In this document: piece by piece, positions 1-45,456 of the stretch | Layout of the letters: each line of letters opens with the position of its first letter | Numbering within the stretch: position 1 is the stretch's first letter | Source: a bacterium | GTDB taxonomy: Bacteria > Verrucomicrobiota > Kiritimatiellia > RFP12 > UBA1067 | NCBI GenBank assembly: GCA_030537465.1 | Contig: JAUNMP010000013.1 | Coordinates: 1 to 45,456, forward strand | Length of the DNA stretch: 45,456 nucleotides | Direction: 5' to 3' | Position numbers and translations under genes: made by a program | Notes under the pieces: model-generated | What the model saw: the letters and a program-made list of their open reading frames with translations, nothing else | What the model was told of the DNA's origin: nothing | Databases searched by the model: none

Positions 1-36
1 TGGAACTTTGAACCTGGAACTTGAAACCAGGAACTT
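1..36 (-). repeat. 7-bp degenerate tandem repeat (locus A)
   Basis: Read on the minus strand, five units follow in strict 7-base phase: AAGTTCC, TGGTTTC, AAGTTCC, AGGTTCA, AAGTTCC. The array begins inside the TAA stop codon of gmk and runs to the window edge, so it may continue. The same repeat family occurs at 16973-17014, 37169-37238 and 40998-41025. Function unknown. Confidence 0.8.
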
Positions 37-637
37 ACATCCGGCCGCTTTTCACGTCGATGAGATCGCAGAGACGCTTGTAGGCGATTGCGAGTTCATC
101 GTTCGTGACCTGGAACATGTACTCGTCCGCACGGGCCATCTCACCCTCCGCATTGGCCAGACGGCGTTCAATGACATCCGGAGCATCGGTACCGCGGCCC
201 TCGAGACGCGCGCGAAGCTCCTCCAGCGACGGCGGATTGATGAAGATGTCCACATAGCCCTGCCGAAGCGGATTATCCGGCGGCAGATGGTGCATCACCT
301 GGTGACGAACCTTCGCGGCCCCAGCGACATCGATGTCGAGAATCATCGAGTGCCCTTCATTCAGCACGTCAACGACGGGCTGCTTCAAAGTGCCATAGTA
401 GTTGCCGTGAACTTCGGCGTACTCGAGGAACGCCCCCTCGGCAATCAGCTCGCGGAAGCGCTCAATGGTCAGAAAATGATAATCAAGGCCATCCTCCTCT
501 TCGCCACGCGGCTTGCGCGTCGTACAGGAGATGGAGTACTCCATATCGGGGTACTCCTGAAGAAGCATATCGATAAGAGTGGACTTTCCGCACCCAGAAG
601 GCGCGGAAAGCACGATGAACAGAGGTTTTGTCTGCAT
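35..637 (-). CDS. gmk: Guanylate kinase
   Basis: Phosphorylates GMP to GDP with ATP in the cytoplasm, an essential step of guanine nucleotide supply. The 200-residue length is normal for the family. The P-loop SAPSGCGKST lies at residues 11-20, and the GMP-binding segment follows with TTRKPRGEEEDGLDYHF near residues 39-55. The ATG at 637 has only a weak ribosome site. The gene starts 13 bases behind the stop of the His/Pro-rich gene, so it is probably co-transcribed with it. A 7-bp repeat array begins in its stop codon. Identification is secure. Confidence 0.97.
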   Translation of the reverse strand: MQTKPLFIVLSAPSGCGKSTLIDMLLQEYPDMEYSISCTTRKPRGEEEDGLDYHFLTIERFRELIAEGAFLEYAEVHGNYYGTLKQPVVDVLNEGHSMILDIDVAGAAKVRHQVMHHLPPDNPLRQGYVDIFINPPSLEELRARLEGRGTDAPDVIERRLANAEGEMARADEYMFQVTNDELAIAYKRLCDLIDVKSGRM

Positions 638-650
638 TCTTAGGAACCAA

Positions 651-992
651 TTACCAGATCACCCGAGGCCGCGGCGCCACGGGAACAACCGGAGCGGCGG
701 GCACAACCACCGGCGCAGGCTGGACAACAGCAGGCTGAGTCACAACCACGGGTGCAGGCTGCTGAACAACCACGGGAGCCGGCTGAGCGACAACGACCGG
801 CTGCTGAACAACCACCGGCGGCGGAGGCGGGGGCGGCGGAGGCGCCACAGGGCCACCCAAAAGCGCGGCGGTCACACCGGCTGCGATTCCACCCGCAACC
901 GCGTCACCACGATGGTGGTGGTGATGGTGGCCGGCGGACACCGTCCCCATCATGGCCACGGCGGCAACAACTGCAATGACGATCTTCTTCAT
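651..992 (-). CDS. Small secreted His-rich, Pro/Val-rich protein of unknown function
   Basis: No family recognised. The 113-residue product has a clear signal peptide (MKKIVIAVVAAVAMMGTVSA). It is followed directly by six consecutive histidines, then a glycine-zipper-like stretch GGIAAGVTAALLGG, nine consecutive prolines, and a tail of repeated PVVVQQPAP/PAPVVV-type units. A GGGAGAG ribosome site precedes the ATG. The hexahistidine would sit at the mature N-terminus, which suggests metal binding. The proline-rich tail suggests an extended, possibly envelope-spanning rod. Both roles are inference from composition. The gene lies between asd and gmk, in the same direction. Confidence 0.75.
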   Translation of the reverse strand: MKKIVIAVVAAVAMMGTVSAGHHHHHHRGDAVAGGIAAGVTAALLGGPVAPPPPPPPPPVVVQQPVVVAQPAPVVVQQPAPVVVTQPAVVQPAPVVVPAAPVVPVAPRPRVIW

Positions 993-1080
993 GTCTGTCT
1001 CTCCCTATCTGTTACTTGTGGTTTACAAGAGGCTAGGCATTTGGCGGCAGGTCATCTGACACCCCACCGCCATTTTTTCA

Positions 1081-2094
1081 TCAAACGAGACCGCGCTTGA
1101 TGAGGTGCTCGGCAATTTCGACCGCGTTCAGGGCGGCGCCGCGCAGCAGCTGGTCACCTGAGACGAACATTTCAAGACCCTTCTTGTCGTCGCGACTGAG
1201 GTCCTGACGGATGCGGCCCGCGAGCACATCATACTTCGCTGTCGCGTCGAGCGGCATCGGATAACCGCCGTTCAGCGGATCGTCCACCACCTTTACACCC
1301 TCGGACTTCGCGAGGATTTCACGTGCCTCCTCGGGCGTGATGTCCTCCTCGAACTCCAGGTTGAGGGACTCGGAATGCGCACGGGCAATCGGCACGCGCA
1401 CGCAGGTGCAGCTGAGCCTGAGCTCCGGATGGTGGAGCATCTTGCGCGCCTCGTTGCGCATCTTGAGCTCTTCAAGCGTGTACCAGTTGGTCTCGTCGAA
1501 CTTGTCGATGTGCGGAATCAGATTGTACATCAGCTGGTGCTGGAAGGCCTTGACCGTGAGCGGCTCGCCCTTCGCATAGGACTGGATCTGGTCCTCGAGC
1601 TCGTCGAGGCCGGGCTTGCCGGCGCCGGACGCGGCCTGGTAGGTTGCGGCGACGAGGCGCTTGAGCTTCTTCGCCTTGTGGAGCGGCGCGACCGCCTCGA
1701 GCATGATGGCCGTCGTGCAGTTCGGGTTCGCGATCACGCCCTTGTTCCAGTCGAGATCCTCGGGGTTGACCTGCGGCACCACCAGCGGGACTTCGGGGTC
1801 CTGGCGGAACGCGCGGGAGTTGTCGATCATCTTGGCGCCCGCCTTGACGACGGCGTCCTTGAGCTGGATGGCGACATCCGTCTTGCCTGCGAAAAGGACG
1901 ATGTCAAGGCCCTTGAAAGAGTTCTCGTCCGCCTTGAGCACGTGGTACATCTCGCCGTTGATCTCCTCGTCGCGCTCGCGCGACGCGAACACCTGCACCT
2001 TGCCACACGGGAAGTTGCGGTCCTTCAGAACCTTGATCATCTCGGCGCCCACGGCGCCGACACCCACGAGACCAACCTTGTACTCTTTGCTCAT
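1081..2094 (-). CDS. asd: Aspartate-semialdehyde dehydrogenase
   Basis: Reduces aspartyl phosphate to aspartate semialdehyde with NADPH, feeding diaminopimelate, lysine, threonine and methionine synthesis. The 337 residues show the dinucleotide-binding GVGAVGAEM near the N-terminus, the catalytic cysteine C126 in ANPNCTT, the phosphate-binding SRAFR and the catalytic histidine H240 in RVPIARAHSES. The length is typical. The ATG at 2094 has a GAGGAAAA ribosome site. A terminator separates it from the gene upstream, and a candidate promoter at 2137-2145 serves it. A diaminopimelate-decarboxylase-type gene lies elsewhere in the window but is not linked to it. Confidence 0.96.
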   Translation of the reverse strand: MSKEYKVGLVGVGAVGAEMIKVLKDRNFPCGKVQVFASRERDEEINGEMYHVLKADENSFKGLDIVLFAGKTDVAIQLKDAVVKAGAKMIDNSRAFRQDPEVPLVVPQVNPEDLDWNKGVIANPNCTTAIMLEAVAPLHKAKKLKRLVAATYQAASGAGKPGLDELEDQIQSYAKGEPLTVKAFQHQLMYNLIPHIDKFDETNWYTLEELKMRNEARKMLHHPELRLSCTCVRVPIARAHSESLNLEFEEDITPEEAREILAKSEGVKVVDDPLNGGYPMPLDATAKYDVLAGRIRQDLSRDDKKGLEMFVSGDQLLRGAALNAVEIAEHLIKRGLV

Positions 2095-2136
2095 TGTCTT
2101 TTCCTCAAAACGGACACTTCGCCCGATTAGGTCAAT

Positions 2137-2145
2137 AGTGTATCA
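2137..2145 (-). promoter_or_regulatory. Extended -10 promoter candidate for asd
   Basis: On the minus strand the T-run of the terminator at 2146-2173 leads directly into TGATACACT, an extended -10 (TGn plus TACACT, four of six consensus bases). The layout TTTTTGnTAnnnT matches the promoter behind the tRNA-Arg terminator at 33410-33418. A start site here would give a leader of about 35 bases for asd. Confidence 0.45.
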
Positions 2146-2173
2146 AAAAGCGCCGCCCTTCGGCGGCGCTTTT
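2146..2173 (-). terminator. Rho-independent terminator
   Basis: An 8-bp GC-only stem (2150-2157 with 2162-2169) with a 4-base loop is flanked by A and T runs. On the minus strand it ends in TTTTT. It lies 30 bases behind the stop of the DUF5107-TPR gene and ends that transcript. Confidence 0.9.
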
Positions 2174-2203
2174 CTGCGGATTTTATCCCCCAACCGCTGC
2201 TCC

Positions 2204-5200
2204 TCACCGAGCAGTGGCCATGCGCTTCGCCCAGAGGATCGCCGGCTTCTTCGCCGCGACTTCCTGGAAGAGGGCCTGCGCCTCAGCGGACTTGCCGGCC
2301 GTCAGAGCCATGAGCCCACGCAGATACTTCGCCTTCCAGAGGTTGTCCGCCTGCCGCTCCATCGGCGAATTCTCGCCGCCGAACTTCGCATAGGCGTCGA
2401 TGACCTTCGGCTGGGGCTTCTCAAGGGTCGCGATGGCCTTCTGGAGTTCCGCGAGGTTCTCGTCCACATCCTTCTGCGCACCCTTGAGTTCGCGGAGGAC
2501 CAGCACGCGGTAGAAATTCATCTCGCCGGGATTCACCCAGCCCCTGAGCGCGTTCTGGAGCTCTGCCTTGTAGTTCTTCTCGTCACCCTGCGCCTTGTAG
2601 CACTGGGCAAGATAGTAGCGCACCTTCGGCTCGGTTCCTGCGTCGCCGGGACGGCCCGCCTGGAGGTTCTCCGGGTAGGTGAGGGCCTGCTCGAAATCCG
2701 CTTTCGCGCCAGCGAAGTCTTTCGCCTCCATCTTCCTGAGGCCGCGCAACAGCAGCGCGTCGACAAACGGCGCCAGCAGGCCTTCGCCGCCCTCCCACAC
2801 GTGGAAGCGGCGTCCCGTGAGGATCTTGAGGGACGCGTCATAGTCGCCCGCCTCGTTGAAGAGGTACGCCATGCGGAGGATGCAGGCATCGTACTTCTCG
2901 GCGGTCGCGCGGTACTTCTTCATCGCTTCCAGACGCTCCGCCGTGCCCTTCCCGAGCTTTTCGGCGAGCTTGTCCATCTCCTCCAGCGCGCGGAAGTTGG
3001 AGGGGTCGGCCGCGAGCGCCTTCACGTAGTAGCCGTAGGCCTCCTCGCTCGGCACGCCCGTGGGGATGCCGGTGTTGGTGAAGTAGGTGCCCGGGTGGGC
3101 GAGCCCGAAGCCGACGTTGCGCAGCGCGAGCGCGTGGTCCGACTTCAGGGCGAGGGCCTTCTTCCAGCTCGCGAGCGCCGTCTCCTTCTGGTCGTAGTTC
3201 CACTCGACGTTGCCGAGGTAGTACCAGGTGTTCGCGAGATCCGGACAAAGGGCGGCGGCGCGGCGAAGCACCGCGTACTCCTCGTGGCGGTTCGGGAAGC
3301 AGTAGTCCGTGGACTGCGCCGCAGCCTGCTCGTAGCGCTTCTTCGCGAGGTCCGCATGCCCCATCATCTCGAGGGCGTAGCCGGCGAAGTAGTCGAAGAG
3401 CGGATTCTTGTAGCTCGCGCAGGCGGCAACGGTGTCCTTGAGCGGCAACGCGCCTTCGGTCGCGAACGGCTTCTCCGTCTTGGCAAGGGCATTCGCCTGA
3501 TCGCATAGCACGGCGACCTCGCGCCACGCGCCCACGCTCCAATAGTCGCTCACCGTCTCGAGGAGCGCCTGGGCCTTGATGCCACGGTTCTCACCGGCGT
3601 TGACCACGGCGTCCACGCCGTCATCCTCCTCGAACGCGCGCTCGGCGACGCCCCAGGAGTCGAGCGGATCGATCGCCGCCGCGAGACGGAGTTCCTTTGA
3701 CCCTTCGGGCAGGCGCTTCAGCTGACGCAGGATGTAGGCGCGCAGCACGTGCAGTTTTGCCTCCTTCGCGCCGCGGTCGAGAGCGTCGTCCACACGCGCG
3801 AGCGCCTCCTCCCAATCGCCCTTCAGGCAGGCGAGACGGGCCAACGCGGCGTAGGCAGGGCGACCATGGGTCGCACGCCAGGTCACGCGCCAGTAGAGGT
3901 CCTCGGCCTCCTTGAGCTTCGCGGCGCGTTCAGCGGGGTCGATCGCGAGCAATCCCTGCTCCTCGAGCACGAGGGCGAGCAGGTATTCGGGCTCGGCGTC
4001 CTTCGCACGCGTGAAGTTGCGCGTCACGCGCGCCGTCGCCGCGCGGAGCAGCTTCTCGGCCTTGGCGTATTCGCCGTTCTTCGCAAGGCGCGTCGCAAGG
4101 GCCACGTTCGCGGCGGAATAGCCGGGATCGAGCTTGAGGGCCTGCTCGTAGTACGGCACGGGATCGATGAGGCCGTTGTGGAACTGGTCAAGACGAAGCC
4201 CGGTGAGATAGGCCTCTTCGGCGCTCGCGTAGTCCTTGGGCTCCTTTGGATTCGCGACCTTGGGAGGCAGAGGATCGTGCGGATCCTCGGGGACGGGCGT
4301 GTAGGCAAGGAAGACCTTGCCGGAGGCGTCCGCAATTGTCGCGGTGAACTCCTGGTCCCTCGCGTCCGCGGCGACCTTCACGGTCTTGCACCACGGCTTA
4401 TTCGGATCGATGGCAATCCCCTTCTCGGTGAAGACCGGGGACGTCTCGCCCTTGCGCAGAACCTGCACCGTGCAGTCCTTCAGCACGCGCGTGGAGTGGA
4501 AGCCAACGAGAAGCTCATCCTTCTTCGAGAGTCGGTCGACGTTGACCGCACCGTCGATGGTGACGTTCTTGACGCCGCCGATACCCTTCACGGGGAACCA
4601 GAACTGCTTCACCGTGCGCGTCTCGTAGGGGTCGATCCAGCTGTAGTCGGGCTGATTGTCGCTCCAGCAGCCCACCATCAGCTCAAGGTAAGGGCCGTCA
4701 GAGTCGGTGAGCACGGTGTCCCACACGTGCGCCTCCGGGAAGTTGCCCCAGAGGAAGAACTTCTTGCCGACGGTGATGTGGCGATTCGAGACGTGGGCGG
4801 TGCCCATGTTCTTCTTGTGGTCGAAGCCGGCGATCCAAGCGTTCTCCGGATCCATCGCGAAGATGGAGCGACTCTCGACCGTGAAGTTGCGCCACCAGGA
4901 GAGATCAATCATCCCCTCCACGTCATCCGCATACTTGGAGCGCTGGGAGGGAATCCAGCTGTGGTCAACCTTTTTCGGTCCCATCGGGAACGAGGTCCAG
5001 AAGTTCTTGTGGTGGTCGAAGCCGAGATGGCAGCTCGGCGGGAAGAGCACCTGATAGTCGTCGCCACAGTGGACGGAGACATTGGCCCAGTAGATCATCG
5101 ACTCGATGTACGGGCCGCGGTTCATGAAGACGTTCTCGGCCTGGAGCACCGCACGGTCCGGCAGGAGGGAGAGTCCGATGGACCACTTCAGACGGCGGCG

Positions 5201-5710
5201 AAGCTCGGTCTCGCCGATCCAGATGGCCTTCTTGCCCGTCTTCTTGTCTTTCACGAGCTTCCAGTCGATCGGCATTGCGGTCGTCGCGCGGTGGTGATGC
5301 GGGAAGTTCCACTCCACGCCGCCCGAAATCCATGCGCCGAGCATGCCGATGAGCGCGGGCTTCACGACGTGCTGGCGGTAGAAGGTCTCGAAGCCGGTCT
5401 GCTTGTCAGTGAGATTGAGGAGATGCCCGCCATGCTCGGGGAGGAGGCCGAACTGCAGCCAGTCGTTCTCCATCGTGAGGTACTTGTAGACCTCGTCGAC
5501 CTTGCCGTCGTGCAGCACGTCCTGCATCGGGTACGGATAGACGCGCCCCTGCGCGCCCTGGTAGACGCGGCCCGTGTAGAACACGGGGGTCTTGTCGTAG
5601 CCGCCAGGCGCGTACGTCGGCAGCATGATCGTCGACTCCTTCATCTGCACGCCACCCGCGAGAACCGCGGACACCGAGAGCACCACAGCCGCGAAACCAC
5701 TCTTCTTCAT
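2204..5710 (-). CDS. Secreted DUF5107 and TPR-repeat protein
   Basis: A 1168-residue exported protein with an N-terminal signal peptide (MKKSGFAAVVLSVSAVLAGG). Residues of about 30-400 resemble DUF5107, a mutarotase-like beta-rich domain. Visible motifs are LLPEHGGHLLNL, GGVEWNFPHHH and YWANVSVH. Residues of about 480-1160 form a long series of tetratricopeptide repeats, for example LANTWYYLGNVEW. DUF5107-TPR proteins are known from polysaccharide-degrading bacteria, but their reaction is not established. Binding or processing of a glycan is an inference. A GAGGAG ribosome site precedes the ATG. Two hairpins lie upstream and a strong terminator downstream, so it is probably transcribed alone. 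Confidence 0.85.
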   Translation of the reverse strand: MKKSGFAAVVLSVSAVLAGGVQMKESTIMLPTYAPGGYDKTPVFYTGRVYQGAQGRVYPYPMQDVLHDGKVDEVYKYLTMENDWLQFGLLPEHGGHLLNLTDKQTGFETFYRQHVVKPALIGMLGAWISGGVEWNFPHHHRATTAMPIDWKLVKDKKTGKKAIWIGETELRRRLKWSIGLSLLPDRAVLQAENVFMNRGPYIESMIYWANVSVHCGDDYQVLFPPSCHLGFDHHKNFWTSFPMGPKKVDHSWIPSQRSKYADDVEGMIDLSWWRNFTVESRSIFAMDPENAWIAGFDHKKNMGTAHVSNRHITVGKKFFLWGNFPEAHVWDTVLTDSDGPYLELMVGCWSDNQPDYSWIDPYETRTVKQFWFPVKGIGGVKNVTIDGAVNVDRLSKKDELLVGFHSTRVLKDCTVQVLRKGETSPVFTEKGIAIDPNKPWCKTVKVAADARDQEFTATIADASGKVFLAYTPVPEDPHDPLPPKVANPKEPKDYASAEEAYLTGLRLDQFHNGLIDPVPYYEQALKLDPGYSAANVALATRLAKNGEYAKAEKLLRAATARVTRNFTRAKDAEPEYLLALVLEEQGLLAIDPAERAAKLKEAEDLYWRVTWRATHGRPAYAALARLACLKGDWEEALARVDDALDRGAKEAKLHVLRAYILRQLKRLPEGSKELRLAAAIDPLDSWGVAERAFEEDDGVDAVVNAGENRGIKAQALLETVSDYWSVGAWREVAVLCDQANALAKTEKPFATEGALPLKDTVAACASYKNPLFDYFAGYALEMMGHADLAKKRYEQAAAQSTDYCFPNRHEEYAVLRRAAALCPDLANTWYYLGNVEWNYDQKETALASWKKALALKSDHALALRNVGFGLAHPGTYFTNTGIPTGVPSEEAYGYYVKALAADPSNFRALEEMDKLAEKLGKGTAERLEAMKKYRATAEKYDACILRMAYLFNEAGDYDASLKILTGRRFHVWEGGEGLLAPFVDALLLRGLRKMEAKDFAGAKADFEQALTYPENLQAGRPGDAGTEPKVRYYLAQCYKAQGDEKNYKAELQNALRGWVNPGEMNFYRVLVLRELKGAQKDVDENLAELQKAIATLEKPQPKVIDAYAKFGGENSPMERQADNLWKAKYLRGLMALTAGKSAEAQALFQEVAAKKPAILWAKRMATAR

Positions 5711-5751
5711 GCGAACCTATCTCCTCAATCTTGTGTCGTCAAAACGCAATC

Positions 5752-5798
5752 GGCCCTCCTTCGGCACGGAAGGAGGGCCTGGCCGCCAAAGGGCGGCC
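5752..5798 (-). terminator. Tandem hairpins behind the reductase gene
   Basis: Two adjacent inverted repeats directly follow the stop codon at 5799. The first has a 7-bp stem (5781-5787 with 5792-5798). The second has a perfect 11-bp stem (5752-5762 with 5769-5779). On the minus strand the U-tract behind them is poor (GATTGCGTTTTG), so termination may be partial or the hairpins may stabilise the 3' end. Confidence 0.6.
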
Positions 5799-7415
5799 TC
5801 AGGCGGGAAGCTCGGCCTGAAGCAGGGCGCGCGCCGCACCCACGCCGCCGAGAAGCTTCACGAAGTAGGCCTCGACCTTGTCGGCGAGGGTCGTCTTCGT
5901 GAGGTCCGTGCCGAAGATGGACGCGTTCGCGAGAATCTCGCGGATCTGCCCCTTGTAGGAGGCCGGATCGTTCCACACAATGCCGTTCAGCTTCGCCTGC
6001 AGCTCGTCCTTGAGCGGATCGGCCGAGACCTCCATCGCCTCGCCCGCGTCGTTGACCGCGAGCAGATAGCGCAGCCAGCCGGCAATCGCGAGCGGAATCG
6101 CGACGAGCTCGTTCAGGTCGCGGCCAGTGGCGAGGTAGCTCTTCACCGTCTCGCCGAAACGGATGCCGACCTTCTGCGACGTGTCGGTCGCGATGCGGCG
6201 AGGATCATCCGGCATGAACGGGTTGGGCAGACGTTCGTTGACGACCTCGTCGATGAACGCCTTCGGGGAGAGGATCTTGGGATCCACGACGACGGGCAGT
6301 CCCTCGACATAGCCGAGACGCCTCACGAGGCGGACAATGTCCGCATCCTCCATCTCCTTGCAGATGAGCGTGTAGCCGAGCAGGCAACCGTACATCGACA
6401 TCGCGGTATGGAGCGGATTGAGGCAGGTCGTGACCTTCATCTTCTCCGTCATGTTCACCGTGTCGCGGTCGCAGAAGTAGACGCCCGCCTTCTCGAGCGC
6501 GGGGCGTCCGTTCGGGAACTTGTCCTCCACCACGAGGTACTGGGGCTTCTCGGCGTTGACGAAGGGCGCGATGAAGGTCTTCTTGGAGGTGATGATCGGG
6601 GCCATGCCTTCGATGCCGTCCTTCGTGAGGGACTCCTCCACCATCGGGTGGGGACGGGGCGTGATCTTGTCGATCATGGACCACGGGAACGCGACCTTCG
6701 ACTCATCCGTCAGATAGGCGATGAAACCGTCGTCGACGAAGCCGTTCGCCTTCCAGGCCTTGGCAATCTCGAGCACGGCACCCATGAGCTTTTCGCCGTT
6801 GTGCGAGCAGTTGTCCATCGAGACGACCGCCATCGGCAGCTGGCCGGCGCCATAGCGCTCGAAGAGGAGCGCGCAGACAATCGCCATCGCGTGGCGGGCG
6901 GCGGCGGGCCCCTCCTTCATGTCCGCCTCGACGACGGGCAGATAGGACCCGTCCGGCTTCTTGAGCGCATAGCCCTTCTCGGTGATCGTGAACGAGAGCA
7001 TCTTCAGGGACGGGGCGCGGAAGATCTCCACGAGGCGGGCCTTGGACGCGGCGTCCGCGAAGTTCGCCTTCACACCCTCGGCGACGCCTGCGAGCACCTC
7101 GCGCGTCGTCGTGCCGTCGGGATTGAGGAGCACGTTCAGCGTGAGGCTGTCGTGCGCCGTGTAGATCTGGTCGATGATGTCGTAGTCGAAGGTGTCGCAC
7201 GCGATGATGCCGGTCTTCGCCTCGCCCGCGTTCAGCAGGCGCTGGTTGAGGGAGCCGATGAAGCCGCGGAAGATGTTGCCCGCGCCAAAGTGCACCCACT
7301 CGGGGGCTGTCTTCGTCTGCGCGCGCACGGCGGCAATGTCAAATCTCGGAAGCGCGACCTTCGCGGCCGCCCAGGCATCCGCCTGCGTCAAAATGGAATC
7401 GAGAGTCAGCGTCAT
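5799..7415 (-). CDS. uxuB: Mannitol dehydrogenase-family reductase, probably fructuronate reductase
   Basis: A 538-residue polyol/uronate dehydrogenase with the nucleotide-binding start VHFGAGNIFRGF (about residues 41-52), MDNCSHNGEKL in the middle, and the catalytic region KVTTCLNPLHTAMSMYGC. This set fits long-chain mannitol/fructuronate/tagaturonate reductases, which reduce fructuronate to D-mannonate with NADH. Fructuronate is favoured over tagaturonate because the neighbouring locus handles glucuronate; the sequence does not settle this. The ATG has an AAGGAG ribosome site and its own promoter at 7441-7449. An unrelated SDR enzyme at 9666-10517 is predicted to do the same reaction. Confidence 0.85.
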   Translation of the reverse strand: MTLTLDSILTQADAWAAAKVALPRFDIAAVRAQTKTAPEWVHFGAGNIFRGFIGSLNQRLLNAGEAKTGIIACDTFDYDIIDQIYTAHDSLTLNVLLNPDGTTTREVLAGVAEGVKANFADAASKARLVEIFRAPSLKMLSFTITEKGYALKKPDGSYLPVVEADMKEGPAAARHAMAIVCALLFERYGAGQLPMAVVSMDNCSHNGEKLMGAVLEIAKAWKANGFVDDGFIAYLTDESKVAFPWSMIDKITPRPHPMVEESLTKDGIEGMAPIITSKKTFIAPFVNAEKPQYLVVEDKFPNGRPALEKAGVYFCDRDTVNMTEKMKVTTCLNPLHTAMSMYGCLLGYTLICKEMEDADIVRLVRRLGYVEGLPVVVDPKILSPKAFIDEVVNERLPNPFMPDDPRRIATDTSQKVGIRFGETVKSYLATGRDLNELVAIPLAIAGWLRYLLAVNDAGEAMEVSADPLKDELQAKLNGIVWNDPASYKGQIREILANASIFGTDLTKTTLADKVEAYFVKLLGGVGAARALLQAELPA

Positions 7416-7440
7416 TGTTTGTCTCCTTTTTTCTGCAAAG

Positions 7441-7449
7441 ATTATAGCA
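7441..7449 (-). promoter_or_regulatory. Extended -10 promoter for the fructuronate reductase gene
   Basis: The minus strand reads ATTTGCTATAATC, a perfect TATAAT with the TGn extension. No good -35 is seen at 17 bases, as expected for an extended -10. The predicted leader is about 19 bases. The same TTTGCTATAAT core recurs at 20508 and 33410. Confidence 0.75.
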
Positions 7450-7489
7450 AATATTACCCCGAGTCGGCATTAAACACCACCTGCAGCGC

Positions 7490-9652
7490 TCATGGGCACC
7501 GAGTCCCCTTTCGGGCTCCGCCATCGACCACACTCCGCAATATGTCCTGAACCATCGCACTCAGCCCTGTGTAGGGATACTTGAGGTCGCGGTCGTACCA
7601 GTGCGCCCATTTGCCCTTGTTGTATTCGCGGTCAAGCGCGTCACGCGCACGAGAGGACTCGAGGGCCAGCTCGAGATGGCGCTTCACCGCAGCAGCGTTT
7701 CCTTCCTCCCGCGCGGTCGCCGCCAGCGTCAGCTCCGCGAGACACGTCGAGGCATGGCGCATAAAATCTGCGGGATACCGCAACCGCTCGAAAAGCTGCC
7801 GACGTTCCCCGTCCGTCATCTTCTCCTCCGCATACGCGATCTGGTCGAGGCAGCGCGCGAATCCGGCCGCCTGCGCCGAGGCCCGCGCCGCATAGCGCGT
7901 CCAGTCGCGGAGATACGGGAACATGTCCTGGTTGACACGGTCGTGAGCCTTCGCCGAGACATCCGTGAGCGCGTCCGGATCCACCACATAGCCGCCATTC
8001 ACGGCCGAGGGTGCCATCTTCGACTTCTGCCGCAGACGGCTGATCATGCTCTTCAACTGCGCATAGAGAACACCGTCGTTCAGGAGCGGCAGAGGCGCAC
8101 GTTCGCGCGGCGAACCATAGGATGAAATCGTATCGCGCGAAAGTTCCGTTTCATAGGCGGCAAAGTAGAGTTCGAAGGCGCGCGCCGCCGCCTTCGCGCC
8201 CGCACCGAAGCGCACCGCGCTCCAGCGCGTGAGATGGTCCGCGGAATTGAATCGTCCGCCATCCCGCACCAGCTCCGCCGCCGCGTCGAGCGTAAAGAGA
8301 AACGGCCGCACGTTCGAGACGTTGAAGAGAATGAAGTCCCGTGCGCCCTTCTGCCACGCATCCAGAACAACCTGCCGCGTCCGCTCCGGTGGGACGAGTT
8401 CGCACCAGTGGTTGCCGTGGACAACGGCCAGGTGGTAGTAGAGACCGTAGGGGCGTTCCGCCGGCAGCGTCTTGGCGCCGCCGAGATCCGGCTGGAACTT
8501 CAGTCCCGGGCTGTTGTCCGAGAAGACCACGATCGTCCCCTTCGGAATCTCCAGTAGCCCCTTGCGGTAGAAGTCCGCCCCTTCCATCCAGAGTTGCGTC
8601 GCGGAAAGGAAGTCATCCGACCCGGTTGCCTCCCGGATCATTTCCGCCTGCTCGCGCATCGCCTGCGAGATGAGACCCGCCCGGCGGCGATCCTCCTCCG
8701 AGGACTCCTCGCCCCAGTCACGCCAGCCGCCGCCCGGCTTCAGCAGCGCCCAGAACGGACGATCCCTGCGGCCGCGGAGCCCAAGCTGCCAGATGACATC
8801 CGGGACCTTCGCCCATTCGCCGATGTAGGTCTTCCACGCCTTGCGCCAGAGATCCGGATGCGACGCGAATGTCGTGTCTTTCATCTCCGGAAAATGCAAA
8901 TCGAGGAAAAGCGCGCCCGCACCGACGGGCTCCTGATGGTGCATCGTGATGTAGAGCCCGCGCGCGGACGCGACATCGACAAGACGCTTCTCGTCCGGAT
9001 TGAGGATGTCGACATAGCTCGCGCAGACCATGAGATTGAAGCCTGCGCGCACGGCGGCCTCATAGATTTTGTCCGCCAGCTTCGGACCAAAGCACACGTG
9101 ATAGAGTGGATAGTTGATCCGACGAGTGCCGTTCTCCTCGCGATGGAATCCGTTCAAGAAATCCTCGTCGTTGACGAACCAGCCGCGGAACTTGAACGCG
9201 GGATCGCCCTGCCGGATCGAGATGCCGGACTTCCATTCGCGGCTGGAGGACCTTTCAGGCTCACGACCGCTCCAGAAGTAGAACGGATCGACGCCGAGGC
9301 ACTCGCTCGCGAATCGGTAGAGACCGAACATCACGCCCCGGTCGTCCGATCCCGCGATTTTGAGCACGTTGCCCGGCCGCGTCTCGAGCGCATAGTTCTC
9401 CCATCCGCTCCCTTCGCGCGTCAGGACGATCGCGTTGCCCGCTGGCGCCGCATTCCCGCATCGAATCTCCGGACGCACGCCGAAGATCTTCTCGAGATCC
9501 CCGGCGACGTCCTGTGCCGCCTTCAGTACGAACGGACGGAACTCGCCCTGCAGGCACAGCACGGGAACGCGCTCCGAACGGATGGCAAATGGTTCCGCCG
9601 CACCCGCCCAAAGTCCCAGTGCGCAAACCGCCACCAGCACCTGCAGTTTCAT
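7490..9652 (-). CDS. Secreted GH115-like glycoside hydrolase (putative xylan alpha-glucuronidase)
   Basis: A 720-residue exported protein that resembles glycosyl hydrolase family 115, whose known members remove glucuronate or 4-O-methylglucuronate from xylan side chains. The GH115-like landmarks are RGWFVNDED (about 156-164), GLRGRRDRPFW, IVVFSDNSPGL, YYHLAVVHGNHW and FNVSNVRPF, in the usual order. It is shorter than typical GH115 proteins of 800-1000 residues and may lack a C-terminal domain. I chose the ATG at 9652, which starts the signal peptide MKLQVLVAVCALGLWAGAAEP behind AAGGGGG/GGAG, over the GTG seven codons earlier. It would release the glucuronate used by the neighbouring enzymes. 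Substrate is inferred. Confidence 0.75.
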   Translation of the reverse strand: MKLQVLVAVCALGLWAGAAEPFAIRSERVPVLCLQGEFRPFVLKAAQDVAGDLEKIFGVRPEIRCGNAAPAGNAIVLTREGSGWENYALETRPGNVLKIAGSDDRGVMFGLYRFASECLGVDPFYFWSGREPERSSSREWKSGISIRQGDPAFKFRGWFVNDEDFLNGFHREENGTRRINYPLYHVCFGPKLADKIYEAAVRAGFNLMVCASYVDILNPDEKRLVDVASARGLYITMHHQEPVGAGALFLDLHFPEMKDTTFASHPDLWRKAWKTYIGEWAKVPDVIWQLGLRGRRDRPFWALLKPGGGWRDWGEESSEEDRRRAGLISQAMREQAEMIREATGSDDFLSATQLWMEGADFYRKGLLEIPKGTIVVFSDNSPGLKFQPDLGGAKTLPAERPYGLYYHLAVVHGNHWCELVPPERTRQVVLDAWQKGARDFILFNVSNVRPFLFTLDAAAELVRDGGRFNSADHLTRWSAVRFGAGAKAAARAFELYFAAYETELSRDTISSYGSPRERAPLPLLNDGVLYAQLKSMISRLRQKSKMAPSAVNGGYVVDPDALTDVSAKAHDRVNQDMFPYLRDWTRYAARASAQAAGFARCLDQIAYAEEKMTDGERRQLFERLRYPADFMRHASTCLAELTLAATAREEGNAAAVKRHLELALESSRARDALDREYNKGKWAHWYDRDLKYPYTGLSAMVQDILRSVVDGGARKGTRCP

Positions 9653-9665
9653 CGCTCCAGCCCCC

Positions 9666-10517
9666 TTAGACACCCGCGCTTGCGAGGAAGCCGCCGTCGA
9701 CGGGGACCGTGATGCCCGTCACGAAACCGGCCTTCTCGTCGTCCAGAAGCCATTCGACGCAGCCGAGCAGTTCCGGAGCCTCTCCGAAACGTCCCGCAGG
9801 CGTGTGGTGGATGACCTGCTGGCCGCGCGGCGAGAATCCTCCATCCGGCGTCATCAGATACTGCTTGGAGCGCTCGTTCACGAAGAAGCCCGGCGCGACC
9901 GCGTTCACGCGGACCTTCGCAGGCGCCATGTACTGGGCGAAGAACATCGTCCAGTTGGCGATCGCCGCCTTGCTCATCGCATAGGGGGCGACGCGCGTGA
10001 GCGGACGGTAGGTGTTCATCGAGCCGAAGTTCAGGATCGAACCGCCACCGGAGACGGCCATCTGCTTGCCGAACACCTTGCTCGGGATGACCGTGCCGAT
10101 CGTGTTGATCTCAAGCACGCTCTTGAACGCGGCCATGTCGATGTCCCAGAAGCCGCGGTCCTTGTCGAAGTCCGTCGTGGGCGTCAGGTCCGCCTCGCTG
10201 TAGCGAAGACGCGAGGGCATCGCCTTCACGTTGTTCCCGCCGGCGCCGTTCACGAGGAACTTGCACGGGCCCCACTCCTTCAGCACGCGGTCGGCGATGT
10301 CCTGGATCGCCGCCTCGTCGGTGACATCCGCCGGCTCGATGCGGCAGACGCCGCCCTTCGCCGTGATCTCGGCCGCGGTCTTCTCGAGCTTGGACGCGGT
10401 GCGTCCAATGAGGACGACCTTCGCGCCCTTCTCCGCCAGATCGATGGCGATGCAGCTGCAGAGCGTCCCGCCCGCGCCCGTCACGACGGCAACCTTGTTT
10501 TCACAGAAAGTGGCCAT
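9666..10517 (-). CDS. SDR-family mannonate/fructuronate oxidoreductase
   Basis: A 283-residue short-chain dehydrogenase with the cofactor motif TGAGGTLCS (13-21) and the catalytic S166, Y179 and K183 (YAMSK). The C-terminal PVDGGFLASAG closes the fold. Its sequence resembles the SDR type of D-mannonate oxidoreductase found in Bacillus-type uronate clusters, which converts fructuronate to mannonate. The ATG at 10517 sits behind AAGGAGAGAG; a longer open frame upstream overlaps the previous gene and is not needed. The stop of the glycosidase gene overlaps this ribosome site, so the two are probably translationally linked. Substrate is inferred from context. Confidence 0.8.
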   Translation of the reverse strand: MATFCENKVAVVTGAGGTLCSCIAIDLAEKGAKVVLIGRTASKLEKTAAEITAKGGVCRIEPADVTDEAAIQDIADRVLKEWGPCKFLVNGAGGNNVKAMPSRLRYSEADLTPTTDFDKDRGFWDIDMAAFKSVLEINTIGTVIPSKVFGKQMAVSGGGSILNFGSMNTYRPLTRVAPYAMSKAAIANWTMFFAQYMAPAKVRVNAVAPGFFVNERSKQYLMTPDGGFSPRGQQVIHHTPAGRFGEAPELLGCVEWLLDDEKAGFVTGITVPVDGGFLASAGV

Positions 10518-10528
10518 TTTCTCTCTCC

Positions 10529-12148
10529 TTACCAGAACTTGAACCAGCACGTGGACATCATCGGGATGTTCGCGCGCTCCGTCAGCACACACGGGGAGTC
10601 GTAGACCGGCACGTTGTGGAACGTGATGACCGTCGGACCGACCACCTGGTTCTCTGCCGGGAATTCATAGACGCGGCCCGTGAAGAGGTCCACCCACACG
10701 GGATCCTTGAACGCCTTCATGTGTTCGCCCGTCAGCGTGAAAACGCCGGGACGCGTCGCGAAGCAGTCGCCCGGACGCTCGAACTTGAGGAGCTTGCGGC
10801 CATCGCGCGTGAGCGTGCCGTCGGCCGGACGCGCCTTGGCGGCGTTCTCCGCCTGCTTGGCCTTCTCATCCTTGTTCAGATAGGTGTAGTCGCGGCCGTG
10901 CGTCCAGAAGACGAACAGGTTGGACCCGTCGTTCTTGATGTAGTGGTAGGTGGAGAGCGAACCGTCGTCCGTGCCGAAGCCCGCCCGATGGTGTGAGTCC
11001 TTCACGCGCGTCAGCGTGTCGTCGAAGACGCTGACGACGTTCTGCACGGCGTAATAGGAGCGCTTGATGCCGATGACCTGCTTGTCCTCGTTCGCGCGGA
11101 TGAGGCCCTTGTTGTTCATGCCGCGCTGAACGCCCTTGCCCTCGTGGCGGAAGTCGCAGATCGTGTAGACGCTCGACGGCACGTCGTGGCCGAGATCGCC
11201 CAGCATGCGGCGCATGTCCCACTTCGCCTGGGAGTACTCGCTCCAGGCGATGTTCGCAAGCGCGAAGTTGTCCGTGCGCATCTCGCTCGGGCATCCGTTC
11301 TCGCCCTGCCACATCGTGGCATGGGGCGCATACTTCGCGAGCGCGGCCTTGAGCTTCTCGACGTTGGCGTAGGACTGCTCGGGAGCCGGCGTGTAGCCGT
11401 GGTAGATGAAGTTCTTGAAGAGGCCAACCTGGTCGCCCAGGCCCTTCAGGCAGTCCTCGAAGAAAATCGGGCTCGAGGTCGCGAGCGAAAGGCCGGTGAT
11501 CTCGGCGTCGGGGATGTTCTTCTTGACGATCTTCGCCGTGCGGATGTTGAAGACGGCGATCTGTTCGGGCGTCTTCTTGCCGGAACCGTCGTAGGGCGCG
11601 ATGTCGGGCTCATTCCACATCAGCCACTTGTTGACGCGGCCGGCAAAGTGCTTCGTGATCGCATCCACCCAGGCGTCCCAGCCCGCGAGGCCCTCCTCGC
11701 TCGTGGGGAAGCCGCCGGCGAGGTCCTGCGATCCGCCGCCATTGTAGATGGGGTTGCCATACGAGGTCTCGATGGCGCAGTCCACGCCCTCGGCGCGCAG
11801 CGTATCCACGATATGGTCGAGCCAGGCAAAATCATATTTGCCCTTCTCCTTCTCGCACTTGGCCCAGCCGCCCTGAAGGCGGACCAGCTTGATGCCGAGC
11901 GGCGCGACGTGTTCCTTGTACTCGTCGAAGTTCATGTAGTCGCGGTCGAGTATCTCGCAGCCGAGACGCCAGTTCTGCCCGTGGATCTCGCTCACGCCCC
12001 GGGGACGAATCGTTCCAATGCGCTTCAGGTCAACCGACAGCGGCGTCTTCACGCGGTCCGGGGAGGTGTCGCGCTGGACGTTGTGCACGCCCGCCGAGCA
12101 CGTCACGGCCGCGCCCAGGGCGGCCAGCATCATCATTTCACGCTTCAT
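10529..12148 (-). CDS. Secreted clan GH-A glycosidase (GH39/GH5-like)
   Basis: A 539-residue exported TIM-barrel glycosidase. A signal peptide (MKREMMMLAALGAAVTCSA) starts at the ATG at 12148, behind GAAGGTACCTGT. The retaining clan-A signature is clear: the acid/base E180 in LMWNEPD and the probable nucleophile E283 in MWQGENG. The region between about residues 60 and 380 forms the barrel, and a beta-rich C-terminal part follows. Its place between uronate isomerase and mannonate oxidoreductase suggests a hemicellulose or glucuronic-acid-bearing substrate. The exact family and linkage cannot be fixed by eye. Confidence 0.75.
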   Translation of the reverse strand: MKREMMMLAALGAAVTCSAGVHNVQRDTSPDRVKTPLSVDLKRIGTIRPRGVSEIHGQNWRLGCEILDRDYMNFDEYKEHVAPLGIKLVRLQGGWAKCEKEKGKYDFAWLDHIVDTLRAEGVDCAIETSYGNPIYNGGGSQDLAGGFPTSEEGLAGWDAWVDAITKHFAGRVNKWLMWNEPDIAPYDGSGKKTPEQIAVFNIRTAKIVKKNIPDAEITGLSLATSSPIFFEDCLKGLGDQVGLFKNFIYHGYTPAPEQSYANVEKLKAALAKYAPHATMWQGENGCPSEMRTDNFALANIAWSEYSQAKWDMRRMLGDLGHDVPSSVYTICDFRHEGKGVQRGMNNKGLIRANEDKQVIGIKRSYYAVQNVVSVFDDTLTRVKDSHHRAGFGTDDGSLSTYHYIKNDGSNLFVFWTHGRDYTYLNKDEKAKQAENAAKARPADGTLTRDGRKLLKFERPGDCFATRPGVFTLTGEHMKAFKDPVWVDLFTGRVYEFPAENQVVGPTVITFHNVPVYDSPCVLTERANIPMMSTCWFKFW

Positions 12149-12181
12149 ACAGGTACCTTCTTTCTCTTTTAAATCCAAATG

Positions 12182-13285
12182 TCAGACAGCGGCAACCAGC
12201 GCCTTGGAATTGCGGTAGCAGATGTTCTCCAGGATGGGACGGATCAACCCCGGATCGTCGGGGAAGTCACCGACGGCGATCTTCTCCGCCGTCCAGCGGC
12301 AGAGGATGCGGCGGAAGTAGTCGTGCCGAACGAACGAGAGAAGCGAACGGGAGTCCGTCGTCATTCCCACGAACGTGGAGAGCACGCCGTAGGCAGCATT
12401 CTTCTCCAGCACGTCGAGAATGCCCTCTTGGTGGTCGCACCACCACCAGGCCGGCCCCAGCTGGACCTTGCCCGGCTTGCCCGCCTCGTTGAAACTGCCC
12501 GCCAGCACCGCCAGCTGCGCATGGGCCTCGGGATTGAGGGAGAGGAGAATCGTCCGCGGCAGCACGCCGTCCCCCTCCAGCGCATTCAGCAGACGCGCGA
12601 CGATCTGCGGATCAACCGGGGCACGCATGCCCGCGTAGCCTCCGGCGGGGCCCGCGGCCACGCGCAGGCGGTCACTCGTCTGGCGCAGGGCGCCGAGATG
12701 CAACAGCATCGTCCAGCCGTGTCTCACGGCGAAGGTTGCCGCATCGCGCACCGACTGCATCATTTCCGGTTCCGAAAGTCGCGCCACATCGTCGATGGAG
12801 ATATCCAGCACACGGCCACCGCGCGCGTGGACACGCTCCATAGCGGCAACTTCGACCGGATCCCCTGCGTTCATGCGGTAACCGGGGTCGAAGTACTCGA
12901 CCCTGAAGGCGTTGAGCATCTTCCGCGGCGTCCAGGCGGAGAGAGAGACATTCGCGCCCGCTCCCCGCAGGTAGACCGCCTCGTCGAAACCAAGAAAAAC
13001 AAGCTCCATCTTCGCCCAGGCGAAAATCGGATTGCCGACGAGTTTGGGCAGGGTCCGCATCCAGGCGGACCACTTCTCCGTCTCAGGGACGTCGCCCGTG
13101 ATCAGCTCCTCGCGTTCGCCACAGATGCGCATGGCACGGTGCTTGTAGGGGTCGGCCTTCACCCACACCTCGTAGAGCGAGCCGAGGGGTCGGTTCGCCG
13201 CGATCCAGTCGAGGTCGAGATGATTGTGCCAGTCGATGACCGGCAAATCCTTCACCCACGAATAAAGTTCGTCATACGTCAGCAT
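12182..13285 (-). CDS. uxaC: Uronate isomerase, unusually short
   Basis: Isomerises glucuronate to fructuronate (or galacturonate to tagaturonate), the first cytoplasmic step of uronate breakdown. The N-terminal metal motif is WHNHL (H20, H22), followed by LYEVWVKADPYKHRAMR. The C-terminal half has LHLGALR, LSLNPEAHAQLAVLAGSF, LGPAWWWCDHQEGI and GMTTDSRSLLSFVRHDYFRR, all characteristic of the family. The protein has only 367 residues against roughly 430-470. The segment that normally holds the TTDDP and RPD motifs is missing between about residues 135 and 190, without a frameshift. It starts 9 bases behind the symporter stop. Confidence 0.88.
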   Translation of the reverse strand: MLTYDELYSWVKDLPVIDWHNHLDLDWIAANRPLGSLYEVWVKADPYKHRAMRICGEREELITGDVPETEKWSAWMRTLPKLVGNPIFAWAKMELVFLGFDEAVYLRGAGANVSLSAWTPRKMLNAFRVEYFDPGYRMNAGDPVEVAAMERVHARGGRVLDISIDDVARLSEPEMMQSVRDAATFAVRHGWTMLLHLGALRQTSDRLRVAAGPAGGYAGMRAPVDPQIVARLLNALEGDGVLPRTILLSLNPEAHAQLAVLAGSFNEAGKPGKVQLGPAWWWCDHQEGILDVLEKNAAYGVLSTFVGMTTDSRSLLSFVRHDYFRRILCRWTAEKIAVGDFPDDPGLIRPILENICYRNSKALVAAV

Positions 13286-13294
13286 GGCATTCCC

Positions 13295-14743
13295 TCATCT
13301 ACCTTCCAGCTCGCGGAAAATGCCGTCCTTGCCCTCCTGCTCGCGCGCTGAGGTCGGACACAGCCAACCACAGGCGAGATACGCGAGGAGGCACGCCGCG
13401 ACCTGCCAGACGGTCGCCCACTCCCAGGGGAGCTTCACGGCCACGTTGAAGACGAGCCCCGCCGCGACGCCCGCGATGATGCAGGCGTAGACGCCCGCCG
13501 TGTTCGGACGCTTCCAGAGAATGCCGAAGACGCTCGGAATCACGATCGGGACCCCGAAGAGCCCCATCAGCAGCTTGTTCGCCTCAAACGCTCCACCGAG
13601 CGCGCTGACGAACTGCGAACCGATCGCCACCAGCAACGCAACCGCGACCATTCCCAGCCGCCCAACCAGCAACATCTCCCGTCCCTCCGCCTGCGGACGA
13701 ATCAGACGCTGGTAGATGTCCTTCGAGAACACGCTCGACGTCACATTGAACTCCGAGGCCAGCGTCGAAAGCGTGGCCGCGAGCATGGCAGACACCATCA
13801 ACCCCAGCGCGCCCGGCGGCAGCAACTTCGTGCAGAGCGTGAGATAGGCCTCCTCCGGGTTGATGCCCGGCAACAGATGACGAGCCGCAATAGCGGGCAA
13901 CAGCGCCACCACGGGGAAGAGCAGCAGCAGCAACGCCGTGAGCAGCCCCATCTTGATCGCGCTCCTCTCGTCGGGGACGCTCTCAAGACGCTGGATAAAC
14001 GCCCAGTTTCCGTTGTACTTGATGAAGACGATCAGATAGTAGGCGAAAAGGAAGATGAAGGATCCACGATGCCCGTTGAAGGCATTGAAATGATCGGGCA
14101 GCGCCTGGGTCAATGCGCCGAGTCCGCCTGCAGCGTTGAGCGACATGAAGAGCATGGCGACCGCGGCGGTAAAGAGGATCGTGCATTGGATCACGTCCGT
14201 CACCAGCACGCTCCAGAGGCCGCCCGTGAGCGTGTAGGTGAGCACGATGGCGACCCCCAGCCAAATGCCCGCGGAAAGCGGAATGCCCAACAGCACGCTT
14301 GCGATCAGGCCGAGCGAGTAGAGGCGCACCATGTTGTCCAACACGCGGAAGGCGATGCCGCACCAGCTGATGAACTGCCGCACGCCGGACCCGTAGCGGC
14401 GCTCCAGGTACTCCATCGGCGTCGTCACATGGACGCGCTGCCAACGCCACGCGAAGATCCACGATCCCGCGACAACCGCGAACACCGTGCTCCAGAAGAC
14501 GAGGATCGCGACAAGACCGTCCTGATAGGCCACGCCCGCATGCGCGATGAAGACAAACGAGCTGATCATCGCCATGTAGCTCGAGACGGCCCCCATCCAC
14601 CAAGGGACCTTCTTGCCTCCGGAGAAGAAGTCCTTGGAGCTCTTCACAAAGCGTCCCATGAAGACTCCCGTGCAGAGTGTCACCGCGAAATATACGGCGA
14701 TCACGAGAAAATCCCAGAACTGAAGTGGCGTATTAATCGTCAT
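13295..14743 (-). CDS. Sodium:solute symporter (SSS family)
   Basis: A 482-residue inner-membrane transporter with about 12-13 hydrophobic segments. SSS-family features are KDFFSGGKKVPWWMGAVSSY near the start, TTPMEYLERRYGS, TGGLWSVLVTDVIQ, and SAMLAATLSTLASEFNVTSS with the sodium-site serine/threonine cluster. These carriers bring in sugars, sialic acid or uronates with sodium. Given the flanking uronate isomerase, uronate or uronate-oligomer uptake is likely but not shown. The ATG at 14743 gives a typical N-terminus; a longer frame upstream overlaps the amidohydrolase and is rejected. Confidence 0.88.
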   Translation of the reverse strand: MTINTPLQFWDFLVIAVYFAVTLCTGVFMGRFVKSSKDFFSGGKKVPWWMGAVSSYMAMISSFVFIAHAGVAYQDGLVAILVFWSTVFAVVAGSWIFAWRWQRVHVTTPMEYLERRYGSGVRQFISWCGIAFRVLDNMVRLYSLGLIASVLLGIPLSAGIWLGVAIVLTYTLTGGLWSVLVTDVIQCTILFTAAVAMLFMSLNAAGGLGALTQALPDHFNAFNGHRGSFIFLFAYYLIVFIKYNGNWAFIQRLESVPDERSAIKMGLLTALLLLLFPVVALLPAIAARHLLPGINPEEAYLTLCTKLLPPGALGLMVSAMLAATLSTLASEFNVTSSVFSKDIYQRLIRPQAEGREMLLVGRLGMVAVALLVAIGSQFVSALGGAFEANKLLMGLFGVPIVIPSVFGILWKRPNTAGVYACIIAGVAAGLVFNVAVKLPWEWATVWQVAACLLAYLACGWLCPTSAREQEGKDGIFRELEGR

Positions 14744-14766
14744 ATCACGTATCCAATCCTGAAAAT

Positions 14767-15681
14767 CTAGGATTCGAGTCCAATGAGGCGAAGCGGATTT
14801 CCGTAGCCGATTTCCCGGCAGACGGCCTCGGAGAGTCCAATGCGTTCGCGGAGAAGCGCCATCATCTTCGCCATCGGCGCCGTCGCCCCCACCAGGCAGT
14901 TGCGGGCGGGATTCCACAGGAGACCATCAGGTTCCAGTCGAGCATGCGCTCCGCACACCTCATACTCTCCCGGCGGCATGCCCGCGGGATACTGCGCATC
15001 GGAGACGGCGATCAGGCGTTCGACCGGCACGGCGCGCGCGTAGACCTTCAGCATCGTATCCGGGAGATGATGCCCATCGGGGATGAACATCACGGAGGCA
15101 CGCTCCTCCGCCAAGGCGGTGAAGACGATGTTGTCGTGGCGGGGGATCGCATTCGGGATGCCGTTTCCGAGATGGGTGAACGCCTTTGCGCCCGCGGCCA
15201 GACAGGGTTCCACCTCCGCGGGCTTCGCCGCCAACATGTGCCCCAGCGAGACGGCAATGCCCCGAGAGGAGACCATCCGCACGAAGTCCGGCATTCCGGG
15301 GATCTCCGCGGCGACGGTGACGAGGCGGACAATCCCTCCACAGGCTTCTTGATAACGGGTGAAGAGATCGAGATCCGGCGGACGCACCCATTCAACAGGA
15401 TGCGTGCCCACCGCACCCGGTTCAGAGGAGATGAACGGTCCCTCGAGATGGACGCCCGGAATCGCCCGGGCACACGTGGCACTTGCCTCCCGGGCGGCGG
15501 CAACAACGCGCAGATTCGCGCAGACGACCTCAGGATCGCCCGTCACGAACGTCGGCAGAAACATCCCCGTGCCGTCGGCGGCGAGACGGTCCACGACCGT
15601 CTTCACCGCGGCAACGGTGAGTCCCGCGGAATTGAAGTCGACTCCCGCGTAGCCATTGACCTGGAGGTCAACCCACGCCAT
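14767..15681 (-). CDS. NagA-like amidohydrolase lacking the N-terminal beta domain
   Basis: Resembles N-acetylglucosamine-6-phosphate deacetylase, which makes glucosamine-6-phosphate and acetate. The active-site set is present: E80 in HLEGPF, H148 in SLGHM, H170 in THLGNG, H204 in DGHHLP and D228 in VSDA. At 304 residues it is about 70-80 shorter than usual, because it starts at DLQVNG and so lacks the N-terminal half of the small beta-sandwich. No GlcNAc genes are adjacent, so another N-acyl or ester sugar substrate is possible. The ATG lies 3 bases behind the LarA-family stop, which suggests coupled translation. Confidence 0.75.
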   Translation of the reverse strand: MAWVDLQVNGYAGVDFNSAGLTVAAVKTVVDRLAADGTGMFLPTFVTGDPEVVCANLRVVAAAREASATCARAIPGVHLEGPFISSEPGAVGTHPVEWVRPPDLDLFTRYQEACGGIVRLVTVAAEIPGMPDFVRMVSSRGIAVSLGHMLAAKPAEVEPCLAAGAKAFTHLGNGIPNAIPRHDNIVFTALAEERASVMFIPDGHHLPDTMLKVYARAVPVERLIAVSDAQYPAGMPPGEYEVCGAHARLEPDGLLWNPARNCLVGATAPMAKMMALLRERIGLSEAVCREIGYGNPLRLIGLES

Positions 15682-15684
15682 GTC

Positions 15685-16968
15685 TCAACCCTGGAACTTC
15701 TCGCGGTTGATCCACAGACCCAGCGCGGGATTGGGGATGAAGTAGATCTCCTCGCCGTCGACGACATTGTAGCCATACTTCAGCTTCGCGGGATCGTATT
15801 TCGCAGCCATCTCGTCGTAGTCGGCGGCCTTGAAGCCCACGCCTTCAACCTCCTCCTTCGTGATGTTCTTCACGCAGTAGGTGATCGAGAAGCGGCCGTC
15901 GGAGGAACCGTGGATCAGATGCGCGGCCGCGCCCATGTTCGCGCGCAGATCCTCGCTCTCGGGCTGGTTGAAGACCTCGAGCGTGTGGAGGCGGCCCTTG
16001 TAGCCGTACTTGCGGATGAGGCCGTCGACCGCCTTGTCCTCGCCAAACTGGTGAACGCCCGGCGCGAGGACGATGAGCTCGCCACCATCGGCCATCGCCA
16101 TGCGCGTACGGTAGACGGACTTGTTGCCGAGCCAGGTGGAGGTGAATTCGGACGGATCCAGGTACACCACGCACTTCTTGATGCCGTGCTCGACATAGTC
16201 GATGTTCTTCACCTGGGCGAGCTTAACCGCCTCCGTGAGGCAGTTACGGCCCTCGCCGATGAAGAGCCCGTGGGAATGAATCTTGCCGCCAGGCGCCGTG
16301 TTCACCGTGAGCACCCAGAGAATCGGACGCTGCGCGACGAAATGCTCGAACGCGTAGTCGAAGAGCTGACGCACGGGCGTGTGGTCGCGCCCCATCGCCT
16401 TCTCCATGCCGCACACGGCGCCGATCATGTGGGACTTGTTGATCATGTCGCTGCCGCCCACGCCCACGAAAAGGTTCTTCGCATGGTTGGCCATGCCGAT
16501 CACCTCGTGGGGGACGACCTGTCCGGGCGAAATGATGAGATCGTAGGTCTCATCCATGATACGGCGGTTGACCTCCACGGAAACGGGCTCCTTCCAGAGT
16601 CCGTCGGAGATCTTCGTCACCGCCTCCGCGGGCACCTCGCCCAGCTTGACGACATCCGTGCGCCAGCCATGCACGATCATCTTGTCGTAAGGGATGTCGG
16701 GGAACATGATTTTCCACTGCGACTCGCTCACAGGCACGTGCGTGCCGAGGGCCGGCATCACATCCACCTGGATGCCCCGCGCGGTCAGCAGCTTCCAGTA
16801 CACGCAGGTGATGAAGCCGGCATTGGAGTGGTAGCGCGTGAAGTCCGGCGGAATGATCAGCACCTTCTTGTTGGTGAAAGTGCGCCCTTCAAGGGACTGA
16901 GCAAGCGCGGAAGCGATCTCGTCGTTGGAAAGTCCAGCGTCGGTGGTGGCAGTTTTGAAGATGTCCAT
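15685..16968 (-). CDS. LarA-family nickel-pincer hydroxyacid racemase/epimerase
   Basis: LarA-type enzymes racemise or epimerise alpha-hydroxyacids with the nickel-pincer nucleotide cofactor; known members act on lactate, malate, phenyllactate and D-gluconate/D-mannonate. The 427 residues hold the key positions with the spacing of lactate racemase. H77 is in GTHVP. H154 is in VPHEV. K164, the covalent pincer lysine, lies exactly 10 residues after H154, and H180, the nickel ligand, exactly 26 after. The locus makes mannonate, so a mannonate/gluconate 2-epimerase role is inferred. The ATG at 16968 follows a 7-bp repeat array and has no clear ribosome site; a TTG four codons upstream is possible. 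The lar cofactor genes are not in the window. Confidence 0.85.
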   Translation of the reverse strand: MDIFKTATTDAGLSNDEIASALAQSLEGRTFTNKKVLIIPPDFTRYHSNAGFITCVYWKLLTARGIQVDVMPALGTHVPVSESQWKIMFPDIPYDKMIVHGWRTDVVKLGEVPAEAVTKISDGLWKEPVSVEVNRRIMDETYDLIISPGQVVPHEVIGMANHAKNLFVGVGGSDMINKSHMIGAVCGMEKAMGRDHTPVRQLFDYAFEHFVAQRPILWVLTVNTAPGGKIHSHGLFIGEGRNCLTEAVKLAQVKNIDYVEHGIKKCVVYLDPSEFTSTWLGNKSVYRTRMAMADGGELIVLAPGVHQFGEDKAVDGLIRKYGYKGRLHTLEVFNQPESEDLRANMGAAAHLIHGSSDGRFSITYCVKNITKEEVEGVGFKAADYDEMAAKYDPAKLKYGYNVVDGEEIYFIPNPALGLWINREKFQG

Positions 16969-16972
16969 AGGT

Positions 16973-17014
16973 AAGTTCAAAGTTTAAGGTTCAAAGTTTC
17001 AGGTTCAAGGTTGA
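16973..17014 (+). repeat. 7-bp degenerate tandem repeat (locus B)
   Basis: Six plus-strand units in perfect phase: AAGTTCA, AAGTTTA, AGGTTCA, AAGTTTC, AGGTTCA, AGGTTGA. They fill most of the gap between the lipoprotein stop at 17025 and the LarA-family start at 16968. The orientation is opposite to loci A and C. Confidence 0.85.
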
Positions 17015-17024
17015 ATGATTGAAA

Positions 17025-18167
17025 TCATTTTCCGGGGAAGAGGGAGTGGATGGCCTTGACCACGCCTTCGCGGGGTTCACAGGCAATGCCGCCCTCCGGC
17101 AGAGCCTTAACGCCGGAACCATAGGCGATGACCTTGCCGCCACGGGCGGCGAAGGCCTTGACGGCCTTGGCGATGGTCTTGTCGCTCTTCGCGACGTCGC
17201 TGGTGACGACGAGCACGTCAATGTTGTCCATGCGACGCATGAAGATGCCGTCCTTGTCGATGAGAACAAGGTCGAAGTCCTGCTCACGGGCGAGCGCGAG
17301 GGCGGTCTCAGCCGTTGTGACACCGCTGATGCCCTTCGCGAGGAATCCGACGGAGATCGCCCGCGGCTTGCGGAAACGGGCGGGGAACTCGACATCGCTC
17401 CCCGTCACGTACTTGAACGCGGCCTTGATGATGTAAAGGGTGCTGTCCCAGTACTCCGGATGCGCCGACGTGACGAACACGCGCCCCTTGCCATAGGTGC
17501 CGCCGACGATCGCCGCGGCGCCATACATGGACTTCTTCTTGTTCAGCGCCCCCTTGAAAGTCGCCTCGGCGTCGAAGGTGCCCCAGAGCTCGAAGTTCGC
17601 GCCCTCGACCCTGTTCGTGGTGGGCCACATGAAGGGACCACCATGGTAGCGCATCACAACCGTCTTGTTCGTGATGTTCAGCGCGGACCGTCCCGCATCT
17701 GTCAGCTTGAAGCGAGGGAAGAGAAGGTCGGGCTCGGAGCCCCGGGTGTTCCACGGAATGACATTCGCACGCTTCTTGGGTCCGTCCATGAGCAGGCAGC
17801 AGCCAGCACATGTACCGATGTAGCCGCCACCCTTGCGGATGAAGTCCTTCATCTTCGCGACGCCGTTCGTGCCAAGGCTCTCAAACTCGGCCATGCTGTT
17901 GCCGCCGGGCATCACGAGCACGTCGAGGCCATCAAGACCGCCCGCGCGCACGGACGCGCCGTCGAGGAGCTTCAGCTGCATGTCGGGCGACTCTTCGACA
18001 AGGCGGAACCACTCCACCGCGCCGATGCCACCCGGACCTCTGTCGGCGTACACGCCGACCTTGAGCGTCGCCTCGCGCGGCGTCGCATGCGTGGTGGCAT
18101 CGACCTTCGTCGTCGAACAGCCGCAGAAAACGGCGACGACGAGAGCAAATCCAAGAACCCGCTTCAT
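17025..18167 (-). CDS. Lipoprotein with glutamine-amidotransferase-like (BPL_N-type) domain
   Basis: A 380-residue protein with a lipoprotein signal (MKRVLGFALVVAVFCGC, acylated Cys17 predicted). The first half has the class-I amidotransferase-like fold seen in BPL_N proteins: KVGVYADRG, LVMPGGNS, and the nucleophile-elbow cysteine in GGGYIGTCAGCC, then a later histidine in SAHPEYW. The second half (about 270-375) looks like another Rossmann-like domain (DVLVVTSD, GGKVIAYGSG). The reaction is unknown. The ATG at 18167 has an ideal AAGGAGATAG site, 10 bases behind the HAD gene; the open frame further upstream is out of the gene. It lies in the gnd operon. Confidence 0.7.
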   Translation of the reverse strand: MKRVLGFALVVAVFCGCSTTKVDATTHATPREATLKVGVYADRGPGGIGAVEWFRLVEESPDMQLKLLDGASVRAGGLDGLDVLVMPGGNSMAEFESLGTNGVAKMKDFIRKGGGYIGTCAGCCLLMDGPKKRANVIPWNTRGSEPDLLFPRFKLTDAGRSALNITNKTVVMRYHGGPFMWPTTNRVEGANFELWGTFDAEATFKGALNKKKSMYGAAAIVGGTYGKGRVFVTSAHPEYWDSTLYIIKAAFKYVTGSDVEFPARFRKPRAISVGFLAKGISGVTTAETALALAREQDFDLVLIDKDGIFMRRMDNIDVLVVTSDVAKSDKTIAKAVKAFAARGGKVIAYGSGVKALPEGGIACEPREGVVKAIHSLFPGK

Positions 18168-18177
18168 TCCTATCTCC

Positions 18178-19026
18178 TTAAGCCAGACCAAAATGTTCAA
18201 GTGCCTTGGCCACGCCGTCCTCGTCGTTCGAGCATGACACGTAGTCCGCGGCGGCAAGAACCTCGGGAGCCGCATTGGCCATCGCGACGCCAACACCGGC
18301 CGCCTCGATCATCGTAAGGTCGTTCCCGCCATCACCGAAGGAGATGCAGTTCGCAAGCGTCAGACCGAGCGATTCCGCAAACCGGCCGAGCGCGACGCCC
18401 TTGTGCGCCGTCTTCAGGTTGATTTCGATGTTGTTCCACGTCGAAGATGTGGCCTTGAGTTGGGGGAAGCGGGAGACGAGTTCCGTTTCGACCGCGTGAA
18501 GAGCCTTGGTCTCGGGATCATCCAGCCGCGAGAAGAGCATGATCTTCTGCACATCGCCGTCGTCGCGTGTGGACTCGAGATGTGCCTTCAGCTCGGGAAC
18601 GCCCCTGCGGAAGTCGGCAATCATCTTCACGTAGTGCTCGTTCGTGGCGTAGTCCGTGGACTTGTCCTTGAACGCCTGCGTCATCCAGCCCCAGTTATTG
18701 CGGTAGCAGTCGTAGATGACATCGTGGTCATCCAAGAGTCGCATCACCTCAAGCGCCGTGTCGAGGGGAATCTCCTCACGTACGAGGGCGGTGTCGGTCT
18801 CGCGGTCATAGACCTGCGCGCCGTTGATCGTGATCGCATAGCGCACGAACGGGAGGTCGCGGATGCAGGCGGGCATCATGCCGAAGAAGCGCCCCGTGGT
18901 CGGAACCACCAGGGCGCCCTTCTCGGCCGCGCGCGCCAGCGCGGCGCGGTTGACGGACGAGAGCCGCTTCTGGGAGTCCAGAAGCGTCCCGTCTAGGTCA
19001 AGTGCGATGATCTTGAGATCAGGCAT
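18178..19026 (-). CDS. Cof-type HAD-IIB sugar phosphatase
   Basis: A 282-residue cytoplasmic haloacid dehalogenase-type phosphatase. Motif I is ALDLDGTLL with nucleophile D10 and D12, motif II is PTTGR, the motif III lysine lies in LKTAHKGVAL, and motif IV is FGDGGNDLTMIEAAGVGVAM. A C2-type cap fills the middle, as in Cof proteins that dephosphorylate sugar phosphates or nucleotides. Its ATG overlaps the gnd stop by 8 bases, so translation is probably coupled. The substrate is not visible; a sugar-acid phosphate would fit the operon. Confidence 0.88.
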   Translation of the reverse strand: MPDLKIIALDLDGTLLDSQKRLSSVNRAALARAAEKGALVVPTTGRFFGMMPACIRDLPFVRYAITINGAQVYDRETDTALVREEIPLDTALEVMRLLDDHDVIYDCYRNNWGWMTQAFKDKSTDYATNEHYVKMIADFRRGVPELKAHLESTRDDGDVQKIMLFSRLDDPETKALHAVETELVSRFPQLKATSSTWNNIEINLKTAHKGVALGRFAESLGLTLANCISFGDGGNDLTMIEAAGVGVAMANAAPEVLAAADYVSCSNDEDGVAKALEHFGLA

Positions 19027-20470
19027 TGTACGTCGCCGCAGACGTGCTGCCGCCGTGGCCGGTCCAGTTCGTGTGGAAGAACTCGCCGCGCGGCTTGTCC
19101 AGGCGCTCGTAGGTGTGGGCGCCGAAGTAGTCGCGCTGGGCCTGCAACAGGTTCGCCGGGAGGCGCTCCGTGGTGTAGCCGTCGAAGTAGCTGAGCGCGC
19201 TCGTCATCGTCGGCGCGGGGATGCCGTACTGGAGCGCCGCGGCCGCGACCTGGCGCCACGCCGGGACGAGCTTCTCGATCGTCGCCTTGAAGTACGGGTC
19301 GAGGAGCAGGTTCGACAGCTGCGGGTTGTTGTCGTAGGCCTCCTTGATCTTGCCGAGGAAGACAGAGCGGATGATGCAGCCACCGCGCCACATGAGCGCG
19401 ATGCCGCCGTAGTTGAGATTCCAGTTGTAGGTCTTCGCGGCCGTGCGCATGAGCGTGTAGCCCTGCGCGTAGGAGATGATCTTGGAGGCGTAGAGGGCCT
19501 GGCGGATCGCCTCGATGAAGGCGGCCTTGTCGCCCTTGAACTCCGGCTTCGGACGCGCATAGGCCTTGGCGGCCTCGACGCGGTCGTTCTTCATTGCGGA
19601 GAGGCAACGCGCGAACACGGCCTCGCCGATGAGCGTGAGCGGCACGCCTTCGTCGAGGGCGGCGATGCCCGTCCACTTGCCCGTGCCCTTCTGGCCAGCC
19701 GTGTCGAGGATCTTCTCAACGATCGGGGAACCGTCCGTGTCCTTGAACGCGAGGATGTCGCGCGTGATCTCGATGAGGTACGAATCGAGCTCCGTGGTGT
19801 TCCACTTCTTGAAGACCTCGTGCATCTCGTCGTCGGACATGCCGAGCAGGTCGCGCATAAGCTGGTAGCTCTCGCAGATGAGCTGCATGTCGCCGTATTC
19901 GATGCCGTTGTGGACCATCTTGACAAAGTGGCCGGCACCGTTCTCGCCTACCCAGTCGCAGCAGGGGGTTCCGTCCTCGACCTTCGCGCAGATGCCCTGG
20001 AAGATGTCCTTCACGTACGGCCATGCGGCGGGCGAACCGCCCGGCATCATGGACGGCCCCTTGAGCGCGCCCTCTTCGCCGCCGGAGACGCCCGTGCCGA
20101 CATAGAGGAGGCCCTTGGACTCGACGTACTGCGTGCGGCGGATCGTGTCCGGGAAGTGGCTGTTGCCGCCATCGACGATGATGTCGCCGGGCTCAAGCAC
20201 CTTCAGAAGGTTCTCAATCATCCCGTCCACCGCGGCGCCGGCCTTGACCATCAGGAAGACCTTGCGGGGCTTCGCAAGATTCGCGGCCAGCTCCTCCAGC
20301 GAGTGGCAGCCGATGATGTTCTTGCCCTTGGCGCGGCCGTTCACGAAGGCGTCGACCTTTTCGACCGTGCGGTTGTAGCACGCCACGGTGAAACCCTTCG
20401 ACTCCATGTTCATGATGAGGTTCTCGCCCATCACGGCGAGACCGACGAGACCGATGTCAGCTTTCTGCAT
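19019..20470 (-). CDS. gnd: 6-phosphogluconate dehydrogenase, decarboxylating
   Basis: Oxidises 6-phosphogluconate to ribulose-5-phosphate and CO2 with NADP in the pentose phosphate pathway. The 483 residues have the cofactor motif GLAVMGENLIMNM (about 10-22), NRTVEK, GNSHFPDT, GTGVSGGEEGALKGP and the signature KMVHNGIEYGDMQLI with the catalytic lysine; TGKWT comes later. The length is typical. The ATG at 20470 has an AAAGGAAA site and a dedicated promoter at 20508-20536. It is the first gene of a run reaching to the GH115-like gene at 7490, which links it to sugar-acid catabolism. Confidence 0.96.
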   Translation of the reverse strand: MQKADIGLVGLAVMGENLIMNMESKGFTVACYNRTVEKVDAFVNGRAKGKNIIGCHSLEELAANLAKPRKVFLMVKAGAAVDGMIENLLKVLEPGDIIVDGGNSHFPDTIRRTQYVESKGLLYVGTGVSGGEEGALKGPSMMPGGSPAAWPYVKDIFQGICAKVEDGTPCCDWVGENGAGHFVKMVHNGIEYGDMQLICESYQLMRDLLGMSDDEMHEVFKKWNTTELDSYLIEITRDILAFKDTDGSPIVEKILDTAGQKGTGKWTGIAALDEGVPLTLIGEAVFARCLSAMKNDRVEAAKAYARPKPEFKGDKAAFIEAIRQALYASKIISYAQGYTLMRTAAKTYNWNLNYGGIALMWRGGCIIRSVFLGKIKEAYDNNPQLSNLLLDPYFKATIEKLVPAWRQVAAAALQYGIPAPTMTSALSYFDGYTTERLPANLLQAQRDYFGAHTYERLDKPRGEFFHTNWTGHGGSTSAATYNA

Positions 20471-20507
20471 GTCGTTTCCTTTCGGTGTTCTAAAATTGAC
20501 TTTTCGC

Positions 20508-20536
20508 ATTATAGCAAAATCATTGGATGCGGACAA
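20508..20536 (-). promoter_or_regulatory. Promoter of the gnd/uronate operon
   Basis: On the minus strand TTGTCC (20531-20536), a 17-base spacer and TATAAT (20508-20513) with a TGC extension (TTTTGCTATAAT) precede gnd by about 37 bases. The -35 lies inside the 3' end of the DUF4838 gene. Confidence 0.75.
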
Positions 20537-22814
20537 TCTCTACGCGGTCAATCCAAACGTCGGGTGCGGCGGCGTTCGGATCCCCCGCGTCGCCAAGACC
20601 GATCCAGAGCGTATCGCCCATTCTGGGCGACACGACACCAAGCGTGTACCAACGGTATTTTTCCACACCCATTTGGATATCGATGGCGTCGGGGTCAAAC
20701 GAATTGACCACACGCCGGAAGATCCGATTGTAGACGCCCGCCCGAAACGGCAGAACATCTCTTCCGCAGGGAGAGGCACGCACGCGAATGCGGGGGATGT
20801 AGAGCCCGTCGGCGTCCAGATCCAGCGACTGGAAATCGAGCCAGGCCGTACAGGCGCCGGCCTTCCCCGGCAGCAGAATCGCCTTCCCGTCGCGTGCCAG
20901 TGGATCCTCCACGTAGCGGAAGACCGTCGCCGGATAGGATCCCGTGAGGTGGGTTTCGTCCAGCGTCAGACGAAGTCTCCCGGGCTTCTCCGGCGTCTCC
21001 TTCGTCGCAAGGGCGCGGATGCGGGCCGTGAAGGCGGTGCGTCCCGCCAGATCATCGCAGAGGGAGAGTCCGTCGGGACGGTCCATGATCTCCACCAGAC
21101 GCCGCGCGGCATCCCGCTCTTCCAACCATTTCGCCAGATCAAGGTCTTTCCGGGAGAGCGATGGACGCGCCGCGCCGCGGAGCACACGCGTAAAATCGAC
21201 GGGGATGCGCGCCAAATGGGCATTCTCTGCATACTTCGTTCCCTTCACGCGCGCCTCGGCACGGGCAAGGATCGCCGAAGCCCGGGACAGTACCGCCTCA
21301 TCGAGCCCCGGACCGTAGACATTCGAAAAACAGCCCATTGGAAAGCGTTTCGTGTCGCGCGGAGCGTCCCTCAGAAGATTGAAGTATTCCCAGACATCGT
21401 CCGCAGCAGGTCCAAAGTGGTCTTTGAAGCAACGGTCGAGCAGCGCCTTCTCGTCCAGCCGCGGATTCCACATCCATTTCGCGAGCAGCCAGCAGCGGAT
21501 ATTGGACCAGACCTCGTTCGGCCCGCCGCCGTTGATCAACGTGAAGACCTGCCCTACGCCCTGCTGTTCAAAGAACTCAAGATTTCCCCGCAACGCGCCG
21601 TAGTTGGGCCAAATGTGGTGGTAGGCCCCGAAGTCCGAGGCGTAGTCCCACACGCTGAGCGGACAGCCCGACCGCCCCCAGACGCCGAAATCGTGCCGGA
21701 CGCGCCGGTTCTCGATCGCGCGGCTCTCGGGAATGGACTTCGAGAAGTCGCATTCGATCGTGCAGAGGCAGACCTGCACGTTGCGGCGTGGAACGATTCC
21801 CACGGGCGGACGCCGCGTGTAGGAGTAGGCCAGCGTCTGGATGAACACGTCTGGATAGGACTTCTCCACCACCTCGGCGATCCTGTTCACGAACGTGATC
21901 AACGTCCCCGCCCGGGACTTCGCCCGACGGTCCACTTCTGCGCAGGCGGGGCACTCGCACGCGTTCATCCAGTCGTTGGGCGAGACCCCGTAGTAGCGGA
22001 TGCCCTTCGGATAGGATTCCGCGATGCGCCGCATCACCTCCTCGGTGCAGATGCGCAGAACGTCGGGATTGGTCAGACAGAGCTGGGAATGGTTTCGGAG
22101 CCGGTGCCCGGCGACCAGCGAGAAGTATTCTGGATGCGTGTCAAACCACTTTTCCGGCGGCACGAGGCGGGCAAAGGTATGGCACTTCCCGAGAACTGGA
22201 TCGAAGCGGAAGCGCGTGCCGCCCAGCTTCTCGCCAAAGGATTCGAGATTGAGCTTGTTGCGGGCCGCAAAGTCGTCCGCCCGCCCGTGCCCGTTCCAGT
22301 TCTCCGAACGAAGTTCGAAGGTGGGGCGCTGTGTCTCGTCGAGATCGGCGGGAACGCTGAAGGCCTTGAGCTCGGGCACCACCTCGAATCGAAGCGAATA
22401 CCAGGCGCATCCGCCAAAGCGCTCAAGCAGTTCATAGACGCCGTAGAGGGGGCCGCGTCCCGAGCCGCCCAGCACGAGGACATGGGGCGGAACGGCCTTG
22501 AGACGAAATCCCTCGTCGCCAAGTGCAGCGACGGCATTCGTTGTCCCGAGAATTCCTGCGGAATACCGCGTCGCGCCCAGCAGGATGGCATGGTCGGGCA
22601 GGGGTTCGGCGTCCGTCGCCAAGGGCAACTCGACATTAGTCTGCCGCTTCAGGAAGCGCTGGAGTTCCTGAGCCGCATAACGTTCGCATGCAGAGGCGTC
22701 CGCACGCGTGACAATGGTGCAGGCGGGGGGATTCCCCCGCTCCGCCAGCACCACGGGCGGCGCCGCGGCGGCAACGGAGAACGCCGCCGCCAGGACGACC
22801 GCGAGCACCCTCAT
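20520..22814 (-). CDS. Secreted DUF4838 protein
   Basis: A 764-residue exported protein starting with the signal peptide MRVLAVVLAAAFSVAAAA. It has an N-terminal alpha/beta domain like those on GH67/GH20 enzymes (RYAAQELQRFLKRQ, PLYGVYELLERFGGCAWY) and the DUF4838 core with YYGVSPNDWMNACECPACAE. A beta-rich C-terminal part (about 600-764) resembles a carbohydrate-binding fold. DUF4838 proteins are thought to act on glycans, but no reaction is established. The start is fixed by an ATGA overlap with the upstream lysA-like stop. It is the last gene of the 33 to 20 kb operon. Confidence 0.82.
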   Translation of the reverse strand: MRVLAVVLAAAFSVAAAAPPVVLAERGNPPACTIVTRADASACERYAAQELQRFLKRQTNVELPLATDAEPLPDHAILLGATRYSAGILGTTNAVAALGDEGFRLKAVPPHVLVLGGSGRGPLYGVYELLERFGGCAWYSLRFEVVPELKAFSVPADLDETQRPTFELRSENWNGHGRADDFAARNKLNLESFGEKLGGTRFRFDPVLGKCHTFARLVPPEKWFDTHPEYFSLVAGHRLRNHSQLCLTNPDVLRICTEEVMRRIAESYPKGIRYYGVSPNDWMNACECPACAEVDRRAKSRAGTLITFVNRIAEVVEKSYPDVFIQTLAYSYTRRPPVGIVPRRNVQVCLCTIECDFSKSIPESRAIENRRVRHDFGVWGRSGCPLSVWDYASDFGAYHHIWPNYGALRGNLEFFEQQGVGQVFTLINGGGPNEVWSNIRCWLLAKWMWNPRLDEKALLDRCFKDHFGPAADDVWEYFNLLRDAPRDTKRFPMGCFSNVYGPGLDEAVLSRASAILARAEARVKGTKYAENAHLARIPVDFTRVLRGAARPSLSRKDLDLAKWLEERDAARRLVEIMDRPDGLSLCDDLAGRTAFTARIRALATKETPEKPGRLRLTLDETHLTGSYPATVFRYVEDPLARDGKAILLPGKAGACTAWLDFQSLDLDADGLYIPRIRVRASPCGRDVLPFRAGVYNRIFRRVVNSFDPDAIDIQMGVEKYRWYTLGVVSPRMGDTLWIGLGDAGDPNAAAPDVWIDRVEIVRIQ

Positions 22815-24085
22815 AGACCAGGGAAGTCGAGCGTCGCGAAGTAATCGTTCAGCGTCTCGGCACGACGGATCATTTTCACCGAACCGTCCTCGCGCAGGAG
22901 AAGCTCCGCGCTGCGGAGCTTGCCGTTGTACTGGAAGCCCATCGCGTAGCCGTGCGCGCCAGCATCGTGCAGCACGAGCAGGTCGCCGGGCTCGACAACG
23001 GGAATCTCGCGCTGAATCGCGAATTTGTCGTTGTTCTCGCAGAGCGAGCCCGTCACGTCGCACAGCATGAGCGGCACCTCGGCCTTCTCCGTGTAGGTCG
23101 TGCCGGCGGGGCCATACTTCGGCACGGAGACGTGGTGGTAGGAACCGTAGAGCGCGGGGCGCATGAGATTCGACATGCAGGAGTCGAGGCCCACATAGGT
23201 GCGATACGTCCGCTTGATGTGGCGCACACGCGAGACGAGGTAGCCGTAGGGCCCCGTGATGCAGCGACCACACTCCATGTAGAGCTTGAGATTGGGGTGG
23301 CCCTTCGCGAGCAGATTCGACTTGTAGGCGGCCTCAATGCCGGCTCCGATGACCTCCAGCGGCTGTGCAACCTGATCCGGCTTGTAGGGGATACCGATAC
23401 CGCCGCCGATGTTGATGAAGTCGAATGTGATGCCGACCTTCTTCGAGATATCCACAACAAGGTCGAAGAGCAACGTGGCCGTATCGATGATGTACTGCGG
23501 GTCAAGCTCGTTGGAAGCAACCATCGTGTGCAGGCCGAAACGCTTCACGCCCTTCGCCTTCATCTGCGCGTAGGCGTCATAGAGCTGTTCGGTGGTGAAG
23601 CCATACTTGGCTTCCTCGGGCTTGCCGATGATCGCGTTGCCGCCCTTGAGCGGACCGGGATTCCAGCGGCAGCACATCAGTTCGGGCAGGGAACCGCACG
23701 CGCGCTCGACCGCCGCGATGTGCGTGATGTCGTCGAGGTTGATGATCGCGCCCAGCTCCCTGGCCTTCTGGAACTCGCAGTCAGGTGTGTCGTTCGACGT
23801 GAACATGATGTCCTCGCCCACATTGCCGACGGCCTGGGCGAGCACGAGCTCGGCCATGGAGGAACAGTCGCTTCCGAAGCCCTCTTCCCGCAGAATCTGC
23901 ATAAGGTGGGGATTGGGCGCCGCCTTCACGGCGAAGTATTCATGGAAACCCTTGTTCCAGGCGAAGGCAGCCTTGAGCCGGCGTGCGTTTGCGCGGATGG
24001 CCTTCTCATCGTAGATGTGGAAGGGCGTGGGGTACTCGCGGGCAATCGCCTCGAGCTGGTCATTCGTAAACGGGAGTGTCTTCAT
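22811..24085 (-). CDS. lysA: Diaminopimelate decarboxylase-type PLP enzyme
   Basis: Fold-type III PLP decarboxylase; the family converts meso-diaminopimelate to lysine. The 424 residues have the PLP lysine K54 in YFAVKAAPNPH, the glycine loop NIGGGIGIPY, the phosphate-binding ECGRCITGP, the substrate cysteine in GSLCENND, and HDAGAHGYAMGFQYNG. These fit diaminopimelate decarboxylase, though the ECGR form and the operon context leave room for a related carboxy-amino-acid decarboxylase. The start overlaps the ferredoxin-DUF1893 stop (ATGA), and its own stop overlaps the DUF4838 start in the same way. Confidence 0.85.
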   Translation of the reverse strand: MKTLPFTNDQLEAIAREYPTPFHIYDEKAIRANARRLKAAFAWNKGFHEYFAVKAAPNPHLMQILREEGFGSDCSSMAELVLAQAVGNVGEDIMFTSNDTPDCEFQKARELGAIINLDDITHIAAVERACGSLPELMCCRWNPGPLKGGNAIIGKPEEAKYGFTTEQLYDAYAQMKAKGVKRFGLHTMVASNELDPQYIIDTATLLFDLVVDISKKVGITFDFINIGGGIGIPYKPDQVAQPLEVIGAGIEAAYKSNLLAKGHPNLKLYMECGRCITGPYGYLVSRVRHIKRTYRTYVGLDSCMSNLMRPALYGSYHHVSVPKYGPAGTTYTEKAEVPLMLCDVTGSLCENNDKFAIQREIPVVEPGDLLVLHDAGAHGYAMGFQYNGKLRSAELLLREDGSVKMIRRAETLNDYFATLDFPGL

Positions 24086-25200
24086 TTTGATTCAGCTTTC
24101 TTGTCCTTCAAATTCTTTTCCTTGGCGGCCTTGCGGAGCTGCTTGAGCTTGGCGCGGATTGCCTTGAGCATGGCGGGGACCTTGTCAAGATCCTTCACGG
24201 ACATTTCCAGAGGACAGAGTCCAGACTTGTCGCGATTGAGGATCTGCGGAACCATCTTGTCCGCCGAGCACGCGATGCCGTATTCCTTCAGAAGGTCTCG
24301 TCCCGGCTCGCACATCAGCGCCGCATGGACGCGCTTGACGCCAAACGAAACGCAGATGGCCGCCGCTGCCTTGCCAATCACCTTGTCGACCACCCAAGCA
24401 CCCTTCACGTCCTCGGGATTGCGATCACAGAGCGTAAGCAGGGGAGAGAGTCCGCGTCCGTTCCCGAGCGTGGCGATCACGCCGTCCTTCACCAGCACCA
24501 CCGCCGCCTCATTCGCGGCGAAAAGCCGTCTCGTCTCCGCCAGAATATCCTCATCGCCCATCGGCTTCACCTCCCGGTGTACTTCAAGCCCCTTCACCGT
24601 CATCGCCGGCAGCGGCCGCGCCGCGCACAGATGCTCGCATGCACCGCAACCGATGCATTTCATCCTGTCGACCGCCGGCACCTTCGGCGCCGAGGGGTCG
24701 TTCTCGACCGTGGACACCATGTAGATCGCATGCACGGGGCAATGACGCGCGCAGGCGTCGCAGGGCACTCCCTCGGTCGCCGCCAGACAGCGGTCCTGAT
24801 GCCAGACCGCATACCCAGCGTGGATGTTACGCTTGCGCGCCGGCGTCACTGGGCGGATCGCCCCCGTGGGACACACCTCGCCACACGTCGTGCACTCGGG
24901 GCGACAGTAGCCGTGTTCAAAGCCCATCTCCGGCTGCAGGGCGCGCTTGGGGTCCCGTGATGCCCGAAGCACGTGATTCGGGCACTGCTGCACACAGAGC
25001 TGGCATCCCACGCACTTGAGCTTGAAATTGTCGAGGCTACCCGCACCTGGCGGTACAACCGGCGTTTCGCGATCGGGCACTCCAGGAGGCAATACAGATG
25101 CCACGCCTCCGTCAAAGACCTTCTCCTCGTCTGTCGCCAATACCACGCCCGCGGCCAATCCCGCACCGACCAGAAACCCCCTGCGATTCACTTCGACCAT
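24082..25200 (-). CDS. Tat-exported NapG-like 4x[4Fe-4S] ferredoxin fused to DUF1893
   Basis: A 372-residue predicted electron carrier. A Tat signal (NRRGFLVGAG, residues 5-14) leads into four [4Fe-4S] sites in the NapG/MauM arrangement. The cysteines are 63/66/69/73, a second set around 99-110 (CTTCGEVCP), 138/147/150/154, and 182/185/188/192. Residues of about 233-345 form a DUF1893 domain (VLVKDGVIATL, WVVDKVIGKAAA, ILNRDKSGLCPLE), a deaminase-like fold of unknown role. The tail is lysine-rich. NapG proteins take electrons from membrane NapH, and a NapH-like gene lies directly upstream, overlapping by 13 bases. The fusion is unusual. The final acceptor is unknown. Confidence 0.82.
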   Translation of the reverse strand: MVEVNRRGFLVGAGLAAGVVLATDEEKVFDGGVASVLPPGVPDRETPVVPPGAGSLDNFKLKCVGCQLCVQQCPNHVLRASRDPKRALQPEMGFEHGYCRPECTTCGEVCPTGAIRPVTPARKRNIHAGYAVWHQDRCLAATEGVPCDACARHCPVHAIYMVSTVENDPSAPKVPAVDRMKCIGCGACEHLCAARPLPAMTVKGLEVHREVKPMGDEDILAETRRLFAANEAAVVLVKDGVIATLGNGRGLSPLLTLCDRNPEDVKGAWVVDKVIGKAAAAICVSFGVKRVHAALMCEPGRDLLKEYGIACSADKMVPQILNRDKSGLCPLEMSVKDLDKVPAMLKAIRAKLKQLRKAAKEKNLKDKKAESK

Positions 25201-26024
25201 GTGAGAGCTCCCTTCCCGCAGACCGCGCCACAGTCGAAGCACGCCACGCACTTCGAACGATCGATCGTCCCGTTCGCGACATCGATGCACTGCGCCTTGC
25301 ATGCGCGGGCGCAGAGTCCGCACTTCACGCACTTCGACGAATCGATCACCGGCTTCGTCAACGACACCTTGGACGCGTAGCCCAGCAGCGTCCCCACCGG
25401 ACACACCGCGTTGCACCAGAGGCGCCCCTTCCACACCGCCAGCACCGCGACAAGCGCGAGAACGCCCGCGGACACCACGATCACCGTCGTCGCGGGCATA
25501 ACGACCTCCACCGCATGGAAGGCGTAGCTCGCATGGCGCTCCGCCCACTCGGCAAGCTCGTTGTTTCCAAGGCGGACGAGAGGTGCGAGCAGAGCGGATG
25601 CGGCGCGGCCGTAGATCGCATAGGGCTCCAGCCACTGGAAGTGCAGACCCAGAAAACCTCCCCCCAGGAAGATTGCCGCAAGGGAACCGCGGAGGCATTC
25701 GCGGACAACGCGGGTCTTCGAGGTCTCAGCCTCAGCAGAGAACCTGAAGCCGAAGAGTCGACGGAAGAAGATCAACACGTCCTGGAAGATTCCAAGCGGA
25801 CAGACCACCGAGCAGTAAACGCGGCCGAAAAGCAGCGTGCAGGCGAGAACCGAGGCGATCGTCGCCAGAGACAACGCGAGGATTGATGGCCAGAACTGGA
25901 GTTTCGCCGTCCAGCCGAACCAGGCCGCGGCCGTGCCCGTGAAGTCCAGGAACACCGCGGTGAGCGCCAGCAGCGAAAACGCCGCAAGGGCGATGCGAAG
26001 ACGTCTGAGATTACGCACGGCCAT
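25188..26024 (-). CDS. NapH-like membrane polyferredoxin
   Basis: An inner-membrane iron-sulfur protein of about 278 residues with four to six transmembrane helices. The two CxxxCP motifs typical of NapH/CcoG-type proteins (YCSVVCPLGIFQD, WCNAVCPVGTLLG) follow membrane segments. The C-terminus carries two [4Fe-4S] sites (CVKCGLCARAC and CVACFDCGAVC). NapH proteins oxidise quinol and pass electrons to NapG. The gene overlaps both neighbours (14 and 13 bases). The start is uncertain: the ATG at 26024 is very close to AGGAGG, while a GTG at 26018 has ideal spacing. No nitrate reductase genes are present. Confidence 0.83.
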   Translation of the reverse strand: MAVRNLRRLRIALAAFSLLALTAVFLDFTGTAAAWFGWTAKLQFWPSILALSLATIASVLACTLLFGRVYCSVVCPLGIFQDVLIFFRRLFGFRFSAEAETSKTRVVRECLRGSLAAIFLGGGFLGLHFQWLEPYAIYGRAASALLAPLVRLGNNELAEWAERHASYAFHAVEVVMPATTVIVVSAGVLALVAVLAVWKGRLWCNAVCPVGTLLGYASKVSLTKPVIDSSKCVKCGLCARACKAQCIDVANGTIDRSKCVACFDCGAVCGKGALTWSK

Positions 26025-27342
26025 TCCTCCTGAGTTTCTCGACGAAGGCATCCACCTTGCGAATCATCGCCGGAATGTCGATGGACTGCGGACAGTGCGG
26101 CGCGCAGCGTCCACACCCCGTGCAGCGTTCTGCACGGCGGAGCTTGGGGATGGCACGCTCGTAATCGATGAGAAACCGGCGACGACGCTCCGCATAGTCG
26201 GGATCGGACGGATCGTCCGGCATACGGTCCTCGGTGAGCGCCGTGTTCCAGCAGGCGAAGAGACCGGGGATGTCGAGCCCGTAGGGACAGGGCATGCAGT
26301 AGTCGCAGCCCGTGCAGGGAATCGAGTCATCGCTCAGAAAGGCGCGCGCCGCGCGCTCAAGCGCAAGTTTCTCCTTGTCGTCCAGCGGCTTCAGCGGCGA
26401 GTAGGTCTTGACGTTCTCTTCTATGTGCTCAAGGTACGTCATACCGCTCAGCACGGTGAGGACGCCGGGGGGCGAGCCCGCGAAACGGAAGGACCAGTTG
26501 GCAGGCGTGGCCGCCGCATCAATCGGCGTGAGCTTGCGCTGCACGTTGTAGTTGAACTTCGCGAGGCGGCCTCCGAGCAACGGCTCCATCACCACCACGG
26601 GGATGTTCCTCTCGGCGCAGAGATTGTAGAGCGTCTCGGCATTCACGTTACGGGGATTGACCTCCTTCGCGTGGTGCCAGTCCACGAAGTTGAGCTGAAT
26701 CTGCACGAAGTCCCAGTGCACCCTGTCGTGCATTTCGAGCGCATGGCGAAACACCGCCTCACTGCCGTGGAACGAGAAGCCCAGATTGCGGATACGACCT
26801 GCTTCGCGCTCCTTCATCAGGAAGTCGAGCATGCCGTTGTCGATGAACCGTGCGTTGAAGAGCTTCATCGCATCCTTGCCGCCCCCGCCGATCGAGTGGA
26901 GCAGATAGAAGTCGATGTGGTCCGTGCGCAGCAGGCGGAAGGACTCCTCGTACATGCCCTTCGCGGCCTCAAACGGGTGGAACTTCGCGTTGAAGTTCGA
27001 AAGCTTGGTCGCAACCAACCACTTGTCGCGGGGATGCTTCGCGAGGCAATCGCCCAGCACCTTCTCGGATTCGCCGCGGCAGTAGACCGGAGACGTGTCG
27101 AAGTAGTTCACGCCGTGTTCGATGCAGTAATCGATCTGGCGCTGGACCTGCGGGAGGGCGATCGGCGCATTGGACCCGCCACGGTTCGTGTTGGCGTGGC
27201 TGCCGTCGATCGTGGGATAACGCATGGCCCCAAAGCCCAGCAGACTCACCTGCTCACCGTGCCCCCCCCGCCGTGTCGTGATGCCGGCGGGAGCTGAGAC
27301 GGGAGGATTCACCAACGATGCGAAGAAGGCCCTGCGGTTCAT
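26011..27342 (-). CDS. Tat-type aldo/keto reductase with C-terminal ferredoxin domain
   Basis: A 443-residue protein. A short twin-arginine start (MNRRAFFASL) precedes an aldo/keto reductase barrel with the full catalytic set D82, Y87, K113 and H149. The C-terminal part has two [4Fe-4S] sites (CTGCDYCMPCPYGLDIP and CTGCGRCAPHCPQSIDIP). Such fusions are common in anaerobes, but their substrates are mostly unknown. The NAD(P)H-binding barrel is hard to reconcile with export, so the Tat reading needs caution because the hydrophobic part is short. The ATG at 27342 lies 2 bases behind the ligase stop; a TTG two codons earlier is less likely. It forms a module with the two genes after it. Confidence 0.83.
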   Translation of the reverse strand: MNRRAFFASLVNPPVSAPAGITTRRGGHGEQVSLLGFGAMRYPTIDGSHANTNRGGSNAPIALPQVQRQIDYCIEHGVNYFDTSPVYCRGESEKVLGDCLAKHPRDKWLVATKLSNFNAKFHPFEAAKGMYEESFRLLRTDHIDFYLLHSIGGGGKDAMKLFNARFIDNGMLDFLMKEREAGRIRNLGFSFHGSEAVFRHALEMHDRVHWDFVQIQLNFVDWHHAKEVNPRNVNAETLYNLCAERNIPVVVMEPLLGGRLAKFNYNVQRKLTPIDAAATPANWSFRFAGSPPGVLTVLSGMTYLEHIEENVKTYSPLKPLDDKEKLALERAARAFLSDDSIPCTGCDYCMPCPYGLDIPGLFACWNTALTEDRMPDDPSDPDYAERRRRFLIDYERAIPKLRRAERCTGCGRCAPHCPQSIDIPAMIRKVDAFVEKLRRNGRA

Positions 27343-27344
27343 GG

Positions 27345-28886
27345 TCAACGCCCTTCCGAGACTTCACGCGGGATGTAGCCCTCGGCACAGGCCAGAGACA
27401 CGAGGAACATCGAGAGCACCGAGGCACTTCGCATCGGGCAGTCGCCACAAGCGTGAATGATCAACGCAAGGTCGCCTATGAGAATCCAGAACGCCCCGGC
27501 AGGCAGGCAGTAGATCGCGCGCGGCCGCGGCGGAGCCTTGTCCGCCTTCATGAAGCGCGCAGCACGATAGAGTCGATACCAGTCACGGAAGACCGGATAG
27601 ACCAACGCCAGGACGATGCACAACAGCAGGAACGCGCCGATTGCGCCATGTTCGCAGAGGAACTGCAGGTGGTCATTGTGAACGTTGGCACCACCCACTG
27701 TCTGCAGCTGCTTCAATTCGTCATCCTGCAGATAGGAGAGGCAGAAATGCTTGTAGCCCCAACCTCCAACGCCGAAGAACGGATAGTCCTTGAAGATCGC
27801 AGCCGCGACGCGCGTGTGGTACTGGGCCTTGCCGGACACACGGTCCAAGACGCCAAACGAATCAATCGTCGCGAGTTCCTTGTTGAGATCAGGCGGTGCG
27901 AAGACCGAGACGAGCAGCAGGAAGAACAGCGCCCCACCCAGCGCGAACGCGGCATGCCGCACCCGACGCGCACGCTCGTGGCGCGAAAACAGCAGAGACA
28001 GGACGTAGTAGACAAAGGCCGAACCGGCGAGAACAAACAGGCACATCAACGCGGCACGACTGAGCGTGCACAGCACGCCGAAGAAGATCAGCGTGGCCGG
28101 GATGAGCGGATAGTGCGCACGCAGCCAGCGGTTCAGGGCCTGCTCCTTCAAGGACATCGTCTTGTCGACCTTGGGCAGCGCCGCAACTTCAGCCACTCGG
28201 TGCTGCCACACTCCGATCGCAAACGCAAAAGCCATCACGAAGAAGGCTCCGGCCATGTTCGGATAGGAGAAGACAGAGAAGAAATGAACCTTCAGCGGCA
28301 CTTTGCCCCAGAGCGGCGCCACAGCTCCGCTTCCCTGCTGAATGAACCCTAGTACGGCCAGTGCCGCCGCGTTCCACACCAGCATCTCCATCAACACCCG
28401 CTTGCCCTGGCGAGAGAGCGAATGCTTCGCCGCCAGCATCCCCATGAACGCCGGCAGGAACCAGAGAAGCACCGTAAAATGCTCCTGCAAGTTCACGCAG
28501 AACGGCGCAAACGGCACCGGCGGCTTGGCAACATCCTCAACGGGCAGTCCCGTGGCTGAGGCGATCTTCATGATCTGCGGATAGTCGCACGCCAGGCAAA
28601 GGCCATGGTTCACGAACGGAACAAGAAGCACAAGCAGGAAGAGCAGCGTGAAATAGAAGAGTGGGTCCCGACGGAGACCACGCCAGGAACGCCGACGTGC
28701 AGAGACGGCATCCTCAAATGGACGACGCTGCGGGAAGAACAGCATTCCCTCGAAGAGGAACGCGAGCAACCACGGAAGCGTCGGCAGGAGAGAATCTGCT
28801 CGCAAACCTCCGCAGAGCCACGCGCATGCGGCGATCGCGAGGAAGACAAGCAAGACCGCCAGGTTTCTGAAGAGCACATCAATCAT
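27345..28886 (-). CDS. O-antigen ligase/polymerase-like membrane protein (paralogue 1)
   Basis: A 513-residue membrane protein with about 10-12 hydrophobic segments and the Wzy_C signature in a large loop: RVSGKAQYHTRVAAAIFKDY, GVGGWGYKHF and NVHNDHLQFLCEHG. Family members join O-antigen or other glycans to lipid A, or polymerise glycan units, on the periplasmic face. It is clearly a paralogue of 38272-39789. Both have CxxCD and PFC cysteine motifs before the third third of the protein and GDCP near the C-terminus. It starts 3 bases behind ispG. The glycan it handles is unknown. Confidence 0.82.
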   Translation of the reverse strand: MIDVLFRNLAVLLVFLAIAACAWLCGGLRADSLLPTLPWLLAFLFEGMLFFPQRRPFEDAVSARRRSWRGLRRDPLFYFTLLFLLVLLVPFVNHGLCLACDYPQIMKIASATGLPVEDVAKPPVPFAPFCVNLQEHFTVLLWFLPAFMGMLAAKHSLSRQGKRVLMEMLVWNAAALAVLGFIQQGSGAVAPLWGKVPLKVHFFSVFSYPNMAGAFFVMAFAFAIGVWQHRVAEVAALPKVDKTMSLKEQALNRWLRAHYPLIPATLIFFGVLCTLSRAALMCLFVLAGSAFVYYVLSLLFSRHERARRVRHAAFALGGALFFLLLVSVFAPPDLNKELATIDSFGVLDRVSGKAQYHTRVAAAIFKDYPFFGVGGWGYKHFCLSYLQDDELKQLQTVGGANVHNDHLQFLCEHGAIGAFLLLCIVLALVYPVFRDWYRLYRAARFMKADKAPPRPRAIYCLPAGAFWILIGDLALIIHACGDCPMRSASVLSMFLVSLACAEGYIPREVSEGR

Positions 28887-28889
28887 GTT

Positions 28890-29981
28890 TCACCCTTTCA
28901 CTGCATCACAACCAAGATTCCGCACGACCGCAAGAACGGACTCAACGGCCTCCGTCGGCGCGACCTTGCCGGTCGGCTGCCCCCGGACATAAAGGAGGAA
29001 TTCCCCTTCGCCGCCACAAAGCGCGACATCGGCATCCCGTGCTTCACCTGGACCATTCACGGCGCACCCCATCACGGCGACACGCGGAAGAACCAATCCT
29101 GGAGTCTGGCGTAGAAGACGGTCTAGAGCCTGCTCCACCTCTACGGCAATCGTGCGAACGTCCACCTTTGTACGCCCACAGGTGGGGCAGCTCGTCACCG
29201 AGGCCCCCGATGCACGCAGTCCAAGCGCGCGCAGGATCTCGAGTCCGACCTTCACCTCGCGCTCAGGGGCATCCGTGAGCGACACGCGGATCGTGTCGCC
29301 AACCCCCTCCGCGAGCAGAATGCCGAGTGCGACGCTTGACCGAACCGTGCCCGGCACAAAGGTCCCTGCTTCTGTCACACCGAGATGCAACGGACAATCT
29401 GTCCGTTCCGCGAGCAGACGATAGGCCGCAAGCGTCCGCGGGACATCGCTTGCCTTCACCGAGACGGCGATGTCCTGAAAACCCTCGTCCTCCAGCAACC
29501 GCACATGCCGAAGCGCACTCTCCACGAGGGCCTCGGCCGTGGCGGAACCATATTTAGCAAGCACGTCCCGTTCCAGGGAACCTCCGTTCACACCCACGCG
29601 GATCGGAATGCCCTTCTCCTTCGCCGCCCGCGCGACGGCCTGCACGTTGGCGCAGCCACCGATGTTTCCAGGATTGAGACGAAGGGCATCGGCCCCCGCC
29701 TCGATCGACGCAAGGGCGCAGCGGTAGTCGAAGTGGATGTCTGCCACCAACGGCACTGGACTCCGCCGACGGACTTCACCCAAAATACGCGCAGCCTCAA
29801 GATCCGGCACTGTGAGCCGGACGAGATCTGCCCCCGCCTCGGCACAGCGAAGGACCTGTACCGCCAACGCCTCGGCATCATGTGGATCTGCCGTCGTCAT
29901 CGTCTGCACGGAGACAGGCGCACCGCCCCCCAGGAGCAGTGAGCCGATCCTCAGCTGACGAGTCTGGGCGCGAACGGTCAT
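28890..29981 (-). CDS. ispG: 4-hydroxy-3-methylbut-2-enyl diphosphate synthase
   Basis: The iron-sulfur enzyme of the penultimate MEP isoprenoid step, converting MEcPP to HMBPP. The 363 residues have the barrel start VSVQTMTTADPHD, VADIHFDYR and LRLNPGNIGG. The [4Fe-4S] ligands are C265 and C268 in SCPTCGRTKVD and C306 with a glutamate in MGCAVNGPGEA. The length is typical of the short bacterial form. The start overlaps the rseP stop as ATGA. Its electrons must come from a ferredoxin or flavodoxin. Confidence 0.97.
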   Translation of the reverse strand: MTVRAQTRQLRIGSLLLGGGAPVSVQTMTTADPHDAEALAVQVLRCAEAGADLVRLTVPDLEAARILGEVRRRSPVPLVADIHFDYRCALASIEAGADALRLNPGNIGGCANVQAVARAAKEKGIPIRVGVNGGSLERDVLAKYGSATAEALVESALRHVRLLEDEGFQDIAVSVKASDVPRTLAAYRLLAERTDCPLHLGVTEAGTFVPGTVRSSVALGILLAEGVGDTIRVSLTDAPEREVKVGLEILRALGLRASGASVTSCPTCGRTKVDVRTIAVEVEQALDRLLRQTPGLVLPRVAVMGCAVNGPGEARDADVALCGGEGEFLLYVRGQPTGKVAPTEAVESVLAVVRNLGCDAVKG

Positions 29982-31405
29982 TTGTTCTTCAAGTCAAAGG
30001 CGGGACGGAAGTTCTTGATTGCCTGATACCTCTGCTCCAACTTCTGCAAAGCCCGTTCGTGTCGGTCCGTTGCCGCACTGATCCGCACACCACGGTTAAC
30101 GTCGCGAAACACCAAGAAGATCATCAGACCGAGGAACAGAAACATAAAGCCCATCGAAAGACCGTCGACAAACTTCTTCGGAGGCTTGCAACGGAAGAGA
30201 AGCTCGAAGAGAGCGAAGAGGATGAGTCCTCCATCTAGCACGGGAATCGGCAGCAGATTGAGGATCGCGAGGTTCACGTCGACGAAGCGGAGGAATCCGA
30301 AGGCATCCCAGATGTTTCGCCGCACCTGCTTGTAGAGCACCTGGGCGATCATCACCGGACCACCAAGCGCCCCGGCGACGGCCTTCGTCTCCTTGGGAGT
30401 CACCAATCCTTTAAGGACGCGGAAGATCTGCCCCGCGTCACACTTGAGCTGTTCCACGGGGCTGCGGGCCGGCATCCACGAGGACGCGGCCTCCAGGCGC
30501 ATCGACTCAAAGCCGACAAGCGGACGCCCCGCCTCCGCATCGAATTCCGCGGAGAGCTTCAGCGTGAGGTTCGTGCCGCCACGCAGCACCCCCAGATCCA
30601 GCTCGCCCGCGCCGCGCCGCTTGATTTCCGCGCGCATCTCCGCGAACGTCTCGACCTTCACGTCACCAACCGACGTGATCAGGTCGCCCGTCAGCAGCCC
30701 CGCGCGCTCGGCCGGTTTCCCCGCGACCACTTCGCCGACATAGGGCGCGTAGGAAGCCTCGGCATCCAGCAGATAGGCGTCCAGCACCTCGCTGTGCGCC
30801 GCCGTCATGAGATTCGTCACCTCGACGCCGCCGCGACGGACCACGACCGGCACCTCGCGCCCCCCCGTCAGCGCGACGGCAACGGCGACATCGTTCCAGG
30901 CCCGCACCTCCTGTCCATCCACCGAGAGCACGCGGTCGCCCTCCTGAAGTCCCCCCTTCTCCGCCTGCCCTCCGGGAACCGTGATCCCGACGACAGGCGG
31001 CACCTCGCCAAACCGCGCACCGGGAGCGACCGAGAGCACAAGCGCGAGCACCACGGCCAGAACGATGTTGCCGAAGGGCCCCGCGAACGCGACGACGATG
31101 CGCTTCCAGGCACTGATCTCCTGGAGCGTCTCCCCCTTCTCCGTCCCTCCCTGAAGCGCATCCGTGCCCTCGGGGTCCAGCTGCGGCAATGCCACATATC
31201 CGCCAAACGGAATCGCGGAGAAACGGTATTCGACACCCCCGATCGTCTTCTTCCAGAGGGCGGGGCCAAAACCAATCGAAAAGCGGTCCACGCGAAGTCC
31301 AAGAATCCGGGCAGCAAGGAAGTGACCGAACTCGTGGATGAAGACCGCAAACGAGAAGAGGAACACGCAGGCGACGATGGCGAGAACTGTAATCAGGATT
31401 TCCAT
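29978..31405 (-). CDS. rseP: Site-2 intramembrane zinc metalloprotease RseP
   Basis: A 475-residue inner-membrane protease that cuts anti-sigma factors and signal-peptide remnants within the membrane. The zinc motif HEFGH lies at residues 24-28 of the first helix, and the third ligand lies in NLLPIPVLDGG near the C-terminus. Two PDZ domains occupy the periplasmic middle (GGQAEKGGLQEGDRVLSVDG and GKPAERAGLLTGDLI). The ATG at 31405 overlaps the dxr end by 13 bases. The dxr-rseP order is common in bacteria. Confidence 0.95.
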   Translation of the reverse strand: MEILITVLAIVACVFLFSFAVFIHEFGHFLAARILGLRVDRFSIGFGPALWKKTIGGVEYRFSAIPFGGYVALPQLDPEGTDALQGGTEKGETLQEISAWKRIVVAFAGPFGNIVLAVVLALVLSVAPGARFGEVPPVVGITVPGGQAEKGGLQEGDRVLSVDGQEVRAWNDVAVAVALTGGREVPVVVRRGGVEVTNLMTAAHSEVLDAYLLDAEASYAPYVGEVVAGKPAERAGLLTGDLITSVGDVKVETFAEMRAEIKRRGAGELDLGVLRGGTNLTLKLSAEFDAEAGRPLVGFESMRLEAASSWMPARSPVEQLKCDAGQIFRVLKGLVTPKETKAVAGALGGPVMIAQVLYKQVRRNIWDAFGFLRFVDVNLAILNLLPIPVLDGGLILFALFELLFRCKPPKKFVDGLSMGFMFLFLGLMIFLVFRDVNRGVRISAATDRHERALQKLEQRYQAIKNFRPAFDLKNK

Positions 31406-32469
31406 TCTTGAGCAAACCTTCTTGCGGCCGCATCGGCGGCCAGGATGTTGTGGACCGAATCGCACGGGAGATCGGGCGACTCGAGGACCGCGGCCTCGAC
31501 GAGGCGCGGAATGTCAGTAAAGCGGATGTGCCCCGCAAGGAACCGCGAGACGGCGACTTCGTCCGCCGCGCTGAGCGCCGCGGGTTTCACGCCTCCCTCT
31601 CGAGAAACGTCCTTCACCAGGCGCAGACAGGGGAATCGAACCTCGTCGATCCGACGGAACGTAAGCGCCCCCAGGGCGACAAGGTCCAGCGGACGGCGTT
31701 CGGCCGCCAGACGGTCGGGCCAGGAAAGCGCATACTGGATCGGCACACGCATATCGGGCGGGGAGAGCTGGGCAAGCGTCGCGCCATCCGTGAACGTCAC
31801 GAGCGAATGGACGACTGACTCGGGATGCACCACGACGTCGACGCGGTCCGGAGGGATGCCAAAGAAGGCACTCGCCTCCAGAATCTCGAAGCCCTTGTTC
31901 ATCATCGTGGCGGAATCGACCGTCACCTTGGGCCCCATCTTCCACCGCGGGTGGCGCAAAGCCTGCTGCGGCGTGACGGCGTCAAGCTTCGTCGGGCCAT
32001 CAAGGAAAGGTCCGCCGCTGGCCGTCAGCGTGAGACGGGCGATTTCCTGCTCGCCCCGCCCCTGAAGACACTGGAAGATCGCGGAGTGTTCGCTGTCGAC
32101 CGGAATCAGGCGCGCCCCCGACGCGCGCGCGTAGGAAAGGACGAGGGCACCCGCCGCCACCATCACCTCTTTTGTGGCGAGCGCGACGTCTATGCCCTTC
32201 TTCAGCGCGGAAAGTGTCGGCGCGAGCCCCGAAAGCCCAACCGTGGCGACAAGAACCAGGTCCGCCTCCGTCTCCTCGACGGCACGCACCGCGGCATCCT
32301 CGCCACAGTAGACCCTCGCGTTGAATTCCCGACCAAGCCGTTCGGCCTGCACCTGTCTCGAACGAGCCGCCAGCGCGACGATGCGAAACGCCTCCGGGTG
32401 CGTACGAACCACATCGCACACACTCGAACCAATGGAGCCCGTGGCACCCAGAAGGACGATTCGTTTCAA
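31393..32469 (-). CDS. dxr: 1-deoxy-D-xylulose 5-phosphate reductoisomerase
   Basis: The committed step of the MEP pathway, converting DXP to MEP with NADPH. The NADPH motif GATGSIGSS lies at residues 8-16. Metal and substrate residues are in VDSEHSAIFQCL, SGGPF, HPRWKMG, DSATMMNKGFEILEA and HPESVVHS. At 358 residues it is at the short end for the family. The start is a TTG at 32469, chosen because MKRIVLLGATGSIG is the usual N-terminus and GAGGCGG lies upstream. No in-frame ATG is suitable. Confidence 0.96.
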   Translation of the reverse strand: MKRIVLLGATGSIGSSVCDVVRTHPEAFRIVALAARSRQVQAERLGREFNARVYCGEDAAVRAVEETEADLVLVATVGLSGLAPTLSALKKGIDVALATKEVMVAAGALVLSYARASGARLIPVDSEHSAIFQCLQGRGEQEIARLTLTASGGPFLDGPTKLDAVTPQQALRHPRWKMGPKVTVDSATMMNKGFEILEASAFFGIPPDRVDVVVHPESVVHSLVTFTDGATLAQLSPPDMRVPIQYALSWPDRLAAERRPLDLVALGALTFRRIDEVRFPCLRLVKDVSREGGVKPAALSAADEVAVSRFLAGHIRFTDIPRLVEAAVLESPDLPCDSVHNILAADAAARRFAQEWKS

Positions 32470-32483
32470 CGGACGCTACCGCC

Positions 32484-33377
32484 TCAGGCCTCGGCGGCCT
32501 TCATGAGCGCCTTGAAGTAGCCGACGGACTCGGCGACGTCGTCGATCTTGACACCAGGCTTGACGCCCTTGGCCGGGAACGACTCGTATTCCAGCGAACA
32601 GCAACCCGTGTAGCCGACCTCGCAGAGAGCCTTGATGACCTCCGGGATGTTCATGTCGCCATGGGGCATCGGCATCGCGAGGTTCTTCTTCGCGTCGAAC
32701 TTCACGTTCTTCACGTGCATGTCGAAGATACGCGTATGAAGCTTGCGGATGGAGTCGGCTGGATCGAGCCCCGCGCGGAAGTTGTGACCGATGTCGAGGC
32801 AGAGGCCCACACGCGGATCCAGGTCCTTCACCATCTCGAAGGCACTGTCGCCCGTGGGGAAGCAGTAGGGAATGTCCGGCCCATGGTTGTGAATCGCCAC
32901 TTGGATGTCGTACTCCTTGCAGAGACCGTCAAGAACCTCGCAGCAGGCACGGCTCGCGCAACGTTGCTTCTTTCCGTTGACCATGCCGTCCTCGTAGGGC
33001 ACGGCTACCAGAACCTTCACTCCGACGGCCTTGGCATAGTCGAAGTACTTGCGCGCCTCCTCCTTCTTGAGGTAGATCGGCCCAACGCCGTATCCCGTCA
33101 CACCATGGTCGGCGCACTTCTGGTGGAACGTCTTGATTTCGGCGGCGGAGGCGGAATAGGGCAGATGGAAGTTCTTGATGCACAGGTTGTGCACGTCCAG
33201 CTGCTTCATGTAGGCAAGCGTCTCGTCGATCGTGCAGCGATGGAACGAGTAGCCGGCAATGCCGAACTTGAAGGGAACCTTTCCAGAAGCACAGTCCGAA
33301 CCCGAGCAAAACGAACGGCAGCCGGCCGCCAGAAGCGCCAGCGATCCCGCACCGAGGAACATACGGCGGTTAATCAT
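32484..33377 (-). CDS. Exported sugar phosphate isomerase/epimerase-like TIM barrel protein
   Basis: A 297-residue protein of the xylose-isomerase-like barrel family. The N-terminus MINRRMFLGAGSLALLAAGC combines twin arginines with a lipobox-like end at Cys20, so Tat export and lipid anchoring are likely. The barrel has metal-site candidates in IHNHG, LCLDIGHN, HVKNVKF and SLEYE. Relatives act on sugars or inositol derivatives. The substrate is unknown. It is the first gene of the long operon with dxr. A TATAAT promoter and an AAGGAG site lie upstream. Confidence 0.8.
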   Translation of the reverse strand: MINRRMFLGAGSLALLAAGCRSFCSGSDCASGKVPFKFGIAGYSFHRCTIDETLAYMKQLDVHNLCIKNFHLPYSASAAEIKTFHQKCADHGVTGYGVGPIYLKKEEARKYFDYAKAVGVKVLVAVPYEDGMVNGKKQRCASRACCEVLDGLCKEYDIQVAIHNHGPDIPYCFPTGDSAFEMVKDLDPRVGLCLDIGHNFRAGLDPADSIRKLHTRIFDMHVKNVKFDAKKNLAMPMPHGDMNIPEVIKALCEVGYTGCCSLEYESFPAKGVKPGVKIDDVAESVGYFKALMKAAEA

Positions 33378-33409
33378 CTCTCTTCTCCTTTGGAAATCAA
33401 TTAGGGCAG

Positions 33410-33418
33410 ATTATAGCA
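33410..33418 (-). promoter_or_regulatory. Extended -10 promoter fused to a terminator T-run
   Basis: The minus strand reads TTTTTGCTATAATC. The T-run is the tail of the tRNA-Arg terminator, and TGCTATAAT is a perfect extended -10. It drives the operon starting at 33377 with a predicted leader of about 27 bases. No -35 match is seen. Confidence 0.75.
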
Positions 33419-33447
33419 AAAACACCGCGCGTTGTGCGCGGTGTTTT
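33419..33447 (-). terminator. Rho-independent terminator behind tRNA-Arg
   Basis: A perfect 12-bp stem (33419-33430 with 33436-33447) with a GTTGT loop (plus strand) is followed on the minus strand by a T-run. It begins 4 bases behind the tRNA CCA end. Confidence 0.92.
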
Positions 33448-33451
33448 CGTT

Positions 33452-33528
33452 TGGTGCGACTGACTGGGATCGAACCAGCAACCTTCGGCTTCGGAGGCCA
33501 ACGCTCTATCCAATTGAGCTACAGTCGC
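33452..33528 (-). tRNA. tRNA-Arg (anticodon CCG)
   Basis: A 77-base cloverleaf with encoded CCA. The acceptor stem GCGACTG pairs with CAGTCGC, and the anticodon stem TTGGC/GCCGA encloses the loop CTCCGAA, giving anticodon CCG (codon CGG). The TTCGATC T-loop is normal. It starts 14 bases behind the surface-repeat gene, with no promoter of its own visible. Confidence 0.96.
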
Positions 33529-33542
33529 GTCAGGTCATCAAC

Positions 33543-34265
33543 TTAGAAGTAGCAGTTGAAGATCGGGATGAACGGAACCTGGTTGTCCATAATCAGGTTC
33601 ACGATACCAATCTGGAAACCGGCAGACGCCGTCGCCGCGTAGTTGACGACGCCGATCTGCGCACCACGCAGCTCGTCCGTCATGTTGAGGACAACAGCCG
33701 TCTGGAGACCATGCACACGGCGCGCGAAGGTCGCGCCGATTGCAATCTGCCAACCCCACATATCCTCACGGACAGCGTTCGCGAGACCCGCGACGTCGAG
33801 ACCGTAGAAGGACTCGTCCGTCATCGACATCAAACCATCGACCGACAGACCCTCAAACTCACGGTTCATACCGAGCACGTCAACCGAAAGCCCGTATGCC
33901 GTGCGATTGCACATATTGAAGCAGGAGGCCATGATACCGACCGCGTCACGATTGGCGAGGTTGAAGGCCGCCGCGGCCTGAATGCCGCACATGTCAAGGC
34001 GCGCCACATTGGCGAGACCACCAACTTCGATACCATACATCTTGTTGCAATCGCTGTAGAGCAGATTGACGTCAAGGCCAAAGATGTCCCAGTCAAACCC
34101 CCAGGGCAGCGTGGCAGGCGTCGCGAGACCAACAGCGAGCACCGTGTAACCATAGGACTTGGCGTCGGGAGCGCCGGCATATTCCTTTTCCGCCTCCTGA
34201 GCGAGGACGGGCTGAACGGCGAACGCGGCGAGCGCGAGCGCAAACAAACCACTCTTCATGTTCAT
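33543..34265 (-). CDS. LA_2272-type surface repeat protein
   Basis: A 240-residue exported protein with a signal peptide ending near VQPVLAQ. The mature part consists of repeated units of about 20-24 residues with the pattern GLxVxGLxN / GxQIGxxN, for example YGIEVGGLANVA, YGLDVAGLANAV and RGAQIGVVNYAA. This matches the LA_2272/VPA0450 surface-repeat family, thought to form beta-structured envelope proteins. The role is unknown. The ATG at 34265 follows AAAGGAG with 6-base spacing and a strong promoter. It probably shares its transcript with tRNA-Arg. Confidence 0.82.
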   Translation of the reverse strand: MNMKSGLFALALAAFAVQPVLAQEAEKEYAGAPDAKSYGYTVLAVGLATPATLPWGFDWDIFGLDVNLLYSDCNKMYGIEVGGLANVARLDMCGIQAAAAFNLANRDAVGIMASCFNMCNRTAYGLSVDVLGMNREFEGLSVDGLMSMTDESFYGLDVAGLANAVREDMWGWQIAIGATFARRVHGLQTAVVLNMTDELRGAQIGVVNYAATASAGFQIGIVNLIMDNQVPFIPIFNCYF

Positions 34266-34306
34266 CTGAGACTCCTTTTGATTTCTGAAATTGGTAGAAC
34301 GCGCAA

Positions 34307-34335
34307 ATGATACCCGATTCGGTCGTCCAAGTCAA
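34307..34335 (-). promoter_or_regulatory. Sigma-70-type promoter for the surface-repeat gene
   Basis: TTGACT (34330-34335), a 17-base spacer and TATCAT (34307-34312) lie on the minus strand about 41 bases before the start codon at 34265. Confidence 0.8.
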
Positions 34336-34344
34336 TCACGAACA

Positions 34345-35760
34345 TCACGAATGTAGAGGCGAAGATTCACGCGAATGCACCTGGCTGCGATAGAGCGACC
34401 ACCCATTGTTGAAGGCGAAAGCAAGTCCGCAGACCCACATTGTGGGCAGAAGCAGGGCATGATTACCCGACAACTCGGCGACCATGATGACCGCGGTGAT
34501 CGGGGTTCGAATCGTCGCGGCCAGAAAACCCGCCATCCCCACGAGGGCGACAGATGCCGGATGAATCCCGAAGGAGGTAGGGAACAAAGCCGAGAAGGCT
34601 GCACCACAGGCTGCGCTGAGCGAGGCTCCGCAAACCAGGGCCGGGCCAAAAACACCTCCCGATCCACCCGACCCCACAGTGAAACTGGTGGCAAAGACCT
34701 TGAGAACGAAAATGGCGAAGAACAGCCCTGCGGCCGTCCAGGCCCCTTGCCCGTGCACCAAGCCCTGCGCATCACCAAGAAATGCGGTACGAATCAGTTC
34801 ATACCCCGTTCCCAGCACATCGGGAAACAGGAATCCGAGCAGTCCCGTCAACAGACCTCCAACCGCGACCTTCATCCATGGCGTCACCTTTATACGGCGG
34901 AAAGATTCAGAAACGTGGCGAAACGTACGAATATAGAATTTTGCCCCAAGAGAAACCACAATGGCAAGGAGCAGATAGGGCAAGAGACGCAGGATATTGT
35001 CATAGGCATAGGGGGGCATCGAGTCAAAAAGCGGCGCCCACCCATGAAAGAGCGCAAAGACCGTATACGACATTGCCGAGGCAATGAACGCAGGGAGGAG
35101 CGCCTCGTATTCCATATCCAATCCTGAATAGAGAATCTCAACCCCGAACAATGCTCCGGCGAGAGGAGCCCGAAACAGCGCACCAATGCCCGCCGCAAGC
35201 CCTGCGACCATCAAACGTCGGCGAGTCACGGCATCCCAATGGAAAATGCGCGCAAGAGTGGTTCCGCAGGCCGCGCCAATCAGTGTCATCGGCCCTTCAT
35301 AGCCCGCGCTGCCGCCGGAACCGATGACCAACGCCGACGCCACGGCCTTCACCGGAATGACCTTCCAGGACATACGGCACTTGAGGCGATGATAGACGTA
35401 GATCGCGGAATCCGTACCACGGGCGTGCGTGCCAGGAGAGATCCACTTGATGAGCAACGCCGCCAGGACGGCTCCCAGGGCCGGCAGAACCAGAAGCAGC
35501 CACCGACGACCATCGTACCAATCCGCCGGCGAGAGGACACCCCGCATAAGATCCCCCTTCGCGAGCAACGACGCATGGTCCCCGACGCCGTGCAGCAGGA
35601 TTCCGTCGAGAATGTCAATCAAGCAGTGGAAGGCGGAAGCCACCAGCCCAACAAGAACGCCAACAACCGCCGACTGCACAAAAAGTCGCCCGTTGCCGGC
35701 GCTAAGTCCACCGCCGGCGACGAAAAAGCGAAACGCGGCGATGGACTGTTTACGAAACAC
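34345..35760 (-). CDS. ClC-family chloride channel/transporter
   Basis: A 471-residue inner-membrane protein with the ClC multi-helix pattern. The gating-glutamate motif is present as GSGGSAGYEGP (usually GREGP), followed by GSGGSGGVFGPALVCG and GMAGFLAATIRTPITA. The usual GSGIP motif is replaced by RGTDSAI. The second glutamate of FIIEEM (the proton glutamate of the E. coli exchanger) is absent (LFGVEIL), as in channel-type members, so simple channel behaviour is possible. It starts with GTG, overlapping the der stop by 11 bases behind AAGAGGA. Confidence 0.88.
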   Translation of the reverse strand: MFRKQSIAAFRFFVAGGGLSAGNGRLFVQSAVVGVLVGLVASAFHCLIDILDGILLHGVGDHASLLAKGDLMRGVLSPADWYDGRRWLLLVLPALGAVLAALLIKWISPGTHARGTDSAIYVYHRLKCRMSWKVIPVKAVASALVIGSGGSAGYEGPMTLIGAACGTTLARIFHWDAVTRRRLMVAGLAAGIGALFRAPLAGALFGVEILYSGLDMEYEALLPAFIASAMSYTVFALFHGWAPLFDSMPPYAYDNILRLLPYLLLAIVVSLGAKFYIRTFRHVSESFRRIKVTPWMKVAVGGLLTGLLGFLFPDVLGTGYELIRTAFLGDAQGLVHGQGAWTAAGLFFAIFVLKVFATSFTVGSGGSGGVFGPALVCGASLSAACGAAFSALFPTSFGIHPASVALVGMAGFLAATIRTPITAVIMVAELSGNHALLLPTMWVCGLAFAFNNGWSLYRSQVHSRESSPLHS

Positions 35761-37168
35761 CGTTCCTCTTCAGACTACTGATTTCCTGCCCGAGCGCGGC
35801 ACCGTCTTTACGGCTGCGCGCCTTGAGGAACATCCGAATCGGTGCGCCTTCAAGGCCGAACCGCGCACGAAGCGCCTTCTCAAGGTAGGACTTGTATGCG
35901 TCGGTGACGAGCTTCGGGTCATTGACGAAGAGGCGGATTGTCAACGGATCGTTGCCGACCTGGAGCCCATAGTAGATTTTGAGCCTCTTGCCCTTGATCA
36001 TCGGAGAGAGCGTCTTCTTCGTCGCCGTCTCAATCGTGCGATTGAGCATTCCCGTGGGTAGCCTGGCCTGCACACTCGACGCCACGGCGTCGATTGCATC
36101 CACCGTGCGCCGCACGTTGTAACCACTCTTCGCGCTGCAGAAGACAACGGGCGCGAACGAGAGGAACGGCATCATCTGGCGAATGACCTGGATGGCCTCG
36201 CCCTCCTTCATGCCCTTCTCCGTCGCAAGGTCCCACTTGTTCATGAGCACCACGCAGGCACGGTGCGCATCGAGGATCTTCCCCGCGATGCGCATATCCT
36301 GCTTCGTCGGCCCCAGCTCGCTTTCCATCACGAGCAGTACAACGTCCGCCTCCTCAATCGCCTTCTCGCTACGGAAGAGGGAGAAGTTGTCCACGCTCGT
36401 CTTCGACATCTGCGTGTGCTTCTTCATGCCCGCCGTATCTACGAGCACATAACGGCGCGCCGTGGGACCGGAACCGATGGTGAACGGCACGTCGACGCTG
36501 TCGCGCGTCGTGCCGGGGATGTCGCTCACGATCACGCGCTCGGCGTTCAGCAGACGATTGATGTAGGAGCTCTTCCCGGCATTCGGGCGACCGACGATCG
36601 CGACGCGCAGCGGACGCGACGTCGCCTCATCCGCCTCCGGAGGCGGAAGCTTCGACGTGGCAAATTCGACAATGGCGGCGACGCCACGACCATGTTCCGC
36701 GGAACAGGTCATCACGGGCATGCCGAAACGCAAAAATTCATCCGCGCGCACATCATCTTCTGCGATGTCACACTTGTTCGCGACAATCGCACACGGCACG
36801 CCGCTCTCGCGCACGCGCTTGAGCACCTCCTCATCGAGCGGCGTCACGCCCGCACGGGCATCTACGACCACCAGACACACCGCGGCATCCGTCACTGCGA
36901 GCGCTGCCTGCTGGCGCGTCTCGGCGGCCAACGGGTCATCGCTGCCCGGCGTCTTGTCAAACGCGAGACCACCCGTATCGACCAACATGAAGCGTTGCCC
37001 GTTCGCCTCGACTTCCCGAGCGACACGGTCACGTGTCACGCCCGGCTGGTCGAAGACGATCGCGATGCGCTGACGCGCAATGCGGTTGAAAAGAGCGCTC
37101 TTGCCCACATTGGGGCGACCGACGATCGCGACGACGCGCCCTGGCTTGCTGACATTGACTTCGTCCAT
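35750..37168 (-). CDS. der: Ribosome-assembly GTPase Der (EngA)
   Basis: An essential GTPase for 50S ribosome assembly. It has two tandem G domains and a C-terminal KH-like domain in 472 residues. Domain 1 has GRPNVGKS (17-24), DTGG and NKCD. Domain 2 has GRPNAGKS, DTAGMKK and NKWD. The ATG at 37168 directly abuts a 7-bp repeat array, which appears to provide the AGGG ribosome site. A longer open frame upstream is translated repeat sequence and is rejected. Confidence 0.96.
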   Translation of the reverse strand: MDEVNVSKPGRVVAIVGRPNVGKSALFNRIARQRIAIVFDQPGVTRDRVAREVEANGQRFMLVDTGGLAFDKTPGSDDPLAAETRQQAALAVTDAAVCLVVVDARAGVTPLDEEVLKRVRESGVPCAIVANKCDIAEDDVRADEFLRFGMPVMTCSAEHGRGVAAIVEFATSKLPPPEADEATSRPLRVAIVGRPNAGKSSYINRLLNAERVIVSDIPGTTRDSVDVPFTIGSGPTARRYVLVDTAGMKKHTQMSKTSVDNFSLFRSEKAIEEADVVLLVMESELGPTKQDMRIAGKILDAHRACVVLMNKWDLATEKGMKEGEAIQVIRQMMPFLSFAPVVFCSAKSGYNVRRTVDAIDAVASSVQARLPTGMLNRTIETATKKTLSPMIKGKRLKIYYGLQVGNDPLTIRLFVNDPKLVTDAYKSYLEKALRARFGLEGAPIRMFLKARSRKDGAALGQEISSLKRNGVS

Positions 37169-37238
37169 AACCCTGTAACCTGTAACCTTTGACCCTTTAA
37201 ACCTGGCGTCTTGAACCTGGAACCTTGAACTTGGAACC
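37169..37238 (-). repeat. 7-bp degenerate tandem repeat (locus C)
   Basis: About ten minus-strand units: GGGTTCC, AAGTTCA, AGGTTCC, AGGTTCA, AGACGCC, AGGTTTA, AAGGGTC, then AGGTTAC twice and AGGGTTA after a 2-base phase slip. The array fills the whole gap between the corA stop and the der start. Confidence 0.85.
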
Positions 37239-37241
37239 CGC

Positions 37242-38195
37242 TCAGAACACCCGCTTCTTGTAGAGGTAGAACAGCACGCCAATGATTCCAACCGCCAGCA
37301 CACCCGAAATCGCGGAAAGGACGGCAAACGTATGCGGGTAGTCCTGCAGCGGCAGCGGGATGTTCATGCCGTAGGCGCTGGTGATGACCGTGGGCACGGC
37401 GAGGAGAATCGTCGCGGCGGTCATGTACTTCATCACGTTCGAAAGGTTGTTGTTGATAAGCGACGCGAACGTGTCGAGCGTTCCGTTGAGGATGTTCGAA
37501 TGGATCGTCGCGGTCTCAAGCGCCTGCTGGTATTCGACCGCCGCGTCGTCGAGCGTATCCGAATCATCCTCGGAAAGATTGAGCTGGCGCGCGTGGTCGA
37601 GGCGGTTGATGAGGATGTTGTCCGCCTTCAGCGACGTGGAGAAGTAGACGAGCGACTTTTGATACGTAAGCAGCTTCAACAGCACTTCGTTCGAAATGGA
37701 CTCGTGCAGGGAATCCTCAAGATCCTCGATCTTCGCGTGCATGTCACGCAAGTAGCGGAGGAAGAGCACCGCCGCGTGCCAGAGAAGACGGAACATGAAG
37801 CGGTTCCGCTCGCCTGGCGGACACACCCGACGAATCTGGTCGAGGAAGGCGTTCGTCACCGGCGTCGTCTGAGAGCAGATTGTGATCACGCTCTGGCCAA
37901 AGAGAACAATGCCCAGAGGCAAGGTTTCGTAGGGGAGCACGCTCTCGTCGTCCTCGTCACCTCTCACCGGCAACGGCACGTGCACAATGACGAGGTGGAA
38001 ACCATCCTCACTCTCAAAACGCGGACGTTCCTCGCGGTCAAGAGGATCGGTCAGAAAGTCCCGCGGAACCTGGGAGAAGCAGAGCACCTGCTCCAGCTCC
38101 GCCGTAGTGGGCTCCGCGAGGTTGATCCAACACGAATCACACAGTTCAGTCGTCTCCTTCAGACCGCCGTTTTCCCATTTGTAGATTGTCATCAT
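37242..38195 (-). CDS. corA: CorA-family magnesium/cobalt transporter
   Basis: A 317-residue divalent-cation channel subunit of the inner membrane. The long acidic alpha/beta N-terminal domain is followed by two C-terminal transmembrane helices with the signature YGMNIPL between them. The stretch after GMN (PLPLQDYP) differs from the common MPE form, as in many divergent CorA proteins. The C-terminus is basic (YKKRVF). The ATG at 38195 has AAAGGAGG with 9-base spacing; a second Met follows at once. Confidence 0.92.
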   Translation of the reverse strand: MMTIYKWENGGLKETTELCDSCWINLAEPTTAELEQVLCFSQVPRDFLTDPLDREERPRFESEDGFHLVIVHVPLPVRGDEDDESVLPYETLPLGIVLFGQSVITICSQTTPVTNAFLDQIRRVCPPGERNRFMFRLLWHAAVLFLRYLRDMHAKIEDLEDSLHESISNEVLLKLLTYQKSLVYFSTSLKADNILINRLDHARQLNLSEDDSDTLDDAAVEYQQALETATIHSNILNGTLDTFASLINNNLSNVMKYMTAATILLAVPTVITSAYGMNIPLPLQDYPHTFAVLSAISGVLAVGIIGVLFYLYKKRVF

Positions 38196-38271
38196 GCCGG
38201 ATACCTCCTTTCTTCCTGAAAAGGTCCCACTAGTTTCTCACTCTTCGGGGGATTATGCAACCCCAAAAATC

Positions 38272-39789
38272 TTAAAAATCACCAGGCTCCCGAGGCATGA
38301 AGCCAAAGGACGCCGGGAGTATGGCAAGGAAGGCGGCGAGCACCGCCGCGGAACGGAACGGACAATCTCCAAATGCATGCACCAGAACCGCCACACACCC
38401 CAGGAATGTCCCAACAATCGGGGGTGACACGGCAAAAAGCGTCAATGTCGACGACCCGATATTGGATCGCTCAGCAGCCAGAGCCTTCGCCGCACGCCGT
38501 TTCCATTCCCGTCCCGTCGGCAATGCCAGCAACCAGACGCACGCCACTAGCAGTGAAAAGCCCACAAGGCCATGCTCCGCCAGAAACTGCAGATAGTCGT
38601 TGTGGACGTTCGCCCCTCCCACGACCTGTTGGTGCTTGAGCTCCTCCGGCGTCATATAGGCCTGGGAGAAGTGACGATACCCCCACCCTCCCACGCCAAA
38701 GAGCGGGAAGTCGCGCATGATCGCCGTGGCCACGCGCGTATGATACTGGGCCTTGCCCGAAACGCGATCCGCGACCGCAAGCGGATTCACCGTGCCGAGT
38801 TCACGCCCCACCTCCGGCGGCGCATACACGTAGATCGCGCCAAACAGCCCCAGCATCAGCGAAATCGCCACCACAGCACTGCGGAAACGCCGCGCCCGAC
38901 GCCAGTCATTTCCCACAAACGCCCGCAGCACCACGTAGATGAAAAAAGCCGCCGTCAAAGCCACAGAAAGGACTATCGCCGCTCGGCAAAGCGTGGCCAG
39001 TACCGCCGCCAGAGAGAGCGCCACGGCCACGAACGGGTAATGCGCGCGAAGGAAGGGATGACCGCCCTGATCCAGCGGCGAGGCCTCCGCATCGCCCATC
39101 TGGCTGCACCAGATGCCGAGCGACAGGGAATACATAAGCGTGAAATAGGCCCCTCCCATATTCGGATAGCCGAAGACGGAGAAGAACTGCGTGGGCCTTA
39201 TCGGCTTTCCCCAATACGGGAACTGGGCCCCCGTCACATACTGAAGGAACCCCAGAAGCGCCAGTGCGGCACCATTCCAGGCCAGCAGCTCGAGCAACGA
39301 CCGTTTTCCAGACCGCGTCAGCCCATGCCGAATCCCCAGTGCCGAAAGAAGCGCAGGCCCAAACCACCACAGCACGCCCGCATGTTCACGGGGACTCGCG
39401 CAGAACGGCAGATAACGCATCGGGGGATAGGGGTCGGCCCCTGCGTCAATCGCCTTCCAGTCGCACACAGGGCAAAGGGACACGTTGAAAAGCGGAACCA
39501 CCAGATACCCAAGGAAAACAAGGGCCACCCAGAAGAACGGATCCTTCAGCACGCCCAAGGCAGAACGTCGGACCGCCGCCCCCCACGTCTCACCAGGATG
39601 GTGTTGCGGCAACAGAAACGTCCCCAGCGCGCACGCGAGCGATGCCCACGGCATCGCCCGTGCCAGCACGTCGGTCCGAGAACCGCCAAAAGCCCACGCG
39701 AATGCGAGGACTGGAGCGGAGACAAGCAGCAGGGAGACGGTTTTCAGCACGTCAGAGGCCCTGTCCCATGTAGCTTTCTGGTTCGTCAT
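38272..39789 (-). CDS. O-antigen ligase/polymerase-like membrane protein (paralogue 2)
   Basis: A membrane protein of about 505 residues with 10-12 hydrophobic segments and the Wzy_C loop: DRVSGKAQYHTRVATAI, GVGGWGYRHFS and NVHNDYLQFLAEHG. It matches paralogue 1 at 27345 along its whole length, including LCPVCDW, LPFCASPREH and FGDCPFRSAAVLA. The start is uncertain: the ATG at 39789 overlaps the previous gene by 38 bases, and a GTG at 39750 is an alternative. It probably acts on a periplasmic glycan, transferring or polymerising it. Confidence 0.8.
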   Translation of the reverse strand: MTNQKATWDRASDVLKTVSLLLVSAPVLAFAWAFGGSRTDVLARAMPWASLACALGTFLLPQHHPGETWGAAVRRSALGVLKDPFFWVALVFLGYLVVPLFNVSLCPVCDWKAIDAGADPYPPMRYLPFCASPREHAGVLWWFGPALLSALGIRHGLTRSGKRSLLELLAWNGAALALLGFLQYVTGAQFPYWGKPIRPTQFFSVFGYPNMGGAYFTLMYSLSLGIWCSQMGDAEASPLDQGGHPFLRAHYPFVAVALSLAAVLATLCRAAIVLSVALTAAFFIYVVLRAFVGNDWRRARRFRSAVVAISLMLGLFGAIYVYAPPEVGRELGTVNPLAVADRVSGKAQYHTRVATAIMRDFPLFGVGGWGYRHFSQAYMTPEELKHQQVVGGANVHNDYLQFLAEHGLVGFSLLVACVWLLALPTGREWKRRAAKALAAERSNIGSSTLTLFAVSPPIVGTFLGCVAVLVHAFGDCPFRSAAVLAAFLAILPASFGFMPREPGDF

Positions 39790-40666
39790 CCGGCCGATCC
39801 CCACGGCGCCGGCGATACCAGGGGGAATCGGGGTCCCCCGTTGCGGCACGCGGTGTACGGTTGATGCCCTGGCCAAGTCCACCTCCAGCGTTCAGTCCAT
39901 TCACGACATCCAGGGGCTTCGGACTCGAGACATCCTTCGCATTCTCGACACGGAGATCGCTTCCAACCTGGAGATTCCCGAGTTCAATCGGGGCCATCGG
40001 ATGAAGATTGACGTGCGGAGGCTCCTCGCCCTTGTAGCCAGCCTCAAGAATCGGCTGGTACGACGGCGTCTTCCCGTCTTCGCCCAATGCCGCCGGAATC
40101 CACACCTTGCGGGCCAATTCCTGCGACCCCGTCAGCACATAGAAGAGAAGGGACTGCCGCAGATCCTCCGGATTCCCCTCGCTCGCCTTCAGGAAGCAGA
40201 TGACGGCAAAGGCGGAACGAGCCCCTGGGAACTTTTCAGTCGGCACACCCGAGAAAAGCCGATTGCGGATGCGCATGAGCGTGGCGGACGCAAACTCGAC
40301 AAAGGAGTCGTCCTTGTCGCTGAACCCCGCCGCCTTGCGGGAGAAGAGTTCACTCGCGAAACGATCCGTGATCATCGGCAACGCATCCATCGGCGCCGTC
40401 GCGAAGACCTCTGCAATCACGGCTTTGCGCTCTTTCTCGGGGGCGGCCTTCACCGCATCGCGGTTCACCGCGTAGATTGTAAACAGACGTTTCTCCGGCG
40501 TGGACGCCTTATAGTCCTCCATCGACTTGTTCACGGCACGCACAAACTCGACCTGATCATCCTTCGCCAAGTCCTGAAACGCCGTTCCGAACGAAGTCCT
40601 CCCGTCGGATGCGGCCATCACGGCCGAAAATGTTGCCGCTGCAACAAGAAAACCATATAACTTCAT
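39752..40666 (-). CDS. Secreted protein of unknown function
   Basis: No family recognised. The 304-residue product has a signal peptide (MKLYGFLVAAATFSAVMA). A mainly helical region (about 25-190) has many short charged helices (KDDQVEFVRAVNKSM, KERKAVIAEVFATAP). The tail is a flexible Gly/Pro/Arg-rich segment with four consecutive arginines and an acidic end. An ideal GGAGG site with 7-base spacing and a good promoter precede the ATG. It overlaps O-antigen-ligase paralogue 2, so a shared role at the envelope is possible but unproven. Confidence 0.75.
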   Translation of the reverse strand: MKLYGFLVAAATFSAVMAASDGRTSFGTAFQDLAKDDQVEFVRAVNKSMEDYKASTPEKRLFTIYAVNRDAVKAAPEKERKAVIAEVFATAPMDALPMITDRFASELFSRKAAGFSDKDDSFVEFASATLMRIRNRLFSGVPTEKFPGARSAFAVICFLKASEGNPEDLRQSLLFYVLTGSQELARKVWIPAALGEDGKTPSYQPILEAGYKGEEPPHVNLHPMAPIELGNLQVGSDLRVENAKDVSSPKPLDVVNGLNAGGGLGQGINRTPRAATGDPDSPWYRRRRGDRPDDEPESYMGQGL

Positions 40667-40692
40667 AATTTATCCTCCAATGATCTGGAAAT

Positions 40693-40721
40693 ATGATAAC
40701 AAAAAAGACCGCCAGATTCAA
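40693..40721 (-). promoter_or_regulatory. Promoter for the secreted protein gene
   Basis: TTGAAT (40716-40721), a 17-base spacer and TATCAT (40693-40698) with a TGT extension lie on the minus strand. A run of six T precedes the extended -10, like the other promoters of this window. Confidence 0.75.
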
Positions 40722-40737
40722 TCTTGGAAAAACAAAA

Positions 40738-40757
40738 CTCCGACCAGGAAGTCGGAG
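40738..40757 (-). terminator. Terminator behind the tRNA pair
   Basis: A 7-bp stem (40738-40744 with 40751-40757) is followed on the minus strand by TTTTGTTTTT, 17 bases behind tRNA-Gly. Confidence 0.85.
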
Positions 40758-40774
40758 CTGACCAATCGTCAAAA

Positions 40775-40848
40775 TGGAGCGGGCGATGGGAATCGAACCC
40801 ACGTAAGAAGCTTGGGAAGCTCCTATTCTGCCATTGAATTACGCCCGC
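40775..40848 (-). tRNA. tRNA-Gly (anticodon CCC)
   Basis: A 74-base cloverleaf with encoded CCA. The acceptor stem is GCGGGCG/CGCCCGC. The anticodon stem GGAGC/GCTTC encloses TTCCCAA, giving anticodon CCC (codon GGG). It lies 3 bases behind tRNA-Ser, so they share a transcript. Confidence 0.95.
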
Positions 40849-40851
40849 AGC

Positions 40852-40941
40852 TGGCGGAGAGGGAGGGATTCGAACCCCCGATACCTTGCGGTATGCATGA
40901 TTTCGAGTCATGTGCATTCAACCAGGCTCTGCCACCTCTCC
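40852..40941 (-). tRNA. tRNA-Ser (anticodon CGA)
   Basis: A 90-base class II tRNA with encoded CCA. The acceptor stem is GGAGAGG/CCTCTCC. The anticodon stem CATGA/TCATG encloses CTCGAAA, giving anticodon CGA (codon UCG). A long variable arm (CATACCGCAAGGTAT) confirms serine. Confidence 0.96.
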
Positions 40942-40958
40942 GTGGAAAAGCAGAACAG

Positions 40959-40987
40959 AGTTTATCAATTCCGTAGGTTGCCGTCAA
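40959..40987 (-). promoter_or_regulatory. Promoter of the tRNA-Ser/tRNA-Gly pair
   Basis: TTGACG (40982-40987), a 17-base spacer and TAAACT (40959-40964) end 17 bases before the tRNA-Ser 5' end. Confidence 0.75.
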
Positions 40988-40997
40988 GGGGCAAATC

Positions 40998-41025
40998 AAG
41001 TTGAAAGTTCCTGGTCCAAGATTCA
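40998..41025 (+). repeat. 7-bp degenerate tandem repeat (locus D)
   Basis: Four plus-strand units in phase: AAGTTGA, AAGTTCC, TGGTCCA, AGATTCA. They lie 3 bases behind the dinG stop codon, with a decayed fifth unit running into the stop. Confidence 0.75.
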
Positions 41026-41028
41026 AGT

Positions 41029-43428
41029 CTAGGCGAAAAAGTCTCGAACACGGGAAAGAAGATCCGAAGCGGCGGAAACGGTATGCACCGATGACGGCAC
41101 CGTCTTGCGGAAGAGTGCCCCGTAATTCTTCACGACAATCCGCGGGTCGGCGATGACCACCACGCCCCGGTCACGCTTCGTTCGCACAAGACGGCCGAAT
41201 CCCTGACGGAAATGGAGCTGTGCCTCAGGCAGCATATAGTCACGAAACGACTTTCCACCCTCCTCCGTGATCCTTTCGCACCGCGCCTCGACAATCGGCT
41301 CGCCTGCCTGCGGGAACGGCAATCGCGCCAGCACCACGCAGCTGAGCGCCTCCCCCGGCACATCGACCCCCTCCCAGAAGCTCTGGGCGCCAAAAAGCAC
41401 CAACGGACGATCCCCCAACTTTGGATTGGCCGCCTTCAACGCGCCCACCATCGTCTCACGGGAAACGCCCTCGCCCTGGACCAGCAGATCAATGCCGGCC
41501 GCATCAAACAGCGGACGTGCCACCTCAGCGACCGCACGCATCATCTCATAGGCAGTGAAGAGGACGAGTCCCCGCCCCACCGTGACGGTGAAGAGATCCC
41601 GCAGGAACGGCGCCAGTGCAGCGGAATACTCACGCGGTTTCGTGGCCGGATCTGGCAGAAAATCCGCCGCCATTGCCAACGCCTGCCGAAAATAGTCGAA
41701 CGGCGACGCGGCCACCAGCGTCTTCACCCGTGGTCCCTCGATCAACGTCACGCCGAGCTTGCGCGCCATATAGTCGAATCTGTCTCCCGCCCGCAGCGTT
41801 GCAGAGCAGAGCACAACCGAATCCTTCGCATCGTAAAAATAGCGCTTCATCTCCGAGGCCACGGAGAGCGGCGCAGCCACCAGCCGCACGTATTCCTGCT
41901 GGCGGAGCTTGCGGTTGGCGGCACACTTCTCGGCCCAGTAGACGCGGGAGTCGTCGCTCGCCTTGAGGATGAACTTCGACTCGAGAATGAAGGAAGTGAA
42001 CATCGCCGCCAGTCCCTGGAGCGACGCGACCAGATCCCCGTAGCCGGTGACGCCATCCCCCGTGTCGATCGCCTGCAGGATCTGCACGAGATCCACCAGG
42101 ATTGCCTGGAGACGCGCAAGAGCATCCTCGAAGCGCGTCCCGAACTCCACGAGATCGCCCTCGTTCCACTGGGCGGACGTGTAGTCCGTGAAGAGCCCAT
42201 GCAGCGAATACTGCCGCGCGCCGAGGCTCCCCGCCTCCCCTGGCCGACACCGGAAGCGGATGATGTCCACCTGCGACGCCGGCGCGAACAGGCGCTTCAG
42301 CACCTCGAACAGCGCATCACCCTCGGTCTGAACGAACTTGATCTGCACATGGGCGCGCGTCAGCAGCTCGCGGACCTCCTCCGCCTCGCCCTTCACATTG
42401 AAGGCCCCCTTCTGCAGCAGGCGCTCAATCGTCCCCAGCACGCCGCGCATGCGTCCAGGTGCCCCTCGCCGCGCCTTCCCCGGACGCGCCAGTTTCCACA
42501 ACAGCTGCTGCAGCGCAGGACGCGAAAGCTCGTACGAGAAGAAGTTCGTCGCGATGTCCTCAAGGTTGTGCGCCTCGTCGAAGACCAGCCGCCCATAGGC
42601 CGGCAGAATTCCCGCGCCCTGATTCGTCGCCTCCGCCAGCACAAGCGCGTGGTTCACCACCACCACATGCGCCTTGAGCGCACGGGCACGCGCCTTAGCG
42701 ATGAAGCACTTCTGGCGAAACGGACACGCCCGCCCCGCGCAGTCCTCAGGCGGACACGCCAGCTTCGGGCGCAGCTGCTCGTCGCCGAAGTCGTCCAGAT
42801 CGCCGTCCTTCGTCTGATGCAGCCACTTGACCAGCCCGCCAAACGCCTCGCGTTCATCTTCCGCCAGCGTCCAGTAGCCGCCCTGCATGTATTCGCCCAG
42901 CATCCGCAGACAGAGGTAGTTCGAACGCCCCTTCAGCAGCGTCGCGCGGAATTTCGATGCCTCGGCGCCCAATGTCTGCGCCGCCCGCGGCAGATCGCTC
43001 GAAATGAGCTGGCTCTGCAGATTGCGGGTCGCCGTCGACAGCACCACCGGCGTGTCGTTGATGAAACTCCACTGCACCGATGGGACGAGATAGGCCAGCG
43101 ACTTGCCGACCCCCGTTCCCGCCTCGACCATCAGATGCTCGCGCTCGTTGAAGGCCCGCGTGACCGCGCGCGTCATCTCCAGCTGGCCGGGACGCGACTC
43201 GTAGCCCTCCATCGTCCCCAGCGTCCCCCCCGCCTCGAGATGGGAGGCGACGTTCTCGACCACCAGCGGCGTGCAGTCCTCGTGCGCCGGCAGACGGCAT
43301 TTCGGACCTCCCTGCTGGAGATCGGGCAGGAAATCCGCCCAGTTCGGGTCGTCCATGAAATACGCAGGATCGACCCCCACCTCGTCGACGGGAATCGCTT
43401 CGCCACTCTCCTGCTTCGCCTCTGCCAT
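41029..43428 (-). CDS. dinG: DinG/XPD-type ATP-dependent DNA helicase
   Basis: A 799-residue superfamily 2 helicase with an iron-sulfur cluster, active 5' to 3' on damaged or structured DNA. Walker A is AGTGVGKS (103-110). The cluster region has C173 in NYLC and the group CPPEDCAGRACPFRQKC near 225-241. The DEAH box lies at 284-287, and the late helicase motifs include FGAQSFWEGVDVPG and QGFGRLVRTKRDRG. The ATG at 43428 follows a TATAAT by only 7 bases and has no ribosome site, so a leaderless mRNA is predicted. A start at the Met 24 codons later is the alternative. Confidence 0.93.
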   Translation of the reverse strand: MAEAKQESGEAIPVDEVGVDPAYFMDDPNWADFLPDLQQGGPKCRLPAHEDCTPLVVENVASHLEAGGTLGTMEGYESRPGQLEMTRAVTRAFNEREHLMVEAGTGVGKSLAYLVPSVQWSFINDTPVVLSTATRNLQSQLISSDLPRAAQTLGAEASKFRATLLKGRSNYLCLRMLGEYMQGGYWTLAEDEREAFGGLVKWLHQTKDGDLDDFGDEQLRPKLACPPEDCAGRACPFRQKCFIAKARARALKAHVVVVNHALVLAEATNQGAGILPAYGRLVFDEAHNLEDIATNFFSYELSRPALQQLLWKLARPGKARRGAPGRMRGVLGTIERLLQKGAFNVKGEAEEVRELLTRAHVQIKFVQTEGDALFEVLKRLFAPASQVDIIRFRCRPGEAGSLGARQYSLHGLFTDYTSAQWNEGDLVEFGTRFEDALARLQAILVDLVQILQAIDTGDGVTGYGDLVASLQGLAAMFTSFILESKFILKASDDSRVYWAEKCAANRKLRQQEYVRLVAAPLSVASEMKRYFYDAKDSVVLCSATLRAGDRFDYMARKLGVTLIEGPRVKTLVAASPFDYFRQALAMAADFLPDPATKPREYSAALAPFLRDLFTVTVGRGLVLFTAYEMMRAVAEVARPLFDAAGIDLLVQGEGVSRETMVGALKAANPKLGDRPLVLFGAQSFWEGVDVPGEALSCVVLARLPFPQAGEPIVEARCERITEEGGKSFRDYMLPEAQLHFRQGFGRLVRTKRDRGVVVIADPRIVVKNYGALFRKTVPSSVHTVSAASDLLSRVRDFFA

Positions 43429-43435
43429 GGGCGGT

Positions 43436-43444
43436 ATTATAGCA
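43436..43444 (-). promoter_or_regulatory. Extended -10 promoter placed for leaderless dinG
   Basis: The minus strand reads TGTGCTATAATACCGCCCATG. TATAAT (43436-43441) with a TGC extension lies 7 bases before the ATG, so transcription should begin at or next to the start codon. Confidence 0.65.
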
Positions 43445-43454
43445 CACCTCCGAC

Positions 43455-43485
43455 GGCTTCCGCCCGCCATTTCCGGGTGGAAGCC
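43455..43485. other. Long inverted repeat between the beta-helix gene and dinG
   Basis: Arms of 12 bases (43455-43466 and 43474-43485) pair with one internal mismatch (a G-T wobble on the plus-strand reading) around a 7-base loop. No T-run follows on the minus strand. It could weakly end the upstream transcript or be a protein-binding site. Confidence 0.5.
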
Positions 43486-43518
43486 GCCAGTACCTCGAAC
43501 GAATCCGAGAGCTCCGCA

Positions 43519-45456
43519 TCAACGAAGGAGGAAAACCGTGCCGCGCGTGAACGCGAAACGGATCGCGTGCTCGTCCTTCACGAGCGTGCAGGGCGTGGAA
43601 CGACCTGAGCCATCCGTAAACGAGAGATCGACCAGCGAGAGATCGCCCTCGAATGCCCCGAACGTGACGAGCGGGAAGGTCGCGGTCTTCCCCGTGTAGG
43701 CCGAAAGGTCGACCTCGATGCGCGTGGCGTCCGTCACCGTCAGCGTCCCCGTCGCCGCGACCGGCGAGACGCCGTTCGCGTCCGCGACGAACCGAACGAC
43801 CGACTCCGTCGCGTTGGAGAGGACGAGATCCTTCGTCGTGAACATGCCGACCGAGCCACGCATCTCGAGGACGCCCGCACCGTCTGCGCCCAGCACGGTT
43901 GAATTATTCACCACCGTTTCGCCGCCAGCCACGGTGAACGTGCCCGTGCCGTCGTGACGGTCGAAGGGATAGCGGGCCGTCCCCACGAAGGCGTTGCGCT
44001 CGCGATTCGCGTCGTTGGAGTGAGAGCAGAACTCGTCCGTACTGCAACCACCGACGAACAGCGTGCCACGAACGACCTTGAACGTGCCGTTTGAGACGAT
44101 CACGCGTCCAATGCCGCCGTTCTGGCCGAGGATCGTGTGCCCGTGATAGGCGAAGGCGTTGCCGGCTTCGTCCTTGCCATTTGCGAGTCCGTTGTTCATC
44201 ATCGAAATGCCGCCCTGCTGCACGTAGGTGCCTTCGGCGGGACCGAGGCCGATGATCACCTGTCCCATGTTGTTCGTCACGGCGCCGGCAACCTGCATGT
44301 AGCCGACATAGGGACGGCCGGAGACTGCGGCTGCGTTCGCGCCGTCGCCCACGATCAGGCCACAATGCGTACTCGACGCGCCCCAGCCCTTGTTGAGGGA
44401 ACCCTCGATGTAGACCGCCGCACCCGCGTCAACGGACACGCGGCCGACGATGCTGGCCGACGGCGTCTTGCTCGTCGAGTACTGCTGGGCGACGGAGAGG
44501 CCATACGAATGGACCCGCAGGAGACCGCGCTTCACGTTCAGTACGCCTTCGCCGTCGTCGTATCCGACGGCGAACGGGTTCTGCTGGACGGAATCGTCCG
44601 CAGCCCAGTCAAAGATGCCCGTACCGCCGGCGAAGCCGCCAATGTACCACCTGAAGTTCGTATTGTAGTTCGGGAAGGCGGCGCCATTGCGGTAAGTCAG
44701 CCGGGCCGTCTCGCCCGCGGCAGCAGGAGAGACGAACTTGTTGCCGCCGGCGAGGCGCAGCTGGGCGCCGGTGTCGAAGACCGTGTCGCCCGTACCGAAG
44801 TAGATGCTGCCGCCATTGGGCGTCACGAACTTGCCCGCCGTGTCGATTACGGTGTTGGAAACAAGGACGGTACCACCTCGCGTGGCCAGGTCGGTTATGT
44901 GATTGTAGCCATGGTGCGGCAGGCGGAACGTGCCGCCCCGGAGATCGAGCACGCCCCCCTTCGCGACGGTGAACGGAGACAGCGCCTCGTTGTCCATGTA
45001 GGCGAATACACCATCCGTCATCGTCCAGCGCGCGGGTTCTTCGTCCGTGCCGGCGAGGGAGACGACGCCGACGACGTTCGTGAAGTCCGTGGTTCCGCCC
45101 GCGATGAGCCATTCACCGCCCGCCTCGACCGTGACCATCGGCCGCGCGGCCAGCCGCTGACGCACGGTGTAGGAATTCGCGGCGAAGACCGCCGCATCCG
45201 TGCCCGTGTAGGAGAACGTCGCCCCTTCGTCCACGCGGATGCAGCCGCCCTTTCCAACGCGAATCGTCCCCTCGCCCATCTGCGCGTCGGCCGCGAAGAC
45301 GAGCGACGCGGTTCCACCGCCCAGGTTCTGGACGACGAGGTTCGTCGGGAAGGCCGCAACGGGCTGGTCCACCGTGACGGCATAGTCCGAGGCGGCGTTC
45401 ACCAGAGGTAATTGCAAAACCCCTCGGACACCCTGTCGCCGGCCCTGCCACCCGAC
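43519..45456 (-). CDS. Large secreted beta-helix (autotransporter-repeat-like) protein, partial
   Basis: The C-terminal 645 residues of a protein whose N-terminus lies outside the window; the frame is open to the last base. The sequence is a long series of short beta-strand repeats rich in Gly, Asn, Thr and Val, for example GTFKVVRGTLFVGG, GGETVVNNSTVLGADGAG and GGVLDLRGGTFRLP. This is typical of autotransporter-associated or pectin-lyase-like beta-helices of PVC bacteria. It ends in a compact beta segment and shows neither an outer-membrane barrel nor a PEP-CTERM anchor, so secretion and anchoring are unclear. Confidence 0.75.
   Translation of the reverse strand, partial: VGWQGRRQGVRGVLQLPLVNAASDYAVTVDQPVAAFPTNLVVQNLGGGTASLVFAADAQMGEGTIRVGKGGCIRVDEGATFSYTGTDAAVFAANSYTVRQRLAARPMVTVEAGGEWLIAGGTTDFTNVVGVVSLAGTDEEPARWTMTDGVFAYMDNEALSPFTVAKGGVLDLRGGTFRLPHHGYNHITDLATRGGTVLVSNTVIDTAGKFVTPNGGSIYFGTGDTVFDTGAQLRLAGGNKFVSPAAAGETARLTYRNGAAFPNYNTNFRWYIGGFAGGTGIFDWAADDSVQQNPFAVGYDDGEGVLNVKRGLLRVHSYGLSVAQQYSTSKTPSASIVGRVSVDAGAAVYIEGSLNKGWGASSTHCGLIVGDGANAAAVSGRPYVGYMQVAGAVTNNMGQVIIGLGPAEGTYVQQGGISMMNNGLANGKDEAGNAFAYHGHTILGQNGGIGRVIVSNGTFKVVRGTLFVGGCSTDEFCSHSNDANRERNAFVGTARYPFDRHDGTGTFTVAGGETVVNNSTVLGADGAGVLEMRGSVGMFTTKDLVLSNATESVVRFVADANGVSPVAATGTLTVTDATRIEVDLSAYTGKTATFPLVTFGAFEGDLSLVDLSFTDGSGRSTPCTLVKDEHAIRFAFTRGTVFLLR

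Follow-up and report, generated by a model that had tools for sequence, protein, structure and literature searches.

The isomerase, or Ashwell, route comprises UxaC, UxuB, UxuA, KdgK and KdgA/Eda. Another course, by way of a LarA-family epimerase, was put forward for the heat-loving Thermotoga by Rodionova in 2012 (as cited by PMC6978723 and PMC7583248). In the galacturonate branch of Thermotoga maritima, one regulated operon, aldH-pelB-gnd-uxaRED-gntEK, encodes UxaE and Gnd together with a kinase and a mannonate/gluconate 2-epimerase of the LarA family, and gnd, uxaE, gntE and gntK belong to one regulon (PMC3750489); a kdgA-kdgK-uxuB-uxuA operon is co-regulated in Thermotoga as well. In Lactobacillus suebicus, too, uronate passes through mannonate and 6-phosphogluconate to Gnd, phosphorylation there preceding epimerisation, by genes that the study did not identify (PMC6978723). 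Among LarA homologues, groups 19 (GntE1) and 20 (GntE2) epimerise mannonate/gluconate, with unphosphorylated mannonate as substrate; GntE2 has been assayed, and the hexonate of group 18 was left open by the authors of the survey (PMC7583248).

The initial annotation of the locus described here knew of no uronate route through a nickel-pincer epimerase. That was mistaken, because the route had been proposed for Thermotoga, GntE2 had been assayed, and the gnd/uxaE/gntE/gntK regulon was on record (PMC3750489, PMC7583248). The route concept is already known; what look new are its LarA group 18 (LarAH18) branch, the kinase that goes with it and their spread in gut bacteria.

The operon and its proposed route

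The window, by which we mean the whole 45,456-nucleotide stretch analysed, carries eleven same-strand genes from 20470 to 5799 of its minus strand, with intergenic gaps of -8 to +74 bp, a promoter-like site just 5' of gnd and an 11-pair hairpin directly 3' of the last gene. These and the preceding gene are, in order of transcription:

20520..22810, minus: DUF4838/GH67-N protein, alpha-glucuronidase-like, start provisional (PF16126 254 bits, PF03648 36 bits)
20508..20536, minus: promoter-like site TTGTCC-17-TATAAT with TG 5' of the -10 (10/12 matches)
19019..20470, minus: gnd, 6-phosphogluconate dehydrogenase, assigned to the final step of the shunt (TIGR00873 759 bits, cut-off 426.7; start chosen)
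18178..19026, minus: Cof-type HAD-IIB phosphatase (TIGR00099 167 bits, cut-off 137)
17025..18167, minus: BPL_N / amidotransferase-like lipoprotein (PF09825 46 bits, cut-off 24)
15685..16968, minus: LarAH18, candidate nickel-pincer hexonate (mannonate/gluconate) 2-epimerase (NF052594 616.6 bits, cut-off 500)
14767..15681, minus: NagA-like amidohydrolase without the usual N-terminal part (TIGR00221 149 bits, below cut-off 226)
13295..14743, minus: sodium:solute symporter, predicted to take up uronate or oligosaccharide (TIGR00813 207.5 bits, cut-off 184)
12182..13285, minus: UxaC-like uronate isomerase, shortened (PF02614 280 bits, cut-off 25; NF002794 228 bits, below 387)
10529..12148, minus: GH42/GH39-like glycoside hydrolase (PF02449 29 bits, cut-off 21; PF01229 23 bits, below 26)
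9666..10517, minus: SDR D-mannonate oxidoreductase, predicted to reduce fructuronate to mannonate (NF006132 313 bits, cut-off 281)
7490..9652, minus: GH115 alpha-glucuronidase-like (PF15979 157 bits, cut-off 27)
5799..7415, minus: mannitol-dehydrogenase-family oxidoreductase, second reductase, substrate unsure (PF08125 74 bits and PF01232 63.5 bits, both above cut-off; no NCBIfam cut-off reached in the profile search)
5752..5779, minus: terminator-like hairpin, 11 pairs (hairpin scan)

The nearly gap-free run of LarA homologue, symporter, uronate isomerase, SDR and GH115-like genes described initially is thus borne out. The initial reading of gnd as the lead gene is to be qualified by the DUF4838/GH67-N gene, which ends on the same strand 49 bp upstream of the gnd start and may be co-transcribed with the operon, so that gnd is not necessarily the first gene transcribed. 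Promoter-like sites over the region (3, against a mean of 2.6) and terminator-like sites (13, against 12.1) are no more numerous than in shuffled sequence; these elements therefore count as evidence by their positions only.

From the gene content we consider it probable that this operon of a gut bacterium converts the glucuronic acid of plant fibre to a pentose-phosphate sugar, a nickel-cofactor enzyme replacing the textbook dehydratase. GH115 and the related hydrolases would release glucuronate from xylan and the symporter would import it; the UxaC-like enzyme would convert it to fructuronate and the SDR reduce this to D-mannonate. LarAH18, with the nickel-pincer cofactor, would then invert C2 to give D-gluconate, the cofactor accepting the hydride and handing it back; gluconate would be phosphorylated by a PfkB kinase encoded elsewhere, at a glucuronyl-esterase locus on contig C304; and Gnd would decarboxylate the resulting 6-phosphogluconate to ribulose-5-phosphate. 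An oxidative module of kinase, Gnd and LarAH18 would thus stand in place of KdgK, UxuA and Eda, UxaC and the SDR being common to both. Like the isomerase route, this one would use UxaC and a mannonate-forming reductase; unlike it, epimerase and Gnd would replace dehydratase and aldolase, with one CO2 released and pentose-phosphate formed. With ribulose-5-phosphate as product, the glucuronate side chains and the xylose backbone of glucuronoxylan would meet in one pathway.

The LarA homologue belongs by its score to NF052594, "putative hexonate epimerase" (group 18). Its residues were mapped by alignment to 4NAR (GntE2), a phmmer match of 84 bits only, and compared with the reference positions of the Lactobacillus plantarum enzyme (NPN-binding R75, K184 and H200; catalytic D72, H108, H174 and K298; PMC7583248). 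All seven are kept, as D46, R49, H81, H158, K168, H184 and K287 (counting from the ORF start at 16980), and the claim of a full set of pincer residues holds. In these residues and in the E-V/S loop LarAH18 resembles LarAH19/GntE1 and LarAH20/GntE2, retaining the E-V loop of groups 19 and 20, and it differs from them in forming a distinct sequence group (PMC7583248).

The designation of a uronate isomerase is upheld at the level of PF02614. The protein is short (367 aa) and falls below the cut-off of the glucuronate-isomerase equivalog NF002794, on which the UxaC of a relative's locus, L072, scores 608 bits. Truncation does not account for its length: in the alignment the deletions are internal and scattered between conserved blocks, and neither end is cut. 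The SDR exceeds the NF006132 cut-off; two relatives score 436 and 433 bits.

Linkage to gnd and to a PfkB kinase

We compared 110 LarAH18 loci, 107 of them distinct: 80 named, 12 from family and order relatives and 18 from genus g77 (three of the 12 turned out to duplicate named loci: L126/L064, L127/L063 and L132/L046). The seven cofactor and catalytic residues are present in 110/110. A same-strand gnd lies by LarAH18 in 49/80 named loci, 4/12 relatives' loci and 18/18 of genus g77; recurrence on this scale in the named and g77 loci speaks against chance adjacency and for the gnd-larA linkage looked for. The named loci also hold a PfkB kinase (38/80), an SDR (18/80; 16/18 in g77), UxaC (9/80), UxaE (6/80) and, recurrently between gnd and LarAH18, a Cof-type HAD phosphatase (38/80). 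The LarAH18 stretches fetched from three genomes of the window's genus (G084, G279 and G332, the last a contig of only 4.6 kb) contain no gnd, a point against the shunt.

In six loci of gut Clostridia a single run encodes LarAH18 and Gnd along with the PfkB kinase, UxaC and the SDR mannonate oxidoreductase, L087 having UxaE as well; families were checked on representatives (SDR and UxaC of L072, UxaE of L087, kinases of L077 and L053). Queries with uxuA and eda from the window's genome gave no tblastn match at 1e-5 in the 110 loci, and uxuA occurs in 19/137 LarAH18 genomes against 75/250 others, kinship being ignored. In a few relatives the modules are exchanged: the run of L176 holds a kinase of a weaker class, UxuA, SDR, UxaC and Eda, those of L182 and L183 instead kinase, gnd, LarAH18 and UxaC.

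The matches of the kinase profile search fell into two classes, separated by a jump in E value from 1e-124 to 1e-89. We keep them apart because of this jump and because the weaker class adjoins uxuA in L176; on these sequence grounds the view that the LarAH-linked kinase is an ordinary KdgK was set aside. The window's genome has an orthologue of the linked class, the C304 kinase, in a run with glucuronyl esterase; it is 88% identical to the kinase that precedes gnd in L053, and a genus-mate (G332) has its kinase directly 5' of gnd. The C304 protein scores 83.8 bits on the KdgK equivalog NF041332, below the cut-off of 440. Genomes with this class have a LarAH in 106/114 cases (61/67 genera), against 58/273 of those without it, and have uxuA less often (15/114 against 79/273), kinship being ignored in both comparisons. 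Further observations count against the shunt: the nearest solved relative of the kinase is a KDG kinase (PDB 2afb); 45/137 LarAH18 genomes are without the kinase class; and a divergent UxuA-like gene, at 29-30% identity, adjoins the kinase in G035 and G247 and, by coordinates, likewise in G050 and G127. A scan of nine proteins encoded next to the kinase in G084, G282 and two g77 genomes yielded no uronate-pathway families.

Co-location of epimerase, kinase and gnd of the Thermotoga type is thus found in many named loci; the window's genome has the kinase on another contig. Thermotoga maritima GntK is presumably of FGGY type. The T. maritima system differs in LarA group (20 there, 18 here), kinase (GntK there, PfkB here) and host lineage. 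The initial proposal, in which the LarA homologue turns mannonate into gluconate for a kinase encoded elsewhere and then Gnd, gains independent support from the recurrent linkage, the six full loci, the LarAH-associated kinase class (C304 in this genome) and the swap with KdgK, UxuA and Eda in one relative; uxuA and eda-type genes in the genome, and larB, larC and larE not found in its assembly, tell in part against it. With the shunt, LarA group 18, its substrate left open by its discoverers, would gain a partner kinase and a concrete reaction open to testing, and many bacteria of rumen and gut would have a uronate route that depends on nickel.

Alternatives and the source of the cofactor

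Mannonate dehydratase and KDPG aldolase had been taken as absent, and a complete uxuA-kdgK-eda set expressed on glucuronate named as counter-evidence. Neither gene is in the operon; profile searches of the genome find uxuA (480 bits on NF003027; contig C363) and three eda-type genes (PF01081 matches), and a KdgK-type kinase is likely (a PfkB beside eda on C64; another on C392, 34% identical to the linked class), the set being spread over different contigs. The C64 eda and PfkB are neighbours and not a fusion, since their matches lie in different frames. These genes lend something to the reading in which the LarA homologue acts on another hexonate or aldarate, Gnd is a mere neighbour and glucuronate passes through UxuA, KdgK and Eda encoded elsewhere, as does the open hexonate of group 18 in the survey (PMC7583248). 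Linkage to gnd across Bacillota and Kiritimatiellota, whole-set loci without detected uxuA or eda, and kinase co-occurrence nevertheless indicate 6-phosphogluconate, and we regard that reading as quite improbable. Reversal of the two middle steps in the manner of L. suebicus, the PfkB being a mannonate kinase and LarAH18 a 6-phosphomannonate/6-phosphogluconate 2-epimerase, strikes us as unlikely, with some chance of being right: Valk (2020) saw both activities in cell extracts, the structural genes being left open (PMC6978723), and many loci have LarAH18 close to both gnd and the kinase, an arrangement compatible with either order, but the related groups 19 and 20 use unphosphorylated mannonate (PMC7583248) and group 18 has their E-V loop. 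Epimerisation before phosphorylation is the order we infer.

It is very unlikely, in our estimate, that the LarA protein of this genome is an inactive apoprotein whose cofactor cannot be made. The initial annotation had named a genome without larBCE as counter-evidence to the shunt, and this is in part what was found: searches of the assembly of the window's genome (G000) revealed no larB, larC or larE, and a single assembly gap would not account for all three, because G279 and G332 carry larB and larE on separate contigs. A query with larC against the stretch around larB of G279, for synteny, gave no match. Against an inactive protein stand the state of the assembly (91% complete, 438 contigs), the intact LarA residues, and the genus-mates sampled, which have larC and larB in 3/3 and larE in 2/3.

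Within genus g77, none of larB, larC and larE was detected in one clade of 13 species, which therefore appears to be auxotrophic for the cofactor; we found no description of nickel-pincer cofactor auxotrophy of this kind in the searchable literature. We give even chances to the view, drawn from gene content, that LarAH18 shunts can run on borrowed cofactor, the g77 clade and perhaps the window's bacterium importing from other gut microbes either the nickel-pincer nucleotide or one of its precursors, or making the cofactor by unknown enzymes. A lineage that loses cofactor synthesis yet keeps the enzyme would, if true, make exchange of the nickel-pincer cofactor between microbes directly testable. 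In the g77 clade LarAH18 shares a run with gnd and the SDR gene in 13/13 species, retains all seven active-site residues and has a low Ka/Ks.

The gnd-led run and its LarA homologue

The best reading of the window (G+C 62%), from a genome of 5.19 Mb in 438 contigs (completeness 91.3%, contamination 3.35%), is a nickel-pincer uronate shunt of new make, in gut Kiritimatiellota and Clostridia, in which an SDR reductase would act together with group 18 LarA and a PfkB kinase tied to LarA, all of the reactions being predicted ones. Eleven genes, spaced -8 to +74 bp, run along the minus strand from 20470 to 5799, and a promoter-like site stands before gnd; the nearly gap-free run of the initial annotation is borne out. 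Counts of promoter-like sites and hairpins over the region are at shuffle level, so only the positions of the first two features below are informative:

Minus strand, ending 37 bp before gnd begins: promoter-like TTGTCC-17-TATAAT, with TG preceding the -10
Minus strand, 19 bp beyond the last gene of the run: 11-pair hairpin
20520-22810, minus strand: DUF4838/GH67-N protein gene, directly preceding gnd and ending 49 bp ahead of its start

The last of these may be co-read with gnd; its DUF4838 protein, with a GH67 N-terminal-like domain, is possibly a further alpha-glucuronidase-like enzyme of the same transcription unit. The UxaC-like protein (12182-13285; 367 aa) has several internal deletions, with conserved blocks kept, and may take a different uronate as substrate. 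Two further genes of the window are an aldo-keto reductase whose C-terminus carries a 4Fe-4S ferredoxin part (26011-27348), one of a cluster of six alike, one apiece in six compared loci including the window, and a single open frame combining a 4Fe-4S ferredoxin region with a TM1506/DUF1893 domain (24082-25698).

The LarA homologue scores 616.6 bits (cut-off 500) against NF052594, 'nickel-dependent putative hexonate epimerase', LarA group 18. At E 0.001 it has a single relative of solved structure, 4NAR (84 bits), the Thermotoga enzyme named GntE2 in PMC7583248. Mapped through the 4NAR alignment, it keeps equivalents of L. plantarum D72, R75, H108, H174, K184, H200 and K298, in agreement with the full set of pincer residues first claimed, and it also retains the E-V loop; a W four residues ahead of the catalytic K is taken, from sequence, for the group 18-20 W named in PMC7583248. 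In the available part of that paper, groups 19 and 20 were assayed as mannonate/gluconate epimerases, a hexonate is hypothesised for group 18, and the GntE2 reaction probably admits mannonate to the pentose-phosphate pathway. By record titles, the nearest named relatives are from gut or rumen Kiritimatiellae, Verrucomicrobia and uncultured bacteria.

No uronate route through a nickel-pincer epimerase was known to the initial annotation; Rodionova 2012 had already proposed such a shunt for Thermotoga, as cited in excerpts of PMC6978723 and PMC7583248. In the sister route of PMC6978723, as far as the excerpt goes, the kinase by contrast acts first. PMC11770544 adds a eukaryotic gluconate epimerase and, in the part covered, does not treat group 18. 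The literature searched gave no paper with 'hexonate epimerase' and none joining Kiritimatiell-, glucuronate and 6-phosphogluconate dehydrogenase.

Gene linkage in relatives

Among named genomes, a search turned up 548 stretches encoding a LarA relative, of which the best 80 (48/80 with Bacillota names, judged from titles) were retained and compared together with 12 loci of the same family or order and 18 of g77, a genus of the same phylum; three of the 12 are the same DNA as named loci, hence 107 of the 110 are distinct. Linkage was scored by tblastn (E 1e-10, >60 bits) for same-strand genes inside the DNA that was fetched, and the counts are lower bounds because many contigs stop close to LarA. 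Among the best 80 of the 548 named loci, gnd was linked in 49/80, HAD and PfkB kinase genes in 38/80 each, SDR in 18/80, UxaC in 9/80, UxaE in 6/80, DUF4838 in 2/80 and a mannitol-dehydrogenase-family gene in 1/80. The 12 family or order loci had gnd in 4, SDR in 3 and the kinase in 1; g77 had gnd in 18/18 and SDR in 16/18. All three of gnd, kinase and SDR occur in 11/110 loci, six of them with UxaC in addition, and one of those six (L087) with UxaE too. The SDR (436 bits, cut-off 281) and UxaC (608 bits, cut-off 387) of locus L072 and the UxaE of L087 (PF16257, 548 bits) are clear family members; those of the remaining loci were assigned through similarity to these proteins. Of the gnd-larA-uxaC linkage, whose conservation was initially proposed as a check, gnd thus recurs more often than UxaC. 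No gnd was seen in the fetched group 18 LarA stretches of same-genus G084, G279 and G332. None of the 110 loci showed the window's GH115, NagA-like, BPL_N or GH42/39-like genes, and the window's symporter was seen in one g77 locus, which makes the window operon a local arrangement on a recurrent core.

The LarA-linked kinase and the UxuA-Eda module

A profile built from nine kinase sequences and run on 387 genomes of the phylum separated two classes, matches >400 bits being taken as the LarA-linked one. The window genome codes for one such kinase:

Contig C304, 24444-25514: LarA-linked PfkB kinase, >400-bit class

A kinase coded elsewhere had been proposed, and a LarA-linked one is present; the nearest solved relative of this PfkB-like protein, 2afb, is a KDG kinase, but the protein reaches no NCBIfam cut-off. 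It is 88% identical to the kinase of locus L053, which precedes gnd, and in genus-mate G332 the kinase lies immediately ahead of gnd. The run around it on C304 (L174:3012-13593) holds GDSL/acyl esterase, glucuronyl esterase and GH141-, GH39- and GH31-like genes, by their sequences a glucuronoxylan-type setting; proteins scanned from the kinase flanks elsewhere (two g77 genomes, G084, G282) included no uronate-pathway family. A LarA homologue at 1e-50 is found in 106 of the 114 genomes with the class (group 18 over cut-off in 92), against 58 of the 273 without it (45), and by genus in 61/67 genera with the class. Counter to this tie, 45/137 group 18 genomes lack the class, and the class is present in eight genomes that have no LarA homologue. 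In 27 genomes of the phylum sample, LarA homologues at E <=1e-50 fall under the group 18 cut-off, five fragment-like (E 1e-92 to 1e-141) and 22 forming a second set (E 1e-51 to 1e-58); some of these genomes carry a kinase subclass scoring 415-444 bits.

Mannonate dehydratase, KDG kinase and KDPG aldolase had been noted as absent from the run. As tblastn queries, uxuA and three eda-type genes of the window genome found no match at 1e-5 in the 110 loci; uxuA is present in that genome, which is among the 19/137 group 18 genomes with uxuA in the phylum sample, vs 75/250 others (Fisher p 3e-4, genomes counted as independent despite relatedness). In the window genome the shunt may run beside the uxuA route or in place of it. 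Adjoining eda-type and PfkB-type genes on its contig C64 (L139:2999-4515) are likely the KDG/KDPG pair of the ordinary route; their reading frames differ, which rules out a single fused gene. In relative G041, which has no group 18 LarA over cut-off, a single run (L176) joins UxuA, SDR, UxaC and Eda with a kinase of the weaker class, whereas L182 and L183 (G247, G035) hold the LarA-linked kinase, gnd, group 18 LarA and UxaC, which looks like an exchange of modules. This contrast is weakened by a UxuA-like gene (29-30%) divergently adjoining in G247 and G035 and, by coordinates, likewise in G050 and G127.

Cofactor genes larB, larC and larE

None of the three genes looked for was found in the 438-contig, 91.3% complete window genome, larE staying below the 150-bit cut-off and larB being sought at E 1e-20. 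Across the sampled genomes of the phylum, larC at 1e-10 occurs in 111/137 group 18 genomes vs 126/250 others. Among the genus-mates sampled, larC and larB occur in 3/3 and larE in 2/3, so the missing genes may reflect an assembly gap; one single gap is less likely, since larE and larB are on separate contigs in G279 and G332.

In g77, 15/19 group 18 genomes are without detected larC and larE; 13 of these have no larB match, and G094 and G382 have sub-cut-off larB matches alone. Fourteen of the 15 were fetched, and the LarA tree places 13 of them in a single clade (L156-L168; support 93/85; completeness 84 to 98%), with SDR and gnd beside LarA in 13/13; the fourteenth, G382 (76% complete), clusters with larBCE-bearing genomes. 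The seven LarA residues are kept in 14/14, and median Ka/Ks among these 14, G382 included, is 0.065 (71/91 pairs with finite Ks; a rough value, most Ks being ~1 or higher). The 13-species clade shows an apparent nickel-pincer cofactor auxotrophy. No account of LarA without larBCE was seen in the paper listings and excerpts covered; the opposite case, larBCE without larA, is published in the available part of PMC11796402, which cites a 1,000-genome survey.

Follow-up and report, generated by a model that had tools for sequence, protein, structure and literature searches.

An aldo/keto reductase of Kiritimatiellae and Bacteroidales appears to be served by an electron relay of the kind used in nitrate respiration

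Results

Three overlapping genes join an aldo/keto reductase to NapH- and NapG-like proteins

Within the window, a stretch of 45,456 nucleotides, three genes encode an aldo/keto reductase (AKR) with its own ferredoxin domain, a NapH-like membrane iron-sulphur protein, and a NapG-like polyferredoxin fused to a DUF1893 domain (Table 1). The NapH- and NapG-like proteins appear to serve the AKR as an electron relay, one taken over from nitrate respiration. Our favoured explanation, held with moderate confidence, is a NapGH-type quinol-linked relay that serves the dedicated AKR-ferredoxin, in the Bacteroidales in the periplasm and on an imported small molecule. The host of the three-gene set is a gut or rumen bacterium.

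Pfam profile matches bear out the coordinates and domains that a sequence-only reading had given for all three genes. A motif scan located every cluster motif it had listed, two in the AKR, two in NapH and four in NapG, along with both CxxxCP motifs of NapH. The reported overlaps of 13 to 14 bases are likewise correct. NapH and NapG share 13 bases (25188-25200), and the AKR and NapH share 14 if NapH begins at the ATG at 26024, or 8 if it begins at the GTG at 26018, a possible start that is better spaced behind an AGGAGG. Two bases separate the end of the upstream Wzy_C gene from the start of the AKR.

Table 1. Features of the three-gene set and its upstream neighbour in the window
Feature	Coordinates	Strand	Details
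Wzy_C O-antigen ligase-like protein	27345..28886	-	PF04932, E 1e-14
AKR-ferredoxin	26011..27342	-	barrel, residues about 20-338, and C-terminal double [4Fe-4S] domain
NapH-like membrane iron-sulphur protein	25188..26024	-	two CxxxCP motifs and C-terminal 2x[4Fe-4S]
NapG-DUF1893 fusion gene	24082..25200	-	Fer4 domains and PF08973
NapG-like polyferredoxin part of fusion	24532..25200	-	four [4Fe-4S] sites, Tat signal MVEVNRRGFLVGAGLAAGVVLA
DUF1893 (TM1506) domain, C-terminal part of NapG fusion	24148..24528	-	PF08973; gene end 24082

The AKR matched PF00248 (E 1.2e-34) and Fer4_9 (E 3.8e-8), with cluster motifs CTGCDYCMPC at 343 and CTGCGRCAPHC at 407. When 43 sequences were aligned, the tetrad D82, Y87, K113 and H149 and the eight cluster cysteines were invariant, and this Asp-Tyr-Lys-His tetrad within an AKR barrel places the protein in the AKR superfamily. 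Structure comparison of an AF2 model (pLDDT 86.5, pTM 0.79) returned NAD(P)-dependent AKRs as the nearest folds, and the closest solved ones were L-galactose dehydrogenases (7smi; Z 28.6, rmsd 3.0, 283 aligned). AKRs with a C-terminal ferredoxin domain are of the COG1453 type. The protein shares with them a barrel with the full tetrad and two C-terminal [4Fe-4S] sites, and differs in being operonic with NapHG and, in most Bacteroidales members, in having a Tat-lipoprotein signal.

The NapH-like protein matched PF12801 (Fer4_5, E 4.9e-15) and contains clusters CVKCGLCARAC at 232 and CVACFDCGAVC at 259 and CxxxCP motifs CSVVCP at 71 and CNAVCP at 204. The four [4Fe-4S] sites of NapG lie at 63, 99, 138 and 182. 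NapG bears a Tat signal (NRRGFLVGAGLAAGVVLA) with a proper h-region (RRGFLVGAGLAAGVVLA), and its signal hydrophobicity is the highest of the set. The paired CxxxCP motifs and 2x[4Fe-4S] tail of NapH, the four sites and Tat signal of NapG, and the adjacent overlapping genes are all features of the NapGH quinol dehydrogenase of periplasmic nitrate reductase. However, both proteins score far under the curated cut-offs: NapH reached 53.2 bits against TIGR02163 (cut-off 213), and NapG 69.6 bits against NF007012 (cut-off 269) and 65.4 against TIGR00397 (cut-off 178.85). A further difference is that DUF1893 is fused to NapG and that an AKR-ferredoxin stands in place of nitrate reductase; as the sequence-only reading had held, no nitrate reductase (NapA) was found among the main open reading frames of the window that were scanned.

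NapH-NapG fusions have been described as dual Sec-Tat polytopic polyferredoxins with a periplasmic NapG part (PMC5449189, the text of which does not contain "aldo" and names no AKR partner). The Bacteroidales orthologues share this fused architecture, whereas NapH and NapG in the window are separate genes. NapH-like proteins are also known as modular partners that link the quinone pool to extracytosolic oxidoreductases (PMC8238504). The present set would share with those modules the modular use of NapH as the link between an exported enzyme and the quinone pool. They were found through FMN-binding domains, whereas here the enzyme is an AKR, and Pfam gave no FMN-binding domain in the AKR, NapH or NapG-DUF1893.

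The gene set is a conserved unit in two phyla

Searching genomes for the gene order and the NapG-DUF1893 fusion, as had been proposed, showed that the genes stay together in two phyla. In Kiritimatiellae, loci L008-L012 and L021 have the same cassette (AKR 77-80%, NapG part 63-65% and DUF1893 55-56% identical), and L013 and L014 have it without DUF1893. In Bacteroidales loci L015-L020, the order is rearranged to a NapH-NapG fusion, the AKR and DUF1893, an arrangement that Bacteroides finegoldii from the human gut also shows; in Parabacteroides distasonis the set is NapHG-AKR. Chance adjacency is rejected because the set is conserved in two phyla, with overlapping genes and fusions. A sequencing artefact joining NapG to DUF1893 is rejected because the same fusion occurs in L008-L012, L021-L024, L032 and L033.

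In several Bacteroidales genomes, a TonB receptor, an ECF-like S component, DUF362 and TatC adjoin the operon. The designation of the S component is tentative, its PF12822 match being under the cut-off, and a seven-sequence profile found no match among solved structures that would indicate its substrate.

DUF1893 is a component of the module

The DUF1893 domain (residues 225-351 of the fusion) matched PF08973 with an E of 2.7e-34 and 118-121 bits (cut-off 27), and its fold aligned to 1vk9 with Z 19.1 and rmsd 2.2 (136 aligned). It is therefore like TM1506/DUF1893 (PDB 1vk9, 9e9a) in profile score and fold, and differs in being fused to NapG in the window and to the AKR, DUF362 or a TonB receptor elsewhere in the module. 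The NapG-DUF1893 fusion on which the sequence-only reading had remarked is real, but it is one of four DUF1893 joinings in the module and not peculiar to NapG. We found NapH-NapG-DUF1893 in L022-L024, AKR-DUF1893 in L114, DUF362-DUF1893 in L138, and DUF1893-TonB receptor fusions in L118, L120 and L131. In a sample of 198 Bacteroidales genomes, 31 of which have the strong (AKR-type) NapG, 17 of the 19 DUF1893-bearing genomes also had this NapG type (Fisher p=2.5e-14), and the two lay within about 2 kb of each other in 10 of those 17. Given the co-occurrence and the fusions, we conclude that DUF1893 is a true component of the module.

Across 30 DUF1893 sequences, only DKxxG, AA and CPxE stood out as conserved; the zinc deaminase motifs H/C-x-E and PCxxC were not among the conserved positions. 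The fold is deaminase-like and is without the motifs of a zinc-dependent nucleoside or nucleotide deaminase. In the TonB fusions DUF1893 is N-terminal to the signal peptide, and therefore it would stay cytoplasmic. The literature searched mentioned DUF1893/TM1506 only in one review and assigned it no role; a passage of that review ascribes auto-ADP-ribosylation to the T. maritima TM1506 protein (PMC8946771, citing Iyer 2011).

Export signals of the AKR differ between lineages

The AKR had been called Tat-type. Its N-terminus (MNRRAFFASLVNPP) does have a twin-arginine motif, NRRAFF, but no h-region, as only about 7 hydrophobic residues precede NPP. All close Kiritimatiellae AKRs have RRxFF or RRxFL without a hydrophobic stretch, and the AKRs of L022-L024, which come from relatives in the same family, have no N-terminal signal whatsoever. 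Most Bacteroidales AKRs have a Tat-lipoprotein signal consisting of RR, a hydrophobic region and a lipobox-like Cys. A TatC gene is present in the window's own genome. The idea of a quinol-linked, possibly periplasmic system thus stands in part: NapH/NapG homology, the known dual Sec-Tat topology and the Bacteroidales signals speak for it, but the AKR of the window is without a convincing h-region. Given these N-termini, and the signal-less ones of L022-L024, a periplasmic AKR is only a possibility for the window's lineage.

The AKR of the window's lineage could instead work with NAD(P)H in the cytoplasm and contact NapH on its cytoplasmic face only, with the RR as a remnant and a periplasmic role in Bacteroidales only. 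We consider this possible, if unlikely. The close Kiritimatiellae AKRs without an h-region are consistent with it, as are those of L022-L024, which are signal-less though in an operon with the NapH-NapG-DUF1893 fusion. However, most Kiritimatiellae AKRs retain the twin-arginine motif across much divergence, and a second cassette in the same genome (L136) combines a fused NapHG with an AKR that has a hydrophobic Tat-like N-terminus. Moreover, hitchhiking on NapG would export an AKR that has no signal of its own. The AKR of the window may either be exported together with NapG or be kept inside.

Discussion

In the quinol-linked relay that we favour, NapH would draw electrons at the membrane from the pool of quinol, the probable donor, and the four clusters of NapG would carry them onward. 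The double-cluster tail of the AKR would be the docking and transfer partner, and the barrel would carry out the hydride step, a small carbonyl or an alcohol being its substrate, with substrate and direction put forward tentatively. DUF1893 would be a fourth subunit, located at the AKR/NapG end and probably serving there in binding or as an accessory domain. The Bacteroidales AKR would be exported folded via Tat, anchored by lipid and active in the periplasm. Since it often lies beside a TonB receptor and an ECF-like S component, its most likely target is a small molecule or cofactor that the cell imports. The periplasm has no free NAD(P)H, and the nucleotide would therefore be loaded into the AKR before export. 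Glucose-fructose oxidoreductase is Tat-exported with its nucleotide loaded in this way, and the exported AKR may, by analogy, hold bound NAD(P).

Several observations are counted against the relay. The proteins show no flavin that could mediate between one-electron clusters and two-electron hydride; the AKRs of the window and its close Kiritimatiellae relatives have no h-region, and those of L022-L024 no signal; standalone Bacteroidales DUF1893 proteins have no signal peptide, and the TonB fusions would keep the domain in the cytoplasm; and NapG is absent from a same-genus genome (G078, 97% complete). For the quinone, MqnA of the futalosine menaquinone pathway was not found in the window's own genome. 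UbiA-type prenyltransferases are present there, but they are unspecific as a quinone indicator.

The chain could also run in reverse, with the AKR as a dehydrogenase: it would oxidise an alcohol or sugar, and the electrons would travel via its clusters, NapG and NapH to the quinone pool. L-galactose dehydrogenases as the nearest folds point this way, and an ethanol oxidase is likewise among the partners of NapH-like proteins (PMC8238504). NapGH itself, however, oxidises quinol and supplies a reductase with the electrons (PMC5449189), and the sequence holds nothing that fixes direction; we judge the reverse chain rather improbable.

We are doubtful that the module belongs to the metabolism of the nickel-pincer nucleotide or a related compound, in its extracytoplasmic upkeep or use, or in its uptake. 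One genome (G134, L122) has an operon LarE-LarB-LarC-AKR-NapHG, and LarC adjoins the AKR in G149 and G163. A second Bacteroidales NapHG family, which has a DUF362 gene immediately upstream, is found close to LarC and LarB at L154-L160, in the seven genomes chosen because their NapG and LarC matches were close. Over the 198 genomes, NapG of this second family is associated with LarC (Fisher p=2e-4), and DUF362 and LarA belong to a common Pfam clan (PMC11770544). Against this, LarC (PF01969) had no match in the window's genome (G000, 91% complete) and was in none of the 31 Bacteroidales genomes with AKR-type NapG, and for the window's genome and the Bacteroidales we reject on these grounds that LarBCE generally partners the AKR-type module. 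LarC is also frequent in the class (152/193), and therefore its position near the AKR may be incidental in the three genomes. A mutual exclusion of LarC and DUF1893, first suggested, was refuted, as both occur in G193-G197 and G206.

A broader proposal, to which we likewise give little credence, is that NapHG, AKR, DUF362 and DUF1893 form an undescribed extracytoplasmic redox family around a nucleotide-type cofactor, either nickel-pincer or a relative, or pre-loaded NAD(P). In some genomes LarBCE would synthesise the cofactor, in others it would be imported through a TonB receptor and an ECF component, and DUF1893 would be a carrier or editing domain. A role in making envelope glycan, suggested by the Wzy_C gene, is very improbable: Wzy_C, directly upstream of the AKR in the window, L008-L014 and L021, is a conserved Kiritimatiellae neighbour but was not seen at the Bacteroidales loci or in the contexts of G134, G139, G149 and G156.

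Our literature search found no paper on an AKR with NapHG and no assigned role for the NapHG-AKR operon. The quinol-linked relay gives this operon and DUF1893 a common setting, testable in the cultivable gut species B. finegoldii and P. distasonis. Aldo/keto reductases normally depend on cytosolic NAD(P)H, which raises the question of how an exported AKR wired to iron-sulphur clusters works. The ties that the NapHG family as a whole has to LarBCE and to DUF362, which is related to LarA, could bear on the question of what other enzymes use the nickel-pincer cofactor, and the recurrence of the operon in common human gut Bacteroidales opens the AKR substrate to experimental search.

A conserved aldo/keto reductase, NapH and NapG cassette

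The sequence-only reading had proposed a three-gene redox module, and coordinates and domain matches confirmed its gene positions (Table). Its motif counts were also right: two [4Fe-4S] sites in the aldo/keto reductase (AKR), two in the NapH-like protein and four in NapG, plus two CxxxCP motifs. The reported overlaps of 13-14 bases stood for NapH/NapG (13), and that of AKR/NapH is 14, or 8 if NapH starts at a better-spaced alternative GTG behind AGGAGG. A Wzy_C (O-antigen ligase-like) gene, the conserved cassette neighbor in Kiritimatiellae, ends 2 bases short of the AKR start, and a lysA-like gene downstream overlaps the fusion by 4 bases. The Wzy-AKR-NapH-NapG run is immediately preceded, on its own strand, by genes for DXP reductoisomerase, a site-2 protease and IspG.

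Table. Coordinates of cassette genes, fusions and nearby genes in the window and compared loci
Locus	Feature	Coordinates	Strand	Match
Window	AKR with ferredoxin-type tail	27342-26011	-	PF00248, E 1.2e-34
Window	NapH-like protein	26024-25188	-	PF12801
Window	NapG-DUF1893 fusion	25200-24082	-	NapG-like to ~residue 224, then PF08973 (DUF1893), E 2.7e-34
Window	DXP reductoisomerase	31393-32469	-	
Window	Site-2 protease	29978-31465	-	
Window	IspG	28890-29981	-	
Window	Lar_N protein	15685-16980	-	E 4e-12
L136 (G000 contig C129)	AKR, fused NapH-NapG	4563-7378		
L022	NapH-NapG-DUF1893	6323-8155		
L023	NapH-NapG-DUF1893	6380-8140		
L024	NapH-NapG-DUF1893	5578-7182		
L118	DUF1893-TonB receptor	5279-7558		
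L120	DUF1893-TonB receptor	5218-7668		
L131	DUF1893-TonB receptor	6556-8844		
L122 (genome G134)	LarE-LarB-LarC-AKR-NapHG	7745-13138		

A genome-contig scan found both the gene set and the NapG-DUF1893 fusion at L008-L012 and L021 (77-80% identity to the window in AKR, 63-65% in the NapG part). The label of these MAGs is Kiritimatiellae or Lentisphaerae, and several come from rumen or omasum. The L013 and L014 cassettes lack DUF1893. In Bacteroidales the order is NapH, NapG, AKR (L015-L020), with NapH-NapG a single reading frame of about 490-515 codons; DUF1893 follows AKR as a gene of its own in many genomes. Bacteroides finegoldii TSDC17.2 carries NapHG-AKR-DUF1893-S component, Parabacteroides distasonis has two NapHG/AKR pairs side by side, and the window's own genome holds a second cassette (L136). 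Frequent additions at Bacteroidales loci are a TonB receptor, a DUF362 protein, TatC and a small membrane protein weakly matching an ECF S component (E 5e-4, below cut-off); these neighbor counts are lower bounds, because the simple gene caller sometimes took an opposite-strand frame (L116, L117, L142).

Triple fusions at L022-L024 have a reduced NapH C-terminal two-cluster domain. AKR relatives (54%, 31% and 29% identical) also occur in 'Bacteriophage sp.' records of human faecal origin (MT837815, MT837962, MT838848), which are short, carry no annotation and may be bacterial contamination.

DUF1893 is part of the module

The strong NapG type, defined by E below 1e-50, was present in 31 of 198 Bacteroidales genomes, DUF1893 in 19 and the two together in 17 (Fisher p=2.5e-14, which overstates the evidence because the genomes are related). 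The two genes lay within about 2 kb in 10 genomes. DUF1893 also occurs at the C-terminus of NapG in Kiritimatiellae, of an AKR bearing a Tat-lipoprotein signal (L114) and of a DUF362 lipoprotein (L138), and in frame at the N-terminus of TonB receptors (L118, L120, L131). We conclude that DUF1893 belongs to the NapHG-AKR module. The NapG, AKR and DUF362 fusions would place it outside the cytoplasm, whereas the TonB-receptor fusions would not, and neither would the standalone proteins, which show no signal peptide. The TonB-receptor arrangement, found in three genomes, is odd, with DUF1893 before the signal peptide.

The NapG-DUF1893 model reached pLDDT 83 and pTM 0.56, the latter making relative domain placement unreliable. 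Its DUF1893 domain matched TM1506 (1vk9; Z 19.1, with 136 residues aligned at rmsd 2.2), followed at Z about 10 by FdhD, cytidine deaminases, PurH and RibD, tied. Conservation falls on DKxxG and CPxE and not on the zinc-binding motifs of deaminases. A Thermotoga maritima DUF1893 protein is said, in a review, to auto-ADP-ribosylate (PMC8946771).

Location of the AKR and direction of electron flow

Asp82, Tyr87, Lys113, His149 and eight cluster cysteines were invariant in 43 AKR sequences, a set that takes in a 37% identical paralogue. In the AKR model (pLDDT 86.5), residues 19-338 match NAD(P)-dependent AKRs, and the C-terminal ~100 residues, holding the clusters, are extra.

The main rival to the proposed periplasmic location is a cytoplasmic AKR. 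The N-termini of most Bacteroidales AKRs combine RRxFLK with a hydrophobic stretch and a lipobox-like Cys (e.g. MDNINRRDFLKIAGTAAAVTAVAASCG), and the L136 AKR, 37% identical to that of the window, has a hydrophobic, Tat-like N-terminus. For the window AKR the 'Tat-type' label is less secure: that protein and its nearest relatives have the twin-arginine motif (RRxFF or RRxFL), but proline-rich or charged residues follow instead of the hydrophobic stretch. The AKRs adjoining the L022-L024 fusions have none of these features. TatC is present in the window's genome, and the window AKR may be exported by hitchhiking on NapG.

Published work has established the chemistry and topology of NapGH in nitrate respiration and in NapH-NapG fusions (PMC5449189), and exported oxidoreductases have NapH-like proteins as modular partners (PMC8238504). 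The window NapG and NapH score well below the curated family cut-offs and are not members, but they probably work like them. On the simplest reading, electrons would pass from quinol to NapH, then to NapG and then to the AKR clusters. The clusters would have to exchange electrons with hydride chemistry; for a nucleotide bound ahead of Tat export, glucose-fructose oxidoreductase is a precedent (Halbig 1999, as cited in PMC6708511). The main rival for function is the reverse direction through the same chain.

A possible link to Lar genes in the wider family

AKR and NapHG share an operon with LarE, LarB and LarC, nickel-pincer cofactor genes, in the Kiritimatiellae genome G134, and AKR adjoins LarC in two other genomes (G149, G163). 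In seven genomes picked because NapG and LarC matches stood close (L154-L160), LarC and LarB are found near a more distantly related Bacteroidales NapHG that has a DUF362 gene upstream. This NapG type occurred in 14 of the 23 LarC genomes among the 198 (p=2e-4), and DUF362 belongs to the same Pfam clan as LarA, CL0471 (PMC11770544). We did not find LarC in the window's genome; the Lar link is therefore a lead on the wider NapHG family rather than the window copy. The window does encode a Lar_N (lactate racemase family) protein, within a uronate-use cluster (UxaC, GH115, mannitol dehydrogenase family); its best PDB match is 4nar, 'putative uronate isomerase' (E 7.5e-23).

We conclude that AKR, NapHG and DUF1893, each a known part, form a genuine combination that is conserved, and we found no description of it in the papers searched.
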